64,000 bases of DNA from a virus: positions 1 through 64,000 of IMG/VR virus record IMGVR_UViG_3300043436_004480. One strand, written 5' to 3'. Position numbers and translations under genes: made by a program. A model generated the notes under the pieces. It saw only the letters and a list, made by a program, of their open reading frames with translations, had not been told where the DNA came from and ran no database searches. The stretch's first letter is position 1. Every line of letters starts with the position of its first letter. Shown here piece after piece: positions 1 through 64,000 of the stretch.

Positions 1-250
1 CATTCCAGATGTTACAACCATTATCAACCAAAAATTTGATGTTTGTATCACCATTCAAAAACCACAGAAGTTCTGCAACTATGTTTTTAAATGATAACTT
101 TCTTAATTCAAGAAGTGGAAATCTTTCTTGAAGATCAAATCTCATCTGATAACCGAATAAAGATTTTGTAGCAGGCATATTTGCTCTCGCTGCTGGTTTA
201 TCCACACCTTCTGATAATATATCAGAAAGTAATTTTGCGTACTGTTTCAT
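1..250 (-). CDS. thyA: Thymidylate synthase, N-terminal part (cut by window edge)
   Basis: The first 83 residues of a ThyA-type thymidylate synthase are visible; the rest lies before base 1. ThyA methylates dUMP to dTMP using methylene-tetrahydrofolate in the cytoplasm. The fragment starts MKQYAKLLSDIL, then SLFGYQMRFDL, a FPLLELRKL segment and ELLWFLNGDTNIKFL, and ends at CNIW. This order of motifs is diagnostic of the family's N-terminal third. The ATG lies 2 bp after the stop of the upstream gene, so it sits in a tight operon. It fits the other nucleotide genes nearby (MazG-like, UNG, MazZ-like). The active-site cysteine is outside the window, so activity cannot be judged. Confidence 0.93.
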   Translation of the reverse strand, partial: MKQYAKLLSDILSEGVDKPAARANMPATKSLFGYQMRFDLQERFPLLELRKLSFKNIVAELLWFLNGDTNIKFLVDNGCNIWN

Positions 251-252
251 TC

Positions 253-585
253 TTAAAGTTTTGGTAAATGATCTGTTTTGATTAGAACTGACAATAAAAA
301 TTCATACCTTTCAGGAAAGTTTATTGCGTATTCTAATACTGCTTCTTCGGTTCCAAAATTATAATACGGTAAATTCCGAATTACTTTTCTCAGATTCAGG
401 TAATTCTTGTGTTTAGCAAGTATTTGTCTAAAAGAAATTTGATCTGGAAAGGAAGTCATTTTTGAGTGAATGACATTTATTCTTAACTCTGAATGCGGAT
501 CAATTTCCTTGTTTAGTACAAAGTCTTGTAACAGAAGACTTATTTCTACTTTACTTTCAAATGGTATGTTTTCGGTGGTATACAT
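253..585 (-). CDS. Hypothetical protein, 110 aa
   Basis: I do not recognise this protein. It is soluble-looking and rich in charged and aliphatic residues, with no membrane segment or obvious motif. It lies between a 60-residue gene and thyA with 2-bp gaps on both sides, which supports it as a real operon member. Its place next to thyA suggests, but does not show, a role in early metabolism. Confidence 0.75.
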   Translation of the reverse strand: MYTTENIPFESKVEISLLLQDFVLNKEIDPHSELRINVIHSKMTSFPDQISFRQILAKHKNYLNLRKVIRNLPYYNFGTEEAVLEYAINFPERYEFLLSVLIKTDHLPKL

Positions 586-587
586 TT

Positions 588-770
588 CTAGTCTTCGGTT
601 AAGTCCAAGTCATTGTCTGGATCTCTATCATTTAATGTAGGATCCAATTCGGAAATTTCCATCACATAATTTAAGGCATCTAAAACACCTTTGTTAAAAT
701 CTGACGGATCATTATCGTAATTTTCAGTTGCTCTTTTTTGAGCAGCACTAACTTCGTTTTTGTATAACAT
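588..770 (-). CDS. Small acidic hypothetical protein, 60 aa
   Basis: I place the start at the internal ATG (MLYKNEVSAAQKRA), because it lies 2 bp after the stop of the upstream small frame and matches the spacing of its neighbours. A longer frame from 827 would overlap that frame. The C-terminus is very acidic (DPDNDLDLTED). Function unknown. Confidence 0.6.
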   Translation of the reverse strand: MLYKNEVSAAQKRATENYDNDPSDFNKGVLDALNYVMEISELDPTLNDRDPDNDLDLTED

Positions 771-772
771 AG

Positions 773-988
773 TTATTCTAGGCAAAGAAGTTTTAAGTTT
801 GAGAGTTCTAAGTCTGTTAAATTGCAATGATTCAAATGTTTACTTACAATTTCAGAAGTTGCAATTGAAAGAAACGCAACAAACATATTAAGTTTAAACT
901 TTGTCCCAGAAAAGAAAGAAAGATTCTCGACGTGTTCTTTAGTTTTCTGGTTCGGATATGGCACTTGTACTTTCTTGATGTTCACCAT
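773..988 (-). CDS. Hypothetical protein, up to 71 aa
   Basis: This frame fills the 170 bp between the stop of the 184-residue gene and the 60-residue gene, and stops 2 bp before the latter. The ATG at 988 gives a 50-bp overlap with the upstream gene; an internal ATG at 886 would avoid it and give 37 residues. The middle contains FFSGTKF, encoded by a one-base variant of the dispersed CCCAGAAAAAG motif. No domain is recognised. Confidence 0.45.
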   Translation of the reverse strand: MVNIKKVQVPYPNQKTKEHVENLSFFSGTKFKLNMFVAFLSIATSEIVSKHLNHCNLTDLELSNLKLLCLE

Positions 989-1493
989 TCTTTTCTTTTT
1001 CTAAAGTTTCAATGTGAGAAATTATTGATGGTATGAATTCAGGTCTAATGTTCAGAACTTCTGTTACCATCTTCAAGAAAACATAATTATCAAAACTATG
1101 TAATGCTAAATCAAAGAAAATTTCAGAAGCATCCCAATAAGTTTCATCTAAACCTTGATTTTCTCCATCTAGTATTTCCTTTGATAAATCTTTTTCCAGA
1201 TTGTCAACTAGAGTATTAGCTAGTTCTAATAATTTTAATCTTTGTTGCTCATTTGTCTTATTCTTAAAAGGATTCAAGAACTGAGTTGTTGTCTGCGTTT
1301 GCTTTAACAACATTGAATAAATGAACAAAACTTTTGCATTTTGATCTTCCGTTCTTAAATACGGCATTTTTTCTGCTCTTCGTTTATTAAAACGAATCTG
1401 TCTAGCAGTTAAATTTTTCTTGAAATGGTCTTTCTTTTTACTGTTTTCAGTATAAAGATTTATGATTTGTTCTAATGTTGGCTTTTGATTCAT
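939..1493 (-). CDS. Hypothetical protein, 184 aa
   Basis: Unrecognised protein with a basic N-terminal half (FKKNLTARQIRFNKRRAEK) followed by an acidic helical part. It begins just after a rho-independent terminator and its own ATG. The basic segment could bind nucleic acid, but that is only inference. It is the first gene of the thyA-side small-gene cluster. Confidence 0.75.
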   Translation of the reverse strand: MNQKPTLEQIINLYTENSKKKDHFKKNLTARQIRFNKRRAEKMPYLRTEDQNAKVLFIYSMLLKQTQTTTQFLNPFKNKTNEQQRLKLLELANTLVDNLEKDLSKEILDGENQGLDETYWDASEIFFDLALHSFDNYVFLKMVTEVLNIRPEFIPSIISHIETLEKEKNGEHQESTSAISEPEN

Positions 1494-1500
1494 AGAAACG

Positions 1501-1520
1501 AAAAGGAGCCTTTCGGCTCC
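1501..1520 (-). terminator. Rho-independent terminator after the 48-aa gene
   Basis: On the - strand GGAGCC-GAAA-GGCTCC forms a 6-bp GC-rich stem followed by TTTT. It lies 1 bp past the stop of the 48-residue gene and just upstream of the 184-residue gene. Confidence 0.75.
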
Positions 1521-1521
1521 G

Positions 1522-1668
1522 TTATAGTAAGATAGTAAACAAATTCTGTTTGATCATCTCAAACAGCGTTTCTTTGCGTTGTGATAAAAGTTCCATTCTT
1601 CTTTCGTATGGTAAAGAAGCGATGATTTTTTGGTCTTTGGTCAGTTTTGTTTTTTCTGTCTGTTTCAT
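1522..1668 (-). CDS. Small basic hypothetical protein, 48 aa
   Basis: A short frame begins MKQTEKTKLTKDQKII and ends NLFTILL. It is framed by a good host-type promoter upstream (1692-1721) and an immediate terminator downstream, so it looks like a small monocistronic unit. It is lysine- and arginine-rich with a helical middle (LPYERRMELLSQRKETLF). Function unknown; a small host-directed early protein is plausible. Confidence 0.7.
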   Translation of the reverse strand: MKQTEKTKLTKDQKIIASLPYERRMELLSQRKETLFEMIKQNLFTILL

Positions 1669-1691
1669 AGTGGTTGTTGTGTTTAGATATA

Positions 1692-1721
1692 CAAATATAA
1701 AACAAACTTTTGAACTATCAA
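1692..1721 (-). promoter_or_regulatory. Host-type (Bacteroidetes) promoter for the 48-aa gene
   Basis: On the - strand a -33 TTG and a -7 TATATTTG are separated by 19 bp, matching the Bacteroidetes primary sigma consensus (TTG, 19-20, TAnnTTTG). The small gene starts about 24 bp further on. Confidence 0.7.
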
Positions 1722-1726
1722 ACTAT

Positions 1727-2509
1727 TTATGCACCTTTATCAATAGTAGGTTTGATTGCCGATTCGGGATTATCTAATACCGCAGGAGAAAAATATGGAT
1801 TTTTGCACAATATGGCATTACTATCAAATTTCTGTTGTGCTTCCGGTTGCTTTGAAATATAGAAAGTCTCCATTTCTTCGGCAGTATATACCCAGTCCTG
1901 TCGAACACTCATTTTTAAAGCATTGTATTCTGCTTTTACATCACGATTGTTTGCAGCTTCTTCTGAAAACTTAGTTCCATATCTTAGCCACAACTTTAAA
2001 TAGTTCATGTTCATACATTGAACAAGGAACGATCTTATGTCTTTGTGTCCAGATGGGGAATCTTTGATTTCGTACAAATATAAACTTGCATACAATTGAG
2101 CCATTACTGACACAATTTCTTGCTTGTTTATTGGCTTTTTGTACTCTACCGTTTTCTTAATTACATCTGCAAAATCTAACAGTAAGTAATTTAATGTTTT
2201 TGTCCCAGATAAATTTGAGTAAATATTTTTATCTGCTCCGAAAGACGTTGTCCAACTTAAAATTAAAGTTTCAACAAGATCTGTTATTCCTAACAAATCC
2301 ATAAGAATAGAAGAATAATACAGAATGTCTCCGGTTTCTTCTAATCTGTTTATGTAGTCTTTTTTGTCTATTGCTGCCGACAATTCTGGAAGTTCAGAAA
2401 TAATACCAACAAATGCGTGATATATTTCTTGATTTTCAGTAGTTTTGTTCCAAGTGACTTTACAGTTTGCAGTATAAGGTGCAAAAATTGGAGTTACGTT
2501 TATATCCAT
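1727..2509 (-). CDS. MazG-like nucleotide pyrophosphohydrolase, 260 aa
   Basis: Residues 30-72 carry the MazG superfamily signature: E39-L-P-E42 followed by E58-T-G-D61 within a helical segment ending in ILYYSSILMDLLG. This ExxE...ExxD arrangement binds the magnesium used to hydrolyse nucleoside triphosphates to monophosphates plus pyrophosphate. The remaining 190 residues are helical and unassigned, making it longer than a minimal MazG domain (about 100 residues). Possible roles are cleaning non-canonical dNTPs, dUTP removal beside ThyA and UNG, or lowering (p)ppGpp; the sequence does not decide. It overlaps the UNG gene by 1 bp. Confidence 0.65.
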   Translation of the reverse strand: MDINVTPIFAPYTANCKVTWNKTTENQEIYHAFVGIISELPELSAAIDKKDYINRLEETGDILYYSSILMDLLGITDLVETLILSWTTSFGADKNIYSNLSGTKTLNYLLLDFADVIKKTVEYKKPINKQEIVSVMAQLYASLYLYEIKDSPSGHKDIRSFLVQCMNMNYLKLWLRYGTKFSEEAANNRDVKAEYNALKMSVRQDWVYTAEEMETFYISKQPEAQQKFDSNAILCKNPYFSPAVLDNPESAIKPTIDKGA

Positions 2510-3207
2510 TACCAGATTATTTCCGTTTGGTTTGTTAGTTTGAGAGCAACATTTATTTGCTGGAAGATTTGCTCATTCTCCCATTTTCTTTCTTCTCTTG
2601 CTGCAAATGCAGGATGTTCAGTTTCTTTTACCATATGTACAGAAGACACATATCTGCTGAAAGTTTTTGCTTTGGAACCAATAAAACAGAATAGTAATTT
2701 TCTATCTGTTGTACGAGCGCAAAGTTCTTTTATTACGTTACGAGTAAAATATTCCCAACCTTTTTCATAATGCGAACTAGATTCTTTTTCTCTTACTGTA
2801 AGTACAGAATTTAACAAGAATACTCCTTGATCTACCCAAGACTGCAAAGTTAAGTCTTTTGAAGCAGTTTTACTAGCATTCATTAAAATTTTTAATGTTA
2901 CAGGAGGTCTATGTTTGCTAAGTTGTGAAGCAAATGCCCTTCCCATTGCGTGTTCATTTGGATATGGATCTTGCCCCACTAAGATAACTTTTACTTTTTC
3001 TGGGGGTAAATCTCTGAACATTTTAAATGTATCAGAACTTTTCGGGTAAATATTAAATTTAGATCTTTCTTCTGCTAAAAAAGTTTTTAAAGCTTTCATA
3101 TCTCTAGATTCTAAATATTTACCAATAAGATTAGCCCATTCGTTTCCTAAAAAACGAATGGTGCTATCTTGAGGTTTATATGCAAACAGTTCTAGCTGGC
3201 TGGACAT
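2509..3207 (-). CDS. ung: Uracil-DNA glycosylase, family 1-like
   Basis: The enzyme removes uracil from DNA to start base excision repair. The water-activating loop is GQDPYP (residues 78-83, Asp80), followed by LLNSVLT (131-137) and a minor-groove loop containing HP (198-199) in TEHPAFAA. These match family 1 UNG with small deviations (GQDPYH and HPSPLS are usual). The length of 232 residues is normal. It overlaps the macro-like gene upstream by 16 bp. UNG is a known core gene of many crAss-like phages. The codons for PEKVKV carry an exact copy of the dispersed 11-mer. Confidence 0.92.
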   Translation of the reverse strand: MSSQLELFAYKPQDSTIRFLGNEWANLIGKYLESRDMKALKTFLAEERSKFNIYPKSSDTFKMFRDLPPEKVKVILVGQDPYPNEHAMGRAFASQLSKHRPPVTLKILMNASKTASKDLTLQSWVDQGVFLLNSVLTVREKESSSHYEKGWEYFTRNVIKELCARTTDRKLLFCFIGSKAKTFSRYVSSVHMVKETEHPAFAAREERKWENEQIFQQINVALKLTNQTEIIW

Positions 3208-3749
3208 ATGCGCTCTAACATTTCTTCTTTAAATTCAGAAGGAAATATAACAAATTGCTTTATTACTTCTCTCAAACTTTCTTCCATCATAGAAATATAC
3301 TTAAATAAAGTATTTACTATATAGTCAGCCGAAAGTTCAGATAATCCGGTTCCTATTGCAGAAAGAATATAAGTTTGATCAGAATGCATATTTATTAGTA
3401 CTGATTGAAGAAAGTGTTCAATACTTTTTTCAACTATAAACTTCTGGTCAACATCTATATTATTTCTTGTCAAACTCTTTGTAGGCAATGCATAAGTTTG
3501 TCCTGTAAAGCCTTCCGCAATTCCTATCTTTGCTCCTAAATGTTCATGTGCAAACTTTGCTGCACCTGCTCCATGAATACCTTCAATATTAGAACCGAAT
3601 ACAAAAATTAAATTTTTGTTGTTTCGATAATCTTCTACTGATGGCCATTTTTTGAAAATGTAAAATCCAGAATGACCTTTTTCATCTAATGGAGAAGCTA
3701 ATCCTCTGCTAACAAGCAGACTTAATTTAGAATTCGTTTTCATCTTCAT
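3192..3749 (-). CDS. Macro-domain-like phage protein (A1S_2505 type)
   Basis: Residues about 48-95 contain FVFGSNIEGIHGAGAAKFA, then GAKIGIAEGFTGQTYALPTKS. This is typical of a phage/bacterial family annotated as macro-domain-like, and SAIGTGLS further on resembles its second glycine-rich loop. Macro domains bind ADP-ribose or related nucleotides, so counteracting host NAD or ADP-ribose signalling is a possible role (inference). An ATG at 3743 is an alternative start. It overlaps both neighbours. Confidence 0.65.
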   Translation of the reverse strand: MKMKTNSKLSLLVSRGLASPLDEKGHSGFYIFKKWPSVEDYRNNKNLIFVFGSNIEGIHGAGAAKFAHEHLGAKIGIAEGFTGQTYALPTKSLTRNNIDVDQKFIVEKSIEHFLQSVLINMHSDQTYILSAIGTGLSELSADYIVNTLFKYISMMEESLREVIKQFVIFPSEFKEEMLERICPAS

Positions 3750-5151
3750 TAGGTTTTGGTTCTTCTTTAATTTCAGAAAGATCCTTCATATATACAGTTT
3801 CTGCATAGTTTGCTTCAAGATTGAAGTCTATTACAAATCCGTTATAATCACCTTTCTGCTCTTTCATTTTGTAATATTCTTCCATCGAAGAATCTATTAC
3901 ATCATTTTGCTTTTCACCACCAACAAATCTTATTGGAGTAACCGGATTATATTTTCCAGAAGTTTGAATGTGGAAAATTGTGCTTTCAAAGCTTACAAAA
4001 CTCAGAAATTCCTGCGGATTTACTTCTTTTCCTTCGACTTCTCCTAGGAAATAAGAAATTTTTTTCTGCACTTCATCTTCTTCTTGTAAATAAGAAGTTT
4101 TCAAGTATTCTTCTTTTACAGAATCAAAAAGTCTTTTTATGAATACATTTTTAATATCTTCTAAGTTTTCTTCTTGTTCAAGAATAAATTGTCTTATCAA
4201 ATGTTGATAAAAACAAAGTTGCAAGATGTCAGTATCACCTTTGTTTGATTCTAAATAATCTACTGCGGAACTATAATTAGTTTTGTAATCACTTATTGAA
4301 AACAAAACTTGTCTAAGACCATCTTGTTCAGTCAATGTAAAATCAACTCTTAGATTGTCAATAGTTCCTTTTATCTCTTTACAAACTATCTGCAATTCTC
4401 TAAAGAAAACTGAAAAAGTAAATACTTTTCCTAATTCTGTTTCTCTAATGCTTAGTTTTACAGTATCTCCTTCGTTGTATAGATACTTGTAGAAGTTATG
4501 ATTTTTCAAATTATCAATACTTCTCTGCAAAGTTTGTCTTACTTCTGGAGTAACTAACAATTCAGTTTCCGGATTGTAAGTAACCAAAGCTTTGAAAAAC
4601 TCTTTATTTTCCAAAATGTCCAATTGCTCTAAAAAGAAATCAGCATTTTTATACCTTTTACTTTGTGTAGCAAGGAATGCACGAGTTACAGAAGCAGAGT
4701 TTTTCCAAACTTCGTTGTCTTTATTGTAATATCCTGCTTTGAATTCCCTAAGAAATTCTTCTTTGTAATTATCTGGATCTAAATCTGGATATAAATTTTT
4801 GTATTTTTCAACATACAAGTTTCTTTCTTCACGAGCAACCGCATTTATGAAAATACCGGTCTGTGTTGATTCATCTGGGCCTGTTGCAGATAGAATTTTT
4901 ACTTTGTCTGGATCTGCCATATACATATGGAAAGCGTTTCCAAATGCAACAGCTTTCTTTTGTTGTTCAGGTTCTAAAATACCTTCTTCTTCTGCTTCTT
5001 GTCTTGCTAGTTCAAGACCTTTGTAGTATTGATATTTTTGAGGAGAACCTCCTAAATATATAGATAATAATCTTAAGTCGGAAAAACTGACTTGAGAAAT
5101 TGATCTATATTCTTCTGTTGGTAATTGTTTGCAGAACGTGGACTTGTCCAT
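3727..5151 (-). CDS. PD-(D/E)XK superfamily nuclease, 474 aa
   Basis: The N-terminus (YRSISQVSFSDLRLLSIYLGG, then KAVAFGNAFHMYM) matches the entry and metal-histidine region of RecB/YqaJ-like exonucleases. The core follows with an Asp in GTIDNLRVDF and the D-x-K element in SISDYKT, then a helix with Gln/Tyr (LQLCFYQHLI). Such enzymes resect or degrade DNA ends in recombination and repair. The start overlaps the resolvase gene by 79 bp, needed to keep the conserved N-terminus. Neighbours (UNG, RusA-like) support a repair and recombination module. Confidence 0.75.
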   Translation of the reverse strand: MDKSTFCKQLPTEEYRSISQVSFSDLRLLSIYLGGSPQKYQYYKGLELARQEAEEEGILEPEQQKKAVAFGNAFHMYMADPDKVKILSATGPDESTQTGIFINAVAREERNLYVEKYKNLYPDLDPDNYKEEFLREFKAGYYNKDNEVWKNSASVTRAFLATQSKRYKNADFFLEQLDILENKEFFKALVTYNPETELLVTPEVRQTLQRSIDNLKNHNFYKYLYNEGDTVKLSIRETELGKVFTFSVFFRELQIVCKEIKGTIDNLRVDFTLTEQDGLRQVLFSISDYKTNYSSAVDYLESNKGDTDILQLCFYQHLIRQFILEQEENLEDIKNVFIKRLFDSVKEEYLKTSYLQEEDEVQKKISYFLGEVEGKEVNPQEFLSFVSFESTIFHIQTSGKYNPVTPIRFVGGEKQNDVIDSSMEEYYKMKEQKGDYNGFVIDFNLEANYAETVYMKDLSEIKEEPKPNEDENEF

Positions 5152-5558
5152 ATTATTACTGATGCTTTAGTTTTTGATATTTCGTAACCTTCAAATACTG
5201 GAACGATAGTAGTTGAATCATCATCTTCTATCCATTCGAATTTTGTTAGTAAATCTAAAAGTAAATGGCAAACATTATGATAATCAAATCTTATCTTACT
5301 CGGTCTTATAAAATACATATGCAAATTATAAGGTTTTTCAAGATTTTCAATTGATTTCAGAAACTTGTTTTTAAAAGTAACAAACGAAAGTTCATTTCTT
5401 TCTGCCCAATCTTTAACTCTTGAAGAAGAGTGTATGATTGCTCTACCTTTTATTACTTTTATTCCTTTTGTGTTTTTTAGTGAAGGTATATTCCCAAAAA
5501 AAACAAAGAAAGTGGGCTTGTTACACCCACTTTCCAGATTTTCATTACTTTGCATCAC
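5073..5558 (-). CDS. RusA-like Holliday junction resolvase
   Basis: The fold signature is GNIPSLKN at residues 22-29, a serine/tryptophan strand (SSRVKDWAE), FDYHNVCHLLLDLL at 91-104 with Asp92 and Asp102, and EDDDS at 111-115. In RusA three conserved aspartates in these places bind magnesium and cut four-way DNA junctions. Length 161 is slightly above the usual 120-140. The stop lies inside the next gene's 5' end. A role in resolving replication intermediates before packaging is likely. Confidence 0.78.
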   Translation of the reverse strand: MMQSNENLESGCNKPTFFVFFGNIPSLKNTKGIKVIKGRAIIHSSSRVKDWAERNELSFVTFKNKFLKSIENLEKPYNLHMYFIRPSKIRFDYHNVCHLLLDLLTKFEWIEDDDSTTIVPVFEGYEISKTKASVIIWTSPRSANNYQQKNIDQFLKSVFPT

Positions 5559-7332
5559 TAGGATTCAAAAGTTTATCGAATTCATCAAGATTCATAAGCT
5601 TTTCAGCATTATTTTCTGTAATTGGACTATCCGATCTTGAGAATTGAATATTCGTTTTATTTACAGACTTTCCTTGTTCATCAAAGTCTCTTGTTGTAAC
5701 TCTATAAACTATGTAGTTTATAAGTTTATGACGCATTTTCTTAACAGAAGCAATCTTCTTCTGTATTATTTCCTCTTCTTCTTTCGAAACGAGCAAAACA
5801 GCTTCTTCTTCAACTGCTTTATCTTTCTTGGCTTTTTTCTTTTTTGTCTGACCACTTTCTTCTGGTTTTGTTGTAGTATTGTCTTCTGCAACTTCCTGTT
5901 TAGCTTCTTCTCTTACTGCAACTTTTCTAGCAGATGCTTTTTTAGAAACAGTTTTTACAGCTTCTTCTTTTTGTTTTGCAACAGATTCAGGAAGACTCAT
6001 CAACTGTGGAACAGTACCAACACTTGTGTAGAAACGTAAAATTACATCCCTTACAACTCTGAACTTTTCTTGTTCTCCTTCTTCCGCTAACTTTTCTAAT
6101 TTCTCAGAAAGTTCAGAATAGCTAAGTTTAGCTAGTTCAGGATTCTGCTGTTCTACTTTTTCTTTTTCAAACTGTGCATCTAGTGTATTTACAGAAGTAA
6201 GTAGTGCAATTCTTTCTGTTTCTGGCAAAGAATCATAAGAGATTCTATCTCTTAGAACTTTTATAGGATAATACCTACAAACTCTGATTTTTCCACCATC
6301 TTGAGGAACTGCAACTGCATCTTCTGGAGAAAATGCAACCATTAGTAACACATTACCAGAAAAGTTATTTGCGTAGTTATAAGTACCTACGTGTAATCCT
6401 CTTGAACAAGTATTATTAGGATTCGTATCACAATGTTTTCTTTCTATTACCGCAGGAACAAAAAGACTAATATTCATTGATTTTGAATGAGAATCTACAA
6501 ACGAATGAAGTCTGTTTTCTCTATCCAATACCAATTTTTTCATTACTGTAAGTTCGTCAGGATTTGCAGGAACCACTTCAATTTTTCCTCCAACATAATT
6601 AAACTTAACAGTATTCAGATCTGTATTTTCCTCCGAAAGTCTTCTGATGATATTATCTTCTTCTGACAATCCTTGTTTAGAAGTCACTCGTTTGTAACCT
6701 ATCATAAATCCATTATCCATTACAGAAAATAAATTTTCCATAGTAGCATACTTCAGCAAACCTTTTGCTGCAATAGGATCTGGATTTAATGCAACTTTTC
6801 TTAAAAATTCAAGAAGTCCTTGCTTTGAAGAAACTGTACTGAATTTGTGAAACAGTTCCGTAGGAACAGAAATGTTTGTGTTTTTTATTACACAGACTTT
6901 TGTATCTTTTACAGAAATTACTTCAAAGTTGTTTGCAAAGAAAGCAGTTTTTGTAAATTCTCTGCTCTGATCATCTAAAGAGGATAAATCAAACGGTTTT
7001 TCCTCAGTTAAATACTGAATTACAAACGTCTTATTTTTAAATTCTTCTGAATTTTTTACTTTGCCATCAGAAACAACTGTTTCTTTTACTACTTCTCCTA
7101 CAACATCATCTTTTTTGATAAACATATCAATCACTTGACTATGCAAGCTTTGATTTTTAACATTTGTGATTGCAGACTTTACAAGTTCTTTTACCTGATC
7201 ACGAAGTTCTTTCTCTGCAATTATTTTGCTTGCAGTAAAAGTTTCGTTATTCAACGAATAGGAAATTATTAAGGTTTTTCCAACCTGTTTCCATCCGGCA
7301 ATTATGCCTAATGACTTTTGTTTCTTTGCCAT
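5545..7332 (-). CDS. rIIB: rIIB-like protein, 595 aa
   Basis: Residues about 300-350 read CSRGLHVGTYNYA, VLLMVAFSPEDAVAVP, then KIRVCRYYPIKVL, the hallmark of T4 rIIB-like proteins. It is nearly twice the length of T4 rIIB. The C-terminal third is a charged linker rich in Lys, Glu and Ala (EEAKQEVAED, KKKKAKKDKAVEEE) ending in a small globular tail. It follows the rIIA-like gene by 1 bp. T4 rII proteins act at the membrane in exclusion and lysis-inhibition phenotypes; their biochemical role is uncertain, and the same holds here. Confidence 0.75.
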   Translation of the reverse strand: MAKKQKSLGIIAGWKQVGKTLIISYSLNNETFTASKIIAEKELRDQVKELVKSAITNVKNQSLHSQVIDMFIKKDDVVGEVVKETVVSDGKVKNSEEFKNKTFVIQYLTEEKPFDLSSLDDQSREFTKTAFFANNFEVISVKDTKVCVIKNTNISVPTELFHKFSTVSSKQGLLEFLRKVALNPDPIAAKGLLKYATMENLFSVMDNGFMIGYKRVTSKQGLSEEDNIIRRLSEENTDLNTVKFNYVGGKIEVVPANPDELTVMKKLVLDRENRLHSFVDSHSKSMNISLFVPAVIERKHCDTNPNNTCSRGLHVGTYNYANNFSGNVLLMVAFSPEDAVAVPQDGGKIRVCRYYPIKVLRDRISYDSLPETERIALLTSVNTLDAQFEKEKVEQQNPELAKLSYSELSEKLEKLAEEGEQEKFRVVRDVILRFYTSVGTVPQLMSLPESVAKQKEEAVKTVSKKASARKVAVREEAKQEVAEDNTTTKPEESGQTKKKKAKKDKAVEEEAVLLVSKEEEEIIQKKIASVKKMRHKLINYIVYRVTTRDFDEQGKSVNKTNIQFSRSDSPITENNAEKLMNLDEFDKLLNPSDAK

Positions 7333-7333
7333 T

Positions 7334-10300
7334 TTACAAAGTAGGGATTAAATTTGAACGGTGAAGATTTTTGAATACTCCTGTTGTATTATGAGCATTC
7401 TGCGAAAAGGCAGTTTTTCTTCTTTGAAATATGCTTGAATCTAAATTCGACAGATTATAAAAGAAATCATCTCTTTTTACAACTCTGTTTGCATACTTAT
7501 TAAAGTCTCCTTCTTTTAGTGATTTTAAATATTTTTGCTTTGCTTCAAGTCCTTTGAAATATACAACCTTTATCAAAGAACCATCTGTATAATTTCTCTT
7601 AATCATTTTATCTGTAAATTCATAATCGTTTGTTAATGAACAATTATAAATATCAGAATTAGAAAAACCTACTGATTTGGTTTCAATCAAAGGAAACAGT
7701 AGTTTTTTATTAAGATCAATATACGCATTTTTTAAGTTAAAAGTGCATTCTACACTTAGATTTTTTAAGAATTCTTCAACTTTTGCTTCATAGCTTGATG
7801 CGTTTCCTAATGTTTTGTAAACAGAAGCACCATACATTGATCTTTTCTTTGCATTAAGAGATATGTTTTCACAATAGAATTCAAAAACATGAATCTTTTC
7901 TGCACCTTCTGTTTGTGGAAACAAAGGATTATCTTTGTGATTTATTTTTATTATTGATTTTTGACTGTTGTAATCAATAAGTTTTGAATATTCAGGAAGA
8001 AAATTAGAAACATGTCTTTCAGAAAGAACAAATTTCTGTTTTCTGTGAATATATCTTTCGTTAGTAAGTGCTTTTGTAAATTCTTTTTCTTGTATACTAC
8101 CGTCCATCATAATAAAAGATGACAGAGTAGATAAATCACTATTTATATGCTTGTAAGTTTTGTCTATCATCTTGCATAATTTATGCAGATAGAGATATGC
8201 ATCATAGTGAATTTCTGTAACAGACAAAGCATATTTTAATTCAGTGAGAGAATTTTCAAATTCTTCTTCTGTCAGACAAATTCCTCCTAATGCTGTATAT
8301 ACATTATAAGCATTTGCAATTTCTAAGAAAAACAACTTCATTTTTCCTGAAAGTTCTGCTAAATCATTTACATTGTCGTTTATTGCAGGTCGATATGAAT
8401 ATCTAGAATGTCCATTTTTTGATATTCTATTCATATCTAAATACAAGTCACCAAGTTCTTTTGTGATTATCGCATCCGGATAAATCAGTTCTTCATTTAT
8501 GAAATCTAAGTTAGGACAGAAACTTGTTCTGACTTTACTATGATAGCCTCCATAATAATCAGATTTTGCAGGATCTTTAAAATACATATAGTCTATATGT
8601 AAATTAAAACTAGAAACTAACTTCTTCAAATTAGTTACATTTCCATATAACCAATTAGATGAAAATCTATCTGGAGTATAAGGATCATAAATAAGAACAT
8701 GCAGAGTTTCTAATAGTTTTTTATTATACTGATGTTTTTCAACTACGTTATGATAAGGCTGAGTAAACAGGACTTCATTTTTGAAATTGCTGTGATTCAT
8801 TCCGTTATTCAGATATATTTTCGAATCTGAATATTTTTCATTAGGAACAGCACCAATTATTTTCTGATCTCTTACCGGATATACAAAATCATTATGATAC
8901 TGCAATCTAGGAACTGTTTTTCTTAACTTCTCAAAAGGTCTTGCTATAAACTTTGAGAAATTAGAATAATCTCTAATCAATTCATCATGTTTAAGAAAAG
9001 TATACAACTGCATCGTAAAGAACGGATGCACAGTAAATATAAATTTATCAAAATGAAAAAGATTTTTTGCAAATTCTGCTTCTTCTGTTTCAAGATAATA
9101 AATCTGTTCTTCGTTTAACACAAATATTGAATTAAAGAAATCTTTATAGTAAGAAGAACTATCTTTGTAACCACCACTAAGTGATATAGATTCTTTATAA
9201 TGAACGAATTGATAACTTGTATATACAAACTGAAATGTATTTACTAAGTCTTTAACTCGTTCAACTTCTTCTGGTAAACAGTAAAGAAAGTAGTTAGGTT
9301 CTTTTTCTGCTAGAAAAGCTTTTTTAGTAAAATCTTTATCATCTACTTTTTTTATAAAGGTTTCAAGAGTTTCTACAAAGGAAGAGTTTTTTTTGAGTGC
9401 AATCGAACTCTGAGTAGGAGTATCTAAGTAAAGACATTTTACATTAGTTTTCTCTACCGGAATGATTTCTTTTGCTTCTCTTTTCTTTCTTTCTTTGATA
9501 AACTCTAGTCTTGCTGCTTCTAAAGAAGATTTTTCTAATCTTTGTTTTTCTGCTTCTATTTCTAGAGCTTCTTTTACTTTTAACTTGAGTTGAGAGAAAG
9601 CTGTCTCCAGATTATTCTTTTCTTCTTCTGGGGTGTTTACTATTCCATAAGTATTACAGATTTTATCTATATACTTTTTAGAATAGAATCTATTTTGAGT
9701 ATTTACAAGAAGTGCAAAAGCACTCATGTAATTTTTAAGTGCATACTTATTTACATAAAATTTTCTTTTTAGCCTTAACAAATCAGAATTTGTTACTGCT
9801 CTGTCTCTAAGTATGTTTGCTAAATCTTTTCTAGCTTCTGATGGATCAGAAGAAATAGTAGGATATTGACTTATTTGTTGATTAAACGAACCTATTAAAT
9901 CTTGTTCAATTGATTCGTAAAAATCAGATCTGTTTACAGTAGAAAACGAAAAATTTTGAGTTTCTATATAACTTAAAGAGAGAACGTCACTCAACAAATA
10001 CGGAGTTCTGAATAATATTTCAGGAAGAAGATTTAAATAACAAACAAATAAGTCTGCAAGCTTTGAGTCTTTTAAGATTTCATATGTGTCTAACTTTTTA
10101 TTAAAAAGTTCTACAAAAGACTTTTTGCTGTTAAAAGCATAATTCCTTTCTAGAAATCCTTTTCTGAAAACTCCTGCTTGAACAGTTTGCAAATTGTTTC
10201 TTGAAAAACAAGAATGTATTGCACTTCTGAGATATTCAAATTGCTGTTTCCAACTTCCGATGAAAGATAATTCTTTATCATCAATTATTGAAATTCCAGA

Positions 10301-12082
10301 CGGAAAACTTGGTATAAATGATGAAATATCTCTTGAATTTCCGATTACTTCTACAACTTCGTTCTCAAGATTTAAGTTTTTTAGTACTGCACCTACTGGA
10401 TTTCTATTAAAAAGAACTTGAAAATACGAATTTCCAAGATAACCTTTGTTATAACAAGCAGAAATTGCGGTTTTCAAAAGTCCATTTATATCACTTCTTA
10501 GGAACAAGGGTGTGTTTCTAAACCTGTTCCAGTTTTCTACTACACTTATTTGTCTAAATTCTTTTTTGTTTTCAGGAAGATAAAATTCTTCCCAGTTATC
10601 TTTCAGTTTTGAATTTATTTCATATATCTTTGGAAACTCTGAAAAGTTACTTGACGGAAAAGAACTCATTACAAAACCAGTAAATACCATATACAGATAA
10701 TACCGATAATTCAGAGAACTTTGTAACTGTTCATTACTAAGATTTTCCAGATCAAACGCTATAAATTCATTATGCAAGAAGTTTTCTTTTGATGAATTCT
10801 TTAATAAATGTCTTACTAAAGTTATACATTTTCTTGTTTCTTCATCTCCGGATTCAAAAATCTCTTTTATTAAAGCTGATGGACAAAAAGAAGTTGCATC
10901 TGACAAGTGATATGAAAAGAGTGAACTTATTACAGAATAAGGAATATAAAAGTCTTGATTATCTACTTTTAATGATAGACTTTTTGACTTGTGATAAATT
11001 CCATTTAGAAACTCCAATTCTTCTACTGTCGAAAAACCAATTATTTTTGGCAAATCTACATGAAATGTATAAAGTCTGATTTTAGAATGCTTTAGCTTAT
11101 CCAGAATAAAAAACGAGTATTCTAACAATACAGATTTTATTTTGTTTGCTATTACTTCTACACTTTCTTCTGTAAGCTTTATACTTTCTCTGCTTGGGTT
11201 TGGTAATAATTCACCAATTCCAAATCTGAGGAACATATATGGAATTGAAGCAAAAGATTTAAGCAAGTCTGAATAATAACCTTTTTGTTTTGAAACGTCT
11301 ATCTGGTACAATACATCGCCTAATAAGATATTAAGTCTGTGTGTATAAGAAAAAGAAGATTCGTGTTGTATTCCTTCTAAACAACGATGAAATACCGGAA
11401 AAAACAAGTATTCCTTGGTATTTATAAAATCTACTGCCTGATTAAAAGGACTTTCAAATATATTTGAAGTTATGTTAGGAAAGCCAAACAAAGTTCTGAA
11501 TGCGACTTCAGAAAACTTCTTTGCATCATCTCTATCTGTTAAAGGAATTCTAATTGTAGTTCCTTCTTCTTCAAATGGTGCTTCTTCTGTTTCTTGTAAA
11601 ACTAAAGAGGGAATATTCTTTTCATTTTTGTAGAAAAGATAAATTCTTTTTTTGTCTTCTCCTAAACATTTTGTTTCAATGTAGAAAGAATCTGTATAAG
11701 CAAAAGGAGATTTTGAACCAATTCCAAAACCTCCTATCATTTCATTTGAATTTCTTTTTGTGCTATCAAAATATTGAAGATAATTATCCCACATAAAAGA
11801 TTCCGACATACCTTTGCCATAATCTTTTACAGTTAAAAAATAATCATCTTCTGCCGAAGTAACCATTACTTCAACATTTTTTGTTGCATTGTTATCTTTA
11901 TTTGCATCTACTGCATTAGATGTTATTTCTCTAAGAATTGCAGATATTGGATCTTGATAGAGTCTTTCAGAAAGAGTTGATAATGCGCTTGCTAGATCTT
12001 TTGATGATATTCCAGCTTCTTTTGCATTTACATCTATTAGTCCTTCTTGTTCAGAATGGGAGGTTTGAATATCCGTTTTCAT
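7334..12082 (-). CDS. rIIA: Giant rIIA-like GHKL ATPase, 1582 aa
   Basis: The N-terminal 200 residues form a GHKL ATPase: N-box LREITSNAVDANKD, G1 box VKDYGKGMS, and G2 box GGFGIGSKSPFAY. This matches T4 rIIA, but the protein is more than twice T4 rIIA's 725 residues. The rest is mixed alpha/beta and aromatic-rich, without recognised domains apart from a charged coiled-coil stretch near residues 870-905 (EIEAEKQRLEKSSLEAARLE). The rIIB-like partner lies directly downstream. Its start overlaps the primase stop by 32 bp. Confidence 0.8.
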   Translation of the reverse strand: MKTDIQTSHSEQEGLIDVNAKEAGISSKDLASALSTLSERLYQDPISAILREITSNAVDANKDNNATKNVEVMVTSAEDDYFLTVKDYGKGMSESFMWDNYLQYFDSTKRNSNEMIGGFGIGSKSPFAYTDSFYIETKCLGEDKKRIYLFYKNEKNIPSLVLQETEEAPFEEEGTTIRIPLTDRDDAKKFSEVAFRTLFGFPNITSNIFESPFNQAVDFINTKEYLFFPVFHRCLEGIQHESSFSYTHRLNILLGDVLYQIDVSKQKGYYSDLLKSFASIPYMFLRFGIGELLPNPSRESIKLTEESVEVIANKIKSVLLEYSFFILDKLKHSKIRLYTFHVDLPKIIGFSTVEELEFLNGIYHKSKSLSLKVDNQDFYIPYSVISSLFSYHLSDATSFCPSALIKEIFESGDEETRKCITLVRHLLKNSSKENFLHNEFIAFDLENLSNEQLQSSLNYRYYLYMVFTGFVMSSFPSSNFSEFPKIYEINSKLKDNWEEFYLPENKKEFRQISVVENWNRFRNTPLFLRSDINGLLKTAISACYNKGYLGNSYFQVLFNRNPVGAVLKNLNLENEVVEVIGNSRDISSFIPSFPSGISIIDDKELSFIGSWKQQFEYLRSAIHSCFSRNNLQTVQAGVFRKGFLERNYAFNSKKSFVELFNKKLDTYEILKDSKLADLFVCYLNLLPEILFRTPYLLSDVLSLSYIETQNFSFSTVNRSDFYESIEQDLIGSFNQQISQYPTISSDPSEARKDLANILRDRAVTNSDLLRLKRKFYVNKYALKNYMSAFALLVNTQNRFYSKKYIDKICNTYGIVNTPEEEKNNLETAFSQLKLKVKEALEIEAEKQRLEKSSLEAARLEFIKERKKREAKEIIPVEKTNVKCLYLDTPTQSSIALKKNSSFVETLETFIKKVDDKDFTKKAFLAEKEPNYFLYCLPEEVERVKDLVNTFQFVYTSYQFVHYKESISLSGGYKDSSSYYKDFFNSIFVLNEEQIYYLETEEAEFAKNLFHFDKFIFTVHPFFTMQLYTFLKHDELIRDYSNFSKFIARPFEKLRKTVPRLQYHNDFVYPVRDQKIIGAVPNEKYSDSKIYLNNGMNHSNFKNEVLFTQPYHNVVEKHQYNKKLLETLHVLIYDPYTPDRFSSNWLYGNVTNLKKLVSSFNLHIDYMYFKDPAKSDYYGGYHSKVRTSFCPNLDFINEELIYPDAIITKELGDLYLDMNRISKNGHSRYSYRPAINDNVNDLAELSGKMKLFFLEIANAYNVYTALGGICLTEEEFENSLTELKYALSVTEIHYDAYLYLHKLCKMIDKTYKHINSDLSTLSSFIMMDGSIQEKEFTKALTNERYIHRKQKFVLSERHVSNFLPEYSKLIDYNSQKSIIKINHKDNPLFPQTEGAEKIHVFEFYCENISLNAKKRSMYGASVYKTLGNASSYEAKVEEFLKNLSVECTFNLKNAYIDLNKKLLFPLIETKSVGFSNSDIYNCSLTNDYEFTDKMIKRNYTDGSLIKVVYFKGLEAKQKYLKSLKEGDFNKYANRVVKRDDFFYNLSNLDSSIFQRRKTAFSQNAHNTTGVFKNLHRSNLIPTL

Positions 12083-13040
12083 TAGGATCGTTTAGTAAAG
12101 TATTGAGAATTTGTGCAGCAGAAAACATATCATATGTTTCTATGAAGTCGGATATGTCTTTTTCTTCTCCTGGAAGAATTATATATGGCCATCCAGTTTC
12201 TGCTGATCTGTCTTTTGCAAACTGAATGCCTCTTTCGTCGTTATCGTAAAATATTACTGGTCTTTTGAACCTTGATTTTATATATTCTACGAACTTTGGG
12301 TGATATTTTGCATTTTCTGAAAGTGGAGATGCAGAAAAGTAAGAAAGTTCATGTAAACACATTACATCTTTTAAACTTTTAGTAATTAATATTACATCTC
12401 CTGTTTCAGGAAGTTGCCTGTAACCCATTATTTTTGAGTTTGTATTTTGGATGAATTTTGGTTCACCATATGGAAAGTATATTTTATAATGAGTTTCTCC
12501 TAGATAATATGCATATCCCGGATTTGTTTCATCATTTGTATATACAAGTCTTCCATCTACCCAAAGTCTATCTATTGCATAAACTTTGAATTTTTTTAAA
12601 GTCTTTGAAGAAATCTGATAACGCTCGTACCAAAAGTTTTTATCAACTCTCGAAAATAATCTTTCTTTTACTACAATGTTTTTCTCCGTCCCAGAAAAAG
12701 AAGAAAGATTATTTACAGGCGATGCTTTTACTTCTCTCCTTTCGCCAATATCAGTTTTTCCTTCATAATCAATATTAAAATCTCTAGCCACTATCTTTAA
12801 AGCCATGTTAAAATCGCAACTGTATAAAGTTTGCACTATGTCAAAACAATCATAAAACTGTTTTGTTCCATGATCATACATTACAAGTTTTCCTTTATTA
12901 TTATAGAAACTGCAACTTGGCTGAGTGTCTTTTCTAAAAGGATTTAATATTGTTTTTTTCGTTACTGAAATGCCATAAGTTTCAAATACATCTTCTTGTC
13001 TTATTTTGGAAAGTATAAAGTTCTTTGTTAGTTGTGACAT
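12051..13040 (-). CDS. DnaG-type primase, 329 aa
   Basis: The N-terminus (SKIRQEDVFETYGI, PFRKDTQPSCSFY, YDHGTKQFYDCFDIV) corresponds to the template-binding domain of DnaG-like primases, but the CHC2 zinc cysteines are not preserved as a set. A TOPRIM domain follows, with VILITKSLKDVMCLHE and VIFYDNDERGI carrying the acidic metal-binding residues. It makes RNA primers for the family B polymerase. I use the ATG at 13040 rather than the TTG two codons upstream. A TATATTTG lies just before the ATG, suggesting a leaderless transcript. Confidence 0.85.
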   Translation of the reverse strand: MSQLTKNFILSKIRQEDVFETYGISVTKKTILNPFRKDTQPSCSFYNNKGKLVMYDHGTKQFYDCFDIVQTLYSCDFNMALKIVARDFNIDYEGKTDIGERREVKASPVNNLSSFSGTEKNIVVKERLFSRVDKNFWYERYQISSKTLKKFKVYAIDRLWVDGRLVYTNDETNPGYAYYLGETHYKIYFPYGEPKFIQNTNSKIMGYRQLPETGDVILITKSLKDVMCLHELSYFSASPLSENAKYHPKFVEYIKSRFKRPVIFYDNDERGIQFAKDRSAETGWPYIILPGEEKDISDFIETYDMFSAAQILNTLLNDPNENGYSNLPF

Positions 13041-13043
13041 TTT

Positions 13044-13051
13044 CAAATATA
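13044..13051 (-). promoter_or_regulatory. Possible leaderless promoter -7 element (TATATTTG) for primase
   Basis: TATATTTG fits the Bacteroidetes -7 box and ends 3 bp before the primase ATG, immediately after a terminator. Transcription would begin at or near the start codon. No clear -33 TTG was found at the right distance, so this is tentative. Confidence 0.4.
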
Positions 13052-13080
13052 AAAAAAAGTCAGGATTTCTCCTGACTTTT
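13051..13080 (-). terminator. Rho-independent terminator
   Basis: AGTCAGGA-GAAA-TCCTGACT on the - strand is a perfect 8-bp stem followed by eight T. It ends the transcript from the 232-residue gene, just upstream of the primase. Confidence 0.85.
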
Positions 13081-13101
13081 CTTTCTCGCTTTGTAAGCTA
13101 A

Positions 13102-13800
13102 TTAAAATGCATCTTCTTCTTCTTTTTGACCTGCACTTGTTGCCGGAGCAGCATTTGGATCTTTGAAGTTCAGATATTCATTATAACTTTCTTGTTCTTT
13201 TTTACTTATTTTCATAAGTTCGGTTATAACTTTTTCACCTATTCTTAGGAAGTGAGTGTAACCAACTGCTGGAGTAGCAAGTCTTTTTTTGTTATTGTAA
13301 ACAGAAGCTGTTACTTTAAGCTGAAATTCTGCACCTTTGAAAGGTGAATTATCTATAATTTTGCTAATTGCTTCATATGCAGGGCGCATAAAAAGCATTA
13401 TGTCTGCACTTGCATCAGTTTCTCTTGTGAAACCTGCATTTTGCAGTTCGGTCATGAATTTTTCTTTACTGTTGTACTGACCATTTTCGTCAACATCTTT
13501 TTCAAACCTGTTTAGCAACATGTAAACTGTTGCGAAGAATCTTTTTTCTGCTTTTTCTGATTCTTCTTGCGAAGCACCTTCTCTTGCAAATGGAGGCCAT
13601 ACTACATAATCGTGAGTTTTCTTTTCATCATCTGACTTTGCAAATGTGAAAATTATACTTGGACTAATAGTTTCATTTCCTTCACTCAAACTTACAGATT
13701 TGAATTTACAGTTAGTAACTCCAAAATCAAAACTTGAGATGCTGGTTCCATTTGATGAGGTGTCTTGTGCGCTTTCCGCAGCTTGAAATAAGTTATTCAT
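13102..13800 (-). CDS. Possible single-stranded DNA-binding-like protein, 232 aa
   Basis: I do not recognise a named domain. Beta-rich stretches (SFDFGVTNCKFKSVSL, EFQLKVTASVYNN) in the middle and an acidic C-terminal tail ending EEEDAF resemble the layout of phage SSB proteins, whose acidic tip recruits partners. Position between the primase and helicase genes supports a replication role. It ends in a strong terminator. The SSB assignment is inference from tail and position. Confidence 0.45.
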   Translation of the reverse strand: MNNLFQAAESAQDTSSNGTSISSFDFGVTNCKFKSVSLSEGNETISPSIIFTFAKSDDEKKTHDYVVWPPFAREGASQEESEKAEKRFFATVYMLLNRFEKDVDENGQYNSKEKFMTELQNAGFTRETDASADIMLFMRPAYEAISKIIDNSPFKGAEFQLKVTASVYNNKKRLATPAVGYTHFLRIGEKVITELMKISKKEQESYNEYLNFKDPNAAPATSAGQKEEEDAF

Positions 13801-13843
13801 ATTGAATATGAGGTAATAATGATGGGAATTGATTTATTTAAGT

Positions 13844-13871
13844 AAAAAAAAGGGATCCGAAGATCCCTTTT
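13844..13871 (-). terminator. Rho-independent terminator after the 193-aa gene
   Basis: AAAAGGGATC-TTCG-GATCCCTTTTTTTT on the - strand: a GC-rich stem with a UUCG tetraloop and long T run, located 19 bp after the stop. Confidence 0.88.
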
Positions 13872-13889
13872 CTAGGAATTTTTCAGAGA

Positions 13890-14471
13890 TTAAAACTCTG
13901 ATGGTATTTCAGAAGCAGAAACTACTTCTGATTCGTTTTCTGCTGGAGCATCTTCGCTAGTTGCATCTGCAACTACATCTGCTGTTTCAGCACCTTCTTC
14001 TTTAGTTCTTTTCTTTCTTTCTGTTGGAGCAACATAAGTAAGTTGAAGAACGGTGATACCTTCTTGGGTATCTGCATCTTCTAATTCTGCGGTTACATCA
14101 GTTGTGCTATAAGTAGCATCAATTTTTTCTGCTACACCAGTAGCAACGATTGCTTCTTCAAATGCTTGAGCAAAGTAAGATAAGCGTACAGTTGCACTCT
14201 TTTCTTTACCGTCTTTTCTTGCTTTGAAGATAGCTTTTTCAGCTTCTGCCGAACCGGCTGCAAAAATAACCATTAGCAATTTGCCATCTACGTGAGCAAT
14301 AGTGGCTGAACGGTTCTGCAAGTTTAAAGACTTAAACAGTTCATCTGATACTGTGCAATCGCCTTCAACTACACGAATATCGAAATCCTGAGATTTCTTT
14401 GCTCTTGGCTTACTGATACCAGTTCTTTTTGCTTTGTTAGGAATGGCAGAAATGATTGAATTAAGATTCAT
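13890..14471 (-). CDS. Hypothetical protein, 193 aa, with acidic C-terminal tail
   Basis: The N-terminus is basic (KAKRTGISKPRAKKSQ), the middle is a compact alpha/beta region, and the last 40 residues are acidic (EGAETADVVADATSEDAPAE). It has its own host-type promoter with a 19-bp spacer and its own terminator, so it is probably strongly and independently expressed. A basic-core, acidic-tail layout suits a nucleic-acid-binding accessory factor, but no family is recognised. Confidence 0.8.
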   Translation of the reverse strand: MNLNSIISAIPNKAKRTGISKPRAKKSQDFDIRVVEGDCTVSDELFKSLNLQNRSATIAHVDGKLLMVIFAAGSAEAEKAIFKARKDGKEKSATVRLSYFAQAFEEAIVATGVAEKIDATYSTTDVTAELEDADTQEGITVLQLTYVAPTERKKRTKEEGAETADVVADATSEDAPAENESEVVSASEIPSEF

Positions 14472-14513
14472 CTTGTTTGATGGGTTTAGATTGGGTTGTG
14501 ATTTACTGTATTA

Positions 14514-14543
14514 CAAATATAGAACTTTTTTTTGGTTCTACAA
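14514..14543 (-). promoter_or_regulatory. Host-type promoter for the 193-aa gene
   Basis: On the - strand TTG, exactly 19 bp, then TATATTTG. The gene begins about 43 bp downstream, giving a short leader. This is one of the clearest promoters in the window. Confidence 0.78.
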
Positions 14544-15254
14544 TGGAAGTTCGTAATATTCTTTGATTTTTTTTGAGATCCAAAGACAGTCGTTTGGCAC
14601 GTCTATCAAATCTTTAGTTGGATCGGCATCATCGGTTAGCAAACCCGGAGGTACTTTGGCACCTGTACGTTTTGCATAACTTTTGAAAACATAAGTAGGA
14701 CGACCATCAGCAGTTTCTTCGCCTCTTGTTGCATAAAGAACAATAGGAAAATACGCTTCTAATTTTCCAGAAAATTTCTTTCCTTCGGTAGTCATTCTTA
14801 TTTCTCTAACTCCTTCGGTTTCATCTGTAATCATTTCTACGTGACAAGTCACATAAATGACTACATCTTTTAAGTTACGCATTGCATCGAGAAGTTTGTA
14901 ATAATCTTCTCCTAGTTGTCCATAGATTTCAAAGCCTTTATATGCTTTTCTATCATAGATTTCTTGCTTCTGCGCCCATAAACTGAAAGAATCAAAGAAA
15001 ATTGTTTTGATACCATTCTTATCTAACTTTTCTTGAGTTAAGAAAGAAAGCATATCTGATTTTCCTTGTGCATCAAAACCAGTTTTTACAAACTTGAATT
15101 TTGATTTGAACGGAAATGCTTTTTGTTCTGAATTTATTATTAGAGTAGTTTCAGGATCTAGATTTCTTGCAGCCATAGTTTTACCTCGACCAGAAGAACC
15201 TATAATTGCAACCATAATTGCAGGATGTCTGTCTTTTTTTATTTCATCGGACAT
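14538..15254 (-). CDS. RecA-fold/AAA ATPase, Sak4-like, 238 aa
   Basis: Walker A is GSSGRGKT (residues 19-26), Walker B is IKTIFFDSFS near 90, and a conserved V-x-C-H (VIYVTCHVEM) follows. The C-terminal half includes RMTTEGKKFSG. This is the layout of phage RecA-core NTPases of the Sak4 group, which assist single-strand annealing and recombination. It lies between the helicase and the 193-residue gene in the replication operon. A plain AAA ATPase label is the fallback. Confidence 0.72.
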   Translation of the reverse strand: MSDEIKKDRHPAIMVAIIGSSGRGKTMAARNLDPETTLIINSEQKAFPFKSKFKFVKTGFDAQGKSDMLSFLTQEKLDKNGIKTIFFDSFSLWAQKQEIYDRKAYKGFEIYGQLGEDYYKLLDAMRNLKDVVIYVTCHVEMITDETEGVREIRMTTEGKKFSGKLEAYFPIVLYATRGEETADGRPTYVFKSYAKRTGAKVPPGLLTDDADPTKDLIDVPNDCLWISKKIKEYYELPL

Positions 15255-15266
15255 AATTAGTAAAGT

Positions 15267-16481
15267 TTAATACGGATCTCCCTCTTGATATTCAGTAAAG
15301 TCCGAGGGAGGAAGTTCCCTTACTGAATCTTTTCTTTTTTCTGGGAGAGCGTTTCTACCTGCTAAAACGTCTTCTAATAAATTTTTTGCCTTATCGTTAT
15401 TAGAAAATAAATTCTCGATTGGCGGTAATGGAGCGAATATTCCAGTTTCTCCAACATAAAGCATAGATCTGTCACCTAGTCCTCTACCATCTCTGTCTTT
15501 AAGTTTGTAAACTGATCTATATCTATCTCCTAATATGGAAATGTTGTAACCTTTATATTCTGCAAGATGGTATCTTGCAGGACTAAACAAAGCTAAAACA
15601 ACATTTGCATCCTTCTGCATGTTTTTACTATCTGAAAAATCATCCAGTACAGGCCATAATTCATCTTGTTTGCTTACTGTAAAACTATTTTTCGATTTTA
15701 ATTGTTGTACTGCTGCTATTGCAACATCATATTTATTTCTAAATTGAATAAAATCACCGGATAATTCATCCATCTGATCTTTTGCAAAATTTCCGTTTTT
15801 TCTTTTTACAAGACTTATGTGATCATAAATAATCAAAAGAAACATTGGACGTTTGTTAATCTTATTTACAAAAACTTTTCTTGTAGTATTTTCTTTCAAA
15901 ACATCATCGAAGAAATCTTCTTCAATTTCTTCTAGATGCATATCTAGAAATTTTTGTATTTGTTCTTTTGTTCTTGCTGCATCTTCTGGAATTTCTAGAA
16001 ATTTTACTTTCTCTTGAAGAACTTTAAAAAATGGCTGCAAATTTCTTATGTACTCCAAACCTCTTTCAGTAAGTGGCATATCTGTACTAAGAATTTTCTT
16101 TATATCTACGGGTTTTCTCGTTGTAGGAGTTAAAACACCTTCTCTATAAAGTTTATTTACTGCCAATTTTAGTAATTTTCTTTTCTTTGAAACTTCCATT
16201 GTAAAATACAAGCACATGAAGTTTTTATCTTCTCCATCTACCATATATTCCTCAATTGCATTCATTAAAAAGACATCGTCAACAAAAGAAGTTTTTCCAG
16301 TTCCGGTTTCACCACCGATTAGGTAAAAAGTACCTCTCTCGACTTTTGCAAAATCTGCAAAGTCTAAATTCGTATCAATTCCTGGTCTTTTCCCTTGTCT
16401 CGCAAGTGAAATTTCGCTAGTAATTAAACGAAAGTAATCTTTTTCCTTTTCTTTCTGCTTTTCTTTTTGTTCTTCTGTCAT
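15267..16481 (-). CDS. DnaB-like replicative helicase, 404 aa
   Basis: The RecA-fold core has Walker A GGETGTGKTS (56-65), Walker B FLLIIYDHISL, and a Gln-containing strand AIAAVQQLKSKNS, as in DnaB/gp4 hexameric helicases. A long insertion between Walker A and B (about residues 95-210) and a short N-terminus distinguish it from bacterial DnaB. It unwinds DNA ahead of the phage polymerase and would work with the TOPRIM primase. Its start overlaps the next gene's stop by 4 bp. Confidence 0.82.
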   Translation of the reverse strand: MTEEQKEKQKEKEKDYFRLITSEISLARQGKRPGIDTNLDFADFAKVERGTFYLIGGETGTGKTSFVDDVFLMNAIEEYMVDGEDKNFMCLYFTMEVSKKRKLLKLAVNKLYREGVLTPTTRKPVDIKKILSTDMPLTERGLEYIRNLQPFFKVLQEKVKFLEIPEDAARTKEQIQKFLDMHLEEIEEDFFDDVLKENTTRKVFVNKINKRPMFLLIIYDHISLVKRKNGNFAKDQMDELSGDFIQFRNKYDVAIAAVQQLKSKNSFTVSKQDELWPVLDDFSDSKNMQKDANVVLALFSPARYHLAEYKGYNISILGDRYRSVYKLKDRDGRGLGDRSMLYVGETGIFAPLPPIENLFSNNDKAKNLLEDVLAGRNALPEKRKDSVRELPPSDFTEYQEGDPY

Positions 16482-17224
16482 ATTTGATCAAAGTCTGGTT
16501 GTACCTTGTCAAAGTTAATAAAAGAATTGGTGCTTTGCATCAAAGATTGATAAATATCAATCGCTGACCTAAATCTACCAGATGAAATAAATGCAACAAT
16601 GCCATAAGAAAAGAAACTTTCTTTTGGTTTACTATGCAACTCTTGTTTTTTTATGTAATCTATGGCTTCCATAAGTAACTCGTGAGTTTCTTTGCTGCCT
16701 TCGATTGTAGTGTAATAATATTCGTAAAACTCAGTATCTGTAATTGTCTCTTTGTTTGTATTTTCTTTTGTGAGTTTTCTTATTACAGATCCTTCGTGAT
16801 CGACTTTTATCTGAGATCTTGACGGATAAAGATCTCCTTTTACTTTTATGAAAGACGGATAACGGTTTATTAAATCTAAACCGAAAGTTTTTACTTCTTC
16901 TTTCTTATAAACAGCAGTTATATATTTTTCGTAATCATGCGATATAATGAAATCATTAGTATCTGCATTTTCTGGATCACTACCTATATAACTGATGAAG
17001 CCACGTTCAATAAGTATGCGAATATCTAGTTCAGTTACTGGAGAAACATCAAAATCAATTTCTCCTAGTCTTCCTAGATATTCTGCATACCAAGTTATTG
17101 CGCTAGCTTTTTTATTTCCTCCTTGACCTTTTTCAGTTAATACGTGTAAAAACAGTAACTGATTAGGAGTTATTCGCAAGTCATTCAGTAAAAATTTCAG
17201 ACTTTTGAATTCATTATCTATCAT
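16478..17224 (-). CDS. Hypothetical replication-operon protein, 248 aa
   Basis: Not recognised. It begins with a helical region (FKSLKFLLNDLRITPNQLLFLHVL) that resembles a winged-helix start, and has a second helical half. It is coupled by overlaps to an SF2 helicase upstream and the DnaB-like helicase downstream, so a helicase-loader role is possible but unproven. Confidence 0.7.
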   Translation of the reverse strand: MIDNEFKSLKFLLNDLRITPNQLLFLHVLTEKGQGGNKKASAITWYAEYLGRLGEIDFDVSPVTELDIRILIERGFISYIGSDPENADTNDFIISHDYEKYITAVYKKEEVKTFGLDLINRYPSFIKVKGDLYPSRSQIKVDHEGSVIRKLTKENTNKETITDTEFYEYYYTTIEGSKETHELLMEAIDYIKKQELHSKPKESFFSYGIVAFISSGRFRSAIDIYQSLMQSTNSFINFDKVQPDFDQI

Positions 17225-18506
17225 TTATAGTCAATCGTTCTATTTTTGTGATTGTGTCCTCTAACGATAAATATGTTGCAGGTGCAGAATCTTTTTGCGC
17301 TTTTTCTAGCCAACTTTCCTCTACTGTTGAAGTGTAAACTAAATTCACAAACATTGCAGTTTTATAAGTTCCGTCTTTTCTAAGACGGCAAACCCGGCCT
17401 TTTCTTTGAACATTACTTGTTGCACTTGAATTATAAGCTGCTGCTATTCCAAGATATAATTTGTCGTCAGAAAATCCTTCGTTCAGTGCCGATGCAGACA
17501 ACATTACGTCTGTCTGTCCAGATAAAAATTCAGCTAATGCTGCATCTTTTTCCTTTTTTGTTAATTTGCTGTGATAAATACTGCATTTACGGAAAGTTTG
17601 AAGTTTAACTTTCAAATTTTCTATAAATTCAATAGACTGAGAGAATATAATAGTTTTACAGTTAGTTTCTGTGAGTATTCTAACTATTATATCTTCTTTT
17701 GCTTTGCTCTGCTGTAAAAGATCAGATCTTTTCTTCATAAAAGCCAAAAAACAAGAGGAACTTGTTTTTATTGCTTCTATCGGAAGATTTTTCTTTTTTG
17801 CCCATTTTGCTGCAACTGCCGGAGTATTACAAGCAGATGTTGCAGCAGCAAAATCGTTATCAAAAACTTTTAAGTTTTTTGGTATTTGCTCAGAATAATA
17901 ATCATATTGATTCTTCTGCTCGTGAGTCAGATTCATCCTTAGATTTATTTCCTGATAAGGTGCTACCCAACCATTTCTAACTGCCATTTCCAAACTTATA
18001 GTATATAAGATTGGAGCAAGTTGAGTAAAAGTTGTATGCAAACCATCTAGTCTTTCTGCTGTTGCTGAAAGTCCTAATATAAATTTGTAAGGAACTTCCC
18101 ACATTCTTACGAACTGTCTGCCAATTGCTTCATCAGCATTGCCTCCATAATTGTGAATTTCGTCTGCAATTATAAAGGTATTTTCAGTATCAGTTATTTC
18201 ACCAGCAATTAGTTTATTTACATAAGTGTTTATGATATAAACATTTATATTTTGTCTAAATTGTGGTAAAACAAATTTATCTAAGTCCGCAGTCCAGTTA
18301 ACAAGGTGGTTTGTTTTATTTAAGATAATTGTTATTGGAAGATTTGGATTTTTTGCTCTTGTTCTGTTTATTGCTTTGCAAGCCATTACAGTTTTACCAA
18401 AAGAAGTACAACAAGCAAATGTTCCTCTACCTTTATATGCTCTCCAATAATTATCTAATAAGTAGTCTTGAATCTGATCTCGACTCAATCCATCTATGTT
18501 TTCCAC
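17214..18506 (-). CDS. SF2 (DEAD/SNF2-like) helicase, 430 aa
   Basis: Motif I is CCTSFGKTVM (32-41), motif II ADEIHNYGG (114-122), motif III LGLSATAERLDG, and motif VI NVQRKGRVCRLRKDG near the C-terminus. Motif order and spacing give a complete two-domain SF2 motor. It resembles UvsW-like or SNF2-like phage helicases, which remodel replication forks or recombination intermediates. It overlaps the 248-residue gene and starts 1 bp after the polymerase stop. Confidence 0.85.
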   Translation of the reverse strand: MENIDGLSRDQIQDYLLDNYWRAYKGRGTFACCTSFGKTVMACKAINRTRAKNPNLPITIILNKTNHLVNWTADLDKFVLPQFRQNINVYIINTYVNKLIAGEITDTENTFIIADEIHNYGGNADEAIGRQFVRMWEVPYKFILGLSATAERLDGLHTTFTQLAPILYTISLEMAVRNGWVAPYQEINLRMNLTHEQKNQYDYYSEQIPKNLKVFDNDFAAATSACNTPAVAAKWAKKKNLPIEAIKTSSSCFLAFMKKRSDLLQQSKAKEDIIVRILTETNCKTIIFSQSIEFIENLKVKLQTFRKCSIYHSKLTKKEKDAALAEFLSGQTDVMLSASALNEGFSDDKLYLGIAAAYNSSATSNVQRKGRVCRLRKDGTYKTAMFVNLVYTSTVEESWLEKAQKDSAPATYLSLEDTITKIERLTINDR

Positions 18507-18507
18507 A

Positions 18508-20415
18508 TTAAAATAAAGTTAATTGTTGATTTTCAATTTCGTGTGCAAACTTACTACATTCGTTAATATAAAATTTGTAGTCAATATCTACATCTTTTAT
18601 TGTAACTCCACGTAAGTCGTTTGCTAGTGTTAACAATGATTTTGCTATTACAAAACTCTCTGCTCCTGTGTCTTTATTACGTTTCATTAAATAACCACCT
18701 TTTTTAGATACGAAATACCTATTTGTTTTTGGTAGTTTTTCTATTTTAACGTCTCCATTCTGAACAATTTTGAATATAAATTCAAATTTAGAATCTGCTT
18801 TTTGAGAAGAACAGAAATCATACAAATCTGTATGCTCCATAATAGTTTTTCGGTAATCTATTCCTTCTGTAAAGTATTTAACTAAAGCATAAGGAATAAT
18901 CGGCATATCGAAACCTTTTTCTATTGGCTTTTCATAAAGAAATCCGCCTTTAGTTTTAATAGAGAATTTTCCATCTGCTTTTGGTTCCATTGCAACATAA
19001 CTGTTCATTGCTTTACAAACAAATTTGGTATATAGAGTTTCCTCCAATTCCATTTTTGTTGTATTTTCCCAATCAGTTCCGATTTTATCGTACTCTTCTT
19101 TTTTGTCAACTGGAACCAAAGTAAGAATACCATCGGTATTTGCAGAAATAGTTTTGAATCCGTGAATCTGATTTTGTTCTGCAAGCATCAAAATTCCTAA
19201 CTGCCCAGATAATGTAACAGTTAAAAATGCAGTCGGATCATATAAAGGAGAAGGAGGAGAAGTTTTTGATCTTCCCATATTAAATTTACCTACTGCTGCG
19301 TTAATAACAATTTTATTAACTTCTGCTGGTAATTTCATACCTTTAGCTTTGTATTCTAATCTTTCTACTGTTTGATCTTTTAGAATTTGATTAAATTCAG
19401 GACTTAAATGGTAAGGTCTTATAAGCCATTCATTACACAAACTTGGATAGTAAGATTTTACATCTTTGTCTGATAAATAATGAGTTTTTGTTGAATAATG
19501 AATTTTAGGATAATCTACTGTATGAATACCGCCAATTCCTAAAATATACTCAACATTATCAATCATTACTCTTTCTTTCATTACTCCTTTTTCAAGCTTA
19601 AAACTTTTATTACGAAGTTCTTCAAGAAATTTTTGTAATTGTGGAGTCTCAAACTTTACAAATGGTAAAATGCAATCTTTAAGATGAACAACTTTGTTTT
19701 CTCTAAAGTTTTTTCTGAATTCATGCTTATTATCTCCAGTTTTTTCACAATAAAGCTTAGTAATAAGCATATCTGCTACTGTACTACGAGAAGAAGACAT
19801 AACCGGTAAGTTATATCTGTTTTTTACGTTTTCTCTAAGCTTGATTTCAGGAAAAAAGTATTTAGTTAGTTCATGAGTTATTAAAACATCATTAAAACAA
19901 TAATCTCTAACTAAATCTGCTTGTTCTCTTGTAAGAATTGCTTCTGGAGAAAATGGTAAATCTTGAATAAGTGGCATTTTTAAATTTACTGCACAACTTT
20001 TCAAAGATTTACCAATTTTATCCAATCTACCTAAAGTCATCAAGTCAATTGTATTACAATGCAACTTGTCAATCTTATGATAGATTTTTTGTTCTCTTAA
20101 CTCTCGAATAAGGTTATTTGAAAAAGCATTCATTTTCTTAGGACTTGGGTTTTTCATTCCTAAGAACTTGTTCAGCATTACATCATCATAAGAAATGTTG
20201 TTGTAGCCGATCAGATAATCTTTTCCTTTTTCTGGGCCTGCTTCGAGAGATAATAAAAATTCTTCTAATTCTTGGGCAGAAGTTTTTGTTTCTTCTCTAC
20301 CTTCTTCTGAAACAAACAGTTCAAAATAAAACTTGTTATCTGTGTTGTATTCTTGAAAGCATACTAGAAAGTAATTAAGATAACTTTCTATATCATAAAC
20401 GAATTTTCTTGCCAT
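18508..20415 (-). CDS. DNA polymerase, family B, 635 aa
   Basis: The 3'-5' exonuclease motifs are YDIES (residues 6-10), YNNISYDD (about 89-96) and YCFNDVL. The polymerase motifs are DVKSYYPS (motif A), KIVINAAVGKFN (motif B, unusual in lacking the usual NxxYG tyrosine) and SANTDGI (motif C, with Thr-Asp where many have Asp-Thr-Asp). It is short for family B, without an obvious thumb extension or TPR1 terminal-protein insertion. It replicates the phage genome with the neighbouring helicase and primase. It has its own host-type promoter. Confidence 0.9.
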   Translation of the reverse strand: MARKFVYDIESYLNYFLVCFQEYNTDNKFYFELFVSEEGREETKTSAQELEEFLLSLEAGPEKGKDYLIGYNNISYDDVMLNKFLGMKNPSPKKMNAFSNNLIRELREQKIYHKIDKLHCNTIDLMTLGRLDKIGKSLKSCAVNLKMPLIQDLPFSPEAILTREQADLVRDYCFNDVLITHELTKYFFPEIKLRENVKNRYNLPVMSSSRSTVADMLITKLYCEKTGDNKHEFRKNFRENKVVHLKDCILPFVKFETPQLQKFLEELRNKSFKLEKGVMKERVMIDNVEYILGIGGIHTVDYPKIHYSTKTHYLSDKDVKSYYPSLCNEWLIRPYHLSPEFNQILKDQTVERLEYKAKGMKLPAEVNKIVINAAVGKFNMGRSKTSPPSPLYDPTAFLTVTLSGQLGILMLAEQNQIHGFKTISANTDGILTLVPVDKKEEYDKIGTDWENTTKMELEETLYTKFVCKAMNSYVAMEPKADGKFSIKTKGGFLYEKPIEKGFDMPIIPYALVKYFTEGIDYRKTIMEHTDLYDFCSSQKADSKFEFIFKIVQNGDVKIEKLPKTNRYFVSKKGGYLMKRNKDTGAESFVIAKSLLTLANDLRGVTIKDVDIDYKFYINECSKFAHEIENQQLTLF

Positions 20416-20441
20416 AAATTAAAAGATGATGTTCAGAGTAT

Positions 20442-20472
20442 CAAAGTTAAGCAAACATTATTTAGTTCTCAA
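20442..20472 (-). promoter_or_regulatory. Host-type promoter for DNA polymerase gene
   Basis: TTG, 20 bp, TAACTTTG on the - strand, ending 27 bp before the polymerase ATG. The upstream gene's stop lies within the promoter region, so the polymerase can be transcribed separately. Confidence 0.6.
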
Positions 20473-21097
20473 CTAAATTTTCACTTTTTGATTTCTTGAT
20501 ACTTACTGCTGCTGGGTTTAGCTGGGATAAACAGAATTTAGATTCATACTTTACATTAGAACGTATATCTAAATCTGCATGACCTTCTGTTGAGTAACGG
20601 AATGCAAAGAATTGATAATTACCAAACTGATCAAGTTTTACAGTTTTATCTTTTCTATCACGAACAAGCTGTTTGCTTTCTTTTTGACGAAGTAAATTCG
20701 CATCTCCTCGGTTTATTCTCTCTAGTTCTTCTCTTGTCAAGATAGGAATACTAGAAATTATTTTTTGAATGCGAGCATTTAGAGGAATAAACTTTTCAGA
20801 ACAAAGTTGTAAATCTTGATTCTGCATATAGAAGTCATATACATCGTCTTCTATACTAATTGTAATCTTTCTACTTTCTACTGGATGTTTTTTAACAAGC
20901 ATCATTTCACCACATAAAGAGTCGTGAAATTTATCTTGATCTTTTACAACTTCATAGTAACTTCTTTCGATGTCTTGTTGCAAAATAGCAATTTTCTTGC
21001 TAGATAGATCTTTGTGAGTAGTAATTGCGCTGAAATAAACAGCAAGGTCACTTACTTTCTCGATTAATTTTGGCGCAAACGCTTTTAACTTTTCCAT
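20462..21097 (-). CDS. Hypothetical protein, 211 aa
   Basis: Unrecognised. Mostly helical N-terminus, a charged stretch (RQKESKQLVRDRKDKTVK) near residue 150 and a short beta-rich C-terminus. It lies between the MazZ-like gene and the polymerase, so it probably belongs to the replication cluster. Confidence 0.72.
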   Translation of the reverse strand: MEKLKAFAPKLIEKVSDLAVYFSAITTHKDLSSKKIAILQQDIERSYYEVVKDQDKFHDSLCGEMMLVKKHPVESRKITISIEDDVYDFYMQNQDLQLCSEKFIPLNARIQKIISSIPILTREELERINRGDANLLRQKESKQLVRDRKDKTVKLDQFGNYQFFAFRYSTEGHADLDIRSNVKYESKFCLSQLNPAAVSIKKSKSENLVEN

Positions 21098-21129
21098 TTT
21101 GGTCTGAGGTTTTGGAAACTAATTTTAAT

Positions 21130-21918
21130 TTACTGTTCTGCTAATATTTCATCAACAGATTGTGGTACTGAACGCAACTTTTTAATTGTACTGTTTGTAT
21201 TGCAATGATATTCTAAGAACATACAATTACAAAGTCCGTGTGAAATGTGAGTATTTCCACTATCTTTGTCGTGAATTTCTCCACATAAATACTTTTCTAA
21301 ATGATTTATCAAAGAGTTTATGATTTGATGTGGATCCATTTGTTTTTTCCAGTTATTAGCTGAATATTTTTTTGCTCCTTCTACCAAACATTCTGCAAAT
21401 TCTGGAAGAACACTACAAAAGAGACTATGATCCACTTTTGAACTGTTGTCTCGCATTGCTTCATTAGGAAGCAAATGTTTAGAATTTTTCTCGTATTTCT
21501 TTAGTTTTTCTATTCCTATATCAAATACATACTCTTTATCTTTTTCAGATAAACCAATAAGAAAAAAAGCAACTGCTGTTTGCATACAACAGTTCATAAT
21601 ACTATCAACATGTCTGTTTTCTGGACTGCACGTTTTAAAGTATTCATAGGAAGCTATTAAAACTTCTTCTTCTTTTGTAGTTGCAAAATAATACAGATTT
21701 TTAAGAAAATAAGAATAAACTAATTTTAAAAATATAGGTTCTATTAGAAACAAAGAGTTTTTCTCAGCGAGAAAATCTTTTAATAGATAATCCCTCATGT
21801 GTGAAAACTGAACTTCAAAATCACCATGAGTCGGATTATATATTATGTGTTTTACAGAAATTATATCGTGAAGAAATTCAGGATTTTCTGTAAGTTGCAT
21901 ACCTTCTTGATTTAACAT
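21130..21918 (-). CDS. dATP/dGTP diphosphohydrolase-like protein (DUF5664/MazZ type), 262 aa
   Basis: The second half (about residues 165-245) carries EGAKKYSANNWKK, then INHLEKYLCGE, then DKDSGNTHISHGLCN. This is the order of the DUF5664 family: KY..NW, H...GE, D..SG..H..H. Characterised members (MazZ) hydrolyse dGTP or dATP to the monophosphate and belong to Z-genome synthesis in some phages. The first half is unassigned. No PurZ-like gene is visible in this window. A simpler nucleotide-pool role is also possible. Confidence 0.7.
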   Translation of the reverse strand: MLNQEGMQLTENPEFLHDIISVKHIIYNPTHGDFEVQFSHMRDYLLKDFLAEKNSLFLIEPIFLKLVYSYFLKNLYYFATTKEEEVLIASYEYFKTCSPENRHVDSIMNCCMQTAVAFFLIGLSEKDKEYVFDIGIEKLKKYEKNSKHLLPNEAMRDNSSKVDHSLFCSVLPEFAECLVEGAKKYSANNWKKQMDPHQIINSLINHLEKYLCGEIHDKDSGNTHISHGLCNCMFLEYHCNTNSTIKKLRSVPQSVDEILAEQ

Positions 21919-22054
21919 ACTTAGTACATTTTGATGGTTTTAAGGGCTTGAGAATTGAATAGATTTTAGCAAGCTGACCATTGGGCAAGGATATTAAAAT
22001 CTAAATGGGTATTGATTGAGGTATGAACCCCAGAAAAAGAAAGAAGCTGGCGGA

Positions 22055-22243
22055 CTACCACATTTCTAACCATTTCTTGAATAATGCAACGATTGTTATT
22101 ATTGAAACTCCCCAAATTAAACCTACCAAAAACCAATCTGAAAATCGGTTCTTTTTAATGGCGTCATTTAAAGAAAGCGCACAAAACATTGCATGAAGAA
22201 GGATTATTATTACAAATCCTATTGTGTAAATAACTTCTTTCAC
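22055..22243 (-). CDS. Two-helix membrane protein, 62 aa
   Basis: Two hydrophobic segments (YTIGFVIIILLHAMFCALSL and FLVGLIWGVSIITIVALF) are joined by a short charged loop, the shape of a small inner-membrane protein. It is the last gene of the accessory block before the MazZ-like gene. A holin-like or exclusion role is possible; nothing specific shows it. Confidence 0.7.
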   Translation of the reverse strand: MKEVIYTIGFVIIILLHAMFCALSLNDAIKKNRFSDWFLVGLIWGVSIITIVALFKKWLEMW

Positions 22244-22245
22244 AA

Positions 22246-22542
22246 CTATTCAAGTTTTGGGAATGGACTCCAATGTGAATACATATAGTATTCTGCATAA
22301 TACTTGTTTTTAGTTATGATTTTCTCTCCGTCTATGTGAGAATGACCATCCGTAAGACGATCAGGATTAAAACGAACATCTCTGGAGAAAATTGTTCCGT
22401 ATACAATAATACTTTGTCCTTTCTCTGGCAATTCGTCTGCAAATCTCTTGGGTTTTAGTTCAGTAAATGCAGCATCTACTCCTCTTTTGAAAGCAACCAT
22501 TGAGTTACTTTCTGTATAGGGATTTTCTATTTTTATTTTCAT
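22246..22542 (-). CDS. DUF551-like paralogue 1, 98 aa
   Basis: Starts MKIKIENPYTES; the ATG forms an ATGA overlap with the upstream paralogue's stop, which decides the start. The pattern is NPY, a helix RGVDAAF, KPKRFADELPEKGQSIIVYG, and a terminal SHWSPFPKLE. It matches DUF551-like phage proteins (LPE...VLV...WMPLPE). Three relatives lie nearby and at 30 kb. Function unknown. Confidence 0.68.
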   Translation of the reverse strand: MKIKIENPYTESNSMVAFKRGVDAAFTELKPKRFADELPEKGQSIIVYGTIFSRDVRFNPDRLTDGHSHIDGEKIITKNKYYAEYYMYSHWSPFPKLE

Positions 22543-22835
22543 AATTCTGGAAAAGGTAACCAATGAGTGTATTTAAAATAATTTACATAACAATTATCTT
22601 TTATCTTCGTGGAATCAAAAGATGTAATGTTAGCAAAACTAGTTATGTGCTTACCAAGAACCAAAACAATCTGTCTTTCTTCCGGAAACTCATCTGCAAA
22701 CTTTTTAGGTTTTAATGCAGAAAATGCAGCTTGAACACCTTCATCGAACACAACTGATTTCAAAAAATTGAAATGTGCTGTCGAGTTTTCTGTTCCTATT
22801 TGCTCTGCTGTTCTATAAGGATTTTTAATATCCAT
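22539..22835 (-). CDS. DUF551-like paralogue 2, 98 aa
   Basis: Starts MDIKNPYRTAEQ; shares GVQAAFSALKPKKFADEFPEE, IVLVLG and THWLPFPEL with its neighbours. A clear tandem duplicate of the adjacent genes with diverged middle sections. Function unknown. Confidence 0.7.
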   Translation of the reverse strand: MDIKNPYRTAEQIGTENSTAHFNFLKSVVFDEGVQAAFSALKPKKFADEFPEERQIVLVLGKHITSFANITSFDSTKIKDNCYVNYFKYTHWLPFPEL

Positions 22836-22840
22836 AAGTA

Positions 22841-23122
22841 TTAACTTTTAAATGGAAATGGTCTCCAATGTGTATATTTATAATTACAAAAAGTAAATAT
22901 TCCATCTTCAAGATGGTCCTCCCAGAAAAAAGCTTTTTTACAATTCATATTATCCATAACTATTATTGGTTGCCATGGTTCTGGTAATTGTTCTTTAAAA
23001 CTTTTTTCTCTGGTTGCTTCTAATGCAGCTTGTACACCTTCTGCAAAACATTTTTCTCTAACACTAAAGTAGATTTTTCCGTCTTTACAGTTTTCTTTGA
23101 CGTAAGGATTTTTAATATCCAT
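22841..23122 (-). CDS. DUF551-like paralogue 3, 93 aa
   Basis: Starts MDIKNPYVKEN; shares EGVQAALEATREKSF, LPEPWQPIIVM and YTHWRPFPFKS with the two genes downstream. The conserved ends and variable centre suggest diversification after duplication. Confidence 0.7.
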   Translation of the reverse strand: MDIKNPYVKENCKDGKIYFSVREKCFAEGVQAALEATREKSFKEQLPEPWQPIIVMDNMNCKKAFFWEDHLEDGIFTFCNYKYTHWRPFPFKS

Positions 23123-23124
23123 AG

Positions 23125-23454
23125 TTATTTCTTGATTAAGTAAAAATCCATGTTTACTTTTTTAGAAGTTTTAAGAATTGTAAAAGAAAGTGAAAATTCA
23201 AAATCTTTATATTTACCTAATTCTTCTGAAAACTCTGAGTTTATAAACTCTTTTACTGTAATCTCTAAACCTTTGACTTTTTCTGATGCAGTTCCAAACT
23301 TATCATCTTCAAAGATTGGATTCGTGAGAACTAATCTTTTTGCAAATGAGGTAAAACCTTTGTTGTGAAGTACAGAATCTTCGAGTCTTGCTAATAGTTC
23401 TTTTCCAAGTTCTTTGATGGAATTATGGAATTCTGTATTGAAACCGTCTATCAT
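23125..23454 (-). CDS. Hypothetical protein, 109 aa
   Basis: Unrecognised, charged, mixed alpha/beta. An exact CCCAGAAAAAG motif lies at 23461-23471, immediately upstream of its ATG. Confidence 0.7.
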   Translation of the reverse strand: MIDGFNTEFHNSIKELGKELLARLEDSVLHNKGFTSFAKRLVLTNPIFEDDKFGTASEKVKGLEITVKEFINSEFSEELGKYKDFEFSLSFTILKTSKKVNMDFYLIKK

Positions 23455-23486
23455 CTTCTTCTTTTTCTGGGGTTTGTAACGAAGTC

Positions 23487-23879
23487 TTAATACAAATCTT
23501 CGCTAAATAGAGTTTTTGTGGATTCTCCAGTTCTAGGACAAATTCCTATAAATTCTGCGGCTTCTTCTCTTGTCAAGTAATTATTATGTGAAGTTAGAAA
23601 ACCTTGTTCACTAAATCCATTTGTCATATCATCTACTTGTTCTTGAGTTATATCTGGATTTGCTGCTTTTACTATTGCTACAAATAACCAGATACAATGT
23701 GCGTGTCTAAGTCCAGAAATCACTATTCCTGAATCTTTATTTCTTGGCTTTACAAGCTTGGATATATCATCAGAAAACAAATTTTTGTTATTTTCTGTTT
23801 CTTCTATATAAATTGCAGAGCAAATTATATATTCTGGAACTATGATCAATCCGTGACTATCTCTTTCTTGATTATTCAT
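23487..23879 (-). CDS. Hypothetical protein, 130 aa
   Basis: I choose the ATG at 23879 (MNNQERDSHGLIIV), which overlaps the acidic gene's stop by 8 bp; 23897 is an alternative. It has alternating helices and a His-rich patch (GLRHAHCIW). YLTREEAAEFIGICPRT near the C-terminus looks like a DNA-binding helix-turn-helix of excisionase type, so a regulator is possible. Confidence 0.62.
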   Translation of the reverse strand: MNNQERDSHGLIIVPEYIICSAIYIEETENNKNLFSDDISKLVKPRNKDSGIVISGLRHAHCIWLFVAIVKAANPDITQEQVDDMTNGFSEQGFLTSHNNYLTREEAAEFIGICPRTGESTKTLFSEDLY

Positions 23880-24126
23880 CGTCTTCTTCGTCTTCAAATT
23901 CGTCTAAATCGAATTCTGCATCTTCGTCAAGATCAAAATCTTCATCAAAGAATAAATCGTCGTCTTCTTCTTCACAATCTTCATCATCTAAATCGTCGTC
24001 TTTTTCGACAGAACGATCTAAATCATCAAGTTCTTCCTCTTCTGGATCATCTGGCCCAGTTTCGGTATCATATTTCTTTAGAACTATTGGTTCTATCTCT
24101 TCGTGTTCAAGTTCTGAAAACATCAT
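23872..24126 (-). CDS. Extremely acidic protein, 84 aa
   Basis: After about 30 ordinary residues, nearly every residue is Asp or Glu (EEEELDDLDR, DDDLDDEDCEEEDDD, DEFEDEEDDE). Such proteins can mimic DNA or act as histone-like sinks; several phage anti-restriction proteins are acidic mimics, but they are folded. The low-complexity tail here may instead be an interaction tail. Starts overlap the upstream gene by 4 bp. Confidence 0.68.
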   Translation of the reverse strand: MMFSELEHEEIEPIVLKKYDTETGPDDPEEEELDDLDRSVEKDDDLDDEDCEEEDDDLFFDEDFDLDEDAEFDLDEFEDEEDDE

Positions 24127-24374
24127 TCTTTTGGAGTTTGCTTTTTAAGTTCGTTAAACTTTTTAGTTATATCCGAAATATCAAGATTTTGAAGTTCTGC
24201 AAGTCTGTACAAAGTTACTAACCATTGTAAAGTTGCATCTTTCAAATGTTGATTTTTCTTCACTTTATCTGATTCGCCAATTATATTTACAAATAGGCTT
24301 GTGTGAATCATTTGTATTGCTCCGAGACAATCAGAAATTTTCTTTGATCGTTCATCTGGCTCTTCTGTATTCAT
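24123..24374 (-). CDS. Hypothetical helical protein, 83 aa
   Basis: All-helical, soluble, no motif recognised. The ATG follows the TTTAAAATT context common to starts in this window. Upstream lies a strong hairpin terminator. Confidence 0.65.
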   Translation of the reverse strand: MNTEEPDERSKKISDCLGAIQMIHTSLFVNIIGESDKVKKNQHLKDATLQWLVTLYRLAELQNLDISDITKKFNELKKQTPKE

Positions 24375-24391
24375 AATTTTAAAGTGTTAAA

Positions 24392-24421
24392 GAAAGGAAG
24401 TATGAATTAACATACTTCCTT
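24392..24421 (-). terminator. Rho-independent terminator after the 129-aa gene
   Basis: GGAAGTATG and CATACTTCC form a perfect 9-bp stem with a 6-nt loop, followed by TTTCTTT on the - strand. Confidence 0.72.
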
Positions 24422-24432
24422 GTGATTGAGAT

Positions 24433-24822
24433 TTAGGAATTACGTAAAGTCTCCAGTTCTTTCTGCAATTCTTCAACAGATTTGCCTTTCAGAGCCTCAT
24501 TATTTTTTTCAGCAATGAGTTCTGTAATTCTGGCAATATCTGCTTCTTTTCTTGCACGTTCCTTTGCTTTTTCAGCAACAGATTTCTTTTCTGCAATTAC
24601 GAATTTCAAGATTTCAAGACGTAATTCTGAATCTTTGTCAGAAGTAGTCTTTTCATCAATGAAGCTTACAACTTGAGAAGCTTGAACTTTAGAAAAAACA
24701 TCTTTTGCAATGTTATCTAAAGAAGGCAAATTCAAATCCCAGAGTTCTTCTGTTGAGATTTGACCTTTGTTGGTAGTAAATCTAAGTTTCTTCTTAGATG
24801 CTTGTAGGAATAAATTTTCCAC
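24433..24822 (-). CDS. Hypothetical coiled-coil-like protein, 129 aa
   Basis: The C-terminal 70 residues are heptad-like and charged (EKKSVAEKAKERARKEAD, AEKNNEALKGKSVEELQKEL), predicting a coiled coil. The N-terminus contains a short beta element. It ends at a terminator. Unrecognised family. Confidence 0.7.
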   Translation of the reverse strand: MENLFLQASKKKLRFTTNKGQISTEELWDLNLPSLDNIAKDVFSKVQASQVVSFIDEKTTSDKDSELRLEILKFVIAEKKSVAEKAKERARKEADIARITELIAEKNNEALKGKSVEELQKELETLRNS

Positions 24823-24843
24823 GTTTTTGAATTGGGGTTTTAA

Positions 24844-25074
24844 CTAATTATTTAATTTTACTAGTGGTTGAACACCTTTGCTTTCTATAAATGCTTTTAT
24901 AGATTCAAAAGTGTAATGGCCTTCTTCTTTTGCAGCTTTTCCACCATCAAAAGATTCAAACATCCCTTTGAATTCAAAGGTTTCTTCATCATACTTGTAG
25001 CCTGCGGAAGTAATAAGATTTGTATTTCCTACGTTACCTCCAATACTTTTCAGATATAAAGTCTTTATTGCCAT
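24844..25074 (-). CDS. Hypothetical protein, 76 aa
   Basis: Small protein with a Gly-rich N-terminus (YLKSIGGNVGNTNLI) and an aromatic/acidic middle. It starts 1 bp inside the stop of the 672-residue gene, so the two are translationally coupled. Confidence 0.65.
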   Translation of the reverse strand: MAIKTLYLKSIGGNVGNTNLITSAGYKYDEETFEFKGMFESFDGGKAAKEEGHYTFESIKAFIESKGVQPLVKLNN

Positions 25075-27092
25075 TAGAAAGTTACTTTTAAAACTCTTTC
25101 GAAGCTTCCTTTTACTCTAACAAAAATTTCATTTCTTTGAGTTTCAGAGAAACCTAAGCCTGATAATTGTTGTTGAGAAGGTTCTACTTTTAATTTTGAA
25201 CCTAAAACTTCAAATACCTTTCTGTTTTCATCAAATTCTTGTTTTAAGAATTCGTTGAAGAAAGGTCTTGGAGTTTCATCACAAATACAGTTTTCAAGCA
25301 CAAATATGTAGTGCTTGTTTCCTGTTGCTTGTCCCCAGTGGTTTGGAGAAAGCATTACGTTCTTAACTTTGACAAAGTTCTGAGTTTTAGTTCCCCACTT
25401 TTCAACTGATTTTGCAGCTGATTCTTTTGAGTTTAATGGAGAACTTATTGTAAACTTGCCATTTTTCAAGTTCACAACTGCAACTTGAACATTTTCATCG
25501 CCTTTTAAGTTTTTTGGGTACTCAAATTCATGTATGATACCATCAAACTCCACTTGCGCTTTAAATCCTCCTTTGCTGAGACTATGAGAAAAATTGTTAA
25601 CGTACAGATTATAGTTTCCGTCTTGCATTCTTGCTTTGTTAGACCAAACTATATTTTCTACTGCTATATCTTTTCCCGGGAATCTTATATCTACATCCAA
25701 ATTTCCTGACATTCCAGAAATTGATCTGTCACCACTTTTATTATACTGTCCGTAATAAATGTGAGTTCCGTTAGGTTCCTTTGCGTGAGCATCAAAATCT
25801 ATACTGTTTTTGCCATCATGATTCCATTCAATTGAAAATCTCAAAACACCTTCGACATTTCCGCCTGCACTCTTTACTCTCTCTTTCATAGAATCTGCAA
25901 TTGCATTTACATATGACCAAGAGAATAAATTATTCCATTTGAACAATGGTTTTGCATCTTTGTTTACTCCTGTGATAAGAGTAATCAAATTTGACAAGTG
26001 ATTGTTTTCTACAAGTAATTCAACTGAACTACTTGTTGGAAGTACATCTTTTATGAATTTCTCAATGGAAATTGTTTCTGCTTTTGAGAAAGATTTTGCA
26101 GAAACAGAAGATGTTGCGAGATCTGAAAATACGTCTTTTACGGTTGAACTTTTATCAACAAATAAAATATCGTTTATGTCCAGATCTGATTCTACTGCAA
26201 ATCTTCTTTCTAAAGAATCTTGCAATCCTAATTCAGTCAACTTTTCTTTCGCCTGTTCTACCATTTTTGGAGTAACTAGCGCAGTAGGTCTTTTGTAATT
26301 AGCTGGAGCCATAACTACTTCATATTTTGAAACGCAGGCATCCAAATCTAATACACCTTCTGACAAATCGACAAGCAATGTACCAATTGCGGCATTTCTT
26401 AATCTTGATATTGTAGGAGGAACCATACTTGCAGTTTTCATGCAGAAGTTTCTTTTTACTTCTACATCATCTGGAAGTTTTACAAACAATTCTTTTAAAC
26501 GAGAGAATTCTTTTACTAAATTCACAAATTCTGAACCACGATACAAGGAGTTTTGATTTGTCAATTCTACAACTGTTTGCAAAGCATCAGTAGTTATAGT
26601 TTCTAAACCTCTCTGCAAAACTTCGGCAGTAGTTCTGAACTCACCAACTTCACTTGCAACTGTGCCACCTCTAACTACATAAGTAGTTGGAAGTTTTAAG
26701 AAAAAGTGATTCCAATTTACGTCTTTGATCGGATCATAATTCTTATCTGTACCAAGTTTAACAAAATCATTAATGAATTTGCTACGAACTGGTAAAGAAT
26801 GAATATAGTCACGAATATTTTTTACAGATTGAAAATATTCATCTGTTTCTTCAAGTTCAATATCCCAAAGAGATAATTTCTTGTTGTTCTGAATTGCTAC
26901 AATTCCTGACCATTGTCTTAGGAAGGATTTGCAACAATTACAAGTGTTACCTTGACGAGTTTCTTCTGTGAAACCATCTAAGTATAAGTCCCAAATCTTA
27001 TCTTTGTCTATTTCAACAAAGAATAATGTGGAACCTGTCAGTAATACTTCAAACTGACTTTGGACTTTCTGTTTTAGTGCTAAAAAGCTCAT
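25074..27092 (-). CDS. Large accessory protein with YfaP/DUF2135-like domain, 672 aa
   Basis: The N-terminal part has a Cys pair (CNCCKSF) and long helices. At about residues 430-540 a beta-rich segment reads SIDFDAHAKEPNGTHIYYGQ, LDVDIRFPG, ENIVWSNKARMQDGNYNLYV. This resembles the YfaP/DUF2135 beta-sandwich (D-x-D/H-x-x-P-G-G-x-x-I-Y-Y). The cellular role is unknown. Its length and central place in the early block suggest an important function. Confidence 0.72.
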   Translation of the reverse strand: MSFLALKQKVQSQFEVLLTGSTLFFVEIDKDKIWDLYLDGFTEETRQGNTCNCCKSFLRQWSGIVAIQNNKKLSLWDIELEETDEYFQSVKNIRDYIHSLPVRSKFINDFVKLGTDKNYDPIKDVNWNHFFLKLPTTYVVRGGTVASEVGEFRTTAEVLQRGLETITTDALQTVVELTNQNSLYRGSEFVNLVKEFSRLKELFVKLPDDVEVKRNFCMKTASMVPPTISRLRNAAIGTLLVDLSEGVLDLDACVSKYEVVMAPANYKRPTALVTPKMVEQAKEKLTELGLQDSLERRFAVESDLDINDILFVDKSSTVKDVFSDLATSSVSAKSFSKAETISIEKFIKDVLPTSSSVELLVENNHLSNLITLITGVNKDAKPLFKWNNLFSWSYVNAIADSMKERVKSAGGNVEGVLRFSIEWNHDGKNSIDFDAHAKEPNGTHIYYGQYNKSGDRSISGMSGNLDVDIRFPGKDIAVENIVWSNKARMQDGNYNLYVNNFSHSLSKGGFKAQVEFDGIIHEFEYPKNLKGDENVQVAVVNLKNGKFTISSPLNSKESAAKSVEKWGTKTQNFVKVKNVMLSPNHWGQATGNKHYIFVLENCICDETPRPFFNEFLKQEFDENRKVFEVLGSKLKVEPSQQQLSGLGFSETQRNEIFVRVKGSFERVLKVTF

Positions 27093-27123
27093 TTTGAATT
27101 AATTTTAAAGGTAATACTTAATT

Positions 27124-27408
27124 TTACTCAATTAATTGAGGAGGTGGAGGTGACATATTCACTTTTATATTTGTGTAAGCAGTTTGTTTTGGTTTGCCAG
27201 TTGTAGAATCTAAATGCACATTGACTTCTATACTTACATGAAAATCTAATTTTCTAAGATCTTCGCAGACTTTGTTGATTACTGCGCCATTTGAAGATAT
27301 AATTGTGAATTTGAACTCCGACTGAACTATTTCAAAATGCTTAAAAACTGCAAGTTTGATGGTTTGAACTAGCAATCTTGTTTTATCAACATTTCTTGAA
27401 TAAAACAT
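27124..27408 (-). CDS. Hypothetical protein, 94 aa
   Basis: Mixed alpha/beta protein with a Pro-rich end (MSPPPPQLIE). Overlaps the next upstream gene by 1 bp. No family recognised. Confidence 0.65.
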   Translation of the reverse strand: MFYSRNVDKTRLLVQTIKLAVFKHFEIVQSEFKFTIISSNGAVINKVCEDLRKLDFHVSIEVNVHLDSTTGKPKQTAYTNIKVNMSPPPPQLIE

Positions 27409-27920
27409 CAGGTAAGTGCTTTTAAAAGTAAATTGTTACTTCCATCTCCATAAGTTTCATACAAAACTTTACTATCATAAACTCTGATAGAAGGTTTGAA
27501 ATCTTTTATAGAAAGGGAAGAGAATGTTGCTTTTCTTGTAGCTTTATCAAATTTTTCTAAAACTACAATATGAAATCCTCCAGTACAATAAGACATTGTT
27601 ACTTTGCCGTCTTCGTCAATTTCAGATATAACTAATTCTCTATCTGAAAAACGATTTCTGATTGCAAATACATCTCCTTCTTCTAATGAACTTGACGAAC
27701 TTGGATATGGAGGGAAGGTGCCGTCCGGTCTTATATTCTTTGCTTTTTCTGGGATATTTAACTTATCTATATCATAGGAATTTTCTAGATTTCGATAAAT
27801 ACCCAATAAATCTTTAGAAGTTAACAATTCTTTGAATTTTGCTGATCTTTTGATTGCATAACTCAAACAAGTTTCATTCTTCTCGATTATTACTTTTTGT
27901 AATACTGATTGAGTTTCCAT
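27408..27920 (-). CDS. Hypothetical protein, 170 aa
   Basis: Helical N-terminus followed by a beta-rich half (GDVFAIRNRFSDRELVISEIDEDGKVTMSY), perhaps a small beta-barrel. The codons for NIPEKAKNI include an exact copy of the dispersed 11-mer. Not recognised. Confidence 0.7.
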   Translation of the reverse strand: METQSVLQKVIIEKNETCLSYAIKRSAKFKELLTSKDLLGIYRNLENSYDIDKLNIPEKAKNIRPDGTFPPYPSSSSSLEEGDVFAIRNRFSDRELVISEIDEDGKVTMSYCTGGFHIVVLEKFDKATRKATFSSLSIKDFKPSIRVYDSKVLYETYGDGSNNLLLKALT

Positions 27921-28171
27921 TATTTAGGTTTTAAGAATGAAAAAAATCCTTTTTTCTTTTTTTCAGGTGTTTTTCCTGTCAAAGAGTAAATGTGTGTTTG
28001 TATTGCATCTTCATAGGTCTTTTGAAATGTTTCTAATGTTTTAGATTCCATTATTAACTGTCCGTTTTTATAGAAATTAATTGTTCTGGAATCAAAGTCT
28101 ATGCAATATTTACCTTCTGGCGTAACGTGCCATTTACGATGTTTGTTTTTTCTGTCGTCTGAAAATTTCAC
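27920..28171 (-). CDS. Hypothetical basic protein, 83 aa
   Basis: Basic protein ending in KTPEKKKKGFFSFLKPK, a tail of a kind that can contact membranes or nucleic acid. The 1-bp overlap with the 170-residue gene indicates coupling. Function unknown. Confidence 0.65.
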   Translation of the reverse strand: MKFSDDRKNKHRKWHVTPEGKYCIDFDSRTINFYKNGQLIMESKTLETFQKTYEDAIQTHIYSLTGKTPEKKKKGFFSFLKPK

Positions 28172-28182
28172 GATTGAAAGTT

Positions 28183-28701
28183 TTAAATTTTAAAATCAGT
28201 TTGTGTAGAAATATAATTGTACACTTCTGCGTTCCATCTTGCATCTGCTAATGCGTTATGGTCTCCTGATACTTGTTTAGGAAGATCACGTTTGTTAATC
28301 TTATGAAGATCCAAAAGAAATTTTAAATCTCTTGTGTACATAGGAAATTGTTTTGGCAAATCTACCATCTGTCCAAACAATCCGCAAAACATAACCCAAT
28401 CGTAATTACCATAATAAGTATAAAATTGGTATTCTTCATGATCTTGGATAATTTGCTGATAAACAAAAGAAGTTATTTTATCTTTTGCATCTTCAACTTT
28501 TATCAAATGTTCTCCATTTCCTTTTGCCCAAGACATTTTTGGCAGAACATTCTTTTTTACAAAATCATTCTGATATGCTTCTGGACAAGGAGGAAATTCA
28601 AGATATAAAGATTTATCATTTTGTAGGTTTATTAATCCTATTGATAAAGGAATAATATTTGAGCCAACTGCTACAAATTCAGTATCAAAAGTAAATTTCA
28701 T
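28183..28701 (-). CDS. DEDDh 3'-5' exonuclease (Rv2179c-like), 172 aa
   Basis: Exo I is FDTEF (residues 4-8), Exo II lies in YYGNYDWVMFCGLFG, and Exo III is DHNALADARWNAEV with His and Asp four apart. This is the DEDDh fold; the entry FTFDTEF and compact length match the Rv2179c-like 3'-5' exoribonuclease family known from mycobacteria and phages. It probably trims RNA, which is of interest beside the structured RNA genes at 35-41 kb. DNA as substrate is not excluded. Confidence 0.72.
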   Translation of the reverse strand: MKFTFDTEFVAVGSNIIPLSIGLINLQNDKSLYLEFPPCPEAYQNDFVKKNVLPKMSWAKGNGEHLIKVEDAKDKITSFVYQQIIQDHEEYQFYTYYGNYDWVMFCGLFGQMVDLPKQFPMYTRDLKFLLDLHKINKRDLPKQVSGDHNALADARWNAEVYNYISTQTDFKI

Positions 28702-28719
28702 GGCTGTAATTCTGCTGGT

Positions 28720-28896
28720 TTAGGTCTGATGGAATTTGTTATTACCGTTGATTATATCCAAATCTTTTGGATAAATGTTCCAATCTGGAACGGTTGCATA
28801 CAAATAAGAAGATCCTGTTACCAGAATCTTCTTGTCAGGTCTTTGCGCTATTTGATAGAGAACGTGTCTGAACTCTTCTGTAAATTGTTTTTGCAT
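28720..28896 (-). CDS. Small hypothetical protein, 58 aa (nucleotidyltransferase-like fragment?)
   Basis: I use the internal ATG (MQKQFTEEFRHVL), 4 bp after the upstream stop. KILVTGSSYLYA followed by DLDII recalls the GS...DxD entry of nucleotidyltransferases, but the frame stops soon after. It may be a remnant or a chance resemblance. Confidence 0.5.
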   Translation of the reverse strand: MQKQFTEEFRHVLYQIAQRPDKKILVTGSSYLYATVPDWNIYPKDLDIINGNNKFHQT

Positions 28897-28900
28897 AATT

Positions 28901-29746
28901 TTAAGCAAATAAAAGCGGAAAATCAGACTTGTTTGAATTACAAAAATCAACGAGAGTTTTTAAATGCTCGTCCATTTTGTCGGTGTTGTAAAATTCTGTT
29001 TCTAGATCTGAATTCTGCTCCAGAAGATAATCTTTCAGAGCATCTGAAATACAATATAAATGCCAACGATCTTCTAAGAAGTTTTTAACCTTTTTCAAAC
29101 CTATAAGTTTTAAAAACGGTCGTGTTTGATTATTTGTACCAGCAATTTTTAATCCTTGTTCAACAACAGTTCTTACTGATTCAAAACTAGGAACCCATTC
29201 GATTTCTTTTTTAAAATTTAATAAGTCACGAAAAGTTGTACACTTATTTCCAATTTCGTCAACTTCTCTTACAAATGAATTATCCCAAATTAATTCAGGA
29301 ATATTTTCTCCTCTTCTAAGAGTATCAAGTTCTGAATCCCAAATTGCAATCTTGTAGATATTTGGTAAACTTGGCAAACTTTCGAGATATTGTTTTTCTT
29401 CTGGATAGGCAGCAATAAACGCTTCCTTTTGAAAATCTTCTGCTACACTAAACATCAAAGCCATGTGTAGATAATAAAGAAAAACTGCATCTTGTACTGA
29501 AAGTATAACCAACTGTCCAGATACAAAAGCTTCTAGCTTTTCTTTAAGCAAATTTTTAATAAAAAGTATTTGCTTCTGACCTACTTTTGATTCTAAGTCG
29601 GATGCACTTTCTATGTTGCCGAAATATCTCTGTCTTATCAAAGAAGCTTCTGGAGCAAGACTGTCTAATCCGATTAGAACAACAAATGCTTGAAGGTTAT
29701 TTGTGTCTATAAATGCACAAACTTTTTCGTTTGGGGTATTACTCAT
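28901..29746 (-). CDS. Hypothetical protein, 281 aa
   Basis: Helical protein with no recognised motif, GTNNQTRPFLKLIGLKKVKN in the middle and an acidic C-terminus. Start overlaps the upstream stop by 4 bp. Probably cytoplasmic. Confidence 0.72.
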   Translation of the reverse strand: MSNTPNEKVCAFIDTNNLQAFVVLIGLDSLAPEASLIRQRYFGNIESASDLESKVGQKQILFIKNLLKEKLEAFVSGQLVILSVQDAVFLYYLHMALMFSVAEDFQKEAFIAAYPEEKQYLESLPSLPNIYKIAIWDSELDTLRRGENIPELIWDNSFVREVDEIGNKCTTFRDLLNFKKEIEWVPSFESVRTVVEQGLKIAGTNNQTRPFLKLIGLKKVKNFLEDRWHLYCISDALKDYLLEQNSDLETEFYNTDKMDEHLKTLVDFCNSNKSDFPLLFA

Positions 29747-30021
29747 AGTGATTTTAGTTTTAGAATTACAGGTTCTCCGAAATCTTGAGTCATTCGTTTT
29801 TCGATGACTGAAATGATTTCTTCTTTTGCTTTTTGCATTGATGAATACTGCTCATCAAGAACATCATCACCTCCTGCAAGTACAGTAGTCATGTAAACTA
29901 ATTCTATTTCTTTGTTTGGCATTTTTGCAGGTATTGTGTTGATTTCGCAATGAAATCCGCAAAATGCTAATACGAAACTACTGTCAGTTTCCAAGTCTGG
30001 CGTTAATTCTTTCTGGATCAT
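29743..30021 (-). CDS. Hypothetical protein, 92 aa
   Basis: Beta-rich first half (SFVLAFCGFHCEINTI) and helical second half. Coupled by 4-bp overlaps to both neighbours. Unknown. Confidence 0.65.
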   Translation of the reverse strand: MIQKELTPDLETDSSFVLAFCGFHCEINTIPAKMPNKEIELVYMTTVLAGGDDVLDEQYSSMQKAKEEIISVIEKRMTQDFGEPVILKLKSL

Positions 30022-30296
30022 AAGTTTTCTTTAAATCTTGTATAAGGTAACCAACAATCAAAAGGATCTCCACAAAATGTGTAATATCCTTCTGAATATT
30101 TTGATGCGAGAAATATGCAGGGTTCTGCTTTAGTTTCAAATACAGAATGAAAAACTACAATTTCTTGTCGTTCTTCAGGAAGTTCTTCAGTAAACTTCTT
30201 AATTCTTAATTTGTTGTAAGCAGTTTCTACGCCTTTGTTAAAAGCGTGCCACATTGCAGTTCCTTCTAAATAAGGATTTATAACTTCAATGTTCAT
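30018..30296 (-). CDS. DUF551-like paralogue 4, 92 aa
   Basis: Shares with the 22-23 kb cluster the NPY start, a helix (AFNKGVETAYNKLR), KKFTEELPEERQEIVVF and a terminal CWLPYTRF. It is a separate, more diverged copy 7 kb away, indicating repeated duplication or transfer. Confidence 0.65.
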   Translation of the reverse strand: MNIEVINPYLEGTAMWHAFNKGVETAYNKLRIKKFTEELPEERQEIVVFHSVFETKAEPCIFLASKYSEGYYTFCGDPFDCWLPYTRFKENL

Positions 30297-30433
30297 CTTC
30301 TTTTGCGTTTAGAACCTTTCTGATAAATAGGTTGTTCTTTTGGTTTTTGTTTGTAAGGCATGTAAGTAGTAAATTCTCTTATTAATTTTTGAGTTCTTTC
30401 TACTTCATGTCTTAATATTTCTGGCTGTTCCAC
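30293..30433 (-). CDS. Small basic protein with GTG start, 46 aa
   Basis: The frame starts at a GTG inside TAGTG, overlapping the stop of the zinc-ribbon gene, and ends in ATGA shared with the next gene's ATG. Both overlaps argue for a real coupled gene. Sequence: EQPEILRHEVERTQKLIREF, then a basic tail ending KGSKRKRR. Possibly RNA- or DNA-binding. Confidence 0.6.
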   Translation of the reverse strand: MEQPEILRHEVERTQKLIREFTTYMPYKQKPKEQPIYQKGSKRKRR

Positions 30434-30624
30434 TATTCTGATATTTTTCTTGTTGTAAAAACTACTTCTGAAACTTGTGCAGTAACTCGGTATTCTTTAC
30501 CACACTTTTTACAAGTGTCATTTAAGAAATGATCGGTATTGGCTAAAACTTCCAGCCAGCCACACCTTTTGTTTTCTTCTCCACAATGAGGACAAATAGG
30601 ATATTCTGTTTTTTCAGTTGTCAT
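30433..30624 (-). CDS. Zinc-ribbon protein, 63 aa
   Basis: CPHCGEENKRC at residues 10-20 and CKKCGKEY at 38-45 form a four-cysteine zinc ribbon. Such small phage proteins often bind nucleic acids or RNA polymerase. The start has the AAAATT-ATG context. No partner is shown by sequence. Confidence 0.7.
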   Translation of the reverse strand: MTTEKTEYPICPHCGEENKRCGWLEVLANTDHFLNDTCKKCGKEYRVTAQVSEVVFTTRKISE

Positions 30625-30628
30625 AATT

Positions 30629-30841
30629 TTAAGGTTTTACGTGCGGAAGTTGTGAATCAAGAATTGCTATTCTTATTTCACCATCTTTAAACTTTTGAAG
30701 ATGTTCATGCAATATCCATCTTCTTCTTCTCATTCCTTTTTCCCTATTCTTTTTCAAGATATAGGTATCAAAATACAAAGTTCTCTGCGATGCTTTACGA
30801 ATTTGATCTTCGTTAAGCCAAGTGTATCCTACTGGTAACAT
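30629..30841 (-). CDS. Hypothetical basic protein, 70 aa
   Basis: Basic, with KKNREKGMRRRRWILHEHL in the middle. Could bind nucleic acid. Neighbour of the zinc-ribbon gene. Unrecognised. Confidence 0.62.
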   Translation of the reverse strand: MLPVGYTWLNEDQIRKASQRTLYFDTYILKKNREKGMRRRRWILHEHLQKFKDGEIRIAILDSQLPHVKP

Positions 30842-30842
30842 T

Positions 30843-31424
30843 TTATTTATCTGGATTATCTACAACTTTGAATTTTAATACTCCTGAATCCATTTTTTCT
30901 TTTCTAATAGAAAATATATTGAATCCAAGAGTTTGCGCTCTCCAAGATGCCATATTTACAGTTTCAACTTTTTTTGAACCTATATTTCTGAATGTATCTT
31001 GAATAATATCTGGATAATACTCCAGAACTCTTCCATTTTTTGCAGAAGTATCAAAAACTAATAGTATTTTATCTTTTTCTGGCATCGGTATTTTCTCAAA
31101 AGTCAAAGTTTCCCAAGTTTCATGAAAAACACCGTAAGTCACTAATACTTTTTCTGAACTCTTTAGACAAAATAAAGATTTTTCAAATTGCCAACCTTCT
31201 CCTTCATTTCCAAACAAGTTTGAAAACAAATAGAAATGCTCAGGAAAATAACTATATCTAACCAAATTCAAGTCCAAATGAACTTTTTTTAGATATATAA
31301 GTTCTTCCCCAGAAAAAGTAAGAATCCTTTCACCGGGCGAAAGCATTTTCTTCTCAACCAGAGTTTCTATTTCAGTAGCTTTACTAAAATCGTAAGAAGC
31401 TTGAATTATTTGTTGTCTTGTCAT
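30843..31424 (-). CDS. Hypothetical protein, 193 aa
   Basis: Mixed alpha/beta with LTFSGEEL encoded across an exact copy of the dispersed 11-mer on the opposite strand. Contains no recognised motif. Begins in a TAAAATT-ATG context and abuts the 117-residue gene upstream. Confidence 0.7.
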   Translation of the reverse strand: MTRQQIIQASYDFSKATEIETLVEKKMLSPGERILTFSGEELIYLKKVHLDLNLVRYSYFPEHFYLFSNLFGNEGEGWQFEKSLFCLKSSEKVLVTYGVFHETWETLTFEKIPMPEKDKILLVFDTSAKNGRVLEYYPDIIQDTFRNIGSKKVETVNMASWRAQTLGFNIFSIRKEKMDSGVLKFKVVDNPDK

Positions 31425-31428
31425 AATT

Positions 31429-31782
31429 TTAGAATTTTAATTTATGAATTTCGTTAAATCCTTCTACTTTGTATTCAAGAAGAATACTACAAATTTGTGA
31501 AGTATCATACTTTTCAAACAATTCTTCAGATTTACAATTAAGTAATTCGCAAGCAACTGTTTTAAATTCTTTAAATTCTTCTAACTCATGTCCTTGTTTA
31601 TGACATTCATTAGCAATCTCTACTAATCCTCTACAACCTGTCCATGCAAATTTTGAAGATTTAATTTTTGAGTCAGAAGGGATTAAATTTTCAAGAACTT
31701 TTTCCCAATCTTTTGGATGCATGGCTTTTAATTTGTCAAGACCATTTGCCATTTGTTTTACTAATGATTCCAAGTTTTCCAT
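31429..31782 (-). CDS. Hypothetical helical protein, 117 aa
   Basis: All-helical, with two cysteine pairs (VACELLNC, QICSILL). First gene after a terminator, with a TTTAAAATT-ATG start. Function unknown. Confidence 0.7.
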   Translation of the reverse strand: MENLESLVKQMANGLDKLKAMHPKDWEKVLENLIPSDSKIKSSKFAWTGCRGLVEIANECHKQGHELEEFKEFKTVACELLNCKSEELFEKYDTSQICSILLEYKVEGFNEIHKLKF

Positions 31783-31803
31783 AATTTTAAAGTTTGAAGT
31801 GAA

Positions 31804-31837
31804 TAAAAAACAGGCTCCTAAAAGAAGCCTGCTTTTA
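31804..31837 (-). terminator. Rho-independent terminator
   Basis: CAGGCT and AGCCTG form the stem on the - strand, followed by TTTTTT. It separates the 197-residue gene unit from the 117-residue gene. Confidence 0.8.
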
Positions 31838-31886
31838 AACTACCTATTAAATACACCAAATTTGTATTAACCAAAATACAAAGTCT

Positions 31887-32480
31887 TTATTTCTCTAATG
31901 CACAATGATCGAGAAACAACAAGAAATCTTCAGAAATAGACTTTTCTTCATTATTTACAAATTTACATTTAAAAATGTAAATGTGATCGTGGATTAAAGA
32001 AACCAAAGTTAATTCTAAGTTATCTTCAAGAATGTTTTCCGCTTTAACTATTTCTCTATAAAAGAAAGGGTTTTTGCAAAGTTTCTCAATGTGATAATGT
32101 TTTAGAATTGAAACTGATAGAGGATTATATCTTGAGTGATATTCTATTGTTATTGGATTTCCAGGATTTCTATTATACGTACTAAAGAAATACCATTCTT
32201 TGTCTGCACTCCTATTTCCTGAAAAATAGTTGTTTAAAACCTGATAATATTCAGGGTTTATTAAAGTTCCTTCCAAGTTGTAAGTTTTCTGTGCTTTCAG
32301 GTAGATTATATCGTCTACTTCAAACTTCTTTTTGAATTCGGAAATTTTGTTTCTGAAATGATTAGTAGAAAATACTTTTTCCTTAGGATTCAAATTTACA
32401 AATCCGAAGAGAAAGAAAGGAATTGCCAACAATATGCAAATCCCTTGAGTGCTAAATTCAATGAGTGTTTGTGAGTTCAT
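31887..32480 (-). CDS. Membrane-anchored hypothetical protein, 197 aa
   Basis: I use the ATG at 32480 (MNSQTLIEFSTQG); a longer frame runs through the 34-residue gene and has unlikely composition. One hydrophobic segment (GICILLAIPFFLFGFVNL) is followed by a soluble, aromatic-rich domain. A membrane-bound early protein of unknown role. Confidence 0.65.
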   Translation of the reverse strand: MNSQTLIEFSTQGICILLAIPFFLFGFVNLNPKEKVFSTNHFRNKISEFKKKFEVDDIIYLKAQKTYNLEGTLINPEYYQVLNNYFSGNRSADKEWYFFSTYNRNPGNPITIEYHSRYNPLSVSILKHYHIEKLCKNPFFYREIVKAENILEDNLELTLVSLIHDHIYIFKCKFVNNEEKSISEDFLLFLDHCALEK

Positions 32481-32494
32481 TTTTGAGTGTGGTT

Positions 32495-32599
32495 TTATAA
32501 GAAAGTTACTAATGCAACTATTACGCAAGCTGCAAGTGCAAATCCTATTATAAAGATTGACATTTTGTTTTGTCTGATAATTTTTTTTGTGAGTTTCAT
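32495..32599 (-). CDS. Single-span membrane peptide, 34 aa
   Basis: MKLTKKIIRQNKMS is followed by a 20-residue hydrophobic segment (IFIIGFALAACVIVALVTFL) to the end. Positive N-terminus and C-terminal membrane helix are typical of tiny phage membrane proteins. It ends 14 bp before the next gene. Confidence 0.55.
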   Translation of the reverse strand: MKLTKKIIRQNKMSIFIIGFALAACVIVALVTFL

Positions 32600-32731
32600 T
32601 TTGTTGCTGTTTGAGGTTGAAAGTAGAACTCCTATCTTTAACGAAAAAGAATATAAATGCAGGAGGACACATTTATACAAAAGCAAATCTAATGCAGACC
32701 AGCGTTCAGATTTCTTTTTAGGAGTTTTTAA

Positions 32732-33877
32732 TTAAGATACTAACATGTAATATCCATATTGGTAAGGTTTTACATCTAAAAACAATGTAGTCAAAGGATC
32801 TTGAAAACTAAGATCAAAATCTTTAGAACTTATACCTTTTTTAGAATCTTCTGAATTCAAACTCAAAAGAACTGCGTTTTTGAATGGCTCTTTGAATATA
32901 GCATCTGCTATTTCAAGAAGAACATCAAAATATCTTTCTGGATCGGAATTCCAAATTGTAGGATTTTTTAAAACTTGTAAACAATAGCCATTAGAAAAAA
33001 TAAATTCTTCTGCTTCATACAAATTCAGTTTCTGAGTGACTATATCTCCCTGATTTACTAAATCAGAATTAATAGCTTTTCCTATGTAGAAAAACTCAAT
33101 TTGCTTCTTTTTGTTTTCCATCAAGGCTGCAAATATTTCTAAATAGGATTTGTGAGTTACTAAATCTTGTATGGATCTAATAGACAGATCAGAAAACAAC
33201 ATTCTTGTTTTTTCTGGGCATAAACTTGCTATTTCAATTAAATAACTTCTCAATAAGTCAAAATTCATTCTTGACTCAGAAAAAAGATGACTTCTTTCTG
33301 GATCTACTATTTCCAAAAGAAGTTTATAGCTATCTGTCGCTTGTAAATCGGAATCTTTAGTAAAAGAATTTGTTAATTCTTTATCTTCTCCACTAACAAG
33401 TAATTTTTTTAACAGTTGTTCTGGAGAAACATTCTCAATAGGAGAAACTTTCTTTTTGAAATCTAAATAAGAAACAAAAGAATTTTTAACCGCTTCTTCT
33501 AAGTTATTCCCTAAAGAGTGACTTCGTCTTCTAGAAATTTCTTCTATTTTTTTATTGAAAACAAATTCGTCTTCTTTTTCGTAAGAAACTAGAAGAATAG
33601 ATAATTCTTCATCATGTTCTTTTCTTTGATTGTTTACCAAATTAGAAAGAGCTTGGTTATCAGTTAACAATACATTAACTTGTTTATGTTGTATCTCAAA
33701 CTGTAACTTGAAATGCTCTTTTTCTATTGCTAGTTCTGCGTTACTCAAATTTAAACTTTCTATATCTGCTGCCATTTTTCCACGAATTGGATCATGTCTA
33801 ATCTGATACCAAAGAATGGTAATTCCAACTGAGTATGCAAGTAGCAATATTACTACAAATAATAATTGTTGTGTCAT
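32732..33877 (-). CDS. Membrane-anchored coiled-coil protein, 381 aa
   Basis: An N-terminal membrane helix (LLFVVILLLAYSVGITILW) is followed by a coiled coil at about residues 40-110 (LAIEKEHFKLQFEIQHK) and a helical C-terminal domain. The shape suits an inner-membrane protein reaching into the cytoplasm or periplasm. It could be lysis or exclusion related; unrecognised. Confidence 0.72.
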   Translation of the reverse strand: MTQQLLFVVILLLAYSVGITILWYQIRHDPIRGKMAADIESLNLSNAELAIEKEHFKLQFEIQHKQVNVLLTDNQALSNLVNNQRKEHDEELSILLVSYEKEDEFVFNKKIEEISRRRSHSLGNNLEEAVKNSFVSYLDFKKKVSPIENVSPEQLLKKLLVSGEDKELTNSFTKDSDLQATDSYKLLLEIVDPERSHLFSESRMNFDLLRSYLIEIASLCPEKTRMLFSDLSIRSIQDLVTHKSYLEIFAALMENKKKQIEFFYIGKAINSDLVNQGDIVTQKLNLYEAEEFIFSNGYCLQVLKNPTIWNSDPERYFDVLLEIADAIFKEPFKNAVLLSLNSEDSKKGISSKDFDLSFQDPLTTLFLDVKPYQYGYYMLVS

Positions 33878-33923
33878 AACTATTTAAGTTTTTTTTTGAC
33901 GTTAGAGATAATTTTAAAGAAAT

Positions 33924-33948
33924 AAACTGGCATTAAAAATGCCAGTCT
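33924..33948 (-). terminator. Hairpin, possible weak terminator
   Basis: CTGGCAT and ATGCCAG pair in a perfect 7-bp stem with loop TTTTA on the - strand. The following TTTATTTC is only a weak T-run, so termination is uncertain. Confidence 0.45.
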
Positions 33949-33975
33949 ATTTTCCGAAAAAAAAGCATATGGTCA

Positions 33976-34311
33976 TTATTTAATATTACTTTTCAATATT
34001 GAATAATGGTCAGCTTTTACTATACAACTCTTTTCTAGTTCTTCAATAACAAAAAGACTTTCATCTTTTGTTACTGTTCCATCTAGTAAACTTTTTTTGT
34101 ATATCTGAATTAACTCTATGTCAGATTCATTTAATGAATCTACTACATAAAGCATGTTTTTTTGTTTTGTAGAACTATGGTCTTGCTGCTGGAAATCTTG
34201 GTGGATAATCTCTATTTTTGAGACTGACCAAATTCCTATTATCAACAATATGATTAGGAGTCCCAGTTCTAAAATCCTCAGATTCTTTATTTGATCTTTG
34301 TTGTAAGTCAT
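33976..34311 (-). CDS. Single-span membrane protein, 111 aa
   Basis: Membrane helix LGLLIILLIIGIWSVS near residues 16-31, then a soluble tail. The ATG has the AAAATT context, supporting this start even though the first 137 bp overlap the end of the 149-residue gene in another frame. Confidence 0.65.
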   Translation of the reverse strand: MTYNKDQIKNLRILELGLLIILLIIGIWSVSKIEIIHQDFQQQDHSSTKQKNMLYVVDSLNESDIELIQIYKKSLLDGTVTKDESLFVIEELEKSCIVKADHYSILKSNIK

Positions 34312-34624
34312 AATTTTCTTTAGTTTCTATCAACCAATATTTAACTTTTGGTTGATTACGATTGACAATTGATTCTTTTTCAGATACGACAAAGCCGTAT
34401 TTTTCTAATCTGCGTTTCACGCTTTCTAGTTCACCTTCTTCATATTTTTCAATATCAAGAAATGCTTCGATTGGATTTGCAGGGTTCTTTGCTGCATTAC
34501 GCAGTTCAAAGTTTATTTTTTCGAGAAGAGGAATTTCATCATTCCTATTTTCACGAATTCTTTTTAAGTCGTCCAAACTTGTTACTCGAGACAAACTTTT
34601 AAACGTAGTCACTTTAAAGCCCAT
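34175..34624 (-). CDS. Hypothetical protein, 149 aa
   Basis: Helical, charged N-terminus (DDLKRIRENRNDEIPLLEK), then a beta/alpha part (LEKYGFVVSEKESIV). Its C-terminal 45 residues overlap the membrane gene and end in a Pro/Arg-rich tail (YPPRFPAARP). Start context TATCAAAATT-ATG. Unknown function. Confidence 0.62.
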   Translation of the reverse strand: MGFKVTTFKSLSRVTSLDDLKRIRENRNDEIPLLEKINFELRNAAKNPANPIEAFLDIEKYEEGELESVKRRLEKYGFVVSEKESIVNRNQPKVKYWLIETKENYDLQQRSNKESEDFRTGTPNHIVDNRNLVSLKNRDYPPRFPAARP

Positions 34625-34645
34625 AATTTTGATAATTTTAAAGGT

Positions 34646-34677
34646 TAAAAATGTGCAGACTTTTACATCTGCACATT
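34646..34677 (-). terminator. Rho-independent terminator after the 225-aa gene
   Basis: ATGTGCAGA and TCTGCACAT pair in a perfect 9-bp stem, followed by TTTT on the - strand. Confidence 0.75.
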
Positions 34678-34687
34678 AATTTTAATA

Positions 34688-35365
34688 CTAAGCTTTTACA
34701 GTTGTTTGTTCTGCATAATTACCTGCTGGAACAGAAACAGCATTGGAGACAGATGTTTTTGCAGCAGTTTCTTGAAGTTTCAAGTCTTTTGCAAGCAAAT
34801 TTTCAATCTCTTCATCTAACCAAATGTCGTGAGTTTCACGATAATCAATGTCAGTTTTTCCTCCAAGAGTTAATGAAGCAACTTTAAATTGAGCTACAAA
34901 GCGAGCTTTAACTTCGCCAGTTTCTTGATCTACAAAGTTTCTTCTCAAATACGGAACAATTTCTCTGTCTTTTAGACGTACTAATTGTGCCATTTTGATT
35001 TTATCAAAAGTAGTAAGACCATTGGCAATTGCACTTCTTTGATTTTCGCTTAGCAACGGAGCGCAGGCATAAATCATAATAATTCTTGGTCTGTCCCAAG
35101 CATCCACTTTTTTCTGCAATTCTTCTATGGTATCTGTTTCATTAACTTCCATCCATACTATTCTTTTGGAATCGTAAGATTTTGTTGATGCATCAGTTAA
35201 CAAAACTTCGTGGTGGGTTTTGCTAGGATCGTTACCATAAAACAACTTTACTTCTTGTTCAAGCGTTGCTTGAAATCTGTTTTCGCCAATTGACGACTTT
35301 TTTACTTCTGTTACAGTTAATTTGCCAAACTGTACTGGACGAGAACTTTGATTTAAGTTTTCCAT
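34688..35365 (-). CDS. Hypothetical protein, 225 aa
   Basis: Soluble alpha/beta protein; RPIIMIYACAPLLSENQRSA-like segment around residue 95-115 (observed RIIMIYACAPLL), basic KDREIVPYLRRNF, and a Ser/Thr/Ala-rich tail. Not recognised. It follows a 740-bp non-coding RNA region and ends in a strong terminator. Confidence 0.72.
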   Translation of the reverse strand: MENLNQSSRPVQFGKLTVTEVKKSSIGENRFQATLEQEVKLFYGNDPSKTHHEVLLTDASTKSYDSKRIVWMEVNETDTIEELQKKVDAWDRPRIIMIYACAPLLSENQRSAIANGLTTFDKIKMAQLVRLKDREIVPYLRRNFVDQETGEVKARFVAQFKVASLTLGGKTDIDYRETHDIWLDEEIENLLAKDLKLQETAAKTSVSNAVSVPAGNYAEQTTVKA

Positions 35366-35742
35366 TAGGATTTTTGAGATTATTTTGAGAAATAGTTTTA
35401 ATTCTTAGCATTGACAGCTAAATTCAAATAAACTTATGCGTTGACAGCATTGCTACATTGACAGTAAGCACGTTTATTAAGGAAGGATGTGTTTCTGCAC
35501 AATACACATCAAATTGTTGTGAAATAAGAACTTTTTAAAATACTTAAAGTCTCTCCGCAATTTTCTATTAATAAGGACTTCTGCAACGACTTCGCAGCAT
35601 TTGGAATCTTATGAAAATAGAAATAATTAACTAAGGAAGTTAATACATGATTTTTACTTCTGCACGATACCTCTTACGTTATGAACTAGTCATCGACTTG
35701 AGTTACGCCCCACATGTTTGTCATTTCTGAAGAATTTCTGTA
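35366..35742. other. Non-coding stretch downstream of the tmRNA
   Basis: No credible reading frame. It holds three TTGACAG copies (35411, 35442, 35458), a 7-bp hairpin GATGTGT/ACACATC on the - strand around 35485-35512, and GTGCAGA blocks like those in the other RNA regions. I cannot assign a function; a processed or trailing RNA is possible. Confidence 0.4.
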
Positions 35743-35776
35743 AAATAAAAAACTCTCTGATTTCTCAGAGAGTTTA
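35743..35776 (-). terminator. Rho-independent terminator of the tmRNA gene
   Basis: AAACTCTCTGA-GAAA-TCAGAGAGTTT pairs perfectly over 11 bp on the - strand (a GAAA loop) and is followed by TTTTTTA. It ends the coding piece of the tmRNA, about 33 nt after the tag stop codon. Confidence 0.88.
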
Positions 35777-36060
35777 TTCACCGTTTTAGTAGGTTTCACT
35801 CGTTTAGCTTATGCTGCAACTGCAACACGAGAAAACATAGGTACTGATTTGCCGTTTATGGCTTTGCTTTCCTTTCTCAGCGATTTTTCATACTGTCAAA
35901 ACCGGTCTTCCCCAATTTGCAGAAATGCATCTGCACAGTACTAAAGCGACTGGTTAGCTACAACAAAAGTTGAGTGGAGAAGTAGGGATTCGAACCCTAG
36001 TCCAACATGAATTCTACTTCGATACAAGCGGAACGCATCGTAAAAGTATGCAGAGTTATT
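35777..36060 (-). ncRNA. ssrA: Two-piece (circularly permuted) tmRNA
   Basis: Gene order on the - strand is acceptor piece, spacer, coding piece. Acceptor piece: GGAC, T-arm TAGGG-TTCGAAT-CCCTA (35999-35983), then CTTCTCC and A (35982-35975). Coding piece begins GGGGAAG (35913-35907), which pairs with CTTCTCC over 7 bp with one G-U, followed by the D-loop ACCGGTTTTGAC. CAGTATGAA (35895-35887) pairs with TTCATGTTG (36011-36003), forming helix P2. The resume frame GCC-ATA-AAC-GGC... or GGC... encodes a tag ending RVAVAA then TAA (35811-35809). tmRNA rescues stalled ribosomes and tags peptides for ClpXP. CCA is not encoded exactly (ACTCA). The outer limits are approximate. Confidence 0.85.
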
Positions 36061-36109
36061 TAACTATGCAACTTTAAATTTTAAATCTTTTCCCAGAAAA
36101 AGAAAAAGA

Positions 36110-36499
36110 TTAGGGCAACTGTTGATTTTCAACATCTGACTCCTCGAACTTGATTATTATATCAAACTCAATTTGTAGTTCTGCACCAGTTAACATTTGT
36201 TCTTCTGGAGTCCAAGATATATACACTTCACTACCTATGAATATGTTATTCATAACAAGTTCAGGAATTAATATGTATCTATGTTGCCACTTAACTGTAT
36301 TTTCATCATAAGTAAAGAAATCTATTTGTAAAGCTTCATTTTTTGAAGCATTATCTAAGTAATCTTTATCTATGTTGAGAAAACACTTGTTTTGCAATTC
36401 TATTCTTAAACTTGGTGCAATTTCTTCAAGTTTTATACCTTTTATAAAGCTTGTTTCCTCTGACCAATTTTGTGTTTTGCACTCTCGTGTTATTTTCAT
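36110..36499 (-). CDS. Hypothetical protein, 129 aa
   Basis: Beta-rich protein with alternating short strands (KWQHRYILIPELVM, ELQIEFDIIIKF). Downstream, 8 bp past its stop, an exact CCCAGAAAAAG lies before the tmRNA. No family recognised. Follows the small membrane protein gene by 1 bp. Confidence 0.68.
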   Translation of the reverse strand: MKITRECKTQNWSEETSFIKGIKLEEIAPSLRIELQNKCFLNIDKDYLDNASKNEALQIDFFTYDENTVKWQHRYILIPELVMNNIFIGSEVYISWTPEEQMLTGAELQIEFDIIIKFEESDVENQQLP

Positions 36500-36500
36500 A

Positions 36501-36659
36501 CTAATCTGAATTCATTTTGTACAAACCGGCTATTCCTAGTAAAGATATAATTCCAAAAGCATAGCTTTTTCCAAAGTTTGATTCTAAAACACCTTCTATG
36601 CAAAGAAATAAATCTATTCCTATTAATACGCACATGATAATACTTCCTATTTTTTTCAT
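36501..36659 (-). CDS. Small two-helix membrane protein, 52 aa
   Basis: The ATG at 36659 (MKKIGSIIMCVLIG) lies 7 bp after the lipoprotein gene's stop; the longer frame to 36761 would overlap it. Two hydrophobic segments (IGSIIMCVLIGIDLFLCI and FGIISLLGIAGLY) suggest an integral membrane protein, perhaps working with the lipoprotein. Confidence 0.6.
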   Translation of the reverse strand: MKKIGSIIMCVLIGIDLFLCIEGVLESNFGKSYAFGIISLLGIAGLYKMNSD

Positions 36660-36666
36660 AGATGTA

Positions 36667-36807
36667 TTATTTTCTACAACCTGTACCCATAGTACAAGCT
36701 GGTCTGTTTCCATACTTTTTATAAGCAGTATGTCGCTTTTGTGCATTATTCTGAGTTGCACAACTCGTTATTGCTATTAAAAGCAATAATGCAATTACTG
36801 TTTTCAT
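36667..36807 (-). CDS. Small lipoprotein, 46 aa
   Basis: MKTVIALLLLIAITSC is a classical signal peptide with a lipobox (ITS-C), so Cys16 should be lipidated after SPII cleavage, leaving a 31-residue mature peptide with basic residues and two more cysteines (ACTMGTGC). This shape fits an outer-membrane spanin subunit or a surface exclusion lipoprotein. Partner in the next gene is a two-span membrane protein, which is not a typical inner spanin. Confidence 0.65.
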   Translation of the reverse strand: MKTVIALLLLIAITSCATQNNAQKRHTAYKKYGNRPACTMGTGCRK

Positions 36808-36857
36808 GCTGTTTCAGTTTTAATTTTAAATGTTGTTGTTTTCTGTATATCCTGAAA

Positions 36858-36888
36858 TAAAATAATCCAGAGCCATAGACTCTGGAAT
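36858..36888 (-). terminator. Rho-independent terminator after the 37-kb RNA region
   Basis: TCCAGAG-TCTATGG-CTCTGGA on the - strand forms a 7-bp stem followed by TTATTTTATTT. It follows the tRNA-like element at 36.95-37.03 kb. Confidence 0.65.
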
Positions 36889-36948
36889 ATTAACTACATA
36901 TTATACAAAATTATGAACACATCATTTCGATTACCCGAAATGTAGTTG

Positions 36949-37032
36949 CTGCGTACACAGGATTCGAACCTGCTTTGTTCAGACAACACGAGTTTCACGT
37001 GCGCAAACAAAATCACCATTAGAAATACGCAG
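36949..37032 (-). tRNA. tRNA-like gene, class II-like, anticodon unclear
   Basis: CTGCGTA and TACGCAG form a perfect 7-bp acceptor stem. GCAGG-TTCGAAT-CCTGT is a good T-arm. GCACG-TGAAACT-CGTGT is a 17-nt anticodon-like arm, followed by a long variable arm TTGT-CTGA-ACAA. Total 84 nt, as in Leu/Ser/Tyr tRNAs. The D region has GG but no good stem, and position 33 is not U, so the anticodon cannot be read with confidence. It may be a decayed tRNA or a dedicated tRNA-like RNA. Confidence 0.55.
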
Positions 37033-37084
37033 TTTAATTTATTAAACTTTCTTTGCAGTATCTTAGCAACAGAATAATAAATTA

Positions 37085-37245
37085 GTAAGTTTCTCTGGTT
37101 CTTCCCCTTTCTCTTTGAAACTTACAAATGTCTGAGATTGGAGGTTCTTGGTTTAAACAAGTCGAAATACGGGATTCATAGCCCGCACTTCAACTCAAAG
37201 TATGTTTACTCTTAATAAAATCACATAGACGGAAACATACAAAGT
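37085..37245 (-). ncRNA. Structured RNA region upstream of the tRNA-like gene
   Basis: Three strong hairpins occur in row on the - strand: GTATGTTT/AAACATAC (about 37240-37199), a long 15-bp hairpin at 37196-37159 with an 8-nt CTATGAAT loop, and GTAAGTTTC/GAAACTTAC (about 37126-37086). No reading frame is supported. The 486 bp between genes therefore looks like an RNA unit ending in the tRNA-like element and terminator. Confidence 0.45.
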
Positions 37246-37294
37246 TTCTATGCAAAGTTTTACTCAATTACAATAGTTGTAATTATTCATTTGA

Positions 37295-37753
37295 CTAATC
37301 ATGTCCAAATATATCTTCTTCAAGATAAGACTTGACAGGCTCCTGAGTTTTTTCTTTTTCTGGGACATCTTTCATAGAATCAATCCTTGAAAGTAAGTTC
37401 TTTACATCAACTTTTTGACGAAGATCAGAATTTTCTTTTGCCAAGTTATCAATTTGACTTTCTAAACTTCCTATCAATTGAAGACGAAAAGCATTTTTAT
37501 TTACTTCGTTTGCAAGATTTCTATTTATTCTTTCCGTTTCTTTATTCACTTGATTTACAAGTAGATAGCAAAGTAGTATCAAACCTAAAACAGAACTCAA
37601 TAACAAAAGAGTCAAGAGTATAATTTCAAGTTTAATTAAGTTAGTTCCAAGAACTATCCAGAAGATTAAACATGTTGCTACAATTGACAATGCAATTATA
37701 GCTAGAATTTGCGTGAATGCAGTAGCTGCAATTTTATTGATTTTGGTATTCAT
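37295..37753 (-). CDS. Membrane protein with coiled coil, 152 aa
   Basis: Two membrane helices (ILAIIALSIVATCLIFWIV and IILLTLLLLSSVLGLILLCYLL) are followed by a coiled-coil domain (LANEVNKNAFRLQLIGSLESQ). The C-terminus is acidic. It is one of four consecutive genes whose leaders contain the same small pseudoknot. The codons for VPEKEK contain an exact dispersed 11-mer. Confidence 0.7.
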   Translation of the reverse strand: MNTKINKIAATAFTQILAIIALSIVATCLIFWIVLGTNLIKLEIILLTLLLLSSVLGLILLCYLLVNQVNKETERINRNLANEVNKNAFRLQLIGSLESQIDNLAKENSDLRQKVDVKNLLSRIDSMKDVPEKEKTQEPVKSYLEEDIFGHD

Positions 37754-37787
37754 AATTTTAATTCTGTTAGCCTATACACAGAAAGGT
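37754..37787 (-). promoter_or_regulatory. 5'-UTR pseudoknot 1
   Basis: On the - strand CCT-TTCTGT-GTAT-AGG-CTA-ACAGAA precedes TTAAAATT-ATG. CCT pairs with AGG and TTCTGT with ACAGAA, interleaved as an H-type pseudoknot ending close to the start codon. Confidence 0.6.
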
Positions 37788-37809
37788 GTTTTGGTTGGTA
37801 AATGAGCAA

Positions 37810-38259
37810 TTACGATAATAGTAATTGCTCTAATTTGTACTTTGATTCTTTTATTAACATTTCTAAAATGTCAACATGACCAATTAAATATGCAGTTTCA
37901 TTTCCAATATGACCTTCTGCACGTTTTTTGTATTCTGCAATTTTACTTTCATAAAATTTGATGTTCTCTTCATGAACATTTTTAATATTATGAATATTTT
38001 GCATCTTTTCATCTTGAAGTGCATCCCAAGCATACAAACTTTCATCTGCAAGTTTGTTAATATCTTGGAATGTTTCCCTAATCATAAAGCACATTCCTAT
38101 GAATGCGCCAAATCCTAGAGATATTAGAGCGTAACCCATAATTACTACGGATTCCAACTTGTTTTCTGTAAATTTGTTTCCTATTATACAAGAAACGAAA
38201 ACTAACAAAAACATTGTTAGTATGGCAAATATATTGCCTTTGATTTTACTTGAATTCAT
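37810..38259 (-). CDS. Two-span membrane protein, 149 aa
   Basis: Two membrane helices (FAILTMFLLVFVSCIIG and ALISLGFGAFIGMCFMI) are followed by a charged coiled coil (IHNVHEENIKFYESKIAEYKK equivalent). It is similar in layout to the gene downstream, suggesting an ancient duplication or common role. Leader contains pseudoknot 2. Confidence 0.7.
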   Translation of the reverse strand: MNSSKIKGNIFAILTMFLLVFVSCIIGNKFTENKLESVVIMGYALISLGFGAFIGMCFMIRETFQDINKLADESLYAWDALQDEKMQNIHNIKNVHEENIKFYESKIAEYKKRAEGHIGNETAYLIGHVDILEMLIKESKYKLEQLLLS

Positions 38260-38296
38260 AATTTTAAAGTTCGATTGACCTATGTATCGAGAGATA
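38260..38296 (-). promoter_or_regulatory. 5'-UTR pseudoknot 2
   Basis: ATCT-C-TCGAT-ACAT-AGGT-CA-ATCGA precedes the ATG. ATCT pairs with AGGT (one wobble) and TCGAT with ATCGA, interleaved. It matches the layout of the other three leaders. Confidence 0.58.
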
Positions 38297-38302
38297 TTAT
38301 TT

Positions 38303-38665
38303 TTAAAGTTTTGTTAAGCTTCTACATCCGATGATTTCACCTTCGGAATTTCTTACTGTTTCTGCAACGATGTAAAAATCATTGCGTTCGGGATAATACG
38401 TTTTTATTGATTGTGCAGCAATTTGCGACACAACATAAATCGTATTTTCCTTTTCTTCTGGGATGAAATCTGGTTCTCCGAAAGACGTTTTAGCCATAAC
38501 TGGAATTCCGAATGTTCCTCTACTTATGAAAGTTTCTTGAACATATGGATTCTGCTTTGCTCTAACAATTCCGTCACTTTCAATCTCTAATGCGATGACA
38601 TCTACGTCATCTATTTGTGCATAAAATCTTAGTTTATGCGGAGTGAAATTTTTTATTTCAGTCAT
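38303..38665 (-). CDS. Hypothetical protein, 120 aa
   Basis: The ATG at 38665 (MTEIKNFTPHKLRFYAQ) has the TTTAAAATT context; the longer frame runs through the regulatory leader. Beta-rich protein resembling small phage proteins of the type NFTPHxL at the N-terminus; function unknown. Preceded by pseudoknot 3. Confidence 0.7.
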   Translation of the reverse strand: MTEIKNFTPHKLRFYAQIDDVDVIALEIESDGIVRAKQNPYVQETFISRGTFGIPVMAKTSFGEPDFIPEEKENTIYVVSQIAAQSIKTYYPERNDFYIVAETVRNSEGEIIGCRSLTKL

Positions 38666-38701
38666 AATTTTAAATTCGATTAACCTATACATCGAGAGGT
38701 T
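38666..38701 (-). promoter_or_regulatory. 5'-UTR pseudoknot 3
   Basis: AACCT-C-TCGAT-GTAT-AGGTT-A-ATCGA precedes ATTTAAAATT-ATG. Stem 1 is 5 bp (AACCT/AGGTT) and stem 2 is 5 bp (TCGAT/ATCGA). This is the strongest member of the family. Confidence 0.65.
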
Positions 38702-38708
38702 TTGAGAT

Positions 38709-39062
38709 TTATAATTTGTTGTTACTACGGATCATGAATTTTCCGTATGCCATTAGAGTTTCTCCTGCTAATTGAGAGTAAACTGAATCGGGACACATGT
38801 ACGCATCAGTTAGAAATTCTACTTCTACTAAAGTTTCAGGGTTAGTTCCTAATTCTAGTGCATTATCAACGTGCTTTTTTAGCTCTGCTAAAGTTAAATG
38901 TTTACTTTTACTTTGAACTTCTTCAAGTTCAGCAAAAGCCAACTTTTCTTTCAACTGATTCATTTCTGAAGTCATCTGAGTTATCAATTCTTCGCCAGTT
39001 GAACCAGCGATGTCTGCTGCGTAACCTTTAATACGCATTTTTAATTCTTCTACCTTTGTCAT
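38709..39062 (-). CDS. Hypothetical protein, 117 aa
   Basis: Helical N-terminal half with coiled-coil character (SEMNQLKEKLAFAELEEV), then a soluble part containing CPDSVYSQLAGET. Unrecognised. Start context is CAAAATT-ATG with pseudoknot 4 in its leader. Confidence 0.7.
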   Translation of the reverse strand: MTKVEELKMRIKGYAADIAGSTGEELITQMTSEMNQLKEKLAFAELEEVQSKSKHLTLAELKKHVDNALELGTNPETLVEVEFLTDAYMCPDSVYSQLAGETLMAYGKFMIRSNNKL

Positions 39063-39094
39063 AATTTTGAAATGGTTGCCTTTACACCAAAAGG
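39063..39094 (-). promoter_or_regulatory. 5'-UTR pseudoknot 4
   Basis: CCTT-TTGGT-GTA-AAGG-CA-ACCA precedes the ATG. CCTT pairs with AAGG and TGGT with ACCA. The sequences of both stems differ from the other copies while pairing is kept. Confidence 0.55.
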
Positions 39095-39120
39095 TTAATT
39101 TTGAATTTTAAATTTGACGG

Positions 39121-39330
39121 AATGTGCAGTCACGCACTGTGAATAAGAACTTGTTCTGTTGATTAGACTACAAACAATTTGTTTCTTACATCTGCACATT
39201 CATTTTAACAGAGGCCAAGATATAATATGCAAGTTGACAAAAGTTAATCAGACTTTTGTCCAATGTTATTCTTTCTGCACTATATCTTATTTATGCTCCA
39301 CGCATACCTCTGCTAAAACTGTCAAACTTT
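39121..39330 (-). ncRNA. Multi-hairpin structured RNA
   Basis: Nested long-range pairings on the - strand: CAGAGG/CCTCTG (39312-39307 with 39214-39209), AAGATATA/TATATCTT (39288-39281 with 39224-39217), GACAAAAGT/ACTTTTGTC (39260-39252 with 39244-39236), and AATGTGCAG/CTGCACATT (39200-39192 with 39129-39121). No open frame. It follows directly on the tRNA-like element, so both may belong to one transcript. Confidence 0.5.
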
Positions 39331-39331
39331 G

Positions 39332-39439
39332 TCACAATGAGAAGATTCGAACTTCTAAAGTTTTTCGGATTAGAATCTTGTCTAATCTTACTAAGGAATC
39401 TACCGATTTCCTCAACTATTCCACCGACTGGACATTGCG
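39332..39439 (-). ncRNA. tRNA-like element with inserted hairpins
   Basis: CGCAATG and CATTGTG form a 7-bp acceptor-like stem, TCC-AGTCGGT-GGA a D-arm, and AGAAG-TTCGAAT-CTTCT a T-arm. Between D- and T-arms lie about 60 nt with GGAAT/ATTCC and GATTAG/CTAATC hairpins, longer than a normal tRNA. The D-arm is nearly identical to that of the element at 40.3 kb. No standard anticodon loop. Confidence 0.5.
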
Positions 39440-39578
39440 AACAAGTAGTTTAAAATTACGACGTATATCAAATTCATTATTTGATATTTACTTAGGTCGT
39501 GTCTATTTTTCACCCTATAACAACAAAATAGACTAAATTTGTTACTGGGATGCTTTCTTACGAAAGTTTTCAGGAAAA

Positions 39579-39673
39579 GGTACTATCATAAACAGTTTAA
39601 CAACTTGTTGAGGTTCTGAAAAAGCAGTTTTAAAACTTGCTTAGGTTTTGAAATTAACGGTACTATTATAAAC
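39579..39673. repeat. Direct repeats in the gap downstream of the tRNA-like element
   Basis: GGTACTAT(C/T)ATAAAC occurs at 39579-39593 and 39659-39673. Between them two copies of a small hairpin, AACCTNA..AAGTTTTAAAACT.. on the - strand, occur at 39622-39647 and 39587-39615. A third copy follows the next gene at 40364-40390. Confidence 0.55.
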
Positions 39674-39676
39674 GAA

Positions 39677-40240
39677 TTATTTAAATTCGTTTATAAACTC
39701 TTGAGAGCAACGGCAAATTTCTAATTCTGTATCATCTCCTCTATTTAAATAAAACAGAATGTCAAAATTATCCACTTTGATCACTAATTCATAAGAACCT
39801 TGACCAGAAGCAATCATGAAAAATTCAAGATTTCTTTTGTTAAGTTTGAATTTTTCTATTTCTCTTTTTAAGGTAGAAAATACAAGTTCAGCATCTTCTC
39901 TGCTAAGAATCTTTGATTCATTATCACAAAGAAATTGTTCACGTTCTGCAAGTTCTCGTTCTGTTTTAGAAAACATAGGACGAATTCTTTCGTCTATATA
40001 TTCTGCATGCTCTTCATCATGTTTATTAGCATAATGAATATAATCTGTTGAATTGCTGAATTCATACAGAGGACCATTTTCGTCATTCTTTATGTATAAC
40101 AAAATGTCGTTACCGTTATCATGAACAAGATATTGTTCATTTACTAATTTGAAAGCATATCTAGCTTCTGTGTTAGCAATTATTTCTTCTAAATTAGGAA
40201 ATAATTTAATTGCAATGTCCTTTGTGATTAACCTAGGCAT
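39677..40240 (-). CDS. Hypothetical protein, 187 aa
   Basis: Contains two similar halves: VNEQYLVHDNGNDILLYIKND near residue 33-53 and GQGSYELVIKVDNFDILFYLNRGDD near 150-173, suggesting an internal duplication of a beta-rich module. A charged helix lies between. Function unknown. Confidence 0.7.
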   Translation of the reverse strand: MPRLITKDIAIKLFPNLEEIIANTEARYAFKLVNEQYLVHDNGNDILLYIKNDENGPLYEFSNSTDYIHYANKHDEEHAEYIDERIRPMFSKTERELAEREQFLCDNESKILSREDAELVFSTLKREIEKFKLNKRNLEFFMIASGQGSYELVIKVDNFDILFYLNRGDDTELEICRCSQEFINEFK

Positions 40241-40315
40241 AACTCTGAATGCAGCTTCTCATCTGAGAATTTCGACTCCTTTAAGTCTTATTATACTGCT
40301 ACTTTTTACTTTTAG

Positions 40316-40362
40316 ATATTATTGAAAGATTCGAACTTTCTGATCCACCGACTGGAATAATA
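40316..40362 (-). ncRNA. Compact tRNA-like element without anticodon arm
   Basis: TATTATT and AATAATA form a perfect 7-bp acceptor stem. Between them are CC-AGTCGGT-GG (a D-arm with the conserved AG..GG) and GAAAG-TTCGAAT-CTTTC (a perfect T-arm). Only three bases separate the arms, where the anticodon and variable arms should be. A discriminator T follows; no CCA. It lies between two protein genes on the transcribed strand. Confidence 0.55.
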
Positions 40363-40363
40363 A

Positions 40364-40390
40364 GGAACAGTTTTTAAACTTGTTCAGGTT
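40364..40390 (-). repeat. Third copy of the AACCT-hairpin repeat
   Basis: AACCTGAACAAGTTTAAAAA then CTGTTCC, directly after the stop of the 109-residue gene. GAAC/GTTC and AGTT/AACT pair. Stem bases vary from the copies at 39.6 kb but pairing is kept. Confidence 0.5.
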
Positions 40391-40720
40391 TTAATCTGCT
40401 AACCAGTCGTATTCAGATTTATCGAAATAGTCTGGATCACTAATATCTTTGTTATCGAATGCTTCTAGTTCTTCTATGCTTTTTCTTAACGAAGGATGCA
40501 CTCCAGTATTTTCTTGCCACTCGACTATCTGCTCATCAGTAAGTTCAACTTCATTTCTAAGTTGTGCAAGAAATTTATTTCTATCGTCGTCTGTAAGGAT
40601 TTCTCCATACATATTCTCAAAAATTTCGACGTTGTCTTCATGATAAAGACGTTCTGCTTCTCTGAAAGGAATTTTTAACTCTAAAGAAGCGTATGCGATT
40701 AATTCGTTTTGAAGGTTCAT
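40391..40720 (-). CDS. Hypothetical acidic protein, 109 aa
   Basis: Acidic helical protein (REAERLYHEDNVEIFENMYGE; LTDDDRNKF-like middle reads LTDDDRNKFLAQLR). A helix with Ile/Leu spacing suggests a small bundle. Unrecognised. Possible promoter TAATTTTG at 40776-40783 with imperfect spacing. Confidence 0.68.
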   Translation of the reverse strand: MNLQNELIAYASLELKIPFREAERLYHEDNVEIFENMYGEILTDDDRNKFLAQLRNEVELTDEQIVEWQENTGVHPSLRKSIEELEAFDNKDISDPDYFDKSEYDWLAD

Positions 40721-40841
40721 TGCTTTGAAGTTTTATGGTGATAATCTATGAATAATATACCTGACAATTCCAAGACAAAATTAATTGTGATGGAAATGTT
40801 CAAGGTTTTCAATTAGTATGATGAAGACTAATTGATTTGGC

Positions 40842-40875
40842 AAAAAGAATTGGTTGCTAAAATGCAACCAATTCC
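40842..40875 (-). terminator. Rho-independent terminator overlapping the 76-aa gene's end
   Basis: GAATTGGTTGC and GCAACCAATTC form a perfect 11-bp stem on the - strand, followed by TTTTT. The stop codon lies in the loop. Confidence 0.8.
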
Positions 40876-41087
40876 ATCATAATTCTCCCGTCTGGAAGAA
40901 CCATTTCTACTTGCTTGATTTCTTTGCAAGTAAATTCAAAGGTCTCTCCAGCTTCTGCTGGGCCTTCAAACCGCATGAGACCAGGAAGTTTCCTGAATCT
41001 GCCAGTAGCGACTTCGGTGCTTATACTCCACCACGAGTTTTCGCCTGACTTGGTCAGGCAAACGAAAGTTGCTTTAACTTTGTTCAT
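40857..41087 (-). CDS. Hypothetical protein, 76 aa
   Basis: I use the ATG at 41087 (MNKVKATFVCLTKSGE), which has the CAAATT-ATG context. Beta-rich small domain with Trp pair (NSWWSI) and FEFTCKEIKQVEMVL, like an OB-fold or small beta-barrel. Its end lies in a terminator hairpin. Function unknown. Confidence 0.68.
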   Translation of the reverse strand: MNKVKATFVCLTKSGENSWWSISTEVATGRFRKLPGLMRFEGPAEAGETFEFTCKEIKQVEMVLPDGRIMMELVAF

Positions 41088-41127
41088 AATTTGCATCTGC
41101 ACGTTAGTGTGTACAGCCAACTTTAGG

Positions 41128-41290
41128 CAGGGGGGATAGTGGGGGGTTAGCTCTGCAATTGAAAATGAAATAAATTTTTTTAATTTTTTTTTTTGAAAAA
41201 ATTTTGGAGTTTAAATTTTAGCTCTTCAATCCAGATCGAAAAATAATTTTTTGAAAAATTTTTCTGGAATTTTTTCTCTGCTTCTGCAAA
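41128..41290. other. G-tract pair and very AT-rich tract (possible origin or switch region)
   Basis: GGGGGG-ATAGT-GGGGGG occurs at 41130-41146, striking in an AT-rich genome. It is followed by about 130 bp of nearly pure A/T with two similar copies of TTTTTTGAAAAA(A)TTTT. No gene. Such an arrangement can mark a replication origin or unwinding element, but this is inference. Confidence 0.35.
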
Positions 41291-41291
41291 A

Positions 41292-41327
41292 CAAAAAACG
41301 CCAACCTACACTTTCGCTGGTTGACGC
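41292..41327 (-). terminator. Rho-independent terminator
   Basis: CGTCAACC and GGTTGGCG pair over 8 bp (one G-U) with a 12-nt loop, followed by TTTTTT on the - strand. Confidence 0.72.
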
Positions 41328-41360
41328 TTTTCGAGGTCTTTGTCCGCAGACATGACTTTG

Positions 41361-41368
41361 CAAAGATA
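41361..41368 (-). promoter_or_regulatory. Possible promoter -7 box (TATCTTTG) for a short RNA
   Basis: TATCTTTG fits TAnnTTTG and lies between two terminators, so it would drive a transcript of about 60-70 nt. There is no TTG 19-20 bp upstream, so confidence is low. Confidence 0.35.
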
Positions 41369-41370
41369 AG

Positions 41371-41408
41371 AAAAAAAAACAAAACCCACCAGAATTAACT
41401 GATGGGTT
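41371..41408 (-). terminator. Rho-independent terminator
   Basis: AACCCATCAG and CTGGTGGGTT pair over 10 bp (one G-U), followed by TTGTTTTTTTTT on the - strand. It ends any transcript from the divergent region's intergenic part. Confidence 0.75.
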
Positions 41409-41754
41409 CTGCGTACTGGCAAGAATATCTGAAAATTAGCTTTCGCCAGAGTTCTCAGCATAAGTTTGTTTTTGCTTTTTAAAAAGTTCCAGATCACAAA
41501 TCTGAAATTTTCTTCTTTATAATATTCTCAATTTTCAATCCTAATTTACTTCCTTATTTTTTATTTTTCAAATCCAAAATCGGATTTTAAAATTTTTCCT
41601 TTTTCTGGGAAAATCAAATTGCCTGTACCATTGGTAGAAGAGGCGTTATCTTTGATGCACAACTTCGGTCTCTTGGTGGTCGCTTTGCTTTGACCTTAGC
41701 AAGATACAACTTTTTCCTGACATTATGGTTAACTATCCAAACTTTATTTTCATA
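41409..41754. other. Non-coding stretch before the HAD-like gene
   Basis: It holds a CTGGC/GCCAG hairpin, an AT-rich segment (41500-41600), an exact dispersed 11-mer at 41599-41609 and a more GC-rich segment at 41630-41700 with short inverted repeats (GGTC...GACC). It may be RNA or part of an origin; I see no gene. Confidence 0.4.
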
Positions 41755-42591
41755 CTACAATGAATTAAGGATTTGTTTAGAGCGAGTAGGTAATTCATAA
41801 ACAGTCCATTGTAGAGAATGTAGAAACTGAAAAGCTTCTTCTGAAGTTTCATTTTGAAGAAGTAATAATCCTAGATCTTCATGAATAGAAGCAACAGGTC
41901 TGTTATTGTAAAGAATTACTACTGAACCTCGAAGTTCTGGATGGTTAAGATAGAAAGAAGAGAAAGGAAAGTCTCTGTTTATATCTGAATACAAATTTTG
42001 CATAGGAACAACTCCATATTCGAAGTGAGGTATATAGAAAGCTGTCGCAGATTCTTGTTCGTTAGTAACTCCAATTGCATATGAATTTCCATATTGAAGA
42101 AGACATCCAAGTTGAGAAGTTTTAGCTTTTGTTTTTAAATACAAAGCACTAAGCAAAGGATTTATAGAAGGATTCTGCAAAAGAAGTTCTACTGCAAACC
42201 AATCAACAGTATATCGTTGTGAATTTGAAAATCTAACAAGTGGACAACCTAAAGCTGCATCATCTATATATATATGTGCAAACTGTTTATTAGAATGGCT
42301 CCAACTTTGATCTGGATTAAAGTTCAACCAATCAAGATTGAATTTAAGATCGTGCATTTTGAGAAAGTCAAAAGCTTCTTGCAAAGTGTCTACTGGTTCT
42401 GAATCTTTGTCTGGTCTGATTTGCAGAGTACTTCGCATAGTCCAGAGCATAAGTTGAACTTCCGGAATTGTAGATAGTTTAGTTAGAACTTTCTTTGCAT
42501 ACGGAACAAGTTTGCCTATTCTTGGGAAATCATGAGTTACAATTGTTCCATCGAAGTCAACTCCGATAATAATCTGGTTTTTTTGAGACAT
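41755..42591 (-). CDS. HAD-superfamily hydrolase-like protein, 278 aa
   Basis: I use the ATG at 42591. Motif I is GVDFDGTIV (the DxDGT nucleophile), motif II a Thr in MLWTMRS, and a late acidic pair in YIDDAALGCPL. This is a compact HAD phosphatase of the first 140 residues. The C-terminal half, about 140 residues, is beta-rich and unassigned. Substrate could be a nucleotide or phosphorylated RNA end. First leftward gene after the divergent promoters. Confidence 0.7.
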   Translation of the reverse strand: MSQKNQIIIGVDFDGTIVTHDFPRIGKLVPYAKKVLTKLSTIPEVQLMLWTMRSTLQIRPDKDSEPVDTLQEAFDFLKMHDLKFNLDWLNFNPDQSWSHSNKQFAHIYIDDAALGCPLVRFSNSQRYTVDWFAVELLLQNPSINPLLSALYLKTKAKTSQLGCLLQYGNSYAIGVTNEQESATAFYIPHFEYGVVPMQNLYSDINRDFPFSSFYLNHPELRGSVVILYNNRPVASIHEDLGLLLLQNETSEEAFQFLHSLQWTVYELPTRSKQILNSL

Positions 42592-42709
42592 ATTATATAT
42601 GTATAGGTTAAAGGTTAGATTGCTCTGGGAAAGAGGGCCGAAATGAGAATCGCCCAAGTCTTTTTCTTTTTTTGGGACTACTATTGACCTGTAAAAATTT
42701 TGACTTTTA

Positions 42710-42740
42710 CAAATGTAACTTAATACTGACTAAGAAGCAA
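42710..42740 (-). promoter_or_regulatory. Host-type promoter, leftward
   Basis: TTG, 20 bp, TACATTTG on the - strand, pointing at the HAD-like gene and possibly the whole accessory RNA region. Confidence 0.62.
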
Positions 42741-42756
42741 GCAATTTCAAAAATTG

Positions 42757-42788
42757 TTTTGTAATTTATCAAACTATGTGTACGTTTG
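42757..42788 (+). promoter_or_regulatory. Host-type promoter, rightward
   Basis: TTTTG, 19 bp, TACGTTTG on the + strand, ending 16 bp before the ATG of the nuclease gene that heads the late operon. Together with the - promoter it makes a compact divergent switch. Confidence 0.7.
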
Positions 42789-42804
42789 TAAAAAACATCA
42801 TCTA

Positions 42805-43611
42805 ATGTCATCAGCAACTTCAAATTATTACAAAACTCACTCTGTTGAAAAAGTTCCTAAGATAATTAGGGATGAAAATCATATATATAGAGATGAAACA
42901 GAAAAACAATATACTTCTGTTACAACTTTGATCGGACAGTTTAAAAATAAATTCGATACCGAGAAAATTAGCAAAGCATATTCTGAAAAGCATAACATAC
43001 CACAAGATCAAGTTAAGAAAGCTTGGTTGCAGACTTGTGTAGATGCTTGTGAAAAAGGATCGTTACTTCATGATTTAATGGAGAAAGGATTAGAAGATGT
43101 TGATGCATATGTAAAAGCAGAGATGAATAATTTCAATTCTCCTGCTTTGGCAAGAGATGTCCTTAGTTCAGACGATATTACAAAGTTTGAGAATAACGAA
43201 AAGTATCTTGTCTGCAAAGAACCAATTATTGCTTTCTCTCTGCCGGGAAATAATAAAGGTATTGCCGGAGGAATTGATTTTATTGCTGAGGAAATAGGAA
43301 CAAATGTTGTACATTTACGTGATTGGAAAACTAACAAAGCGTTAAATCGTTCTGGATATAACAATCAAATGATGAAGTTTCCAGTTTCTCATTTGCCAGA
43401 TTGTAATTATCAGCATTACGTTTTGCAACTTTCATTATATGCATTCATATTAGAGTACGGATATAATAAAACTATTGGTACTTTAGGAATACACCATTTT
43501 AATTATCTTGCAAACACAGTTCAATATTATGAAGTTCCTTATCTGCGGAACGATGTATGCGATATGTTAGCAATTTTCTTTCATGGTTCTATAATGAAAA
43601 AAGTCTGCTAA
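42805..43611 (+). CDS. PD-(D/E)XK nuclease (Cas4/RecB-like), 268 aa
   Basis: The ATG at 42805 (MSSATSNYYKTHS) is downstream of the promoter; the TTG-started frame from 42754 includes promoter DNA and is rejected. Motifs: GSLLHDLMEKG (His), GIAGGIDFIAEE (Asp), LRDWKTNKA (D-x-K), and QHYVLQLSLYAFILE (Q-x3-Y type). A single-domain exonuclease that could process DNA during packaging or late recombination. It heads the rightward operon. Confidence 0.78.
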   Translation: MSSATSNYYKTHSVEKVPKIIRDENHIYRDETEKQYTSVTTLIGQFKNKFDTEKISKAYSEKHNIPQDQVKKAWLQTCVDACEKGSLLHDLMEKGLEDVDAYVKAEMNNFNSPALARDVLSSDDITKFENNEKYLVCKEPIIAFSLPGNNKGIAGGIDFIAEEIGTNVVHLRDWKTNKALNRSGYNNQMMKFPVSHLPDCNYQHYVLQLSLYAFILEYGYNKTIGTLGIHHFNYLANTVQYYEVPYLRNDVCDMLAIFFHGSIMKKVC

Positions 43612-43624
43612 AAGCAGACCTCTT
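43600..43624 (+). terminator. Hairpin at end of nuclease gene
   Basis: GTCTGC-TAAAA-GCAGAC, with the stop codon in the loop. The following CTCTTTC is a weak T-run, so partial termination at most. Confidence 0.4.
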
Positions 43625-43668
43625 TCAATTCAGTATCTAAACACCATCTCTAAATTAATTTTACAAAA

Positions 43669-44082
43669 ATGAGTCAAAATACCGAACAAACAAACGATTA
43701 TGTCTTTACTAACGATTCGCTCGAAGAAGGATGCTTACAATGGGTTACAATGTTAGCCGGATTAAGTTCTTTAACAGATACAGAAATAAGATTTCTGACG
43801 AAGTTCGTTATTAGAGATTATAAATACAGAGAATCTGCTCCTCATATACCAAGAGGAGATAGAGATTTTGAATATAAAGTTGCTTTGTACTTGCGTTCTA
43901 ATAGAGTAAGAGAAGAAATTTGTGCAGAACTAGATATAACAGATGGTTATTTTGCAATTCTGATGAACAGATGTAAAGAGAAGAAAGTTATTATTGCAAA
44001 AGATATTAAGTCTTTAGCTGTAAATCCTATTTTCTGTTTTCCTAAAGACGGAGTAGCAAACATCATCTTCAAATTAAACTAG
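43669..44082 (+). CDS. Hypothetical packaging-operon protein, 137 aa
   Basis: Contains a basic helical middle (REEICAELDITDGYFAILMNRCKEK) resembling a helix-turn-helix. Located before the HU-like gene and the terminase, so a DNA-recognition small-terminase-like part is possible. Not recognised with certainty. Confidence 0.68.
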   Translation: MSQNTEQTNDYVFTNDSLEEGCLQWVTMLAGLSSLTDTEIRFLTKFVIRDYKYRESAPHIPRGDRDFEYKVALYLRSNRVREEICAELDITDGYFAILMNRCKEKKVIIAKDIKSLAVNPIFCFPKDGVANIIFKLN

Positions 44083-44084
44083 TA

Positions 44085-44276
44085 ATGAGAAACGTACAGG
44101 ATATAATTGACAAAATATCAGAAGATAAAGAAATTCCTAGAGATTTAGTGGAGAAAACTATCATGCGTTTTCATGAAATGATGTGTGATAAGGTAAAAGA
44201 AAGTAAGTTTGACATAAAACTCCCAAGATTTGGGTATTTGCATTTGAGTAAACCTAAAAAAGATGAAAGTAAATAG
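44085..44276 (+). CDS. HU/IHF-fold small DNA-binding protein, 63 aa
   Basis: VQDIIDKISEDKEIPRDLVEKTI is a helix pair, followed by FDIKLPRFGYLHLSKPK, the strand with the PRFG/LG turn of the HU/IHF family; the long beta arms are missing. crAss-like phages carry such proteins in this region. Might help DNA bending at the packaging site. Its end overlaps the next gene by 14 bp. Confidence 0.6.
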   Translation: MRNVQDIIDKISEDKEIPRDLVEKTIMRFHEMMCDKVKESKFDIKLPRFGYLHLSKPKKDESK

Positions 44277-44820
44277 TTTTAAAAGTTCAGAATCAAATTT
44301 CTGGGAGTTTAATCCTAGTTTTTCTTATGTTCCTGAGTTTTCAGCAATAAGAAAACAAGATCTTTCTACTTTGAAGAAAGATTCATCTTATTATATGTGG
44401 TTTGCTTGGTTTATGTTTGATCCAGAAAGTCCATATCACTATTTCCCAGAAAAAGAAAGAATGCAGAGGATTGCTGAATGTGATTTCTTCCGCAAATTTA
44501 GATCTGGAGAAGATGATATTATATCAAAAGATGATAAAGATTGGATTCCTAGAATATTAGTTGAATATCAGAAGGTAACAATGACTTCTGCACAGCGTTC
44601 TTTGTATATGTTTGATGAGCATATAAAAGAACGTGAAGAATACATGAGAAGTTTAACTTACTCAGATCCTAATAATGCAAAAGTAAAAGATGATCTTCTT
44701 ATAAACACAAAGAAAGTTTTAGATTCAAGAAAAGAAATCGAAAAACTAGCTTTGTCAGAAATGTCTTCGGTTGAAATAAATAATTCAGAAGCTTCTTTAA
44801 GCGATAAAAATGTTATATAA
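44263..44820 (+). CDS. Hypothetical protein before TerL, 185 aa
   Basis: Soluble helical protein (KDSSYYMWFAWFMFDPESPY). A long charged helical segment forms the second half. Ends 11 bp inside TerL. Position makes it a candidate terminase partner or small subunit, but no motif proves it. The codons for FPEKER include an exact dispersed 11-mer. Confidence 0.68.
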   Translation: MKVNSFKSSESNFWEFNPSFSYVPEFSAIRKQDLSTLKKDSSYYMWFAWFMFDPESPYHYFPEKERMQRIAECDFFRKFRSGEDDIISKDDKDWIPRILVEYQKVTMTSAQRSLYMFDEHIKEREEYMRSLTYSDPNNAKVKDDLLINTKKVLDSRKEIEKLALSEMSSVEINNSEASLSDKNVI

Positions 44821-46969
44821 CCGTTCTAACTTTATTCTTCCTGAAATACCTTTAATAGATCCGAGAAGTCCAGAATATACAGACTTCTGGAGAGGAGAAA
44901 AAAGAAAAGCTATTGAAGGAGTTTGGGCAGGAGGATTTTGGTGTCCTCCTACTGTATATCATTATGCAAACTTTAGTAATATAGATATTACTCAAGGAAA
45001 GATAAGGGTGCAGAAGAGAGCTGAACTCAGAGATTTAGAATGGGAAAAGGGGAAAGTTCATGCAGTAATGAGAGGATTTTCAGGATTTGAAAACGATCCT
45101 GAATTTACTTGTGATATAACTGCAAAAGAATTTGGAGTAGATGCAAAAGGAAGAAAGTATTTAGAACCTATGGACTATTTAAACCGTTGGTTTAAAACAG
45201 ACTTAGGAAAAGCTAGATATAATAATCCGAACTTAAATCTTTTAGATATGGAAGCACGTGGAACAGGAAAATCTTTCTGGGCTGCGAATTTAATATCTCA
45301 TTACTTTTTGTATGATGGTGCAACAGACTATGATGTGTATTCACATCAAAGAAATATAGGTGAGCAGATGAACTGCGAAATTATAGTTGCTTCTGTTCAA
45401 GACACTTTCATTGATGCTTTGCTTTCAAAAGTAGATAAACACTTAAGTAATTTACCCGGAGGACAAAGTATAAATGGAAGATACCATCCATCACCTTTAT
45501 CAGTTACATACGCTGGACAATTAGATAGCAAAAATAAATCTGGAATTGTAAAAGGAAGAAATGTAAAGAAAGGTGGAGTTTGGGTATTCGAAGGTTCGCA
45601 GACTCAAATATTAGTAAGAAACGTAGGTACTAAAAAAGCAGCTTCTTCTGGTAGTCGTGCAATGTATGTTGCAATTGAAGAGTGCGGACTTGATCCAAGA
45701 TTAGATGATGTATTTGCAAACTTAAAAGACGTAATTAAAACAGATACTGGAAACTTTGGTTCTATACATATGTTTGGAACTGGAGGAGAAGTTGCAGCAG
45801 GAAAAAGTCAAGCTGCAAAAAAGATGTTTTCTAAGCCTAGAACGTATGATTGTTTGTTTTTTACAGACAAGAAAGGAACAGAAATAGGATATACAGTTCC
45901 TGCATATAAAAAGTATAATGAATTCAGAGATGATAATGGTATTCTAGATGAAGCAAAAGCATTAGCTTTCTATAATAAAGAAAGAGAACGAGAAAAAGGA
46001 GATACAAAATTATATTATGATTTTATTCAAAACAATCCGTTAGAATGGGAAGAGATGTTTCTAATTCCGGGAGGAAATAGATTTCCTACTCAGTTATTAG
46101 AACAACAAAGAAGTTATTTAATGACTGCTGCACATCCTAGAGAACTAGGAATTTGCGGAGAATTAAGTTCAATTGGTGCAGATGGAAAAGTTACATTTAC
46201 TCCAGATTTAGAAAACAAACTAAAACCCGCATCTTATCCAGTAGAAGATAAGAATAATAAAGATGAAGGTTGTGTAGTTATATTTGAATTTCCAGATGAA
46301 GATTTAGTTCAGCACGATGGAGTATATATTGCAGGACTAGATCCATATGATCACGATGATGCAAGTTCAAGTTCTTCATTAGGTTCTATAATAATATTCA
46401 AAAGTTGCAGAGCAAACAAATATAAGAAAGATGCAACATCAGAAATCATAGTTGCAGAATATACTGGAAGACCTAAGTCAGCAAATGACTTCTATGAAAT
46501 TTCGTTAAGACTTTTATGTTTTTATAACGGAAAAGTTCTTTATGAAAATGAAAAGATAATGGTGAAAGCTTATTATCAGAGAAAAGGTTTTGCACATAGA
46601 CTTGCAGGAACTCCAAATATATTGAGATCGTCAGTTGATGCTTCAATAAAAAATAGAAATGGTGTTGGAATCAACATGACTCTCGACATAAAGAAAGAAG
46701 CAGAGGAAATGTTAAAAGATTATTTTACAGAATCTGTAATTATGCAAATTAAGTCCATTCCTATTCTGTCAGAAGCAATAGATTTCAATCTTTCTGGCAA
46801 CTTTGATAGAATGATTGCTCTAATGTTAGCTATTATTTATAACTTGCAAATAAAGACTGACGATGGTGATGAAACTCAGGCAGTTAATAATGACTTAATG
46901 GATTATCTTAGAAAAAAGACAGAGCATATGCGAACAAGACCGAATCTAAGAAATCTAATCCAGAGATAA
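44810..46969 (+). CDS. terL: Large terminase subunit (TerL), 719 aa
   Basis: This motor cuts and packages DNA into the prohead. Walker A is ARGTGKS (149-155), Walker B MYVAIEE (285-291), and the C-terminal RNase H-fold nuclease has YIAGLDPYDHDDAS around residue 510 and a late acidic helix (DIKKEAEEMLKDYF). It is large for a terminase, as usual in crAss-like phages. The portal gene follows by 6 bp. Confidence 0.92.
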   Translation: MLYNRSNFILPEIPLIDPRSPEYTDFWRGEKRKAIEGVWAGGFWCPPTVYHYANFSNIDITQGKIRVQKRAELRDLEWEKGKVHAVMRGFSGFENDPEFTCDITAKEFGVDAKGRKYLEPMDYLNRWFKTDLGKARYNNPNLNLLDMEARGTGKSFWAANLISHYFLYDGATDYDVYSHQRNIGEQMNCEIIVASVQDTFIDALLSKVDKHLSNLPGGQSINGRYHPSPLSVTYAGQLDSKNKSGIVKGRNVKKGGVWVFEGSQTQILVRNVGTKKAASSGSRAMYVAIEECGLDPRLDDVFANLKDVIKTDTGNFGSIHMFGTGGEVAAGKSQAAKKMFSKPRTYDCLFFTDKKGTEIGYTVPAYKKYNEFRDDNGILDEAKALAFYNKEREREKGDTKLYYDFIQNNPLEWEEMFLIPGGNRFPTQLLEQQRSYLMTAAHPRELGICGELSSIGADGKVTFTPDLENKLKPASYPVEDKNNKDEGCVVIFEFPDEDLVQHDGVYIAGLDPYDHDDASSSSSLGSIIIFKSCRANKYKKDATSEIIVAEYTGRPKSANDFYEISLRLLCFYNGKVLYENEKIMVKAYYQRKGFAHRLAGTPNILRSSVDASIKNRNGVGINMTLDIKKEAEEMLKDYFTESVIMQIKSIPILSEAIDFNLSGNFDRMIALMLAIIYNLQIKTDDGDETQAVNNDLMDYLRKKTEHMRTRPNLRNLIQR

Positions 46970-46975
46970 CGAACA

Positions 46976-49372
46976 ATGAATACTAACAAGATACTTTTCC
47001 AGACTGCTGCCGTAGGATTTCCTCCGCAGAAAATTGCCAGTTCCAAAAAAGGAAAAGAGTGGCAAAGACAATGTATGGATGCCATAATTGGAAAAGCTGC
47101 ATTGTTAAACCAACAAGGAGGAAGAAGAACAGATAGAAACTCAAAGATTAGAAATTATAATCTTTTGAATTCAATCTTAGATCCAAATGATTTTCAGTCA
47201 GTAGTTAGTTCATTAGGTTATACAGAAGATACACTTGCAAACGATCCCGCAAAACTGAGACCGTTTAATATGTTTTATCCAATACATCAACAGTTAATAG
47301 GAGAAGATTTAAAAAGACCTTTTCCTTTTACTGTATATGCTAGTGGTGGATCTATTGTGGAAGAAAAAGACAGAATGAAAAAAGAAGCAGTAGTTACTGA
47401 ACTTCTAAAAGGATTCCGTCAAAAAGTAAAAAGAACTGCAAATCCAGATGTTGAAGAAGAAGAAGTTAATCTTGATCAAGTTGTAAAAGATTACGGAAGT
47501 TCTTATTATCACAAGAAAGAAGTATTAGCAAATAAGTATTTGAAAAGTCTGTACAAGACTTGTGAATTAGATATAACTTTTAGAGATGGTTTAAGTCACG
47601 CAATTATAGTTGCAGAAGAACTTTACAAAGTTACAAAAGTAAACGGACAACCATCAGTAAGAGTAGTTGATCCTTTGCAGATCGAATTTGACTTACCTAC
47701 TGGATCTTCAAAACTTGAGGATGCATATTGGGTAAGAGAAGAAAGACAGATGACTCTTGCAGAAGTAATTGATGAATTTGCAGAAGACTTAACAGATGAG
47801 CAGATTTCCGAATTAGAAGAGTTAGGCGGAAACCACATGCAAGGTTATTCACCAACTACTGATTTTCCGGGAGTAATATCGAATGATATAGATATACGTA
47901 ATACAGAAAGGTATGGTTCTGCACAAGGAAGAAGTGTAGGAACCATAACAACTTTTGATGTGCATAATGTATGTTGGAAATCATTCAAGAAAACTCCTTA
48001 TTTAGAAGGAATAGATGATTCAGGAATTCCATTTAAAGTTCTTGTAGAAGAAAACAGAAAACTTACTTCTGAAGAAAAGAAAAAAGGTTACAAGATAAAT
48101 GTACTTTGGATAACTGAAGTTTGGGAAGGTGTAAAGATTGGCTACTTGCATTTGAAAGCAAATCCAACAGAAGTTAGATATGCTTCAATGAGCAATCCGA
48201 AAGCTGCAAAACTTCCTTACGTTGGTACAGTATATAATGCACTCAATTCTCTAGCAACTTCTATTATAGATTTAATAAGACCTTTAAATTATTTGAAGAT
48301 CATTATTATTTATAGATTAGAAAGAGAACTAGCAAAAGCAAAAGGTAAAAAGATAGTAATAGATAAAGCAAAAATTCCGGGAGATATGTCTTGGGATGAA
48401 TGGTTCTATTACTTAAATGAACAAGATGTAGAAATCATAGATACATCGAAGATTGGTTCTGGCTCTCCTAATCTTGCATACAATACTTATAAAGATCACG
48501 ATTTGACTATTTCGTCAAACGCAACTCAATACTTAGGTATTATACAATATATAGATAACGAAATTTTCAGAATTACTGGGATGAGTAGTGCTAGAATGGG
48601 AACTCCAACACAAGATGGACTTGGAGTAAACCAAATGGCAATGACTCAATCTTATGCAATTACCGAAAATCTTTTTTATCAGCATAATGATGTAAAGAAA
48701 AGAGTTCTTTCACATTTATTGCTTTTGGCGAAATACTGTTATGCAGATACAGAAAATGTAAAGTATCAGCAAATGAATGGCGACCTTCTGACGGAAATTA
48801 TAGAAATGGATGGTGGAATATTTGCTGATTCTGATTTCGATATATTTGTTATGAATAGTATCAAAGAAAATAAGATCTTTGCAACTATTGAAGCACTTGC
48901 TACTACTGCAATGCAGCAACAAAGTATAACTATGACAGAATTTGTCAAAGCATTAAAATCTGAATCATCTGCCGAAATGGAAGCTGTATTAGGAAAAGCA
49001 GAAGAAAGAAAACAACAACAACAAGAGGCATTCCAACAACAAAGTCTGCAAGTTCAACAAGAGAAAAACGAAATTGAAAAACAGAGAATGGAAATCGAAC
49101 GTCAAGAAAAACAACTTGACAGAGAAAACCAAGTTCTAATTGCAGAAATAAAATCAGGTAGCGACATACAAAGAACTATGTTAGGCCTAAATGATAATGC
49201 AGAAAATCAAGCAAACAGAACATTTGCATTAGATGCTGCAAAAAGTCAAACAGAAAATCGTAAAGTAGATGTCGAAGCTGCATTGAAGATTGCAGAACTG
49301 AAAACTAAAGTTTACGATGCAGATACCAAACTCAAAATAGCAAAAGAAAATAAACTACCCGGAGAAAAATAA
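46976..49372 (+). CDS. Portal protein, 798 aa
   Basis: Twelve copies form the DNA entry ring at the unique vertex. The order after TerL, the length and the internal helical core are those of crAss-like portals. The C-terminal 130 residues are a Gln/Glu-rich helical region (KAEERKQQQQEAFQQQSLQ) that likely forms the barrel. The stop overlaps the next ATG in TAATGA. Confidence 0.85.
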   Translation: MNTNKILFQTAAVGFPPQKIASSKKGKEWQRQCMDAIIGKAALLNQQGGRRTDRNSKIRNYNLLNSILDPNDFQSVVSSLGYTEDTLANDPAKLRPFNMFYPIHQQLIGEDLKRPFPFTVYASGGSIVEEKDRMKKEAVVTELLKGFRQKVKRTANPDVEEEEVNLDQVVKDYGSSYYHKKEVLANKYLKSLYKTCELDITFRDGLSHAIIVAEELYKVTKVNGQPSVRVVDPLQIEFDLPTGSSKLEDAYWVREERQMTLAEVIDEFAEDLTDEQISELEELGGNHMQGYSPTTDFPGVISNDIDIRNTERYGSAQGRSVGTITTFDVHNVCWKSFKKTPYLEGIDDSGIPFKVLVEENRKLTSEEKKKGYKINVLWITEVWEGVKIGYLHLKANPTEVRYASMSNPKAAKLPYVGTVYNALNSLATSIIDLIRPLNYLKIIIIYRLERELAKAKGKKIVIDKAKIPGDMSWDEWFYYLNEQDVEIIDTSKIGSGSPNLAYNTYKDHDLTISSNATQYLGIIQYIDNEIFRITGMSSARMGTPTQDGLGVNQMAMTQSYAITENLFYQHNDVKKRVLSHLLLLAKYCYADTENVKYQQMNGDLLTEIIEMDGGIFADSDFDIFVMNSIKENKIFATIEALATTAMQQQSITMTEFVKALKSESSAEMEAVLGKAEERKQQQQEAFQQQSLQVQQEKNEIEKQRMEIERQEKQLDRENQVLIAEIKSGSDIQRTMLGLNDNAENQANRTFALDAAKSQTENRKVDVEAALKIAELKTKVYDADTKLKIAKENKLPGEK

Positions 49373-50244
49373 TGAGAACAAGATCAAAAATTAATTCTGA
49401 CGGTTCAGTTACAGAACGTAGCAATCTGTCAGATCTTAATAAATACCCAGACGGTACTAAAAAGGTAAAAGCACCTAGTACAGAAACGAGAGGTGATAAG
49501 ACTGCAACGGCAATGCCTGCAAAGAGAAAGGCAATGACTAATGAAGAAGAAATAAGAAGCACAAGAGGTACACAAATGGAGCGTGGTTCTTATTATGATA
49601 ATAAGGATAAAAATCAGTTTGAAGGAGATGTTTATCAAGCACAAGACAAAGCAAGGGATATAAAAAAGGCACAACAAAACCAAAGGGATAAAGCCCTTGA
49701 AAGAGCAGTATCTGGCAAATTTGAAAAAGGTACTTCTGGTGTTTCTAATTCCAAAAAATCTCTTGCAGAAAGATATGCAGAAAACAAAGGCGGATATGCA
49801 AGAGCATTACAATCTGGAAAAGTTGTAGAGAAAAACGGAAAGAAAGTTGTAACAGATCCAGATACAGGTCTGGAATATGAATACAAAGGGAATCCGGAAA
49901 AAACTTCTGAATCTACAAAACAAGGATTGTCTAAAATAAACAATCAGATTGATGGAGATAATTCTGCAAAGAGAAGAATGCCAAAAGCAATGAATTTAAT
50001 GCCACAATCTGACAAAGTTAATATTCCTATGTCAAATCCTAAATCAGGAAATTTAGGAACTCCAAAGACTTCTTCTATGTACGATAACGAAGCTGTCAGA
50101 AAGGCAACCGGCAGAACAGGTCAAATAAGTAACCGAGACAGAATAAACGCAGCTAAAGGTAATAATACTTCTAGCACATCTACACCGGTGACTGCTTTTT
50201 CAAAAAGGGAAGAAGAATTCCAGAGAAAATTAAGAAATAAATAA
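49372..50244 (+). CDS. Basic low-complexity virion-associated protein, 290 aa
   Basis: Lys/Asn/Ser-rich protein with little predicted order. It contains FEKGTSGVSNSKKSL near residue 117, a motif also found repeatedly in the cargo-like gene at 62 kb. Start overlaps the portal stop. Its basic, disordered composition fits an internal or ejected protein, but no family is recognised. Confidence 0.65.
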   Translation: MRTRSKINSDGSVTERSNLSDLNKYPDGTKKVKAPSTETRGDKTATAMPAKRKAMTNEEEIRSTRGTQMERGSYYDNKDKNQFEGDVYQAQDKARDIKKAQQNQRDKALERAVSGKFEKGTSGVSNSKKSLAERYAENKGGYARALQSGKVVEKNGKKVVTDPDTGLEYEYKGNPEKTSESTKQGLSKINNQIDGDNSAKRRMPKAMNLMPQSDKVNIPMSNPKSGNLGTPKTSSMYDNEAVRKATGRTGQISNRDRINAAKGNNTSSTSTPVTAFSKREEEFQRKLRNK

Positions 50245-50269
50245 TTTCGTAACCAATCTTTAAATTAAT

Positions 50270-51316
50270 ATGTCAACAAAAGCAAGTGAAATCGAAGAAA
50301 CCTTTGAAGATACAAATGACTTCATTGGAAATTTAGTATCGCAAGATACTTCTGCCCAGACAGATTTGAATTCAGGAGATAATGATCCTGATGAAGATGA
50401 TGATGATGCAGATGATGATTCTGGAACTCAGATTGCAGATGATTCTGCAACTAGTCAATCATCTCAGCAAACCGCACCTGCAAATAAATCAGTAGAAGAA
50501 ATTCTAGATGTATTTACAGAACATCTATTTATTCCAGCAGAAGGAGTAGATGTAACAAACAAAGAAGAAGTTTCAAAACTATTAGATTATCATAACACTA
50601 CTGTTATTGATACTTTTATAGATCAGACAAAAGAAAATCTATCTGAAAAAGAAGTTATGCTTTTAGAAGCACTTACTTCTGGAATTCCTTTGTCAGAAAT
50701 TGATTTTGATTTTCAGGCTGTTGATTATTCACAAGTGGATGAAACAGACGAAGAAAATCAAAGAAACTTGTTATTTGATTACTATGTTAATGTTAATAAT
50801 ATGGACGAAGAAGATGTAGAAATTTTAATTTCTTCTCTTAATCCTGAAACATTAGCTAGCAGAGCAAGAGTAGCAAAGGAAAAACTTTCCGATTTTCAAC
50901 TTTTGGAAATTCAGAATGCAAAGGAACTGCACGAAAGGAGACTCGAAGAACAAGAAATTATCGAGAGACAACAACTTGCAGATTTTAAGAGTAAAATTTT
51001 GAGTATAGACTCAGTAGCAGGAATGAATTTATCAAACGAAGATAAACTTGCTATATATGATTACTATACTTTGCCAGTAAAAAATGGAAAAACTCAAAAT
51101 GAGTTAGACCAGACAAGTATTGATAATGTTGCTTTGCGAGCAATAATGAACATAAAGAATATTTCTTTAGATAAATTGAGCAGACAGGCAGAAACAAAAG
51201 TTGTAAATAGACTTTTAAGAGTTGGTTCATCAGAACAAAATACAGGTGGCAGAACTGTTCAGGGAAAATCTGGAATTGCTACTACGCAAAATACTACCTT
51301 TGCTTATGACCTATAA
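50270..51316 (+). CDS. Scaffold-like acidic protein, 348 aa
   Basis: The first 80 residues are acidic and disordered (DNDPDEDDDDADDDSG), followed by a long helical region (KAKEKLSDFQLLEIQNAKELHER-like). Position immediately before the major capsid gene is that of head scaffolding proteins. Ends in Thr/Gly-rich tail (NTGGRTVQGKSGIA). Inferred from composition and place. Confidence 0.65.
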   Translation: MSTKASEIEETFEDTNDFIGNLVSQDTSAQTDLNSGDNDPDEDDDDADDDSGTQIADDSATSQSSQQTAPANKSVEEILDVFTEHLFIPAEGVDVTNKEEVSKLLDYHNTTVIDTFIDQTKENLSEKEVMLLEALTSGIPLSEIDFDFQAVDYSQVDETDEENQRNLLFDYYVNVNNMDEEDVEILISSLNPETLASRARVAKEKLSDFQLLEIQNAKELHERRLEEQEIIERQQLADFKSKILSIDSVAGMNLSNEDKLAIYDYYTLPVKNGKTQNELDQTSIDNVALRAIMNIKNISLDKLSRQAETKVVNRLLRVGSSEQNTGGRTVQGKSGIATTQNTTFAYDL

Positions 51317-51338
51317 TAATAACAATAATATATAAACC

Positions 51339-52859
51339 ATGCCAGCAGAAGCACAATTTAATGCAGGAAGGTTATCTAACTTACAGGTAACCACTCAAGA
51401 AGCACTTGTAGGAAATCTTTCTACAAGCGATCACTTAGAACGAATGTTCGCAACAGAACGCCATAAACTAGGAAGATTTTTATCTTACGAACTTGGTGGT
51501 AGGAATGTAAAAAATGGAAAATTCTTAATGCAGTTCTTGACTGGCGGTTTAGGAAATGAAATTTTTACAGAAAGCGAAGAATTCAGTTGGGATTTAATTC
51601 TCCCTCAGATTTATTACGGTGAAGTAATAAAAGATGCAACAGAAGTTGAACCGAACAACGAATTCGTTGGTAGGTATCATACTGTATTTAGGGTTGTAAT
51701 GAAAGATAAAGTCTTTAACCAAAGAGATATTATCTATTCAGATAAAAACATTGACATCACCTGTCAAGTTTGTGCAGAACCAGTTCCGTATTCAGCAGGT
51801 GGTTGGATGTATTCATTGGTAATTTCAAATGCAGACAAAGATTTGTATTTGACCAAAGATGCAATTAGTACTGGTGCTAAATGGAGCAGAGACTTTACAG
51901 CAGTTGAAGAACTGTCAACTAAAGTTGAAAGTGGTAGAGCGCATACATCAGCAATGTTTGTAAACAATCTTACCACAATCAGAACAGGTTATTCAGTTTC
52001 TGCAAAGTTAGCAATGCAGAAGATGATAATTGAAATTCCAGATTCAGAAGGTAAGTTCCACAAAAAATGGATCAACTATGCTGACTGGCAGAACATGATT
52101 GATTTCCAAAATGATTTTGAAAATCTATTGTTCTACGGAAATCCATCATTTGACCAAAATGGTTTGAGCCACTTAAAAGGTAAAAACGGAAAAGTAATTA
52201 AAATTGGTGCTGGGGTTCGTTCTCAGATTTCCGATTCAATGAAGCATTTCTACAAAGGTTCATTTACTTATGATTTCTGGGATGAAATCCTATTGGATAT
52301 GTCATACCAAGTACAAAGAAATGGTGGAAATCATAACTTTGTTGCATTCACAGGTAAAATGGGTATGCGTAAGATTACCGAAATGGTAAATAAGAAATGG
52401 AAAGGAATGGTTACTCCGAATTTCATTAGTAATGATGCACGTTTCTTGGATGGAAAAGGTCAAGAAATGCAATTCTTAGGAATGGAATTCCAAACAATTC
52501 ATTTCCCGAACGGAATTAAGTTAACCGTAAAAGAACTTCCTGCATACGATGAAATGTCAGGTCGTGGTTTAACAAGAGATCCGTTAACAAACAAACCAAT
52601 TGAATCTTCAAGATTTACATTGATGAATTTTGGTACAGCAGATTCAAGTGGTACTAAGAATATCAGAAAAGTCACCAGAAAAAGTTCAGAAAGAATGTGG
52701 TACACAGGTGGTTCAATTGATCCAATGGGTATTGTTTCAAATTCTAAATCGAAAATGGGAAGTACTGATATTGATGGTTACGAATTGCACAGGATTACAG
52801 AAGGCGGTGTAATTATTACCGATCCTACTCAATGTTGTGAAATTATCATGAAAGCATAA
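51339..52859 (+). CDS. Major capsid protein (HK97 fold), 506 aa
   Basis: Length and place match the crAss-like MCP of about 500 residues. Regular alternating strands and helices with Gly-rich turns occur, e.g. LGRFLSYELGGRNVKNGKF and MLYSQ-like core segments (SYQVQRNGGNHNFVAFTGKM). It builds the T=9-like capsid in related phages. It is followed by a strong terminator, probably setting its high expression apart from the genes downstream. Confidence 0.85.
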   Translation: MPAEAQFNAGRLSNLQVTTQEALVGNLSTSDHLERMFATERHKLGRFLSYELGGRNVKNGKFLMQFLTGGLGNEIFTESEEFSWDLILPQIYYGEVIKDATEVEPNNEFVGRYHTVFRVVMKDKVFNQRDIIYSDKNIDITCQVCAEPVPYSAGGWMYSLVISNADKDLYLTKDAISTGAKWSRDFTAVEELSTKVESGRAHTSAMFVNNLTTIRTGYSVSAKLAMQKMIIEIPDSEGKFHKKWINYADWQNMIDFQNDFENLLFYGNPSFDQNGLSHLKGKNGKVIKIGAGVRSQISDSMKHFYKGSFTYDFWDEILLDMSYQVQRNGGNHNFVAFTGKMGMRKITEMVNKKWKGMVTPNFISNDARFLDGKGQEMQFLGMEFQTIHFPNGIKLTVKELPAYDEMSGRGLTRDPLTNKPIESSRFTLMNFGTADSSGTKNIRKVTRKSSERMWYTGGSIDPMGIVSNSKSKMGSTDIDGYELHRITEGGVIITDPTQCCEIIMKA

Positions 52860-52881
52860 CAAAAAATATCATTATATTTGT

Positions 52882-52908
52882 GGGAGAAGAGCAATCTTCT
52901 CCCTTTTT
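52882..52908 (+). terminator. Strong terminator after the major capsid gene
   Basis: GGGAGAAGA-GCAA-TCTTCTCCC has a perfect 9-bp stem and is followed by TTTTT on the + strand, 23 bp after the MCP stop. Confidence 0.88.
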
Positions 52909-52925
52909 ACTTAATCTAAACATCC

Positions 52926-53813
52926 ATGAGTATCAAAACTTTAGTACCAATTAAAGCAACTAATTCTTTTCTTGGTTTGCAGACAGATCCTGCATTGAAA
53001 AATTTAACAAGACTTCCAGAAGCAGGAACCAGACTAGGACTTGCAGAAGATGATTACGGAAATGTAATTACTGGGATTCCTGAAAGCGAAAGAGCAGAGT
53101 TAGAAAAAGAATTAGGATTAAAATCTGGTCAACTTTCTACAAGTTCTGAATTCTGGAGAACTTCTCCTGCATTCAAAGCAGGTATTACGATTCCAGCAGA
53201 AGGTTTAACTTTAGATCTAGGTAAAGCAGAGGATAAAGTTAAATGGTACTTGATGCAGACGTATGACATTTTGCAGACTGGAGCAATCAGAAAAGCAAGT
53301 CATGAATTTTATGTAAAAGATGAAGAACAAGAACTAAAAGTTTCTTCTGAAAAGCTTACTAAGAAGAAATTCTTGTACGGTTTGTATGTAAACTGGAATT
53401 TAAAAGACAAACGTGACTTCTTGTATGCATCTGGAGTAAAACATTTAGGTCTTTCTGAATTGAAGATTGATGATTTGGTTTCTACTAGAATTGAAGATAA
53501 GACCGCAGAATCTTATGAATTGTTAAAAGATCCAAGATACAATAAAATTGTAATGTTGGAAAAACTTTTAACTACTTCTGTAATTACATATTCTCCTCAA
53601 TTAATGAGATATGAATTCCAAGATGAAGCATTAGCAGAAACAAAAGATGGACTATTAGCACTACTTGCCAGACAGGATGAAAAAACTGGTGCATTAGTTC
53701 AAAGAATTAGACTTGTCTATGCAGACAGATTGAAATCTAATGAATATGTAGATTTAGCATCTGAAACTGATTTGACACCGGCAAAAGAAGCTCCCGCAAA
53801 AGCAGATAAATAA
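52926..53813 (+). CDS. Conserved head-region structural protein, 295 aa
   Basis: Mixed alpha/beta protein directly downstream of the MCP and its terminator. Begins MSIKTLVPIKATNSFLGLQ, has a helical middle (KVKWYLMQTYDILQTGAIRK), and ends with an Ala/Lys-rich tail. Possible auxiliary capsid or head-completion protein, by position only. Confidence 0.65.
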   Translation: MSIKTLVPIKATNSFLGLQTDPALKNLTRLPEAGTRLGLAEDDYGNVITGIPESERAELEKELGLKSGQLSTSSEFWRTSPAFKAGITIPAEGLTLDLGKAEDKVKWYLMQTYDILQTGAIRKASHEFYVKDEEQELKVSSEKLTKKKFLYGLYVNWNLKDKRDFLYASGVKHLGLSELKIDDLVSTRIEDKTAESYELLKDPRYNKIVMLEKLLTTSVITYSPQLMRYEFQDEALAETKDGLLALLARQDEKTGALVQRIRLVYADRLKSNEYVDLASETDLTPAKEAPAKADK

Positions 53814-54541
53814 TGACAGCCTTAGAATTTCACGAACTCTTTAGACTTCGTATTGACAGAATGGATGGATCTTATCTCCCTGATATATTAGCAGAGGAGA
53901 TAGATTCATTTCTAAATGTTGCACAACTGCAAATTCTGAAAACGAAGTATGGAATAAATAATATTTACCAGAAAGGATTTCAAGAAATTCAGAAGAGAAC
54001 AGACGATCTGAATCCAATAACTGGGACTTTTTACTTATTCCCAGAAAAAGCAAAAGATAGATTGGAGAGGACGGAACTTAAATTCGACTTCTCCAAACTT
54101 CTATTGCCAACAGAACAAGCAGATTCATATTTAGAATCTTACTTTGTAGATAGCAATAAAGAATACTTAATATTCTTACGTGCAGAAGCAAGAACAAAAG
54201 TTGATAAATGTGATTACAATTGGCAAAAAGTAAATATTGTGCAAATTGATGATCTGAATCATTTGCTAAAAGATCCGCACAATCGTCCTACTGCTGAATA
54301 TCCAGTAGCTTACTTTGTCGAAAATCGAATTGTGATGCCCATTACAAATTTCGAAATAGAAGTGCTAAAGATAAACTGTATCTTTAAACCAGATAAAATA
54401 AGTCTAGCAGAAGATAAAACTACAAATTTACCTGAATTAGTTCACGATGAAATTGTAGAAAGAGCAATAACTCTAGCATTAGAATCTATTGGACATCCGA
54501 GAATTCAAATACAACCACAAATATCACAGAAAACTGAATAA
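53813..54541 (+). CDS. Head-tail connector ring protein, 242 aa
   Basis: N-terminal helices (MTALEFHELFRLRIDRMDG) resembling adaptor proteins, then a beta-rich half. It overlaps the previous gene by 1 bp and sits where crAss-like phages encode ring proteins joining portal and tail. The codons for FPEKAKD contain an exact dispersed 11-mer. Confidence 0.6.
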   Translation: MTALEFHELFRLRIDRMDGSYLPDILAEEIDSFLNVAQLQILKTKYGINNIYQKGFQEIQKRTDDLNPITGTFYLFPEKAKDRLERTELKFDFSKLLLPTEQADSYLESYFVDSNKEYLIFLRAEARTKVDKCDYNWQKVNIVQIDDLNHLLKDPHNRPTAEYPVAYFVENRIVMPITNFEIEVLKINCIFKPDKISLAEDKTTNLPELVHDEIVERAITLALESIGHPRIQIQPQISQKTE

Positions 54542-54543
54542 TT

Positions 54544-55971
54544 ATGAGTGAATTAGAAAATGCTACACGCAGGCAGTACATTCAAAATACGAATACTGCC
54601 GGAACAAGAACAGGTGATCCTGCTGCAAATTTAGCAGAAGGTGAAATTGCAATTGTAGATAGAGCCGGAAAAATCATAACTGTTGGTGGTGCAAATCCAT
54701 ACACAGGAAATGCTTTGCAGAAAGAAATTGCAATTGTGCAGAAACTTGACGGAAGTATTGATTATAGTCCGTGGTTTAAAACTTCGGATATTGAAGTTCT
54801 ATCAAAAGAAGCTTACAAAGCACCAGATCAACAAGTTTTGGTTTTAGGTGTTGCAGGAACAGTTGGCAGAAATCCAGTTTGGACTGCTGCGGAAACATAT
54901 CGAATGTCGGTGGAATTTGAAGACCGAACTCGTGTGGCTGCAAATAGAAATCCTGAAAGATACTTTGTTTCAACTCTGGCTACAACTAGTCAAGCTGATA
55001 AATTAGCACTGTTTTCAGATTTCTTAGCCCAACTTCAAGCAGATAACTATTGCAAAAAGTTTTGCAGAGCATATTTAACTGCAAATGGAAGTTTTGTTGC
55101 TTCTACAACAGCAGGAGCAAACGCAAACTCAACTTATGCATTTACAAAAGGTTCTAAAACAGTAACCGTTACTATTTTAGGAACTGCAACTGTTGGAAAC
55201 TCAGTTATTGCAGATGCTTGGTGGAAAATTTCAAATAATCCACAAACAAATTTAATTTCTGGCGCACCAGTCGCATCTTCTCCAGTTTATAAAATTGTAG
55301 CTGCATCTAATGCATCGCAAGTTTATACTTTGACTTTAGATCGTCCATACGAAGGTGAAACTCAGACTTTAACTTTAGGAGCAAACGCAGTTGCAACTCA
55401 AATTACAGTTATAGCTGCTGCAAATACAGCAACCGTTACTGAATTTGGAATTGGAATTGTTGGTTTACGTCAGCCATTCGGAGAAAGAATTGGCAGACAC
55501 ATTGTAAGAGTCTATGCAAACTTGGGCGTAGATGATATAAATCGTGGAATAAGAACTTTAACCGAATCAAGTTCTTCAACTTCAATTCAAGAAGCAGATT
55601 ACGGTGCAGGTGCTTGGGAAACAATTTTTGATATGGAAAGACAAAGTATGTTTGCAAATGGTTCTCAGAATCATGGAGAGTGCATTCGTATTCGTCCTGC
55701 ATTTAGAACTTTGGAAAATGGAGCGTACAGTCTCTTTAGTATTTTTGTTAACAGCAAAACACAAAGAGCAATGTACACAACAGGAGTTGCACCACTTGCA
55801 ATGCACATTGCAATAAATGCAGGAGCCGGTGCTGGATTTGAAACCTCTGATACAACAATGGTTTATTTCAATACTGTATTAGGACTAATTGCAGTTGCTG
55901 AAAAAATCGTACCTGATTCAACGGCTTGGAACGCAGCATATACAAGTGGCGGTGTAACTATTGCATCGTAA
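54544..55971 (+). CDS. Virion structural protein, Ala/Thr-rich, 475 aa
   Basis: Beta-rich domains with repetitive small residues, e.g. ASTTAGANANSTYAFTKGSK, and a second half containing GLRQPFGERIGRHIVRVYANLG. Place between the ring proteins suggests a tail or decoration component. Ends in a strong terminator, so probably made in many copies. Not assigned further. Confidence 0.65.
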   Translation: MSELENATRRQYIQNTNTAGTRTGDPAANLAEGEIAIVDRAGKIITVGGANPYTGNALQKEIAIVQKLDGSIDYSPWFKTSDIEVLSKEAYKAPDQQVLVLGVAGTVGRNPVWTAAETYRMSVEFEDRTRVAANRNPERYFVSTLATTSQADKLALFSDFLAQLQADNYCKKFCRAYLTANGSFVASTTAGANANSTYAFTKGSKTVTVTILGTATVGNSVIADAWWKISNNPQTNLISGAPVASSPVYKIVAASNASQVYTLTLDRPYEGETQTLTLGANAVATQITVIAAANTATVTEFGIGIVGLRQPFGERIGRHIVRVYANLGVDDINRGIRTLTESSSSTSIQEADYGAGAWETIFDMERQSMFANGSQNHGECIRIRPAFRTLENGAYSLFSIFVNSKTQRAMYTTGVAPLAMHIAINAGAGAGFETSDTTMVYFNTVLGLIAVAEKIVPDSTAWNAAYTSGGVTIAS

Positions 55972-55992
55972 TTACAGAATCTGTAAATTAAA

Positions 55993-56016
55993 AAAAGGGG
56001 GCGAAAGTCCCCTTTT
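55993..56016 (+). terminator. Terminator after the 475-aa structural gene
   Basis: AAAAGGGGG-CGAAAG-TCCCCTTTT on the + strand, stem of 5 G:C or G-U pairs extended by A:T pairs and followed by TTTTCTTGTTTT. Confidence 0.8.
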
Positions 56017-56031
56017 CTTGTTTTATTTAGT

Positions 56032-56039
56032 TATATTTG
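56032..56039 (+). promoter_or_regulatory. Possible leaderless promoter -7 element (TATATTTG)
   Basis: TATATTTG ends 3 bp before the ATG of the next gene and directly follows a terminator, exactly as before the primase. No good -33 box. Confidence 0.4.
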
Positions 56040-56042
56040 TAT

Positions 56043-56720
56043 ATGTTACTAAGTCAAATAGTTTACGACATTCTGAACACAGTTTCAAAAGGAGTTCCAG
56101 CAGATGATACTCCATATAGTGAACGTCATTTGGTTTATTTGATAAATAATACCAGAGCATTACTTATTCGTTCCGAAACTGAAAAAGGAAAAGAAATTGC
56201 TGGAAATATAGTTCAGAATTTAAAAGGCGTAAAAGTAACAAGAGAAAAATCATCTTTAACAGAATGTTGCAGTCCAAACCAATGTTTGTATGTAACAGAA
56301 AAAGAACTTCCTGTACCAATATCGACAAACAGCAAAACTTTGTTTACTTATGTTGGTAATGATAAAGGAAAATCTTTTCAGGCAACATCATATCAAAATA
56401 TAAACTACGACAGATCTTCTTCTATAACTAAAAATATGACAAGGTATTTTTATTTAGAGAAAAGAATTTATATAGTTGCTCCTAGAAATGAGTCTGGTTT
56501 AGAATACATAAACATTCATGGAGTTTTTGAAGATCCTCATTTAGCAAACACATTTGCAACTTGTGAATGTGAAAACGGAGTTTGCGATTCATCAATCGAA
56601 TTTGAATATCCAATAAAGTCAGATATGCTTTTAAATTTAAAGGATATGATAGTTAAGAGAGATGTTGCTTATATGAACTCGTTTGTTAATGACAGTTTGA
56701 ATAACACATCACCATCTTAA
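56043..56720 (+). CDS. Tail/connector protein, 225 aa
   Basis: ATG at 56043 (MLLSQIVYDILNTVSKG); the upstream TTG frame includes the -7 element. N-terminal helical part, then a beta-rich half with a Cys cluster (ATCECENGVCDSS). Likely one of the ring proteins, by order of genes. Confidence 0.62.
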   Translation: MLLSQIVYDILNTVSKGVPADDTPYSERHLVYLINNTRALLIRSETEKGKEIAGNIVQNLKGVKVTREKSSLTECCSPNQCLYVTEKELPVPISTNSKTLFTYVGNDKGKSFQATSYQNINYDRSSSITKNMTRYFYLEKRIYIVAPRNESGLEYINIHGVFEDPHLANTFATCECENGVCDSSIEFEYPIKSDMLLNLKDMIVKRDVAYMNSFVNDSLNNTSPS

Positions 56721-56721
56721 T

Positions 56722-57177
56722 ATGACAAACGCATACGATATTTCTTACTTTGTTTCATTTGATGAAACAATGAGCAAAGAAAAAGAAGTTCCTACTTTAA
56801 AATCATTATTTTTAAAAGCTGGAATAAAATACTCTTTGGCAAAAGAAATACTTACTGAATATTTTAAACTTGTTCCGCAGGCACTTGTAAATAACGGAGA
56901 ATATTCATTTCCGGGATTAGGCAAAGTATCAATACGAAGATACAAAGGCAAGAGAACAAAAATGTTAGATTATAAGCATTATAAACTAACCGGAGAAATT
57001 CAGCATATTTATGATACTGAACTAGATAGAAACTATTTCAGATGTTTGTGGACAAGACCTTTTAATGCAGCTAGTCATAATTATAGATTATCAATATCTA
57101 TAAGGTGTTTCAGAGCAATGAAAAAAACAATAGAAGATAACAATCTTCAAAACAATTATCCTTTGCAGAAATCATGA
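56722..57177 (+). CDS. HU/IHF-fold structural-region protein, 151 aa
   Basis: A helix pair (VPTLKSLFLKAGIKYSLAKE) is followed by NNGEYSFPGLGKVSIRRYKGK, the Gly-Leu-Gly turn of the HU/IHF fold. crAss-like phages have an IHF-like gene in this exact place among ring-protein genes. It may have a structural rather than nucleoid role. Overlaps the next gene by 4 bp. Confidence 0.65.
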   Translation: MTNAYDISYFVSFDETMSKEKEVPTLKSLFLKAGIKYSLAKEILTEYFKLVPQALVNNGEYSFPGLGKVSIRRYKGKRTKMLDYKHYKLTGEIQHIYDTELDRNYFRCLWTRPFNAASHNYRLSISIRCFRAMKKTIEDNNLQNNYPLQKS

Positions 57178-58052
57178 ACATAACTTTTATAGATTACAGA
57201 GAAGCAATTTCTAAAGTTATTCGTGACTTAGCAATAAGGAATAACGAAATTCCAGATCTAGATTTCATAGAATGGATTGCAGAATGTCTTAAAGATATTG
57301 GCTCTTATTATCAATTAGTAAGAACTAAAAAATTATTAACTGTAAATGATTACAGAGCATCTTTGCCATTAGAAGCGCATAGTGTAAATTCTATAAATGC
57401 ATTTTGTGAATATGCATCGGCAAAAGCAATAATGTCAAATGCAGGAAGTTATCAAATAACTTACTACAATACGAAGATTGAAGAAATAGACGAACTTCTA
57501 ACTACTGAAACGAATCCTGATATAATTGCAGATTTGGTAACGAAGAAAGAAATTTATAAAGCTACAAGGGACGAAAGAATTGCAGCAATTAACTATGTGC
57601 AACCAGAATATCCGGCAGATATGCTAGATCTCTTTTCTTTTTCTGGGACAATGCTCAATAGTGCAAAGTATATAGTTCAAGGTAGTTATATTGATGTTTC
57701 TTTTAGACATGGTTTTGTAGAAATAGAATATATGGCATTTCCAACAGATGATTGCGGAATACCAATGATTCCAAATACACAAAACACAAAAACAGCAATA
57801 TTCTGGAAAATTGTAATGCAGTTGTGCATTCAAGGAAGTTCGTTTATTAAAAACGATGCTTTAAAAAATCTTGATTATGTTACAAAACAATATCAAAGAT
57901 TTACAGATATGGCAAGAGCAGAAATAAATACTCCTGATAGAGAAACTATGATGAGGCTTGCAAATAGCTATCACAAGATGATTCCTACAAACAATGATTT
58001 CAGAACTAAGTTTGTAAATCTAGGAAAAGAAAGAGTTTTAAACTTACGATAA
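57174..58052 (+). CDS. Tail accessory ring protein (P22 gp4-like role), 292 aa
   Basis: N-terminal helices (FIDYREAISKVIRDLAIRN and FIEWIAECLKDIGSYYQLV) match the layout of P22 gp4-like head completion proteins. Long helices follow. Order before the 1,330-residue muzzle-like protein supports the role. The codons for SFSGTML contain an exact dispersed 11-mer in reverse orientation. Confidence 0.6.
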   Translation: MNITFIDYREAISKVIRDLAIRNNEIPDLDFIEWIAECLKDIGSYYQLVRTKKLLTVNDYRASLPLEAHSVNSINAFCEYASAKAIMSNAGSYQITYYNTKIEEIDELLTTETNPDIIADLVTKKEIYKATRDERIAAINYVQPEYPADMLDLFSFSGTMLNSAKYIVQGSYIDVSFRHGFVEIEYMAFPTDDCGIPMIPNTQNTKTAIFWKIVMQLCIQGSSFIKNDALKNLDYVTKQYQRFTDMARAEINTPDRETMMRLANSYHKMIPTNNDFRTKFVNLGKERVLNLR

Positions 58053-58053
58053 A

Positions 58054-61000
58054 ATGAATAGCTTCGAAAGAGGATTACATACTGAATTTGATCCAGCATT
58101 CCAACCAAAAGGATCTTATAGAGATTTAACAAATGCAGTTAGAGATTTATCAGGAACTCTTTATTCGGAAAATGGAACTATTGAAATAATGAATATACCT
58201 ACTGGTCTTAAACTGGTAGGTAAAATTCTTATTAACCAAACTCTAGTTTTGTTTCTTTCTAATTTGCAGTCAGGTTCTGAAAATGTATCTGAGATAGGAA
58301 TTTATGAAAACGAGCAGTATGTACCTTACGTTTCAAATAGAATTAATTCTGGTGCAAAACTTCAATTGACAGAGGATGTATTCAGATTTAACGAATTTAA
58401 TTTAGTTCCGGGAACAGGAAGAACAAATTACAATGGTGACTTGTTGATTTATTTTTCTGATGGAAACGGAGAAGCAAGAACAATAAATTTAACAAAAGTA
58501 GAAAGTGAAAACCCTTTAACTTTTGCAGAAGACAGTAAGCTTTTTATATCAAGATTAATTCCTGTAATAAATTATGTTTCTGTAACTGATGATGGAGAAT
58601 GCTTATCCGGAGTTTATCAATTTGCAGCTAGGTATGTTACAAATTCAGGAAATACTTCTCCGTTCGGATTTGTAACTAATCCTATTTCTATTGTAGATGA
58701 ATCAGAAAATTCAAATTTTGGTCAATACGATGGATGTTTACCGCAAACACAAACTGCAAAATCTATAAACATAGAAGTAAGTCACTTAGACACAGATTAC
58801 CCATTTATAGAAATAGCAATGCAGACTTATGTAGGTTTGCAGAATACTCCTACATATAAAATTATTGCTCGTTTGCCAAATAACAAATCGGTAATAAGTT
58901 ACAAATTCACAGGAAAAGAAGACAGAGGCTCAATAACAAAAGATGAATTTATACAAGAAGGTGCATCTTATTCATTTGTTTCTTTTTATCAACAGAAAAA
59001 TAATCATTTGTTAATTGCTGGACTTGCTGCAAAAAACGAAGACTTTGGATTTGAAGAACTTGCAAATAACATTGAGATAAAACTACAAGCTAGATTTACT
59101 TCTCCAAGTCAAAACAGAGTATTGTTTAATACTAGTGAATCTGACGATGGAAGATTTCCTACTTATGTAGATAGTGATTATATAAATTATGGAAATACGC
59201 TAATTACAGGAAGAGGAAATATTATAGATTTAAAATCTCAGTCATTAGGAGGAGCAAACACTTACAAATCTCCAGTTTTTGCAGCAGATAATAAATGTTA
59301 TATGCCAGACGAAGTCTATTCGTTTGCATTCGTTCCTATTTTTAAAGATGGAACTTATGGATTTGCATATCCGATATTAGCAAAATCAACACTTCCAAAA
59401 ACAGAACAAGATTTTGCTAATCTTTTAGGAGAAGACGACATTCTTGAAACTTTCAACCCTTTTACAGGAATCGGAACTTTGTTAAGATATGATTCAGAGG
59501 AAACTTATGCAGATGGAAATGAATCTAAAATCATAAGACATTTTAGATTTCCTCCGAAAAGATATTATGCAAAATTTGTAGAGGATGTTTATAAAGGAGA
59601 AGATGTTCCTAATCCAGCAAGACATAATGTTGTATATGGAATACATGTTTCAAATATAAACTTTACAGAAGCACAGAAAAAAGTATTACAAGGTTACGTG
59701 ATTGTTCGTCAAAAACGAGATACGTTTCAAAACAAATCTGTATTATCACAAGGTTTTGCAAAAAATTTCAGTAAAAACAATGCAGGAAACGTAACTGTTT
59801 GGGACATTCCTGTATTGGGAACTACGCAGTTGGAAAATTATCCTCCAGACGGAGGAACTGATTCAGACAGATTAGTCGGAATAAATACTTCTACTGGAGA
59901 ACTTCTTTCTGCAACAATAGGTGATTATTGCAAATTTTATAGTCCTGATATTTTTCACAATGTTGAAACTGGACAGTTTGCAAAACAAATGTGTTATGGA
60001 GGAGATTTGAAAATATCTTTAGGGTATCTTGCACAAGGAGGAGGAACAAGTGTTCAACAAGATTTGTTTGTTGCTTCGTTAGAAAACACTAATTATACAA
60101 ATGATAGTGCATACGATCAAGGTTTTTCAGACTTTATAGAAGATAGGGCAAATTTAGGAACTGAACTAGAAGAAAGAACCATCATTGCAAACTTATTAAA
60201 AAACGTAAGCGCAGACAATTATTATGATACAAATTCTTTCTGGAGACCATCAGGACTAGATTATCAATCATTTGGTGATCAATCAAAAACATGTCTGTAT
60301 AGATTAAACGGAAGATTAAAAAAGACTTATAATCGTCAAACTTTAGCTGGAGCAGATTTCAATTTTGTTAAATTACGCAGAGATAGTTCAAACAACGTAA
60401 GCGATTTCGATGGAAACAAGACCAAAAAAGTAAAACTTTCAACTCATTATATAAAAGCCAATAATACTCGTCAATACGGAAAGTTAGAAGAGGCTGAATA
60501 TATGCAGGTTGGAGTTTCTTTTGATTTGAATGCAACTTCTATTTCTTTAATGGGCGGAGATTGTTATCTTTCTTATTATTGGATGAATTACAAAGAACTT
60601 TTATCTTTTGAGGGATTTAATCGCTCAATATTTACCATTGTTCAGTTACCTATTCTCTCAGAACAAAATTACAATTTAAGGCATTATGTAGAGGCTGGTT
60701 CAGGACAGACTGCACAGGACAGCGAAGGAACGCAGCCATACTACCCTAAAGAAACTCGCATTTTTAATGGTAGTACCGGACAAAGAATTGGATTGGCAAA
60801 TTTAGATATAAAAAATGGAGTTTCGTCTGGATATAATAAACAATACGGATTTCAGAATATAACTAAATCCTTTTTTGCAAAACCTTTTCTATATGAAAAA
60901 ATAATTGACTTTAGTAATCGAGTTGCTTATTCTGATCAGTCAATAGAAGGAGAACAACTAGATGCATTCAGAATATTCAAACAGAATAATTATCAAGATG

Positions 61001-62046
61001 TAACCAGACAGTTTGGAAAGATTTCTGATTTATTTGTATTTAATGATGTACTTTATGCACATTGTGAAAATGCTTTATTTAGATTGTCTTTTTTAGAACA
61101 AACTGCATTAGTAACAACATCTGGAGAAGTAGAAGTTGGAGACGGTAAAAAGTTGATGAATTCTCCTAGAATTGTATATGATATAAACGGAGGATATGCA
61201 GGAACTACAACTCGTTGGGCAAATGTAAATACTCCGTTCGGAAGATTCTTTATAGATACAAATCAGAAAAAAGTATTTTTGCTTTCCGATTCAATCAGAG
61301 AGATTTCTGATCTGGGTATGAAAAGATTGTTTTTTGAAAATCTAAAGCATAAAGAAAATTCATATTATAACAGATATATAGGCACTTATGATTATCAGAA
61401 CGATAGGTATTTGTTGTTTGATACAGATCCTAGTTTTAGCTTTGCTTATTCATACCATCCGAAATCAGAAAGTTGGTTATCAAGACATACTTGGAAGCCA
61501 CAGGATTTGTTTTACTTCGGAGCCAAACTCTTTTCTTTTTCTGGGGATAAGATGTATGCTCATACAGATAATAAGAATACACTTATTATTTATGGAAATA
61601 ACGAAGAGTTTTCAATAACCGTAGTTGAAAACGAGCAAATAGTTCAAACGAAAAGATACGATAATGTTCGTATGTATTGTGAATTTTTCAGAAATACAAA
61701 TAGTTCTGGAATAGAAACTATTATTGATCCGAAATCAGTATTACCAATACATTTGGAAGAAAAAGGGTTATCATACAAAAACTTCTTTGATGAAGTTACA
61801 ATATCAAATGATAATCATCTTGTAAACAAACCTTTTAGTTTTGATATAAAAGATACAGAATCTGTACTTGTAAGAAGACTAAATTCTGAATATAGGTTTG
61901 CTATACCAAGAAATACAAATCCTGAAAAAGTAAAGCAACGTATTACAGGAAAGTTTGCTATATTAAGCATCAGAAAAAACCAATCTGCTGGCGACTCTAT
62001 AAAACTAAACTGGATAGATATTACTTCAACACCTTACGAGAGATAA
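58054..62046 (+). CDS. Tail muzzle/tubular protein (P22 gp10-like), 1330 aa
   Basis: Begins NSFERGLHTEFDPAFQPKGSYRDLTNAVRD, typical of P22 gp10-like tail-hub proteins (a beta-propeller that plugs the tail). The rest is beta-rich with repeated blade-like segments. Length matches the crAss-like tail-muzzle protein. The stop overlaps the next ATG (TAATG). It is the largest structural gene in the window. Confidence 0.78.
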   Translation: MNSFERGLHTEFDPAFQPKGSYRDLTNAVRDLSGTLYSENGTIEIMNIPTGLKLVGKILINQTLVLFLSNLQSGSENVSEIGIYENEQYVPYVSNRINSGAKLQLTEDVFRFNEFNLVPGTGRTNYNGDLLIYFSDGNGEARTINLTKVESENPLTFAEDSKLFISRLIPVINYVSVTDDGECLSGVYQFAARYVTNSGNTSPFGFVTNPISIVDESENSNFGQYDGCLPQTQTAKSINIEVSHLDTDYPFIEIAMQTYVGLQNTPTYKIIARLPNNKSVISYKFTGKEDRGSITKDEFIQEGASYSFVSFYQQKNNHLLIAGLAAKNEDFGFEELANNIEIKLQARFTSPSQNRVLFNTSESDDGRFPTYVDSDYINYGNTLITGRGNIIDLKSQSLGGANTYKSPVFAADNKCYMPDEVYSFAFVPIFKDGTYGFAYPILAKSTLPKTEQDFANLLGEDDILETFNPFTGIGTLLRYDSEETYADGNESKIIRHFRFPPKRYYAKFVEDVYKGEDVPNPARHNVVYGIHVSNINFTEAQKKVLQGYVIVRQKRDTFQNKSVLSQGFAKNFSKNNAGNVTVWDIPVLGTTQLENYPPDGGTDSDRLVGINTSTGELLSATIGDYCKFYSPDIFHNVETGQFAKQMCYGGDLKISLGYLAQGGGTSVQQDLFVASLENTNYTNDSAYDQGFSDFIEDRANLGTELEERTIIANLLKNVSADNYYDTNSFWRPSGLDYQSFGDQSKTCLYRLNGRLKKTYNRQTLAGADFNFVKLRRDSSNNVSDFDGNKTKKVKLSTHYIKANNTRQYGKLEEAEYMQVGVSFDLNATSISLMGGDCYLSYYWMNYKELLSFEGFNRSIFTIVQLPILSEQNYNLRHYVEAGSGQTAQDSEGTQPYYPKETRIFNGSTGQRIGLANLDIKNGVSSGYNKQYGFQNITKSFFAKPFLYEKIIDFSNRVAYSDQSIEGEQLDAFRIFKQNNYQDVTRQFGKISDLFVFNDVLYAHCENALFRLSFLEQTALVTTSGEVEVGDGKKLMNSPRIVYDINGGYAGTTTRWANVNTPFGRFFIDTNQKKVFLLSDSIREISDLGMKRLFFENLKHKENSYYNRYIGTYDYQNDRYLLFDTDPSFSFAYSYHPKSESWLSRHTWKPQDLFYFGAKLFSFSGDKMYAHTDNKNTLIIYGNNEEFSITVVENEQIVQTKRYDNVRMYCEFFRNTNSSGIETIIDPKSVLPIHLEEKGLSYKNFFDEVTISNDNHLVNKPFSFDIKDTESVLVRRLNSEYRFAIPRNTNPEKVKQRITGKFAILSIRKNQSAGDSIKLNWIDITSTPYER

Positions 62047-64000
62047 TGAAACATAAAAGTTGCAGGTGCAAAAACAAGAAAGGCGTTAAAAAGTACCAAA
62101 TGGGTACTCAGAATATTAGCGCAGGAAGTAATACATTTCTAGATTCTCCAGATTACAGAGAACTGGATGAAAAACTAGACAGAAAAGCAAATAGAGATGC
62201 AGCAGTAAGAAGTGCTGCTGTTATGGCAGGAGACGCAGCACTTCCGGGTTTAGGAACTGCAATTGGAATCGTAGATTCTTTTACCGACAGAACCAAAGAT
62301 GAACATGGAATATATAAAAGTAAAGGAGCAGAAGTATTGGACAGAATAAGTCCTATACATAAAACAAAAGCTTTGTTTTCTGGTGACAGAGATGAAATAT
62401 TAGATGCTGCTACTTTTGGTATTGCAGGAAAATCATCATCTGATAAAGCAAAAGAACTAAAGAAAAAAGCAGAAGTTGAACTGAATCAAAGAGTTCAAAA
62501 CAGAAAATATGCAGGAACTGATTCAACTTCTTTTCAATCTTCAAAACAATTCAGAAGAGGAACTTCTGGAGTTTCTAAATATACAAACGGATTAAAGAAA
62601 GCAAAGTCCATAGTTTCAGAAAATGATAAAACATATGATGAAACAAAAGCACCAAAAGATGGTGATTTGTTGTTGCCAGATGTAAATAGACCTAGTTATA
62701 AAAACAAAGAAGGTCAGATTGTATCTGAAAATAAAATAACAGTAGGCTTTGACGATGGTGAATATGTAATACCGACAGTAGTTAATGGTAAACAACTATC
62801 AGAAGAAGAAGCAGTTGCAGAATTTAAACGTACCGGTTTACATATGGGAAAATTCAATAGTTCAAAAGATGCAGATATATCTGCACAAAAAAGAACTATG
62901 AAATACAATGTTCTTGCAGATCCTGTTCGTAATCAGTCAGAACAGATCTATAAAAAAGGAACTTCTGGATTAAATAAAAACGGAGTAAAAAATACTCTTT
63001 GGAATAATATCAGAGCAAATAGAGGTTCTGGAAGAAAACCAACTGCTCAGATGTTAGAACAGGAAAAAAAGATCAAAGCTTCTGATAAATATGAAAAAGG
63101 AGGAGAAGTTTGGACAAGAAAAGAGGGGCAGGATCCTGACGGAGGACTTAATGCAAAAGGTAGAGCCGCATATAACAAAAAACACAATGCTAATTTAAAA
63201 CCTCCACAACCAGAAGGAGGAAGCAGAAGAGATAGTTTTTGTGCAAGAATGAAAGGAATGAAAAGAAAGCTCACGTCTGCAAAAACAGCAAATGATCCTA
63301 ACAGTAGAATAAACAAATCATTACGTGCTTGGAAATGTAAAACTGGTTGTGTGGTAACAAACTCGGAAAATATGAAAACTAAAAAGTATCCCGGTGGAGT
63401 AGCAGGATTAACAGGATTAAAAGGAATGGATTTATCTTTTATGAAAGATATGAATGTTCCTAATAGTACAACTACAAATTCTGCATCTGCACAATCTATG
63501 GGTTCTGGATTCGGTTCTGCATTTCAATCAGGAATGCAAAGTCCTTATGGTCAAGCTGCATTAGGATTAGTAAATACTTTTCTTGATAATCAAGAAGAAA
63601 AAAGAAAAAAGCGCAGAGACCAAGGTAAAATAAATAATTTTCCTACTACTTTTGAAAAAGGAGGACAAGTGAGAAGTGGTTATAAACGTCAAGGTAAATT
63701 TAAAAATAGAATTACTGGCGGAGAAGGTTTTAATGTAGATAATACAGGAAAAGCTGTAACAATTGGTAAAAAACTTTATAATAACCGCAGATCAGATGAA
63801 GAATTTGCAAAACTTCGTGTTGGTTACAGTTTAGATGGAATCAGAGAATTAGGTGCAGATGAACTTGCAGCAATTACTGATAAATCTAAACTTATTAGAG
63901 TTCGTGTAGGAGATGGAAAATATGGAGATAATAATTCTTTGTATAGAGATAATGTTCCACAACCAGTTTCTCCACCAAATAGAACTCCATTTACACCACC
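62046..64000 (+). CDS. Cargo-like virion protein with DUF6321-type segment (cut by window edge)
   Basis: 651 codons are open from the ATG at 62046 to the end of the window. The N-terminus is basic and Cys-rich (KHKSCRCKNKKG) with one hydrophobic stretch (AAVMAGDAALPGLGTAIGIV). Near residue 358-420 it reads GGLNAKGRAAYNKKH, then SFCARMKGMKRK and RAWKC, a phage segment of the DUF6321 type. GTSGV/GTSGL after a basic or aromatic residue occurs twice, as in the 290-residue gene. In crAss-like phages large proteins after the muzzle are packaged in the capsid (cargo). Confidence 0.72.
   Translation, partial: MKHKSCRCKNKKGVKKYQMGTQNISAGSNTFLDSPDYRELDEKLDRKANRDAAVRSAAVMAGDAALPGLGTAIGIVDSFTDRTKDEHGIYKSKGAEVLDRISPIHKTKALFSGDRDEILDAATFGIAGKSSSDKAKELKKKAEVELNQRVQNRKYAGTDSTSFQSSKQFRRGTSGVSKYTNGLKKAKSIVSENDKTYDETKAPKDGDLLLPDVNRPSYKNKEGQIVSENKITVGFDDGEYVIPTVVNGKQLSEEEAVAEFKRTGLHMGKFNSSKDADISAQKRTMKYNVLADPVRNQSEQIYKKGTSGLNKNGVKNTLWNNIRANRGSGRKPTAQMLEQEKKIKASDKYEKGGEVWTRKEGQDPDGGLNAKGRAAYNKKHNANLKPPQPEGGSRRDSFCARMKGMKRKLTSAKTANDPNSRINKSLRAWKCKTGCVVTNSENMKTKKYPGGVAGLTGLKGMDLSFMKDMNVPNSTTTNSASAQSMGSGFGSAFQSGMQSPYGQAALGLVNTFLDNQEEKRKKRRDQGKINNFPTTFEKGGQVRSGYKRQGKFKNRITGGEGFNVDNTGKAVTIGKKLYNNRRSDEEFAKLRVGYSLDGIRELGADELAAITDKSKLIRVRVGDGKYGDNNSLYRDNVPQPVSPPNRTPFTP

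Follow-up and report, generated by a model that had tools for sequence, protein, structure and literature searches.

Two putative dNTP hydrolases of different families beside the replication genes of a divergent crAss-like phage

Replication and nucleotide metabolism genes

The record IMGVR_UViG_3300043436_004480 (93,744 bases) was analysed as a whole, i.e., the window (the stretch of 64,000 nucleotides presented here, positions 1-64,000; G+C content 32%) together with the remaining third. A block of replication and repair genes on the minus strand of the window is bracketed by ORFs of two different dNTP-hydrolase families, just as an earlier note on this DNA had claimed. The first one (1727-2509, minus strand, 260 aa) encodes a putative MazG-type NTP pyrophosphohydrolase from a subfamily of phage MazG proteins that carry an internal insert (phrog_229), and the second one (21130-21918, minus strand, 262 aa) a protein with the DUF5664 domain (dATP/dGTP diphosphohydrolase, N-terminal; PF18909, E 1.3e-17).

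The MazG-type gene adjoins the gene for a family 1, UNG-type uracil-DNA glycosylase (2509-3207, 232 aa; NF003592, 168.6 bits, cut-off 162). This protein matches UNG structures in the PDB (best 9e-28) and contains the UNG motifs GQDPY and HPA. Further along the same strand lie genes for a phage non-structural protein of unknown function (A1S_2505 family, 3192-3749; NF049995, 86.8 bits, cut-off 45), an exonuclease VIII-like protein (3727-5151; phrog_412, a weak match with E 7.9e-4), a RusA-like Holliday junction resolvase (5073-5558; phrog_1682, E 2.8e-12; 31% identity to Cellulophaga phage phi14:2), DNA primase (12051-13046; phrog_12622, E 2.6e-40; 28% to phi14:2), a Sak4-like ssDNA annealing protein (14538-15254; phrog_2872, E 5.8e-29; 30% to phi14:2), a DnaB-like replicative helicase (15267-16481; PF03796, E 1.2e-10; 26% to phi14:2) and an SF2-type DNA helicase (17214-18506; phrog_16, E 1.4e-29; 25% to the phi14:2 SNF2-family helicase, E 2.5e-5). 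Furthermore, a family-B DNA polymerase is encoded at 18508-20415 (phrog_1252 'DNA polymerase', E 8.7e-136); several of its full-length relatives carry the annotation 'DNA polymerase B'.

The gene for thymidylate synthase (ThyA) straddles the ends of the record: its N-terminal part lies at 2-250 on the minus strand (PF00303, E 8.4e-25) and the remainder at the far end (L003:15702-16742; TIGR03284, 239.7 bits, cut-off 108.35). Thus, ThyA and UNG are both present, as the earlier note had it, but thyA is located outside the interval 1727-21918 in which it had been placed.

Identity of the phage and its nearest cultured counterpart

The two ends of the record have 192 bases in common with 6 mismatches, and the genome is therefore probably circular. 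The best match of the large terminase subunit (TerL) is phi14:2, followed by crAss phages; the portal matches phrog_6547, and the crAss tail-ring families CrAss_Ring_1, _2 and _3_4 are present (PF24228, PF25702, PF25710). A giant ORF spanning L002:7541 to L003:4349 contains ADYDIDSLF and is presumably the giant RNA-polymerase protein of the crAss type. Judged by TerL, portal, tail rings, the giant ORF and a length of 93.7 kb with nearly matching ends (circular genomes of ~90-100 kb being expected), the phage is placed at order level as a divergent member of Crassvirales. Megablast of positions 1-24000 of the window against phage records gave no match. A scan of viral contigs with the single TerL sequence returned one short locus, and the corresponding scans with either hydrolase returned no relatives; alignment-based scans of viral contigs found many relatives of TerL, DUF5664 and MazG. 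The TerL set comprised 8 of the 9 loci on contigs over 65 kb (L079, 100,418 bases, was left out), and its alignment omits L010, which has in-frame stops. As a side observation, the genome has a permuted tmRNA 74 bases away from a Hatchet ribozyme; a pattern scan of viral contigs for the latter gave no match.

By sequence comparison, phi14:2 (NC_021806; Crassvirales, Steigviridae) is the nearest cultured counterpart found. Like the window phage, it carries PolB, DnaB, ThyA (a PF00303 match), Sak4, primase, UDG, RusA, exonuclease, NTP-PPase, SF2 helicase and DUF5664 within ~30 kb, and lacks trimeric dUTPase and PurZ. In tblastn against two phi14:2 stretches, 10 of 19 proteins of the window phage (among them ThyA, UNG and the DUF5664 protein) found a match, at only 25-37% identity. 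In contrast to the window phage, phi14:2 also has ribonucleotide reductase (RNR) genes, and the top-listed match of the window PolB is not phi14:2 but Maribacter phage Panino (31.9%).

DUF5664 and the question of 2-aminoadenine

DUF5664 is also a domain of MazZ from Acinetobacter phage SH-Ab 15497, which consists of DUF5664 and DUF550. If the phage replaced A by 2-aminoadenine (Z), MazZ-like enzymes would supply dGMP and clear dATP for PurZ, and the shared domain would fit this: PF18909 matches both MazZ and the window protein, and tblastn aligns them with 31% identity over 75 residues (E 2e-6). The label 'MazZ-like' given earlier is thus justified for DUF5664; it does not hold for DUF550, as PF04447 has no match in ORF 21130-21918 at E<=1, unlike in MazZ.

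Searches of the whole record speak against Z. Neither PurZ (PF00709) nor family-A polymerase (PF00476) had a match at E<=10, and tblastn with PurZ and DatZ of phiVC8 and SH-Ab 15497 found none at E<=1, in which the record differs from SH-Ab 15497 with its purZ and datZ. Positive controls worked for the PurZ, family-A polymerase and DatZ searches: PF00709 detects PurZ in both Z-phage controls, and the PurZ, DatZ and DpoZ queries find their counterparts across phiVC8 and SH-Ab 15497. The only match obtained in tblastn with two DpoZ sequences (E 0.065) was regarded as chance. The polymerase type common to Z-phages is, we assume, DpoZ, a Z-selective family-A enzyme; the polymerase of the record belongs to family B. 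DpoZ is not universal, since the common polymerase type is found in all Z-phages but S-2L, according to the accessible part of PMC8342488.

Furthermore, PurZ/PurA (PF00709) was detected in none of 51 related or DUF5664-carrying records, 38 of which carry DUF5664 (these searches used 34 of the 35 DUF5664 loci on contigs >=40 kb; L140, 40,221 bases, was left out). Therefore, a lone DUF5664 domain is no marker of 2-aminoadenine and should not be taken to signal Z-DNA, and the association of MazZ-type enzymes with Z-DNA drawn in the earlier note does not extend to it. As far as the available text of PMC12884076 goes, DUF5664-like proteins are also encoded by Arthrobacter phages whose genomes are canonical. 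Like that of the window, the DUF5664 protein of Arthrobacter phage Wayne is not fused to DUF550; compared by description only, Wayne combines this dATP/dUTP/dGTP diphosphohydrolase with PurZ0 and Z-DNA, in contrast to the window phage with no PurZ match (PMC12884076, same part). Taken together, the phage DNA is almost certainly not Z-DNA as far as gene content can tell, and replacement of A by Z appears extremely improbable. The earlier note had seen no PurZ and had left the decision to the remaining third of the genome; the PurZ and DpoZ-like search proposed there found neither of them, nor family-A polymerase or DatZ, and it is the alternative given in that note, clearing of the nucleotide pool, that gains support.

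The MazG-type protein

For ORF 1727-2509, the family phrog_229 ('MazG-like pyrophosphatase') gave E 1.8e-11; the Pfam MazG profile PF03819 gave only 13.4 bits on the single sequence (E 0.095; cut-off 22). The set of relatives comprised 21 of 51 loci, taken by near full-length match; it omits L191, L195, L201, L203, L205, L207 and L221 despite long matches. All 26 aligned proteins, the window's included, match phrog_229 and share 14 invariant columns (H31, E39, E42, E57, E58, G60, D61, K118, Y123, N169, K172, L173, R176 and R189), of which E57, E58, G60 and D61 sit within the peptide pattern that retrieved most of the relatives. The acidic metal-binding residues of MazG (ExxE ... EExxD) are kept as E39, E42, E57, E58 and D61, and the C-terminal tail past residue 206 lies outside the phrog_229 match. 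Compared with PDB chains, the 26-protein profile matched MazG chains (3crc with E 1.6e-8), and none of the 20 chains listed was named dUTPase. dUTPase_2 (PF08761) had no match in the window ORF at E<=1 and a sub-threshold one (E 0.092) in one of four phage MazG relatives searched. A profile comparison revealed no similarity between the MazG and DUF5664 sets. An AlphaFold2 model made without alignment was all helical and unreliable (mean pLDDT 40.1) and was not used.

The NTP-PPase of phi14:2 is shorter (133 aa) and of the cd11542 type by annotation. It has no phrog_229 match, and the window ORF found no tblastn match in the two phi14:2 stretches; the two proteins may therefore not be orthologues.

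The MazG relative of Alteromonas phage PT15-A5 lies two genes before ThyX. Among 133 of 140 ORFs near MazG relatives (six ORFs of L195 and one large ORF of L211 being omitted), the best 25 of 62 families included 4 DNMK, 2 RNR and 1 ThyA. The corresponding tally for DUF5664 (135 of 188 ORFs, belonging to the 34 dereplicated loci that stood first in a list of 47, without one 4 kb ORF of L125) had 4 ThyA, 2 ThyX, 2 RNR and 2 MazG in the best 25 of 59 families. Both tallies are weak evidence.

The DUF5664 protein

The profile search confirmed the naming of ORF 21130-21918 in the earlier note: PF18909 (dGTP_diPhyd_N, i.e. DUF5664) scored 64 bits with a cut-off of 27. The domain is confined to residues 153-239, after an N-terminal extension of ~150 residues. 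For comparison, 80 loci were collected; L117 had no ORF, and the remaining 79 plus six others gave 85 proteins, all of which were aligned (86 domain rows, best row per protein). Residue 205 is Asn in the window protein and Arg in all 84 other aligned domains, MazZ of SH-Ab 15497 included; the Arg205 column is unbiased, whereas columns 177-185 and 224-231 are biased by the scan patterns. With 18 of 22 conserved columns kept, the window protein ranks third lowest of 85; DUF5664 of phi14:2 (109 aa, without N-terminal extension) keeps 22 of 22.

Because of Asn205 and the long extension, the activity of the window protein is uncertain, and it may be inactive or altered. It could even have ceased to be a hydrolase and serve in nucleotide binding or sensing, as a replication scaffold or in counter-defence, with the MazG-type enzyme alone being active; we consider this rather unlikely. 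The Asn205 codon (AAT, plus-strand positions 21304-21306) is at least two changes away from any Arg codon, residues 1-150 found nothing better than E 0.38 in blastp against the 84 other proteins, no PHROG match at E<=1 begins before residue 153, and the sole Pfam match that does (PorV, E 0.14) was dismissed as chance. However, K161, K184, Y185, W190, H206, E214, D217, H224 and H227 are kept at conserved positions, and the Asn205 branch is represented by one sequence. A PDB search with a four-sequence DUF5664 alignment gave E 0.39 at best, and the AlphaFold2 model of the single sequence (mean pLDDT 38.8) was not used. A combined course of events, in which the DUF5664 protein changed its function (altered substrate, e.g. 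dUTP, nucleotide sensing or counter-defence), as the loss of Arg205 and the gain of the extension would suggest, and the MazG-type enzyme took over the dUMP supply for ThyA in this phage without dUTPase, strikes us as improbable.

Proposed role in dUMP supply and nucleotide-pool housekeeping

Most likely, we are dealing with an ordinary crAss-like phage keeping its nucleotide pool in order. We favour, with a probability of roughly 0.6, the reading that these genes are a module for replication and the nucleotide pool, in a divergent crAss-like phage whose DNA is canonical. That both hydrolases act in pool housekeeping at all is quite probable; that their main job is dUMP supply in place of dUTPase is a tentative proposal, with a chance somewhat below even. 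Both hydrolases would cut dNTPs to dNMPs, and at least one of them would turn dUTP into dUMP, which would feed ThyA for dTTP; this could be the MazG-type enzyme, whose gene sits next to ung and close to thyA, or the DUF5664 protein. The falling dUTP would keep uracil out of DNA, UNG would clear what slips in, and the hydrolases would in effect replace the missing dUTPase. Besides, relatives are reported to act on dGTP/dATP or dGTP/dCTP, and such activities may also trim the pool to the 32% G+C genome.

The profile of trimeric dUTPase (PF00692) found nothing at E<=10 across the 93,744 bases. Among 18 records, only that of the window and phi14:2 possess ThyA, and both have DUF5664 and lack dUTPase. 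Of 39 DUF5664 carriers, none of the 12 that have ThyA showed dUTPase, as against 4 of the 27 that lack ThyA (Fisher p 0.29), a weak pattern, some of the carriers being close relatives. dUTPase was less frequent in DUF5664 carriers (4/39) than in others (6/13; p 0.01), but this contrast is not relied on, since the records are non-independent and were picked in different ways. In cr6_1, a DUF5664 gene lies beside a dUTPase gene, which runs counter to substitution for dUTPase. No member of the module is obligatory, as two relatives (G001 and G006) have UDG without ThyA, dUTPase or DUF5664.

Hydrolysis of dATP, dUTP and dGTP to dNMPs is described for DUF5664 of Wayne in the available portion of PMC12884076. 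Cyanophage MazG acts on dUTP, dGTP and dCTP, but binds dUTP poorly (Km 3.2 mM vs 0.14 mM for dGTP), and does not act on ppGpp, according to the part of PMC6850273 at hand. The same part reports that E. coli MazG is tied to (p)ppGpp, from which it could be supposed that the targets of the hydrolases are (p)ppGpp and similar alarmones or nucleotides of defence signalling; given that the cyanophage MazG tested showed no binding or cleavage of (p)ppGpp (PMC6850273) and that the genes lie within a DNA replication and nucleotide block, this is very improbable.

Alternatively, the hydrolases could serve nucleotide recycling by draining dGTP and dCTP (or dATP and dGTP) that host DNA releases, which would fit the pool to an A+T-rich phage genome and make dUTP incidental. 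The window G+C content (32%) and the location of DUF5664 and NTP-PPase genes near RNR genes in Panino and phi14:2 are consistent with this. However, the 32% is that of the phage alone, Bacteroidota hosts are often A+T-rich too, and recycling does not by itself account for the position beside ung and thyA. The preferred substrates of MazG from cyanophage S-PM2 are dGTP and dCTP, and a role of this kind was put forward for it in the same study (PMC6850273, available part). All in all, recycling as the main role appears less likely than not.

A literature search revealed no paper tying crAss-like phages to MazG, uracil and thymidylate synthase, and the accessible part of the Crassvirales review PMC10136315 does not mention pyrophosphohydrolases, MazG or uracil. 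That generalist NTP pyrophosphohydrolases may make dUMP in crAss-like phages with ThyA and UNG and without dUTPase is a testable idea. If true, it matters because known dUTPase genes are absent from 26 of the 96 Bacteroidetes species examined (PMC5122711, available part), so that a phage of this kind might have to encode one itself.

Nucleotide hydrolase genes accompanying thyA and ung

The presence of two different nucleotide hydrolases together with thymidylate synthase (ThyA) and uracil-DNA glycosylase (UNG), noticed earlier from the sequence alone, was borne out by profile searches. The ORF at 21130-21918 (minus strand, 262 aa) possesses a PF18909 (DUF5664) domain at residues 153-239 (E 1.3e-17), which supports the assignment on which the earlier note had made its idea depend. 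The product of the ORF at 1727-2509 (minus strand) is a MazG-type hydrolase matching phrog_229 (E 1.8e-11); its single-sequence Pfam score lies under the cut-off. Four phage relatives found by tblastn were aligned and a subsequent scan yielded 51 loci; the window protein, these four relatives and 21 of the scan loci form a 26-member alignment. All 26 members match phrog_229, and the alignment profile matches the E. coli MazG chain 3crc (E 1.6e-8). Fourteen columns are invariant, E39, E42, E57, E58 and D61 among them; note that E57, E58, G60 and D61 were part of the scan pattern, so that their conservation is partly selected for. These proteins also have in common an insert, located after the first helices and before the C-terminal N..KL..R signature, in which Lys118 and Tyr123 are invariant.

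The record comprises 93,744 bases, and the 29.7 kb outside the window were fetched and their ORFs listed as well. Its first 192 bases recur as its last 192 (L003:16553-16744; L003 is the fetched stretch with the far record end) with six mismatches, all in the first 65 bases, as expected if the genome is circular or circularly permuted and its assembly drew on strains that differ slightly. ThyA is cut in two by the record ends: the N-terminal part is encoded at 2-250 of the window, and the part in L003 scores above the TIGR03284 cut-off. UNG (2509-3207, minus strand) scores above the NF003592 cut-off, and base 2509 is common to the ung stop and the start of the MazG ORF. The mismatches between the record ends fall inside thyA, which suggests strain variation in the assembled population. 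Furthermore, ThyA (L003:15702-16742, minus strand) seems to contain an insertion of ~40 residues, placed after the catalytic stretch and ahead of the C-terminal part, because family and PDB matches are broken up into two or three segments (residues 7-182 and 218-341, approximately).

Base alteration or clearance of the nucleotide pool

The earlier note had asked whether this phage alters its bases, with 2-aminoadenine replacing adenine (Z-DNA), or only clears the nucleotide pool, and had proposed a search for PurZ and DpoZ in the rest of the genome. PF00709 (PurA/PurZ), PF00476 (family-A polymerase) and PF00692 (trimeric dUTPase) gave no match in the whole record at E<=10; as a positive control, PF00709 recovered PurZ in the Z-phages phiVC8 and SH-Ab 15497. 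When four proteins from each Z-phage were compared with the record (tblastn, E<=1), nothing was returned other than the DUF5664 stretch (with SH-Ab MazZ, E 2e-6) and a chance match of phiVC8 DpoZ (E 0.065). Across the two Z-phages, tblastn recovered the PurZ, DatZ and DpoZ counterparts; their MazZ candidates miss each other, so a distantly related MazZ could escape this search. The polymerase of the window phage belongs to family B. A scan of 63 further ORFs against Pfam yielded eight families at E<=1e-3, with no base-modifying enzyme among them, the large structural ORFs being covered by the six-frame profile and tblastn searches alone, outside the family-library scans.

Eighty IMG/VR loci of DUF5664 relatives were fetched, and PF00709 was found in none of 51 records searched, many of them possibly incomplete (34 of the 35 DUF5664 contigs of at least 40 kb, and 17 crAss-like or Bacteroidota-phage records); 38 of these records carry DUF5664 (all 34, and four of the 17). 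According to a recent paper (PMC12884076, NAR 2026), SH-Ab MazZ consists of DUF5664 and DUF550 in tandem. Pfam searches recovered DUF550 in SH-Ab MazZ and none in the window protein. The same paper describes the lone DUF5664 protein of Arthrobacter phage Wayne as converting dATP, dUTP and dGTP to monophosphates, and DUF5664-like proteins in Arthrobacter phages with canonical genomes. Judged by gene content, base alteration is not supported, as no gene in its favor (no PurZ, DatZ or family-A polymerase match) was found in the record; clearance of the pool is supported.

Asn205 of the DUF5664 protein

Residue 205 is arginine in 84 of 85 aligned DUF5664 domains and asparagine in the window copy only. 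Its codon, AAT, is at least two changes away from every arginine codon, more than one read error would produce. The window protein keeps 18 of 22 conserved columns, the third lowest number of the 85 (17 in the phage record G008, 16 in SH-Ab MazZ). The replacement is an unexplained sequence change in a putative hydrolase; AlphaFold2 models of both hydrolases were of too low quality for any reading.

Residues 1-150 gave nothing better than E 0.38 with the other 84 DUF5664 proteins (blastp). As a few weak alignments include part of residues 90-150 (starting at residue 90 in Roseobacter phages, 22-23% identity, and at residue 101 in one relative's locus, L100), the fully unmatched part among the matches listed is about residues 1-89. 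More than 100 residues precede the match in at least eight of 79 DUF5664 relatives (among ORFs over 170 aa).

Relationship to Cellulophaga phage phi14:2

Sequence comparison places the window phage in Crassvirales. Three crAss tail-ring Pfam families were matched, and TerL, portal and capsid proteins match PHROG head-and-packaging families; for TerL, the first match is Cellulophaga phage phi14:2 (29.5%), followed by crAss phages. A giant ORF (L002:7541 to L003:4349, in the fetched stretches beyond the window) contains ADYDIDSLF, presumably the crAss RNA-polymerase motif. In the Buhlduvirus record NC_055904, the annotated terminase gene has four in-frame stop codons in table 11, consistent with stop-codon recoding, which occurs in some crAss-like phages.

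Within about 30 kb, phi14:2 encodes PolB, DnaB, ThyA (labeled ThyX in the record, yet matching PF00303), Sak4, primase, UDG, RusA, exonuclease, NTP-PPase, RNR, SF2 helicase and DUF5664. Ten of 19 window-phage proteins have a match there (tblastn, E<=1e-3), namely ThyA, UNG, RusA, primase, Sak4, DnaB, SF2, PolB, DUF5664 and a phosphoheptose-isomerase-like protein (41755-42657). No match at this threshold was obtained for the remaining nine, which include the MazG ORF. Such a module is to be expected from Yutin et al. 2021 (PMC7886860), who report repeated PolA/PolB exchange and count thymidylate synthase, dUTPase, UDG and RNR among the nucleotide genes of crAss-like phages.

A possible source of dUMP

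ThyA requires dUMP, and UNG is a sign of a phage keeping uracil out of its DNA. The MazG-type hydrolase, the DUF5664 protein or both may supply this dUMP from dUTP. This proposal is drawn from the need of ThyA, the presence of UNG, the lack of a trimeric dUTPase match, and three reports: DUF5664 of other phages cuts dUTP among several substrates (PMC12884076), MazG of other phages has dUTP among its substrates but poor affinity for it (PMC6850273), and known dUTPases are absent from 26 of 96 Bacteroidetes species examined (PMC5122711). ThyA is present in two of 18 compared records, those of the window phage and phi14:2, both with DUF5664 and without dUTPase. Among 39 DUF5664 carriers, dUTPase was found in none of 12 with ThyA versus four of 27 without it, a difference that is not significant (p 0.29). 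Moreover, dUTPase adjoins DUF5664 in the phage record cr6_1, and two others (G001, G006) possess UDG without ThyA, dUTPase or DUF5664. In view of these observations, dUMP formation by at least one of the hydrolases is a plausible proposal.

Other features of the window

A permuted tmRNA (RF04321, 36021-35809, minus strand; 59.1 bits, gathering 47) is followed 74 bases further by a Hatchet self-cleaving ribozyme (RF02678, 35734-35645, minus strand; 61.4 bits, gathering 51), with a terminator-like hairpin and a T run, spotted by eye, between them. ARAGORN also calls a tmRNA in the 35645-36021 region, with the tag GKSVPMFSRVAVAA. The pairing looks unusual. A literature search found no paper joining hatchet ribozyme, tmRNA and phage, and viral contigs searched with a single strict pattern contained no ribozyme copy.

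The rIIA-like protein (7334-12082, minus strand, 1582 aa) has the best stretches of every RII-family match within residues 22-334, and the other ~1250 residues match no PHROG family at E<=0.01. It is directly followed by an rIIB-like gene (5545-7332). A 672-aa protein of unknown function (25074-27092, minus strand; phrog_1735, 751 bits) has matches in 500 phage records. In the 25 matches listed (24 Klebsiella phages, one Escherichia phage) identity is 44-45% over 99% of the protein, which exceeds that of the matches listed for this phage's TerL (29.5%) and PolB (31.9%).
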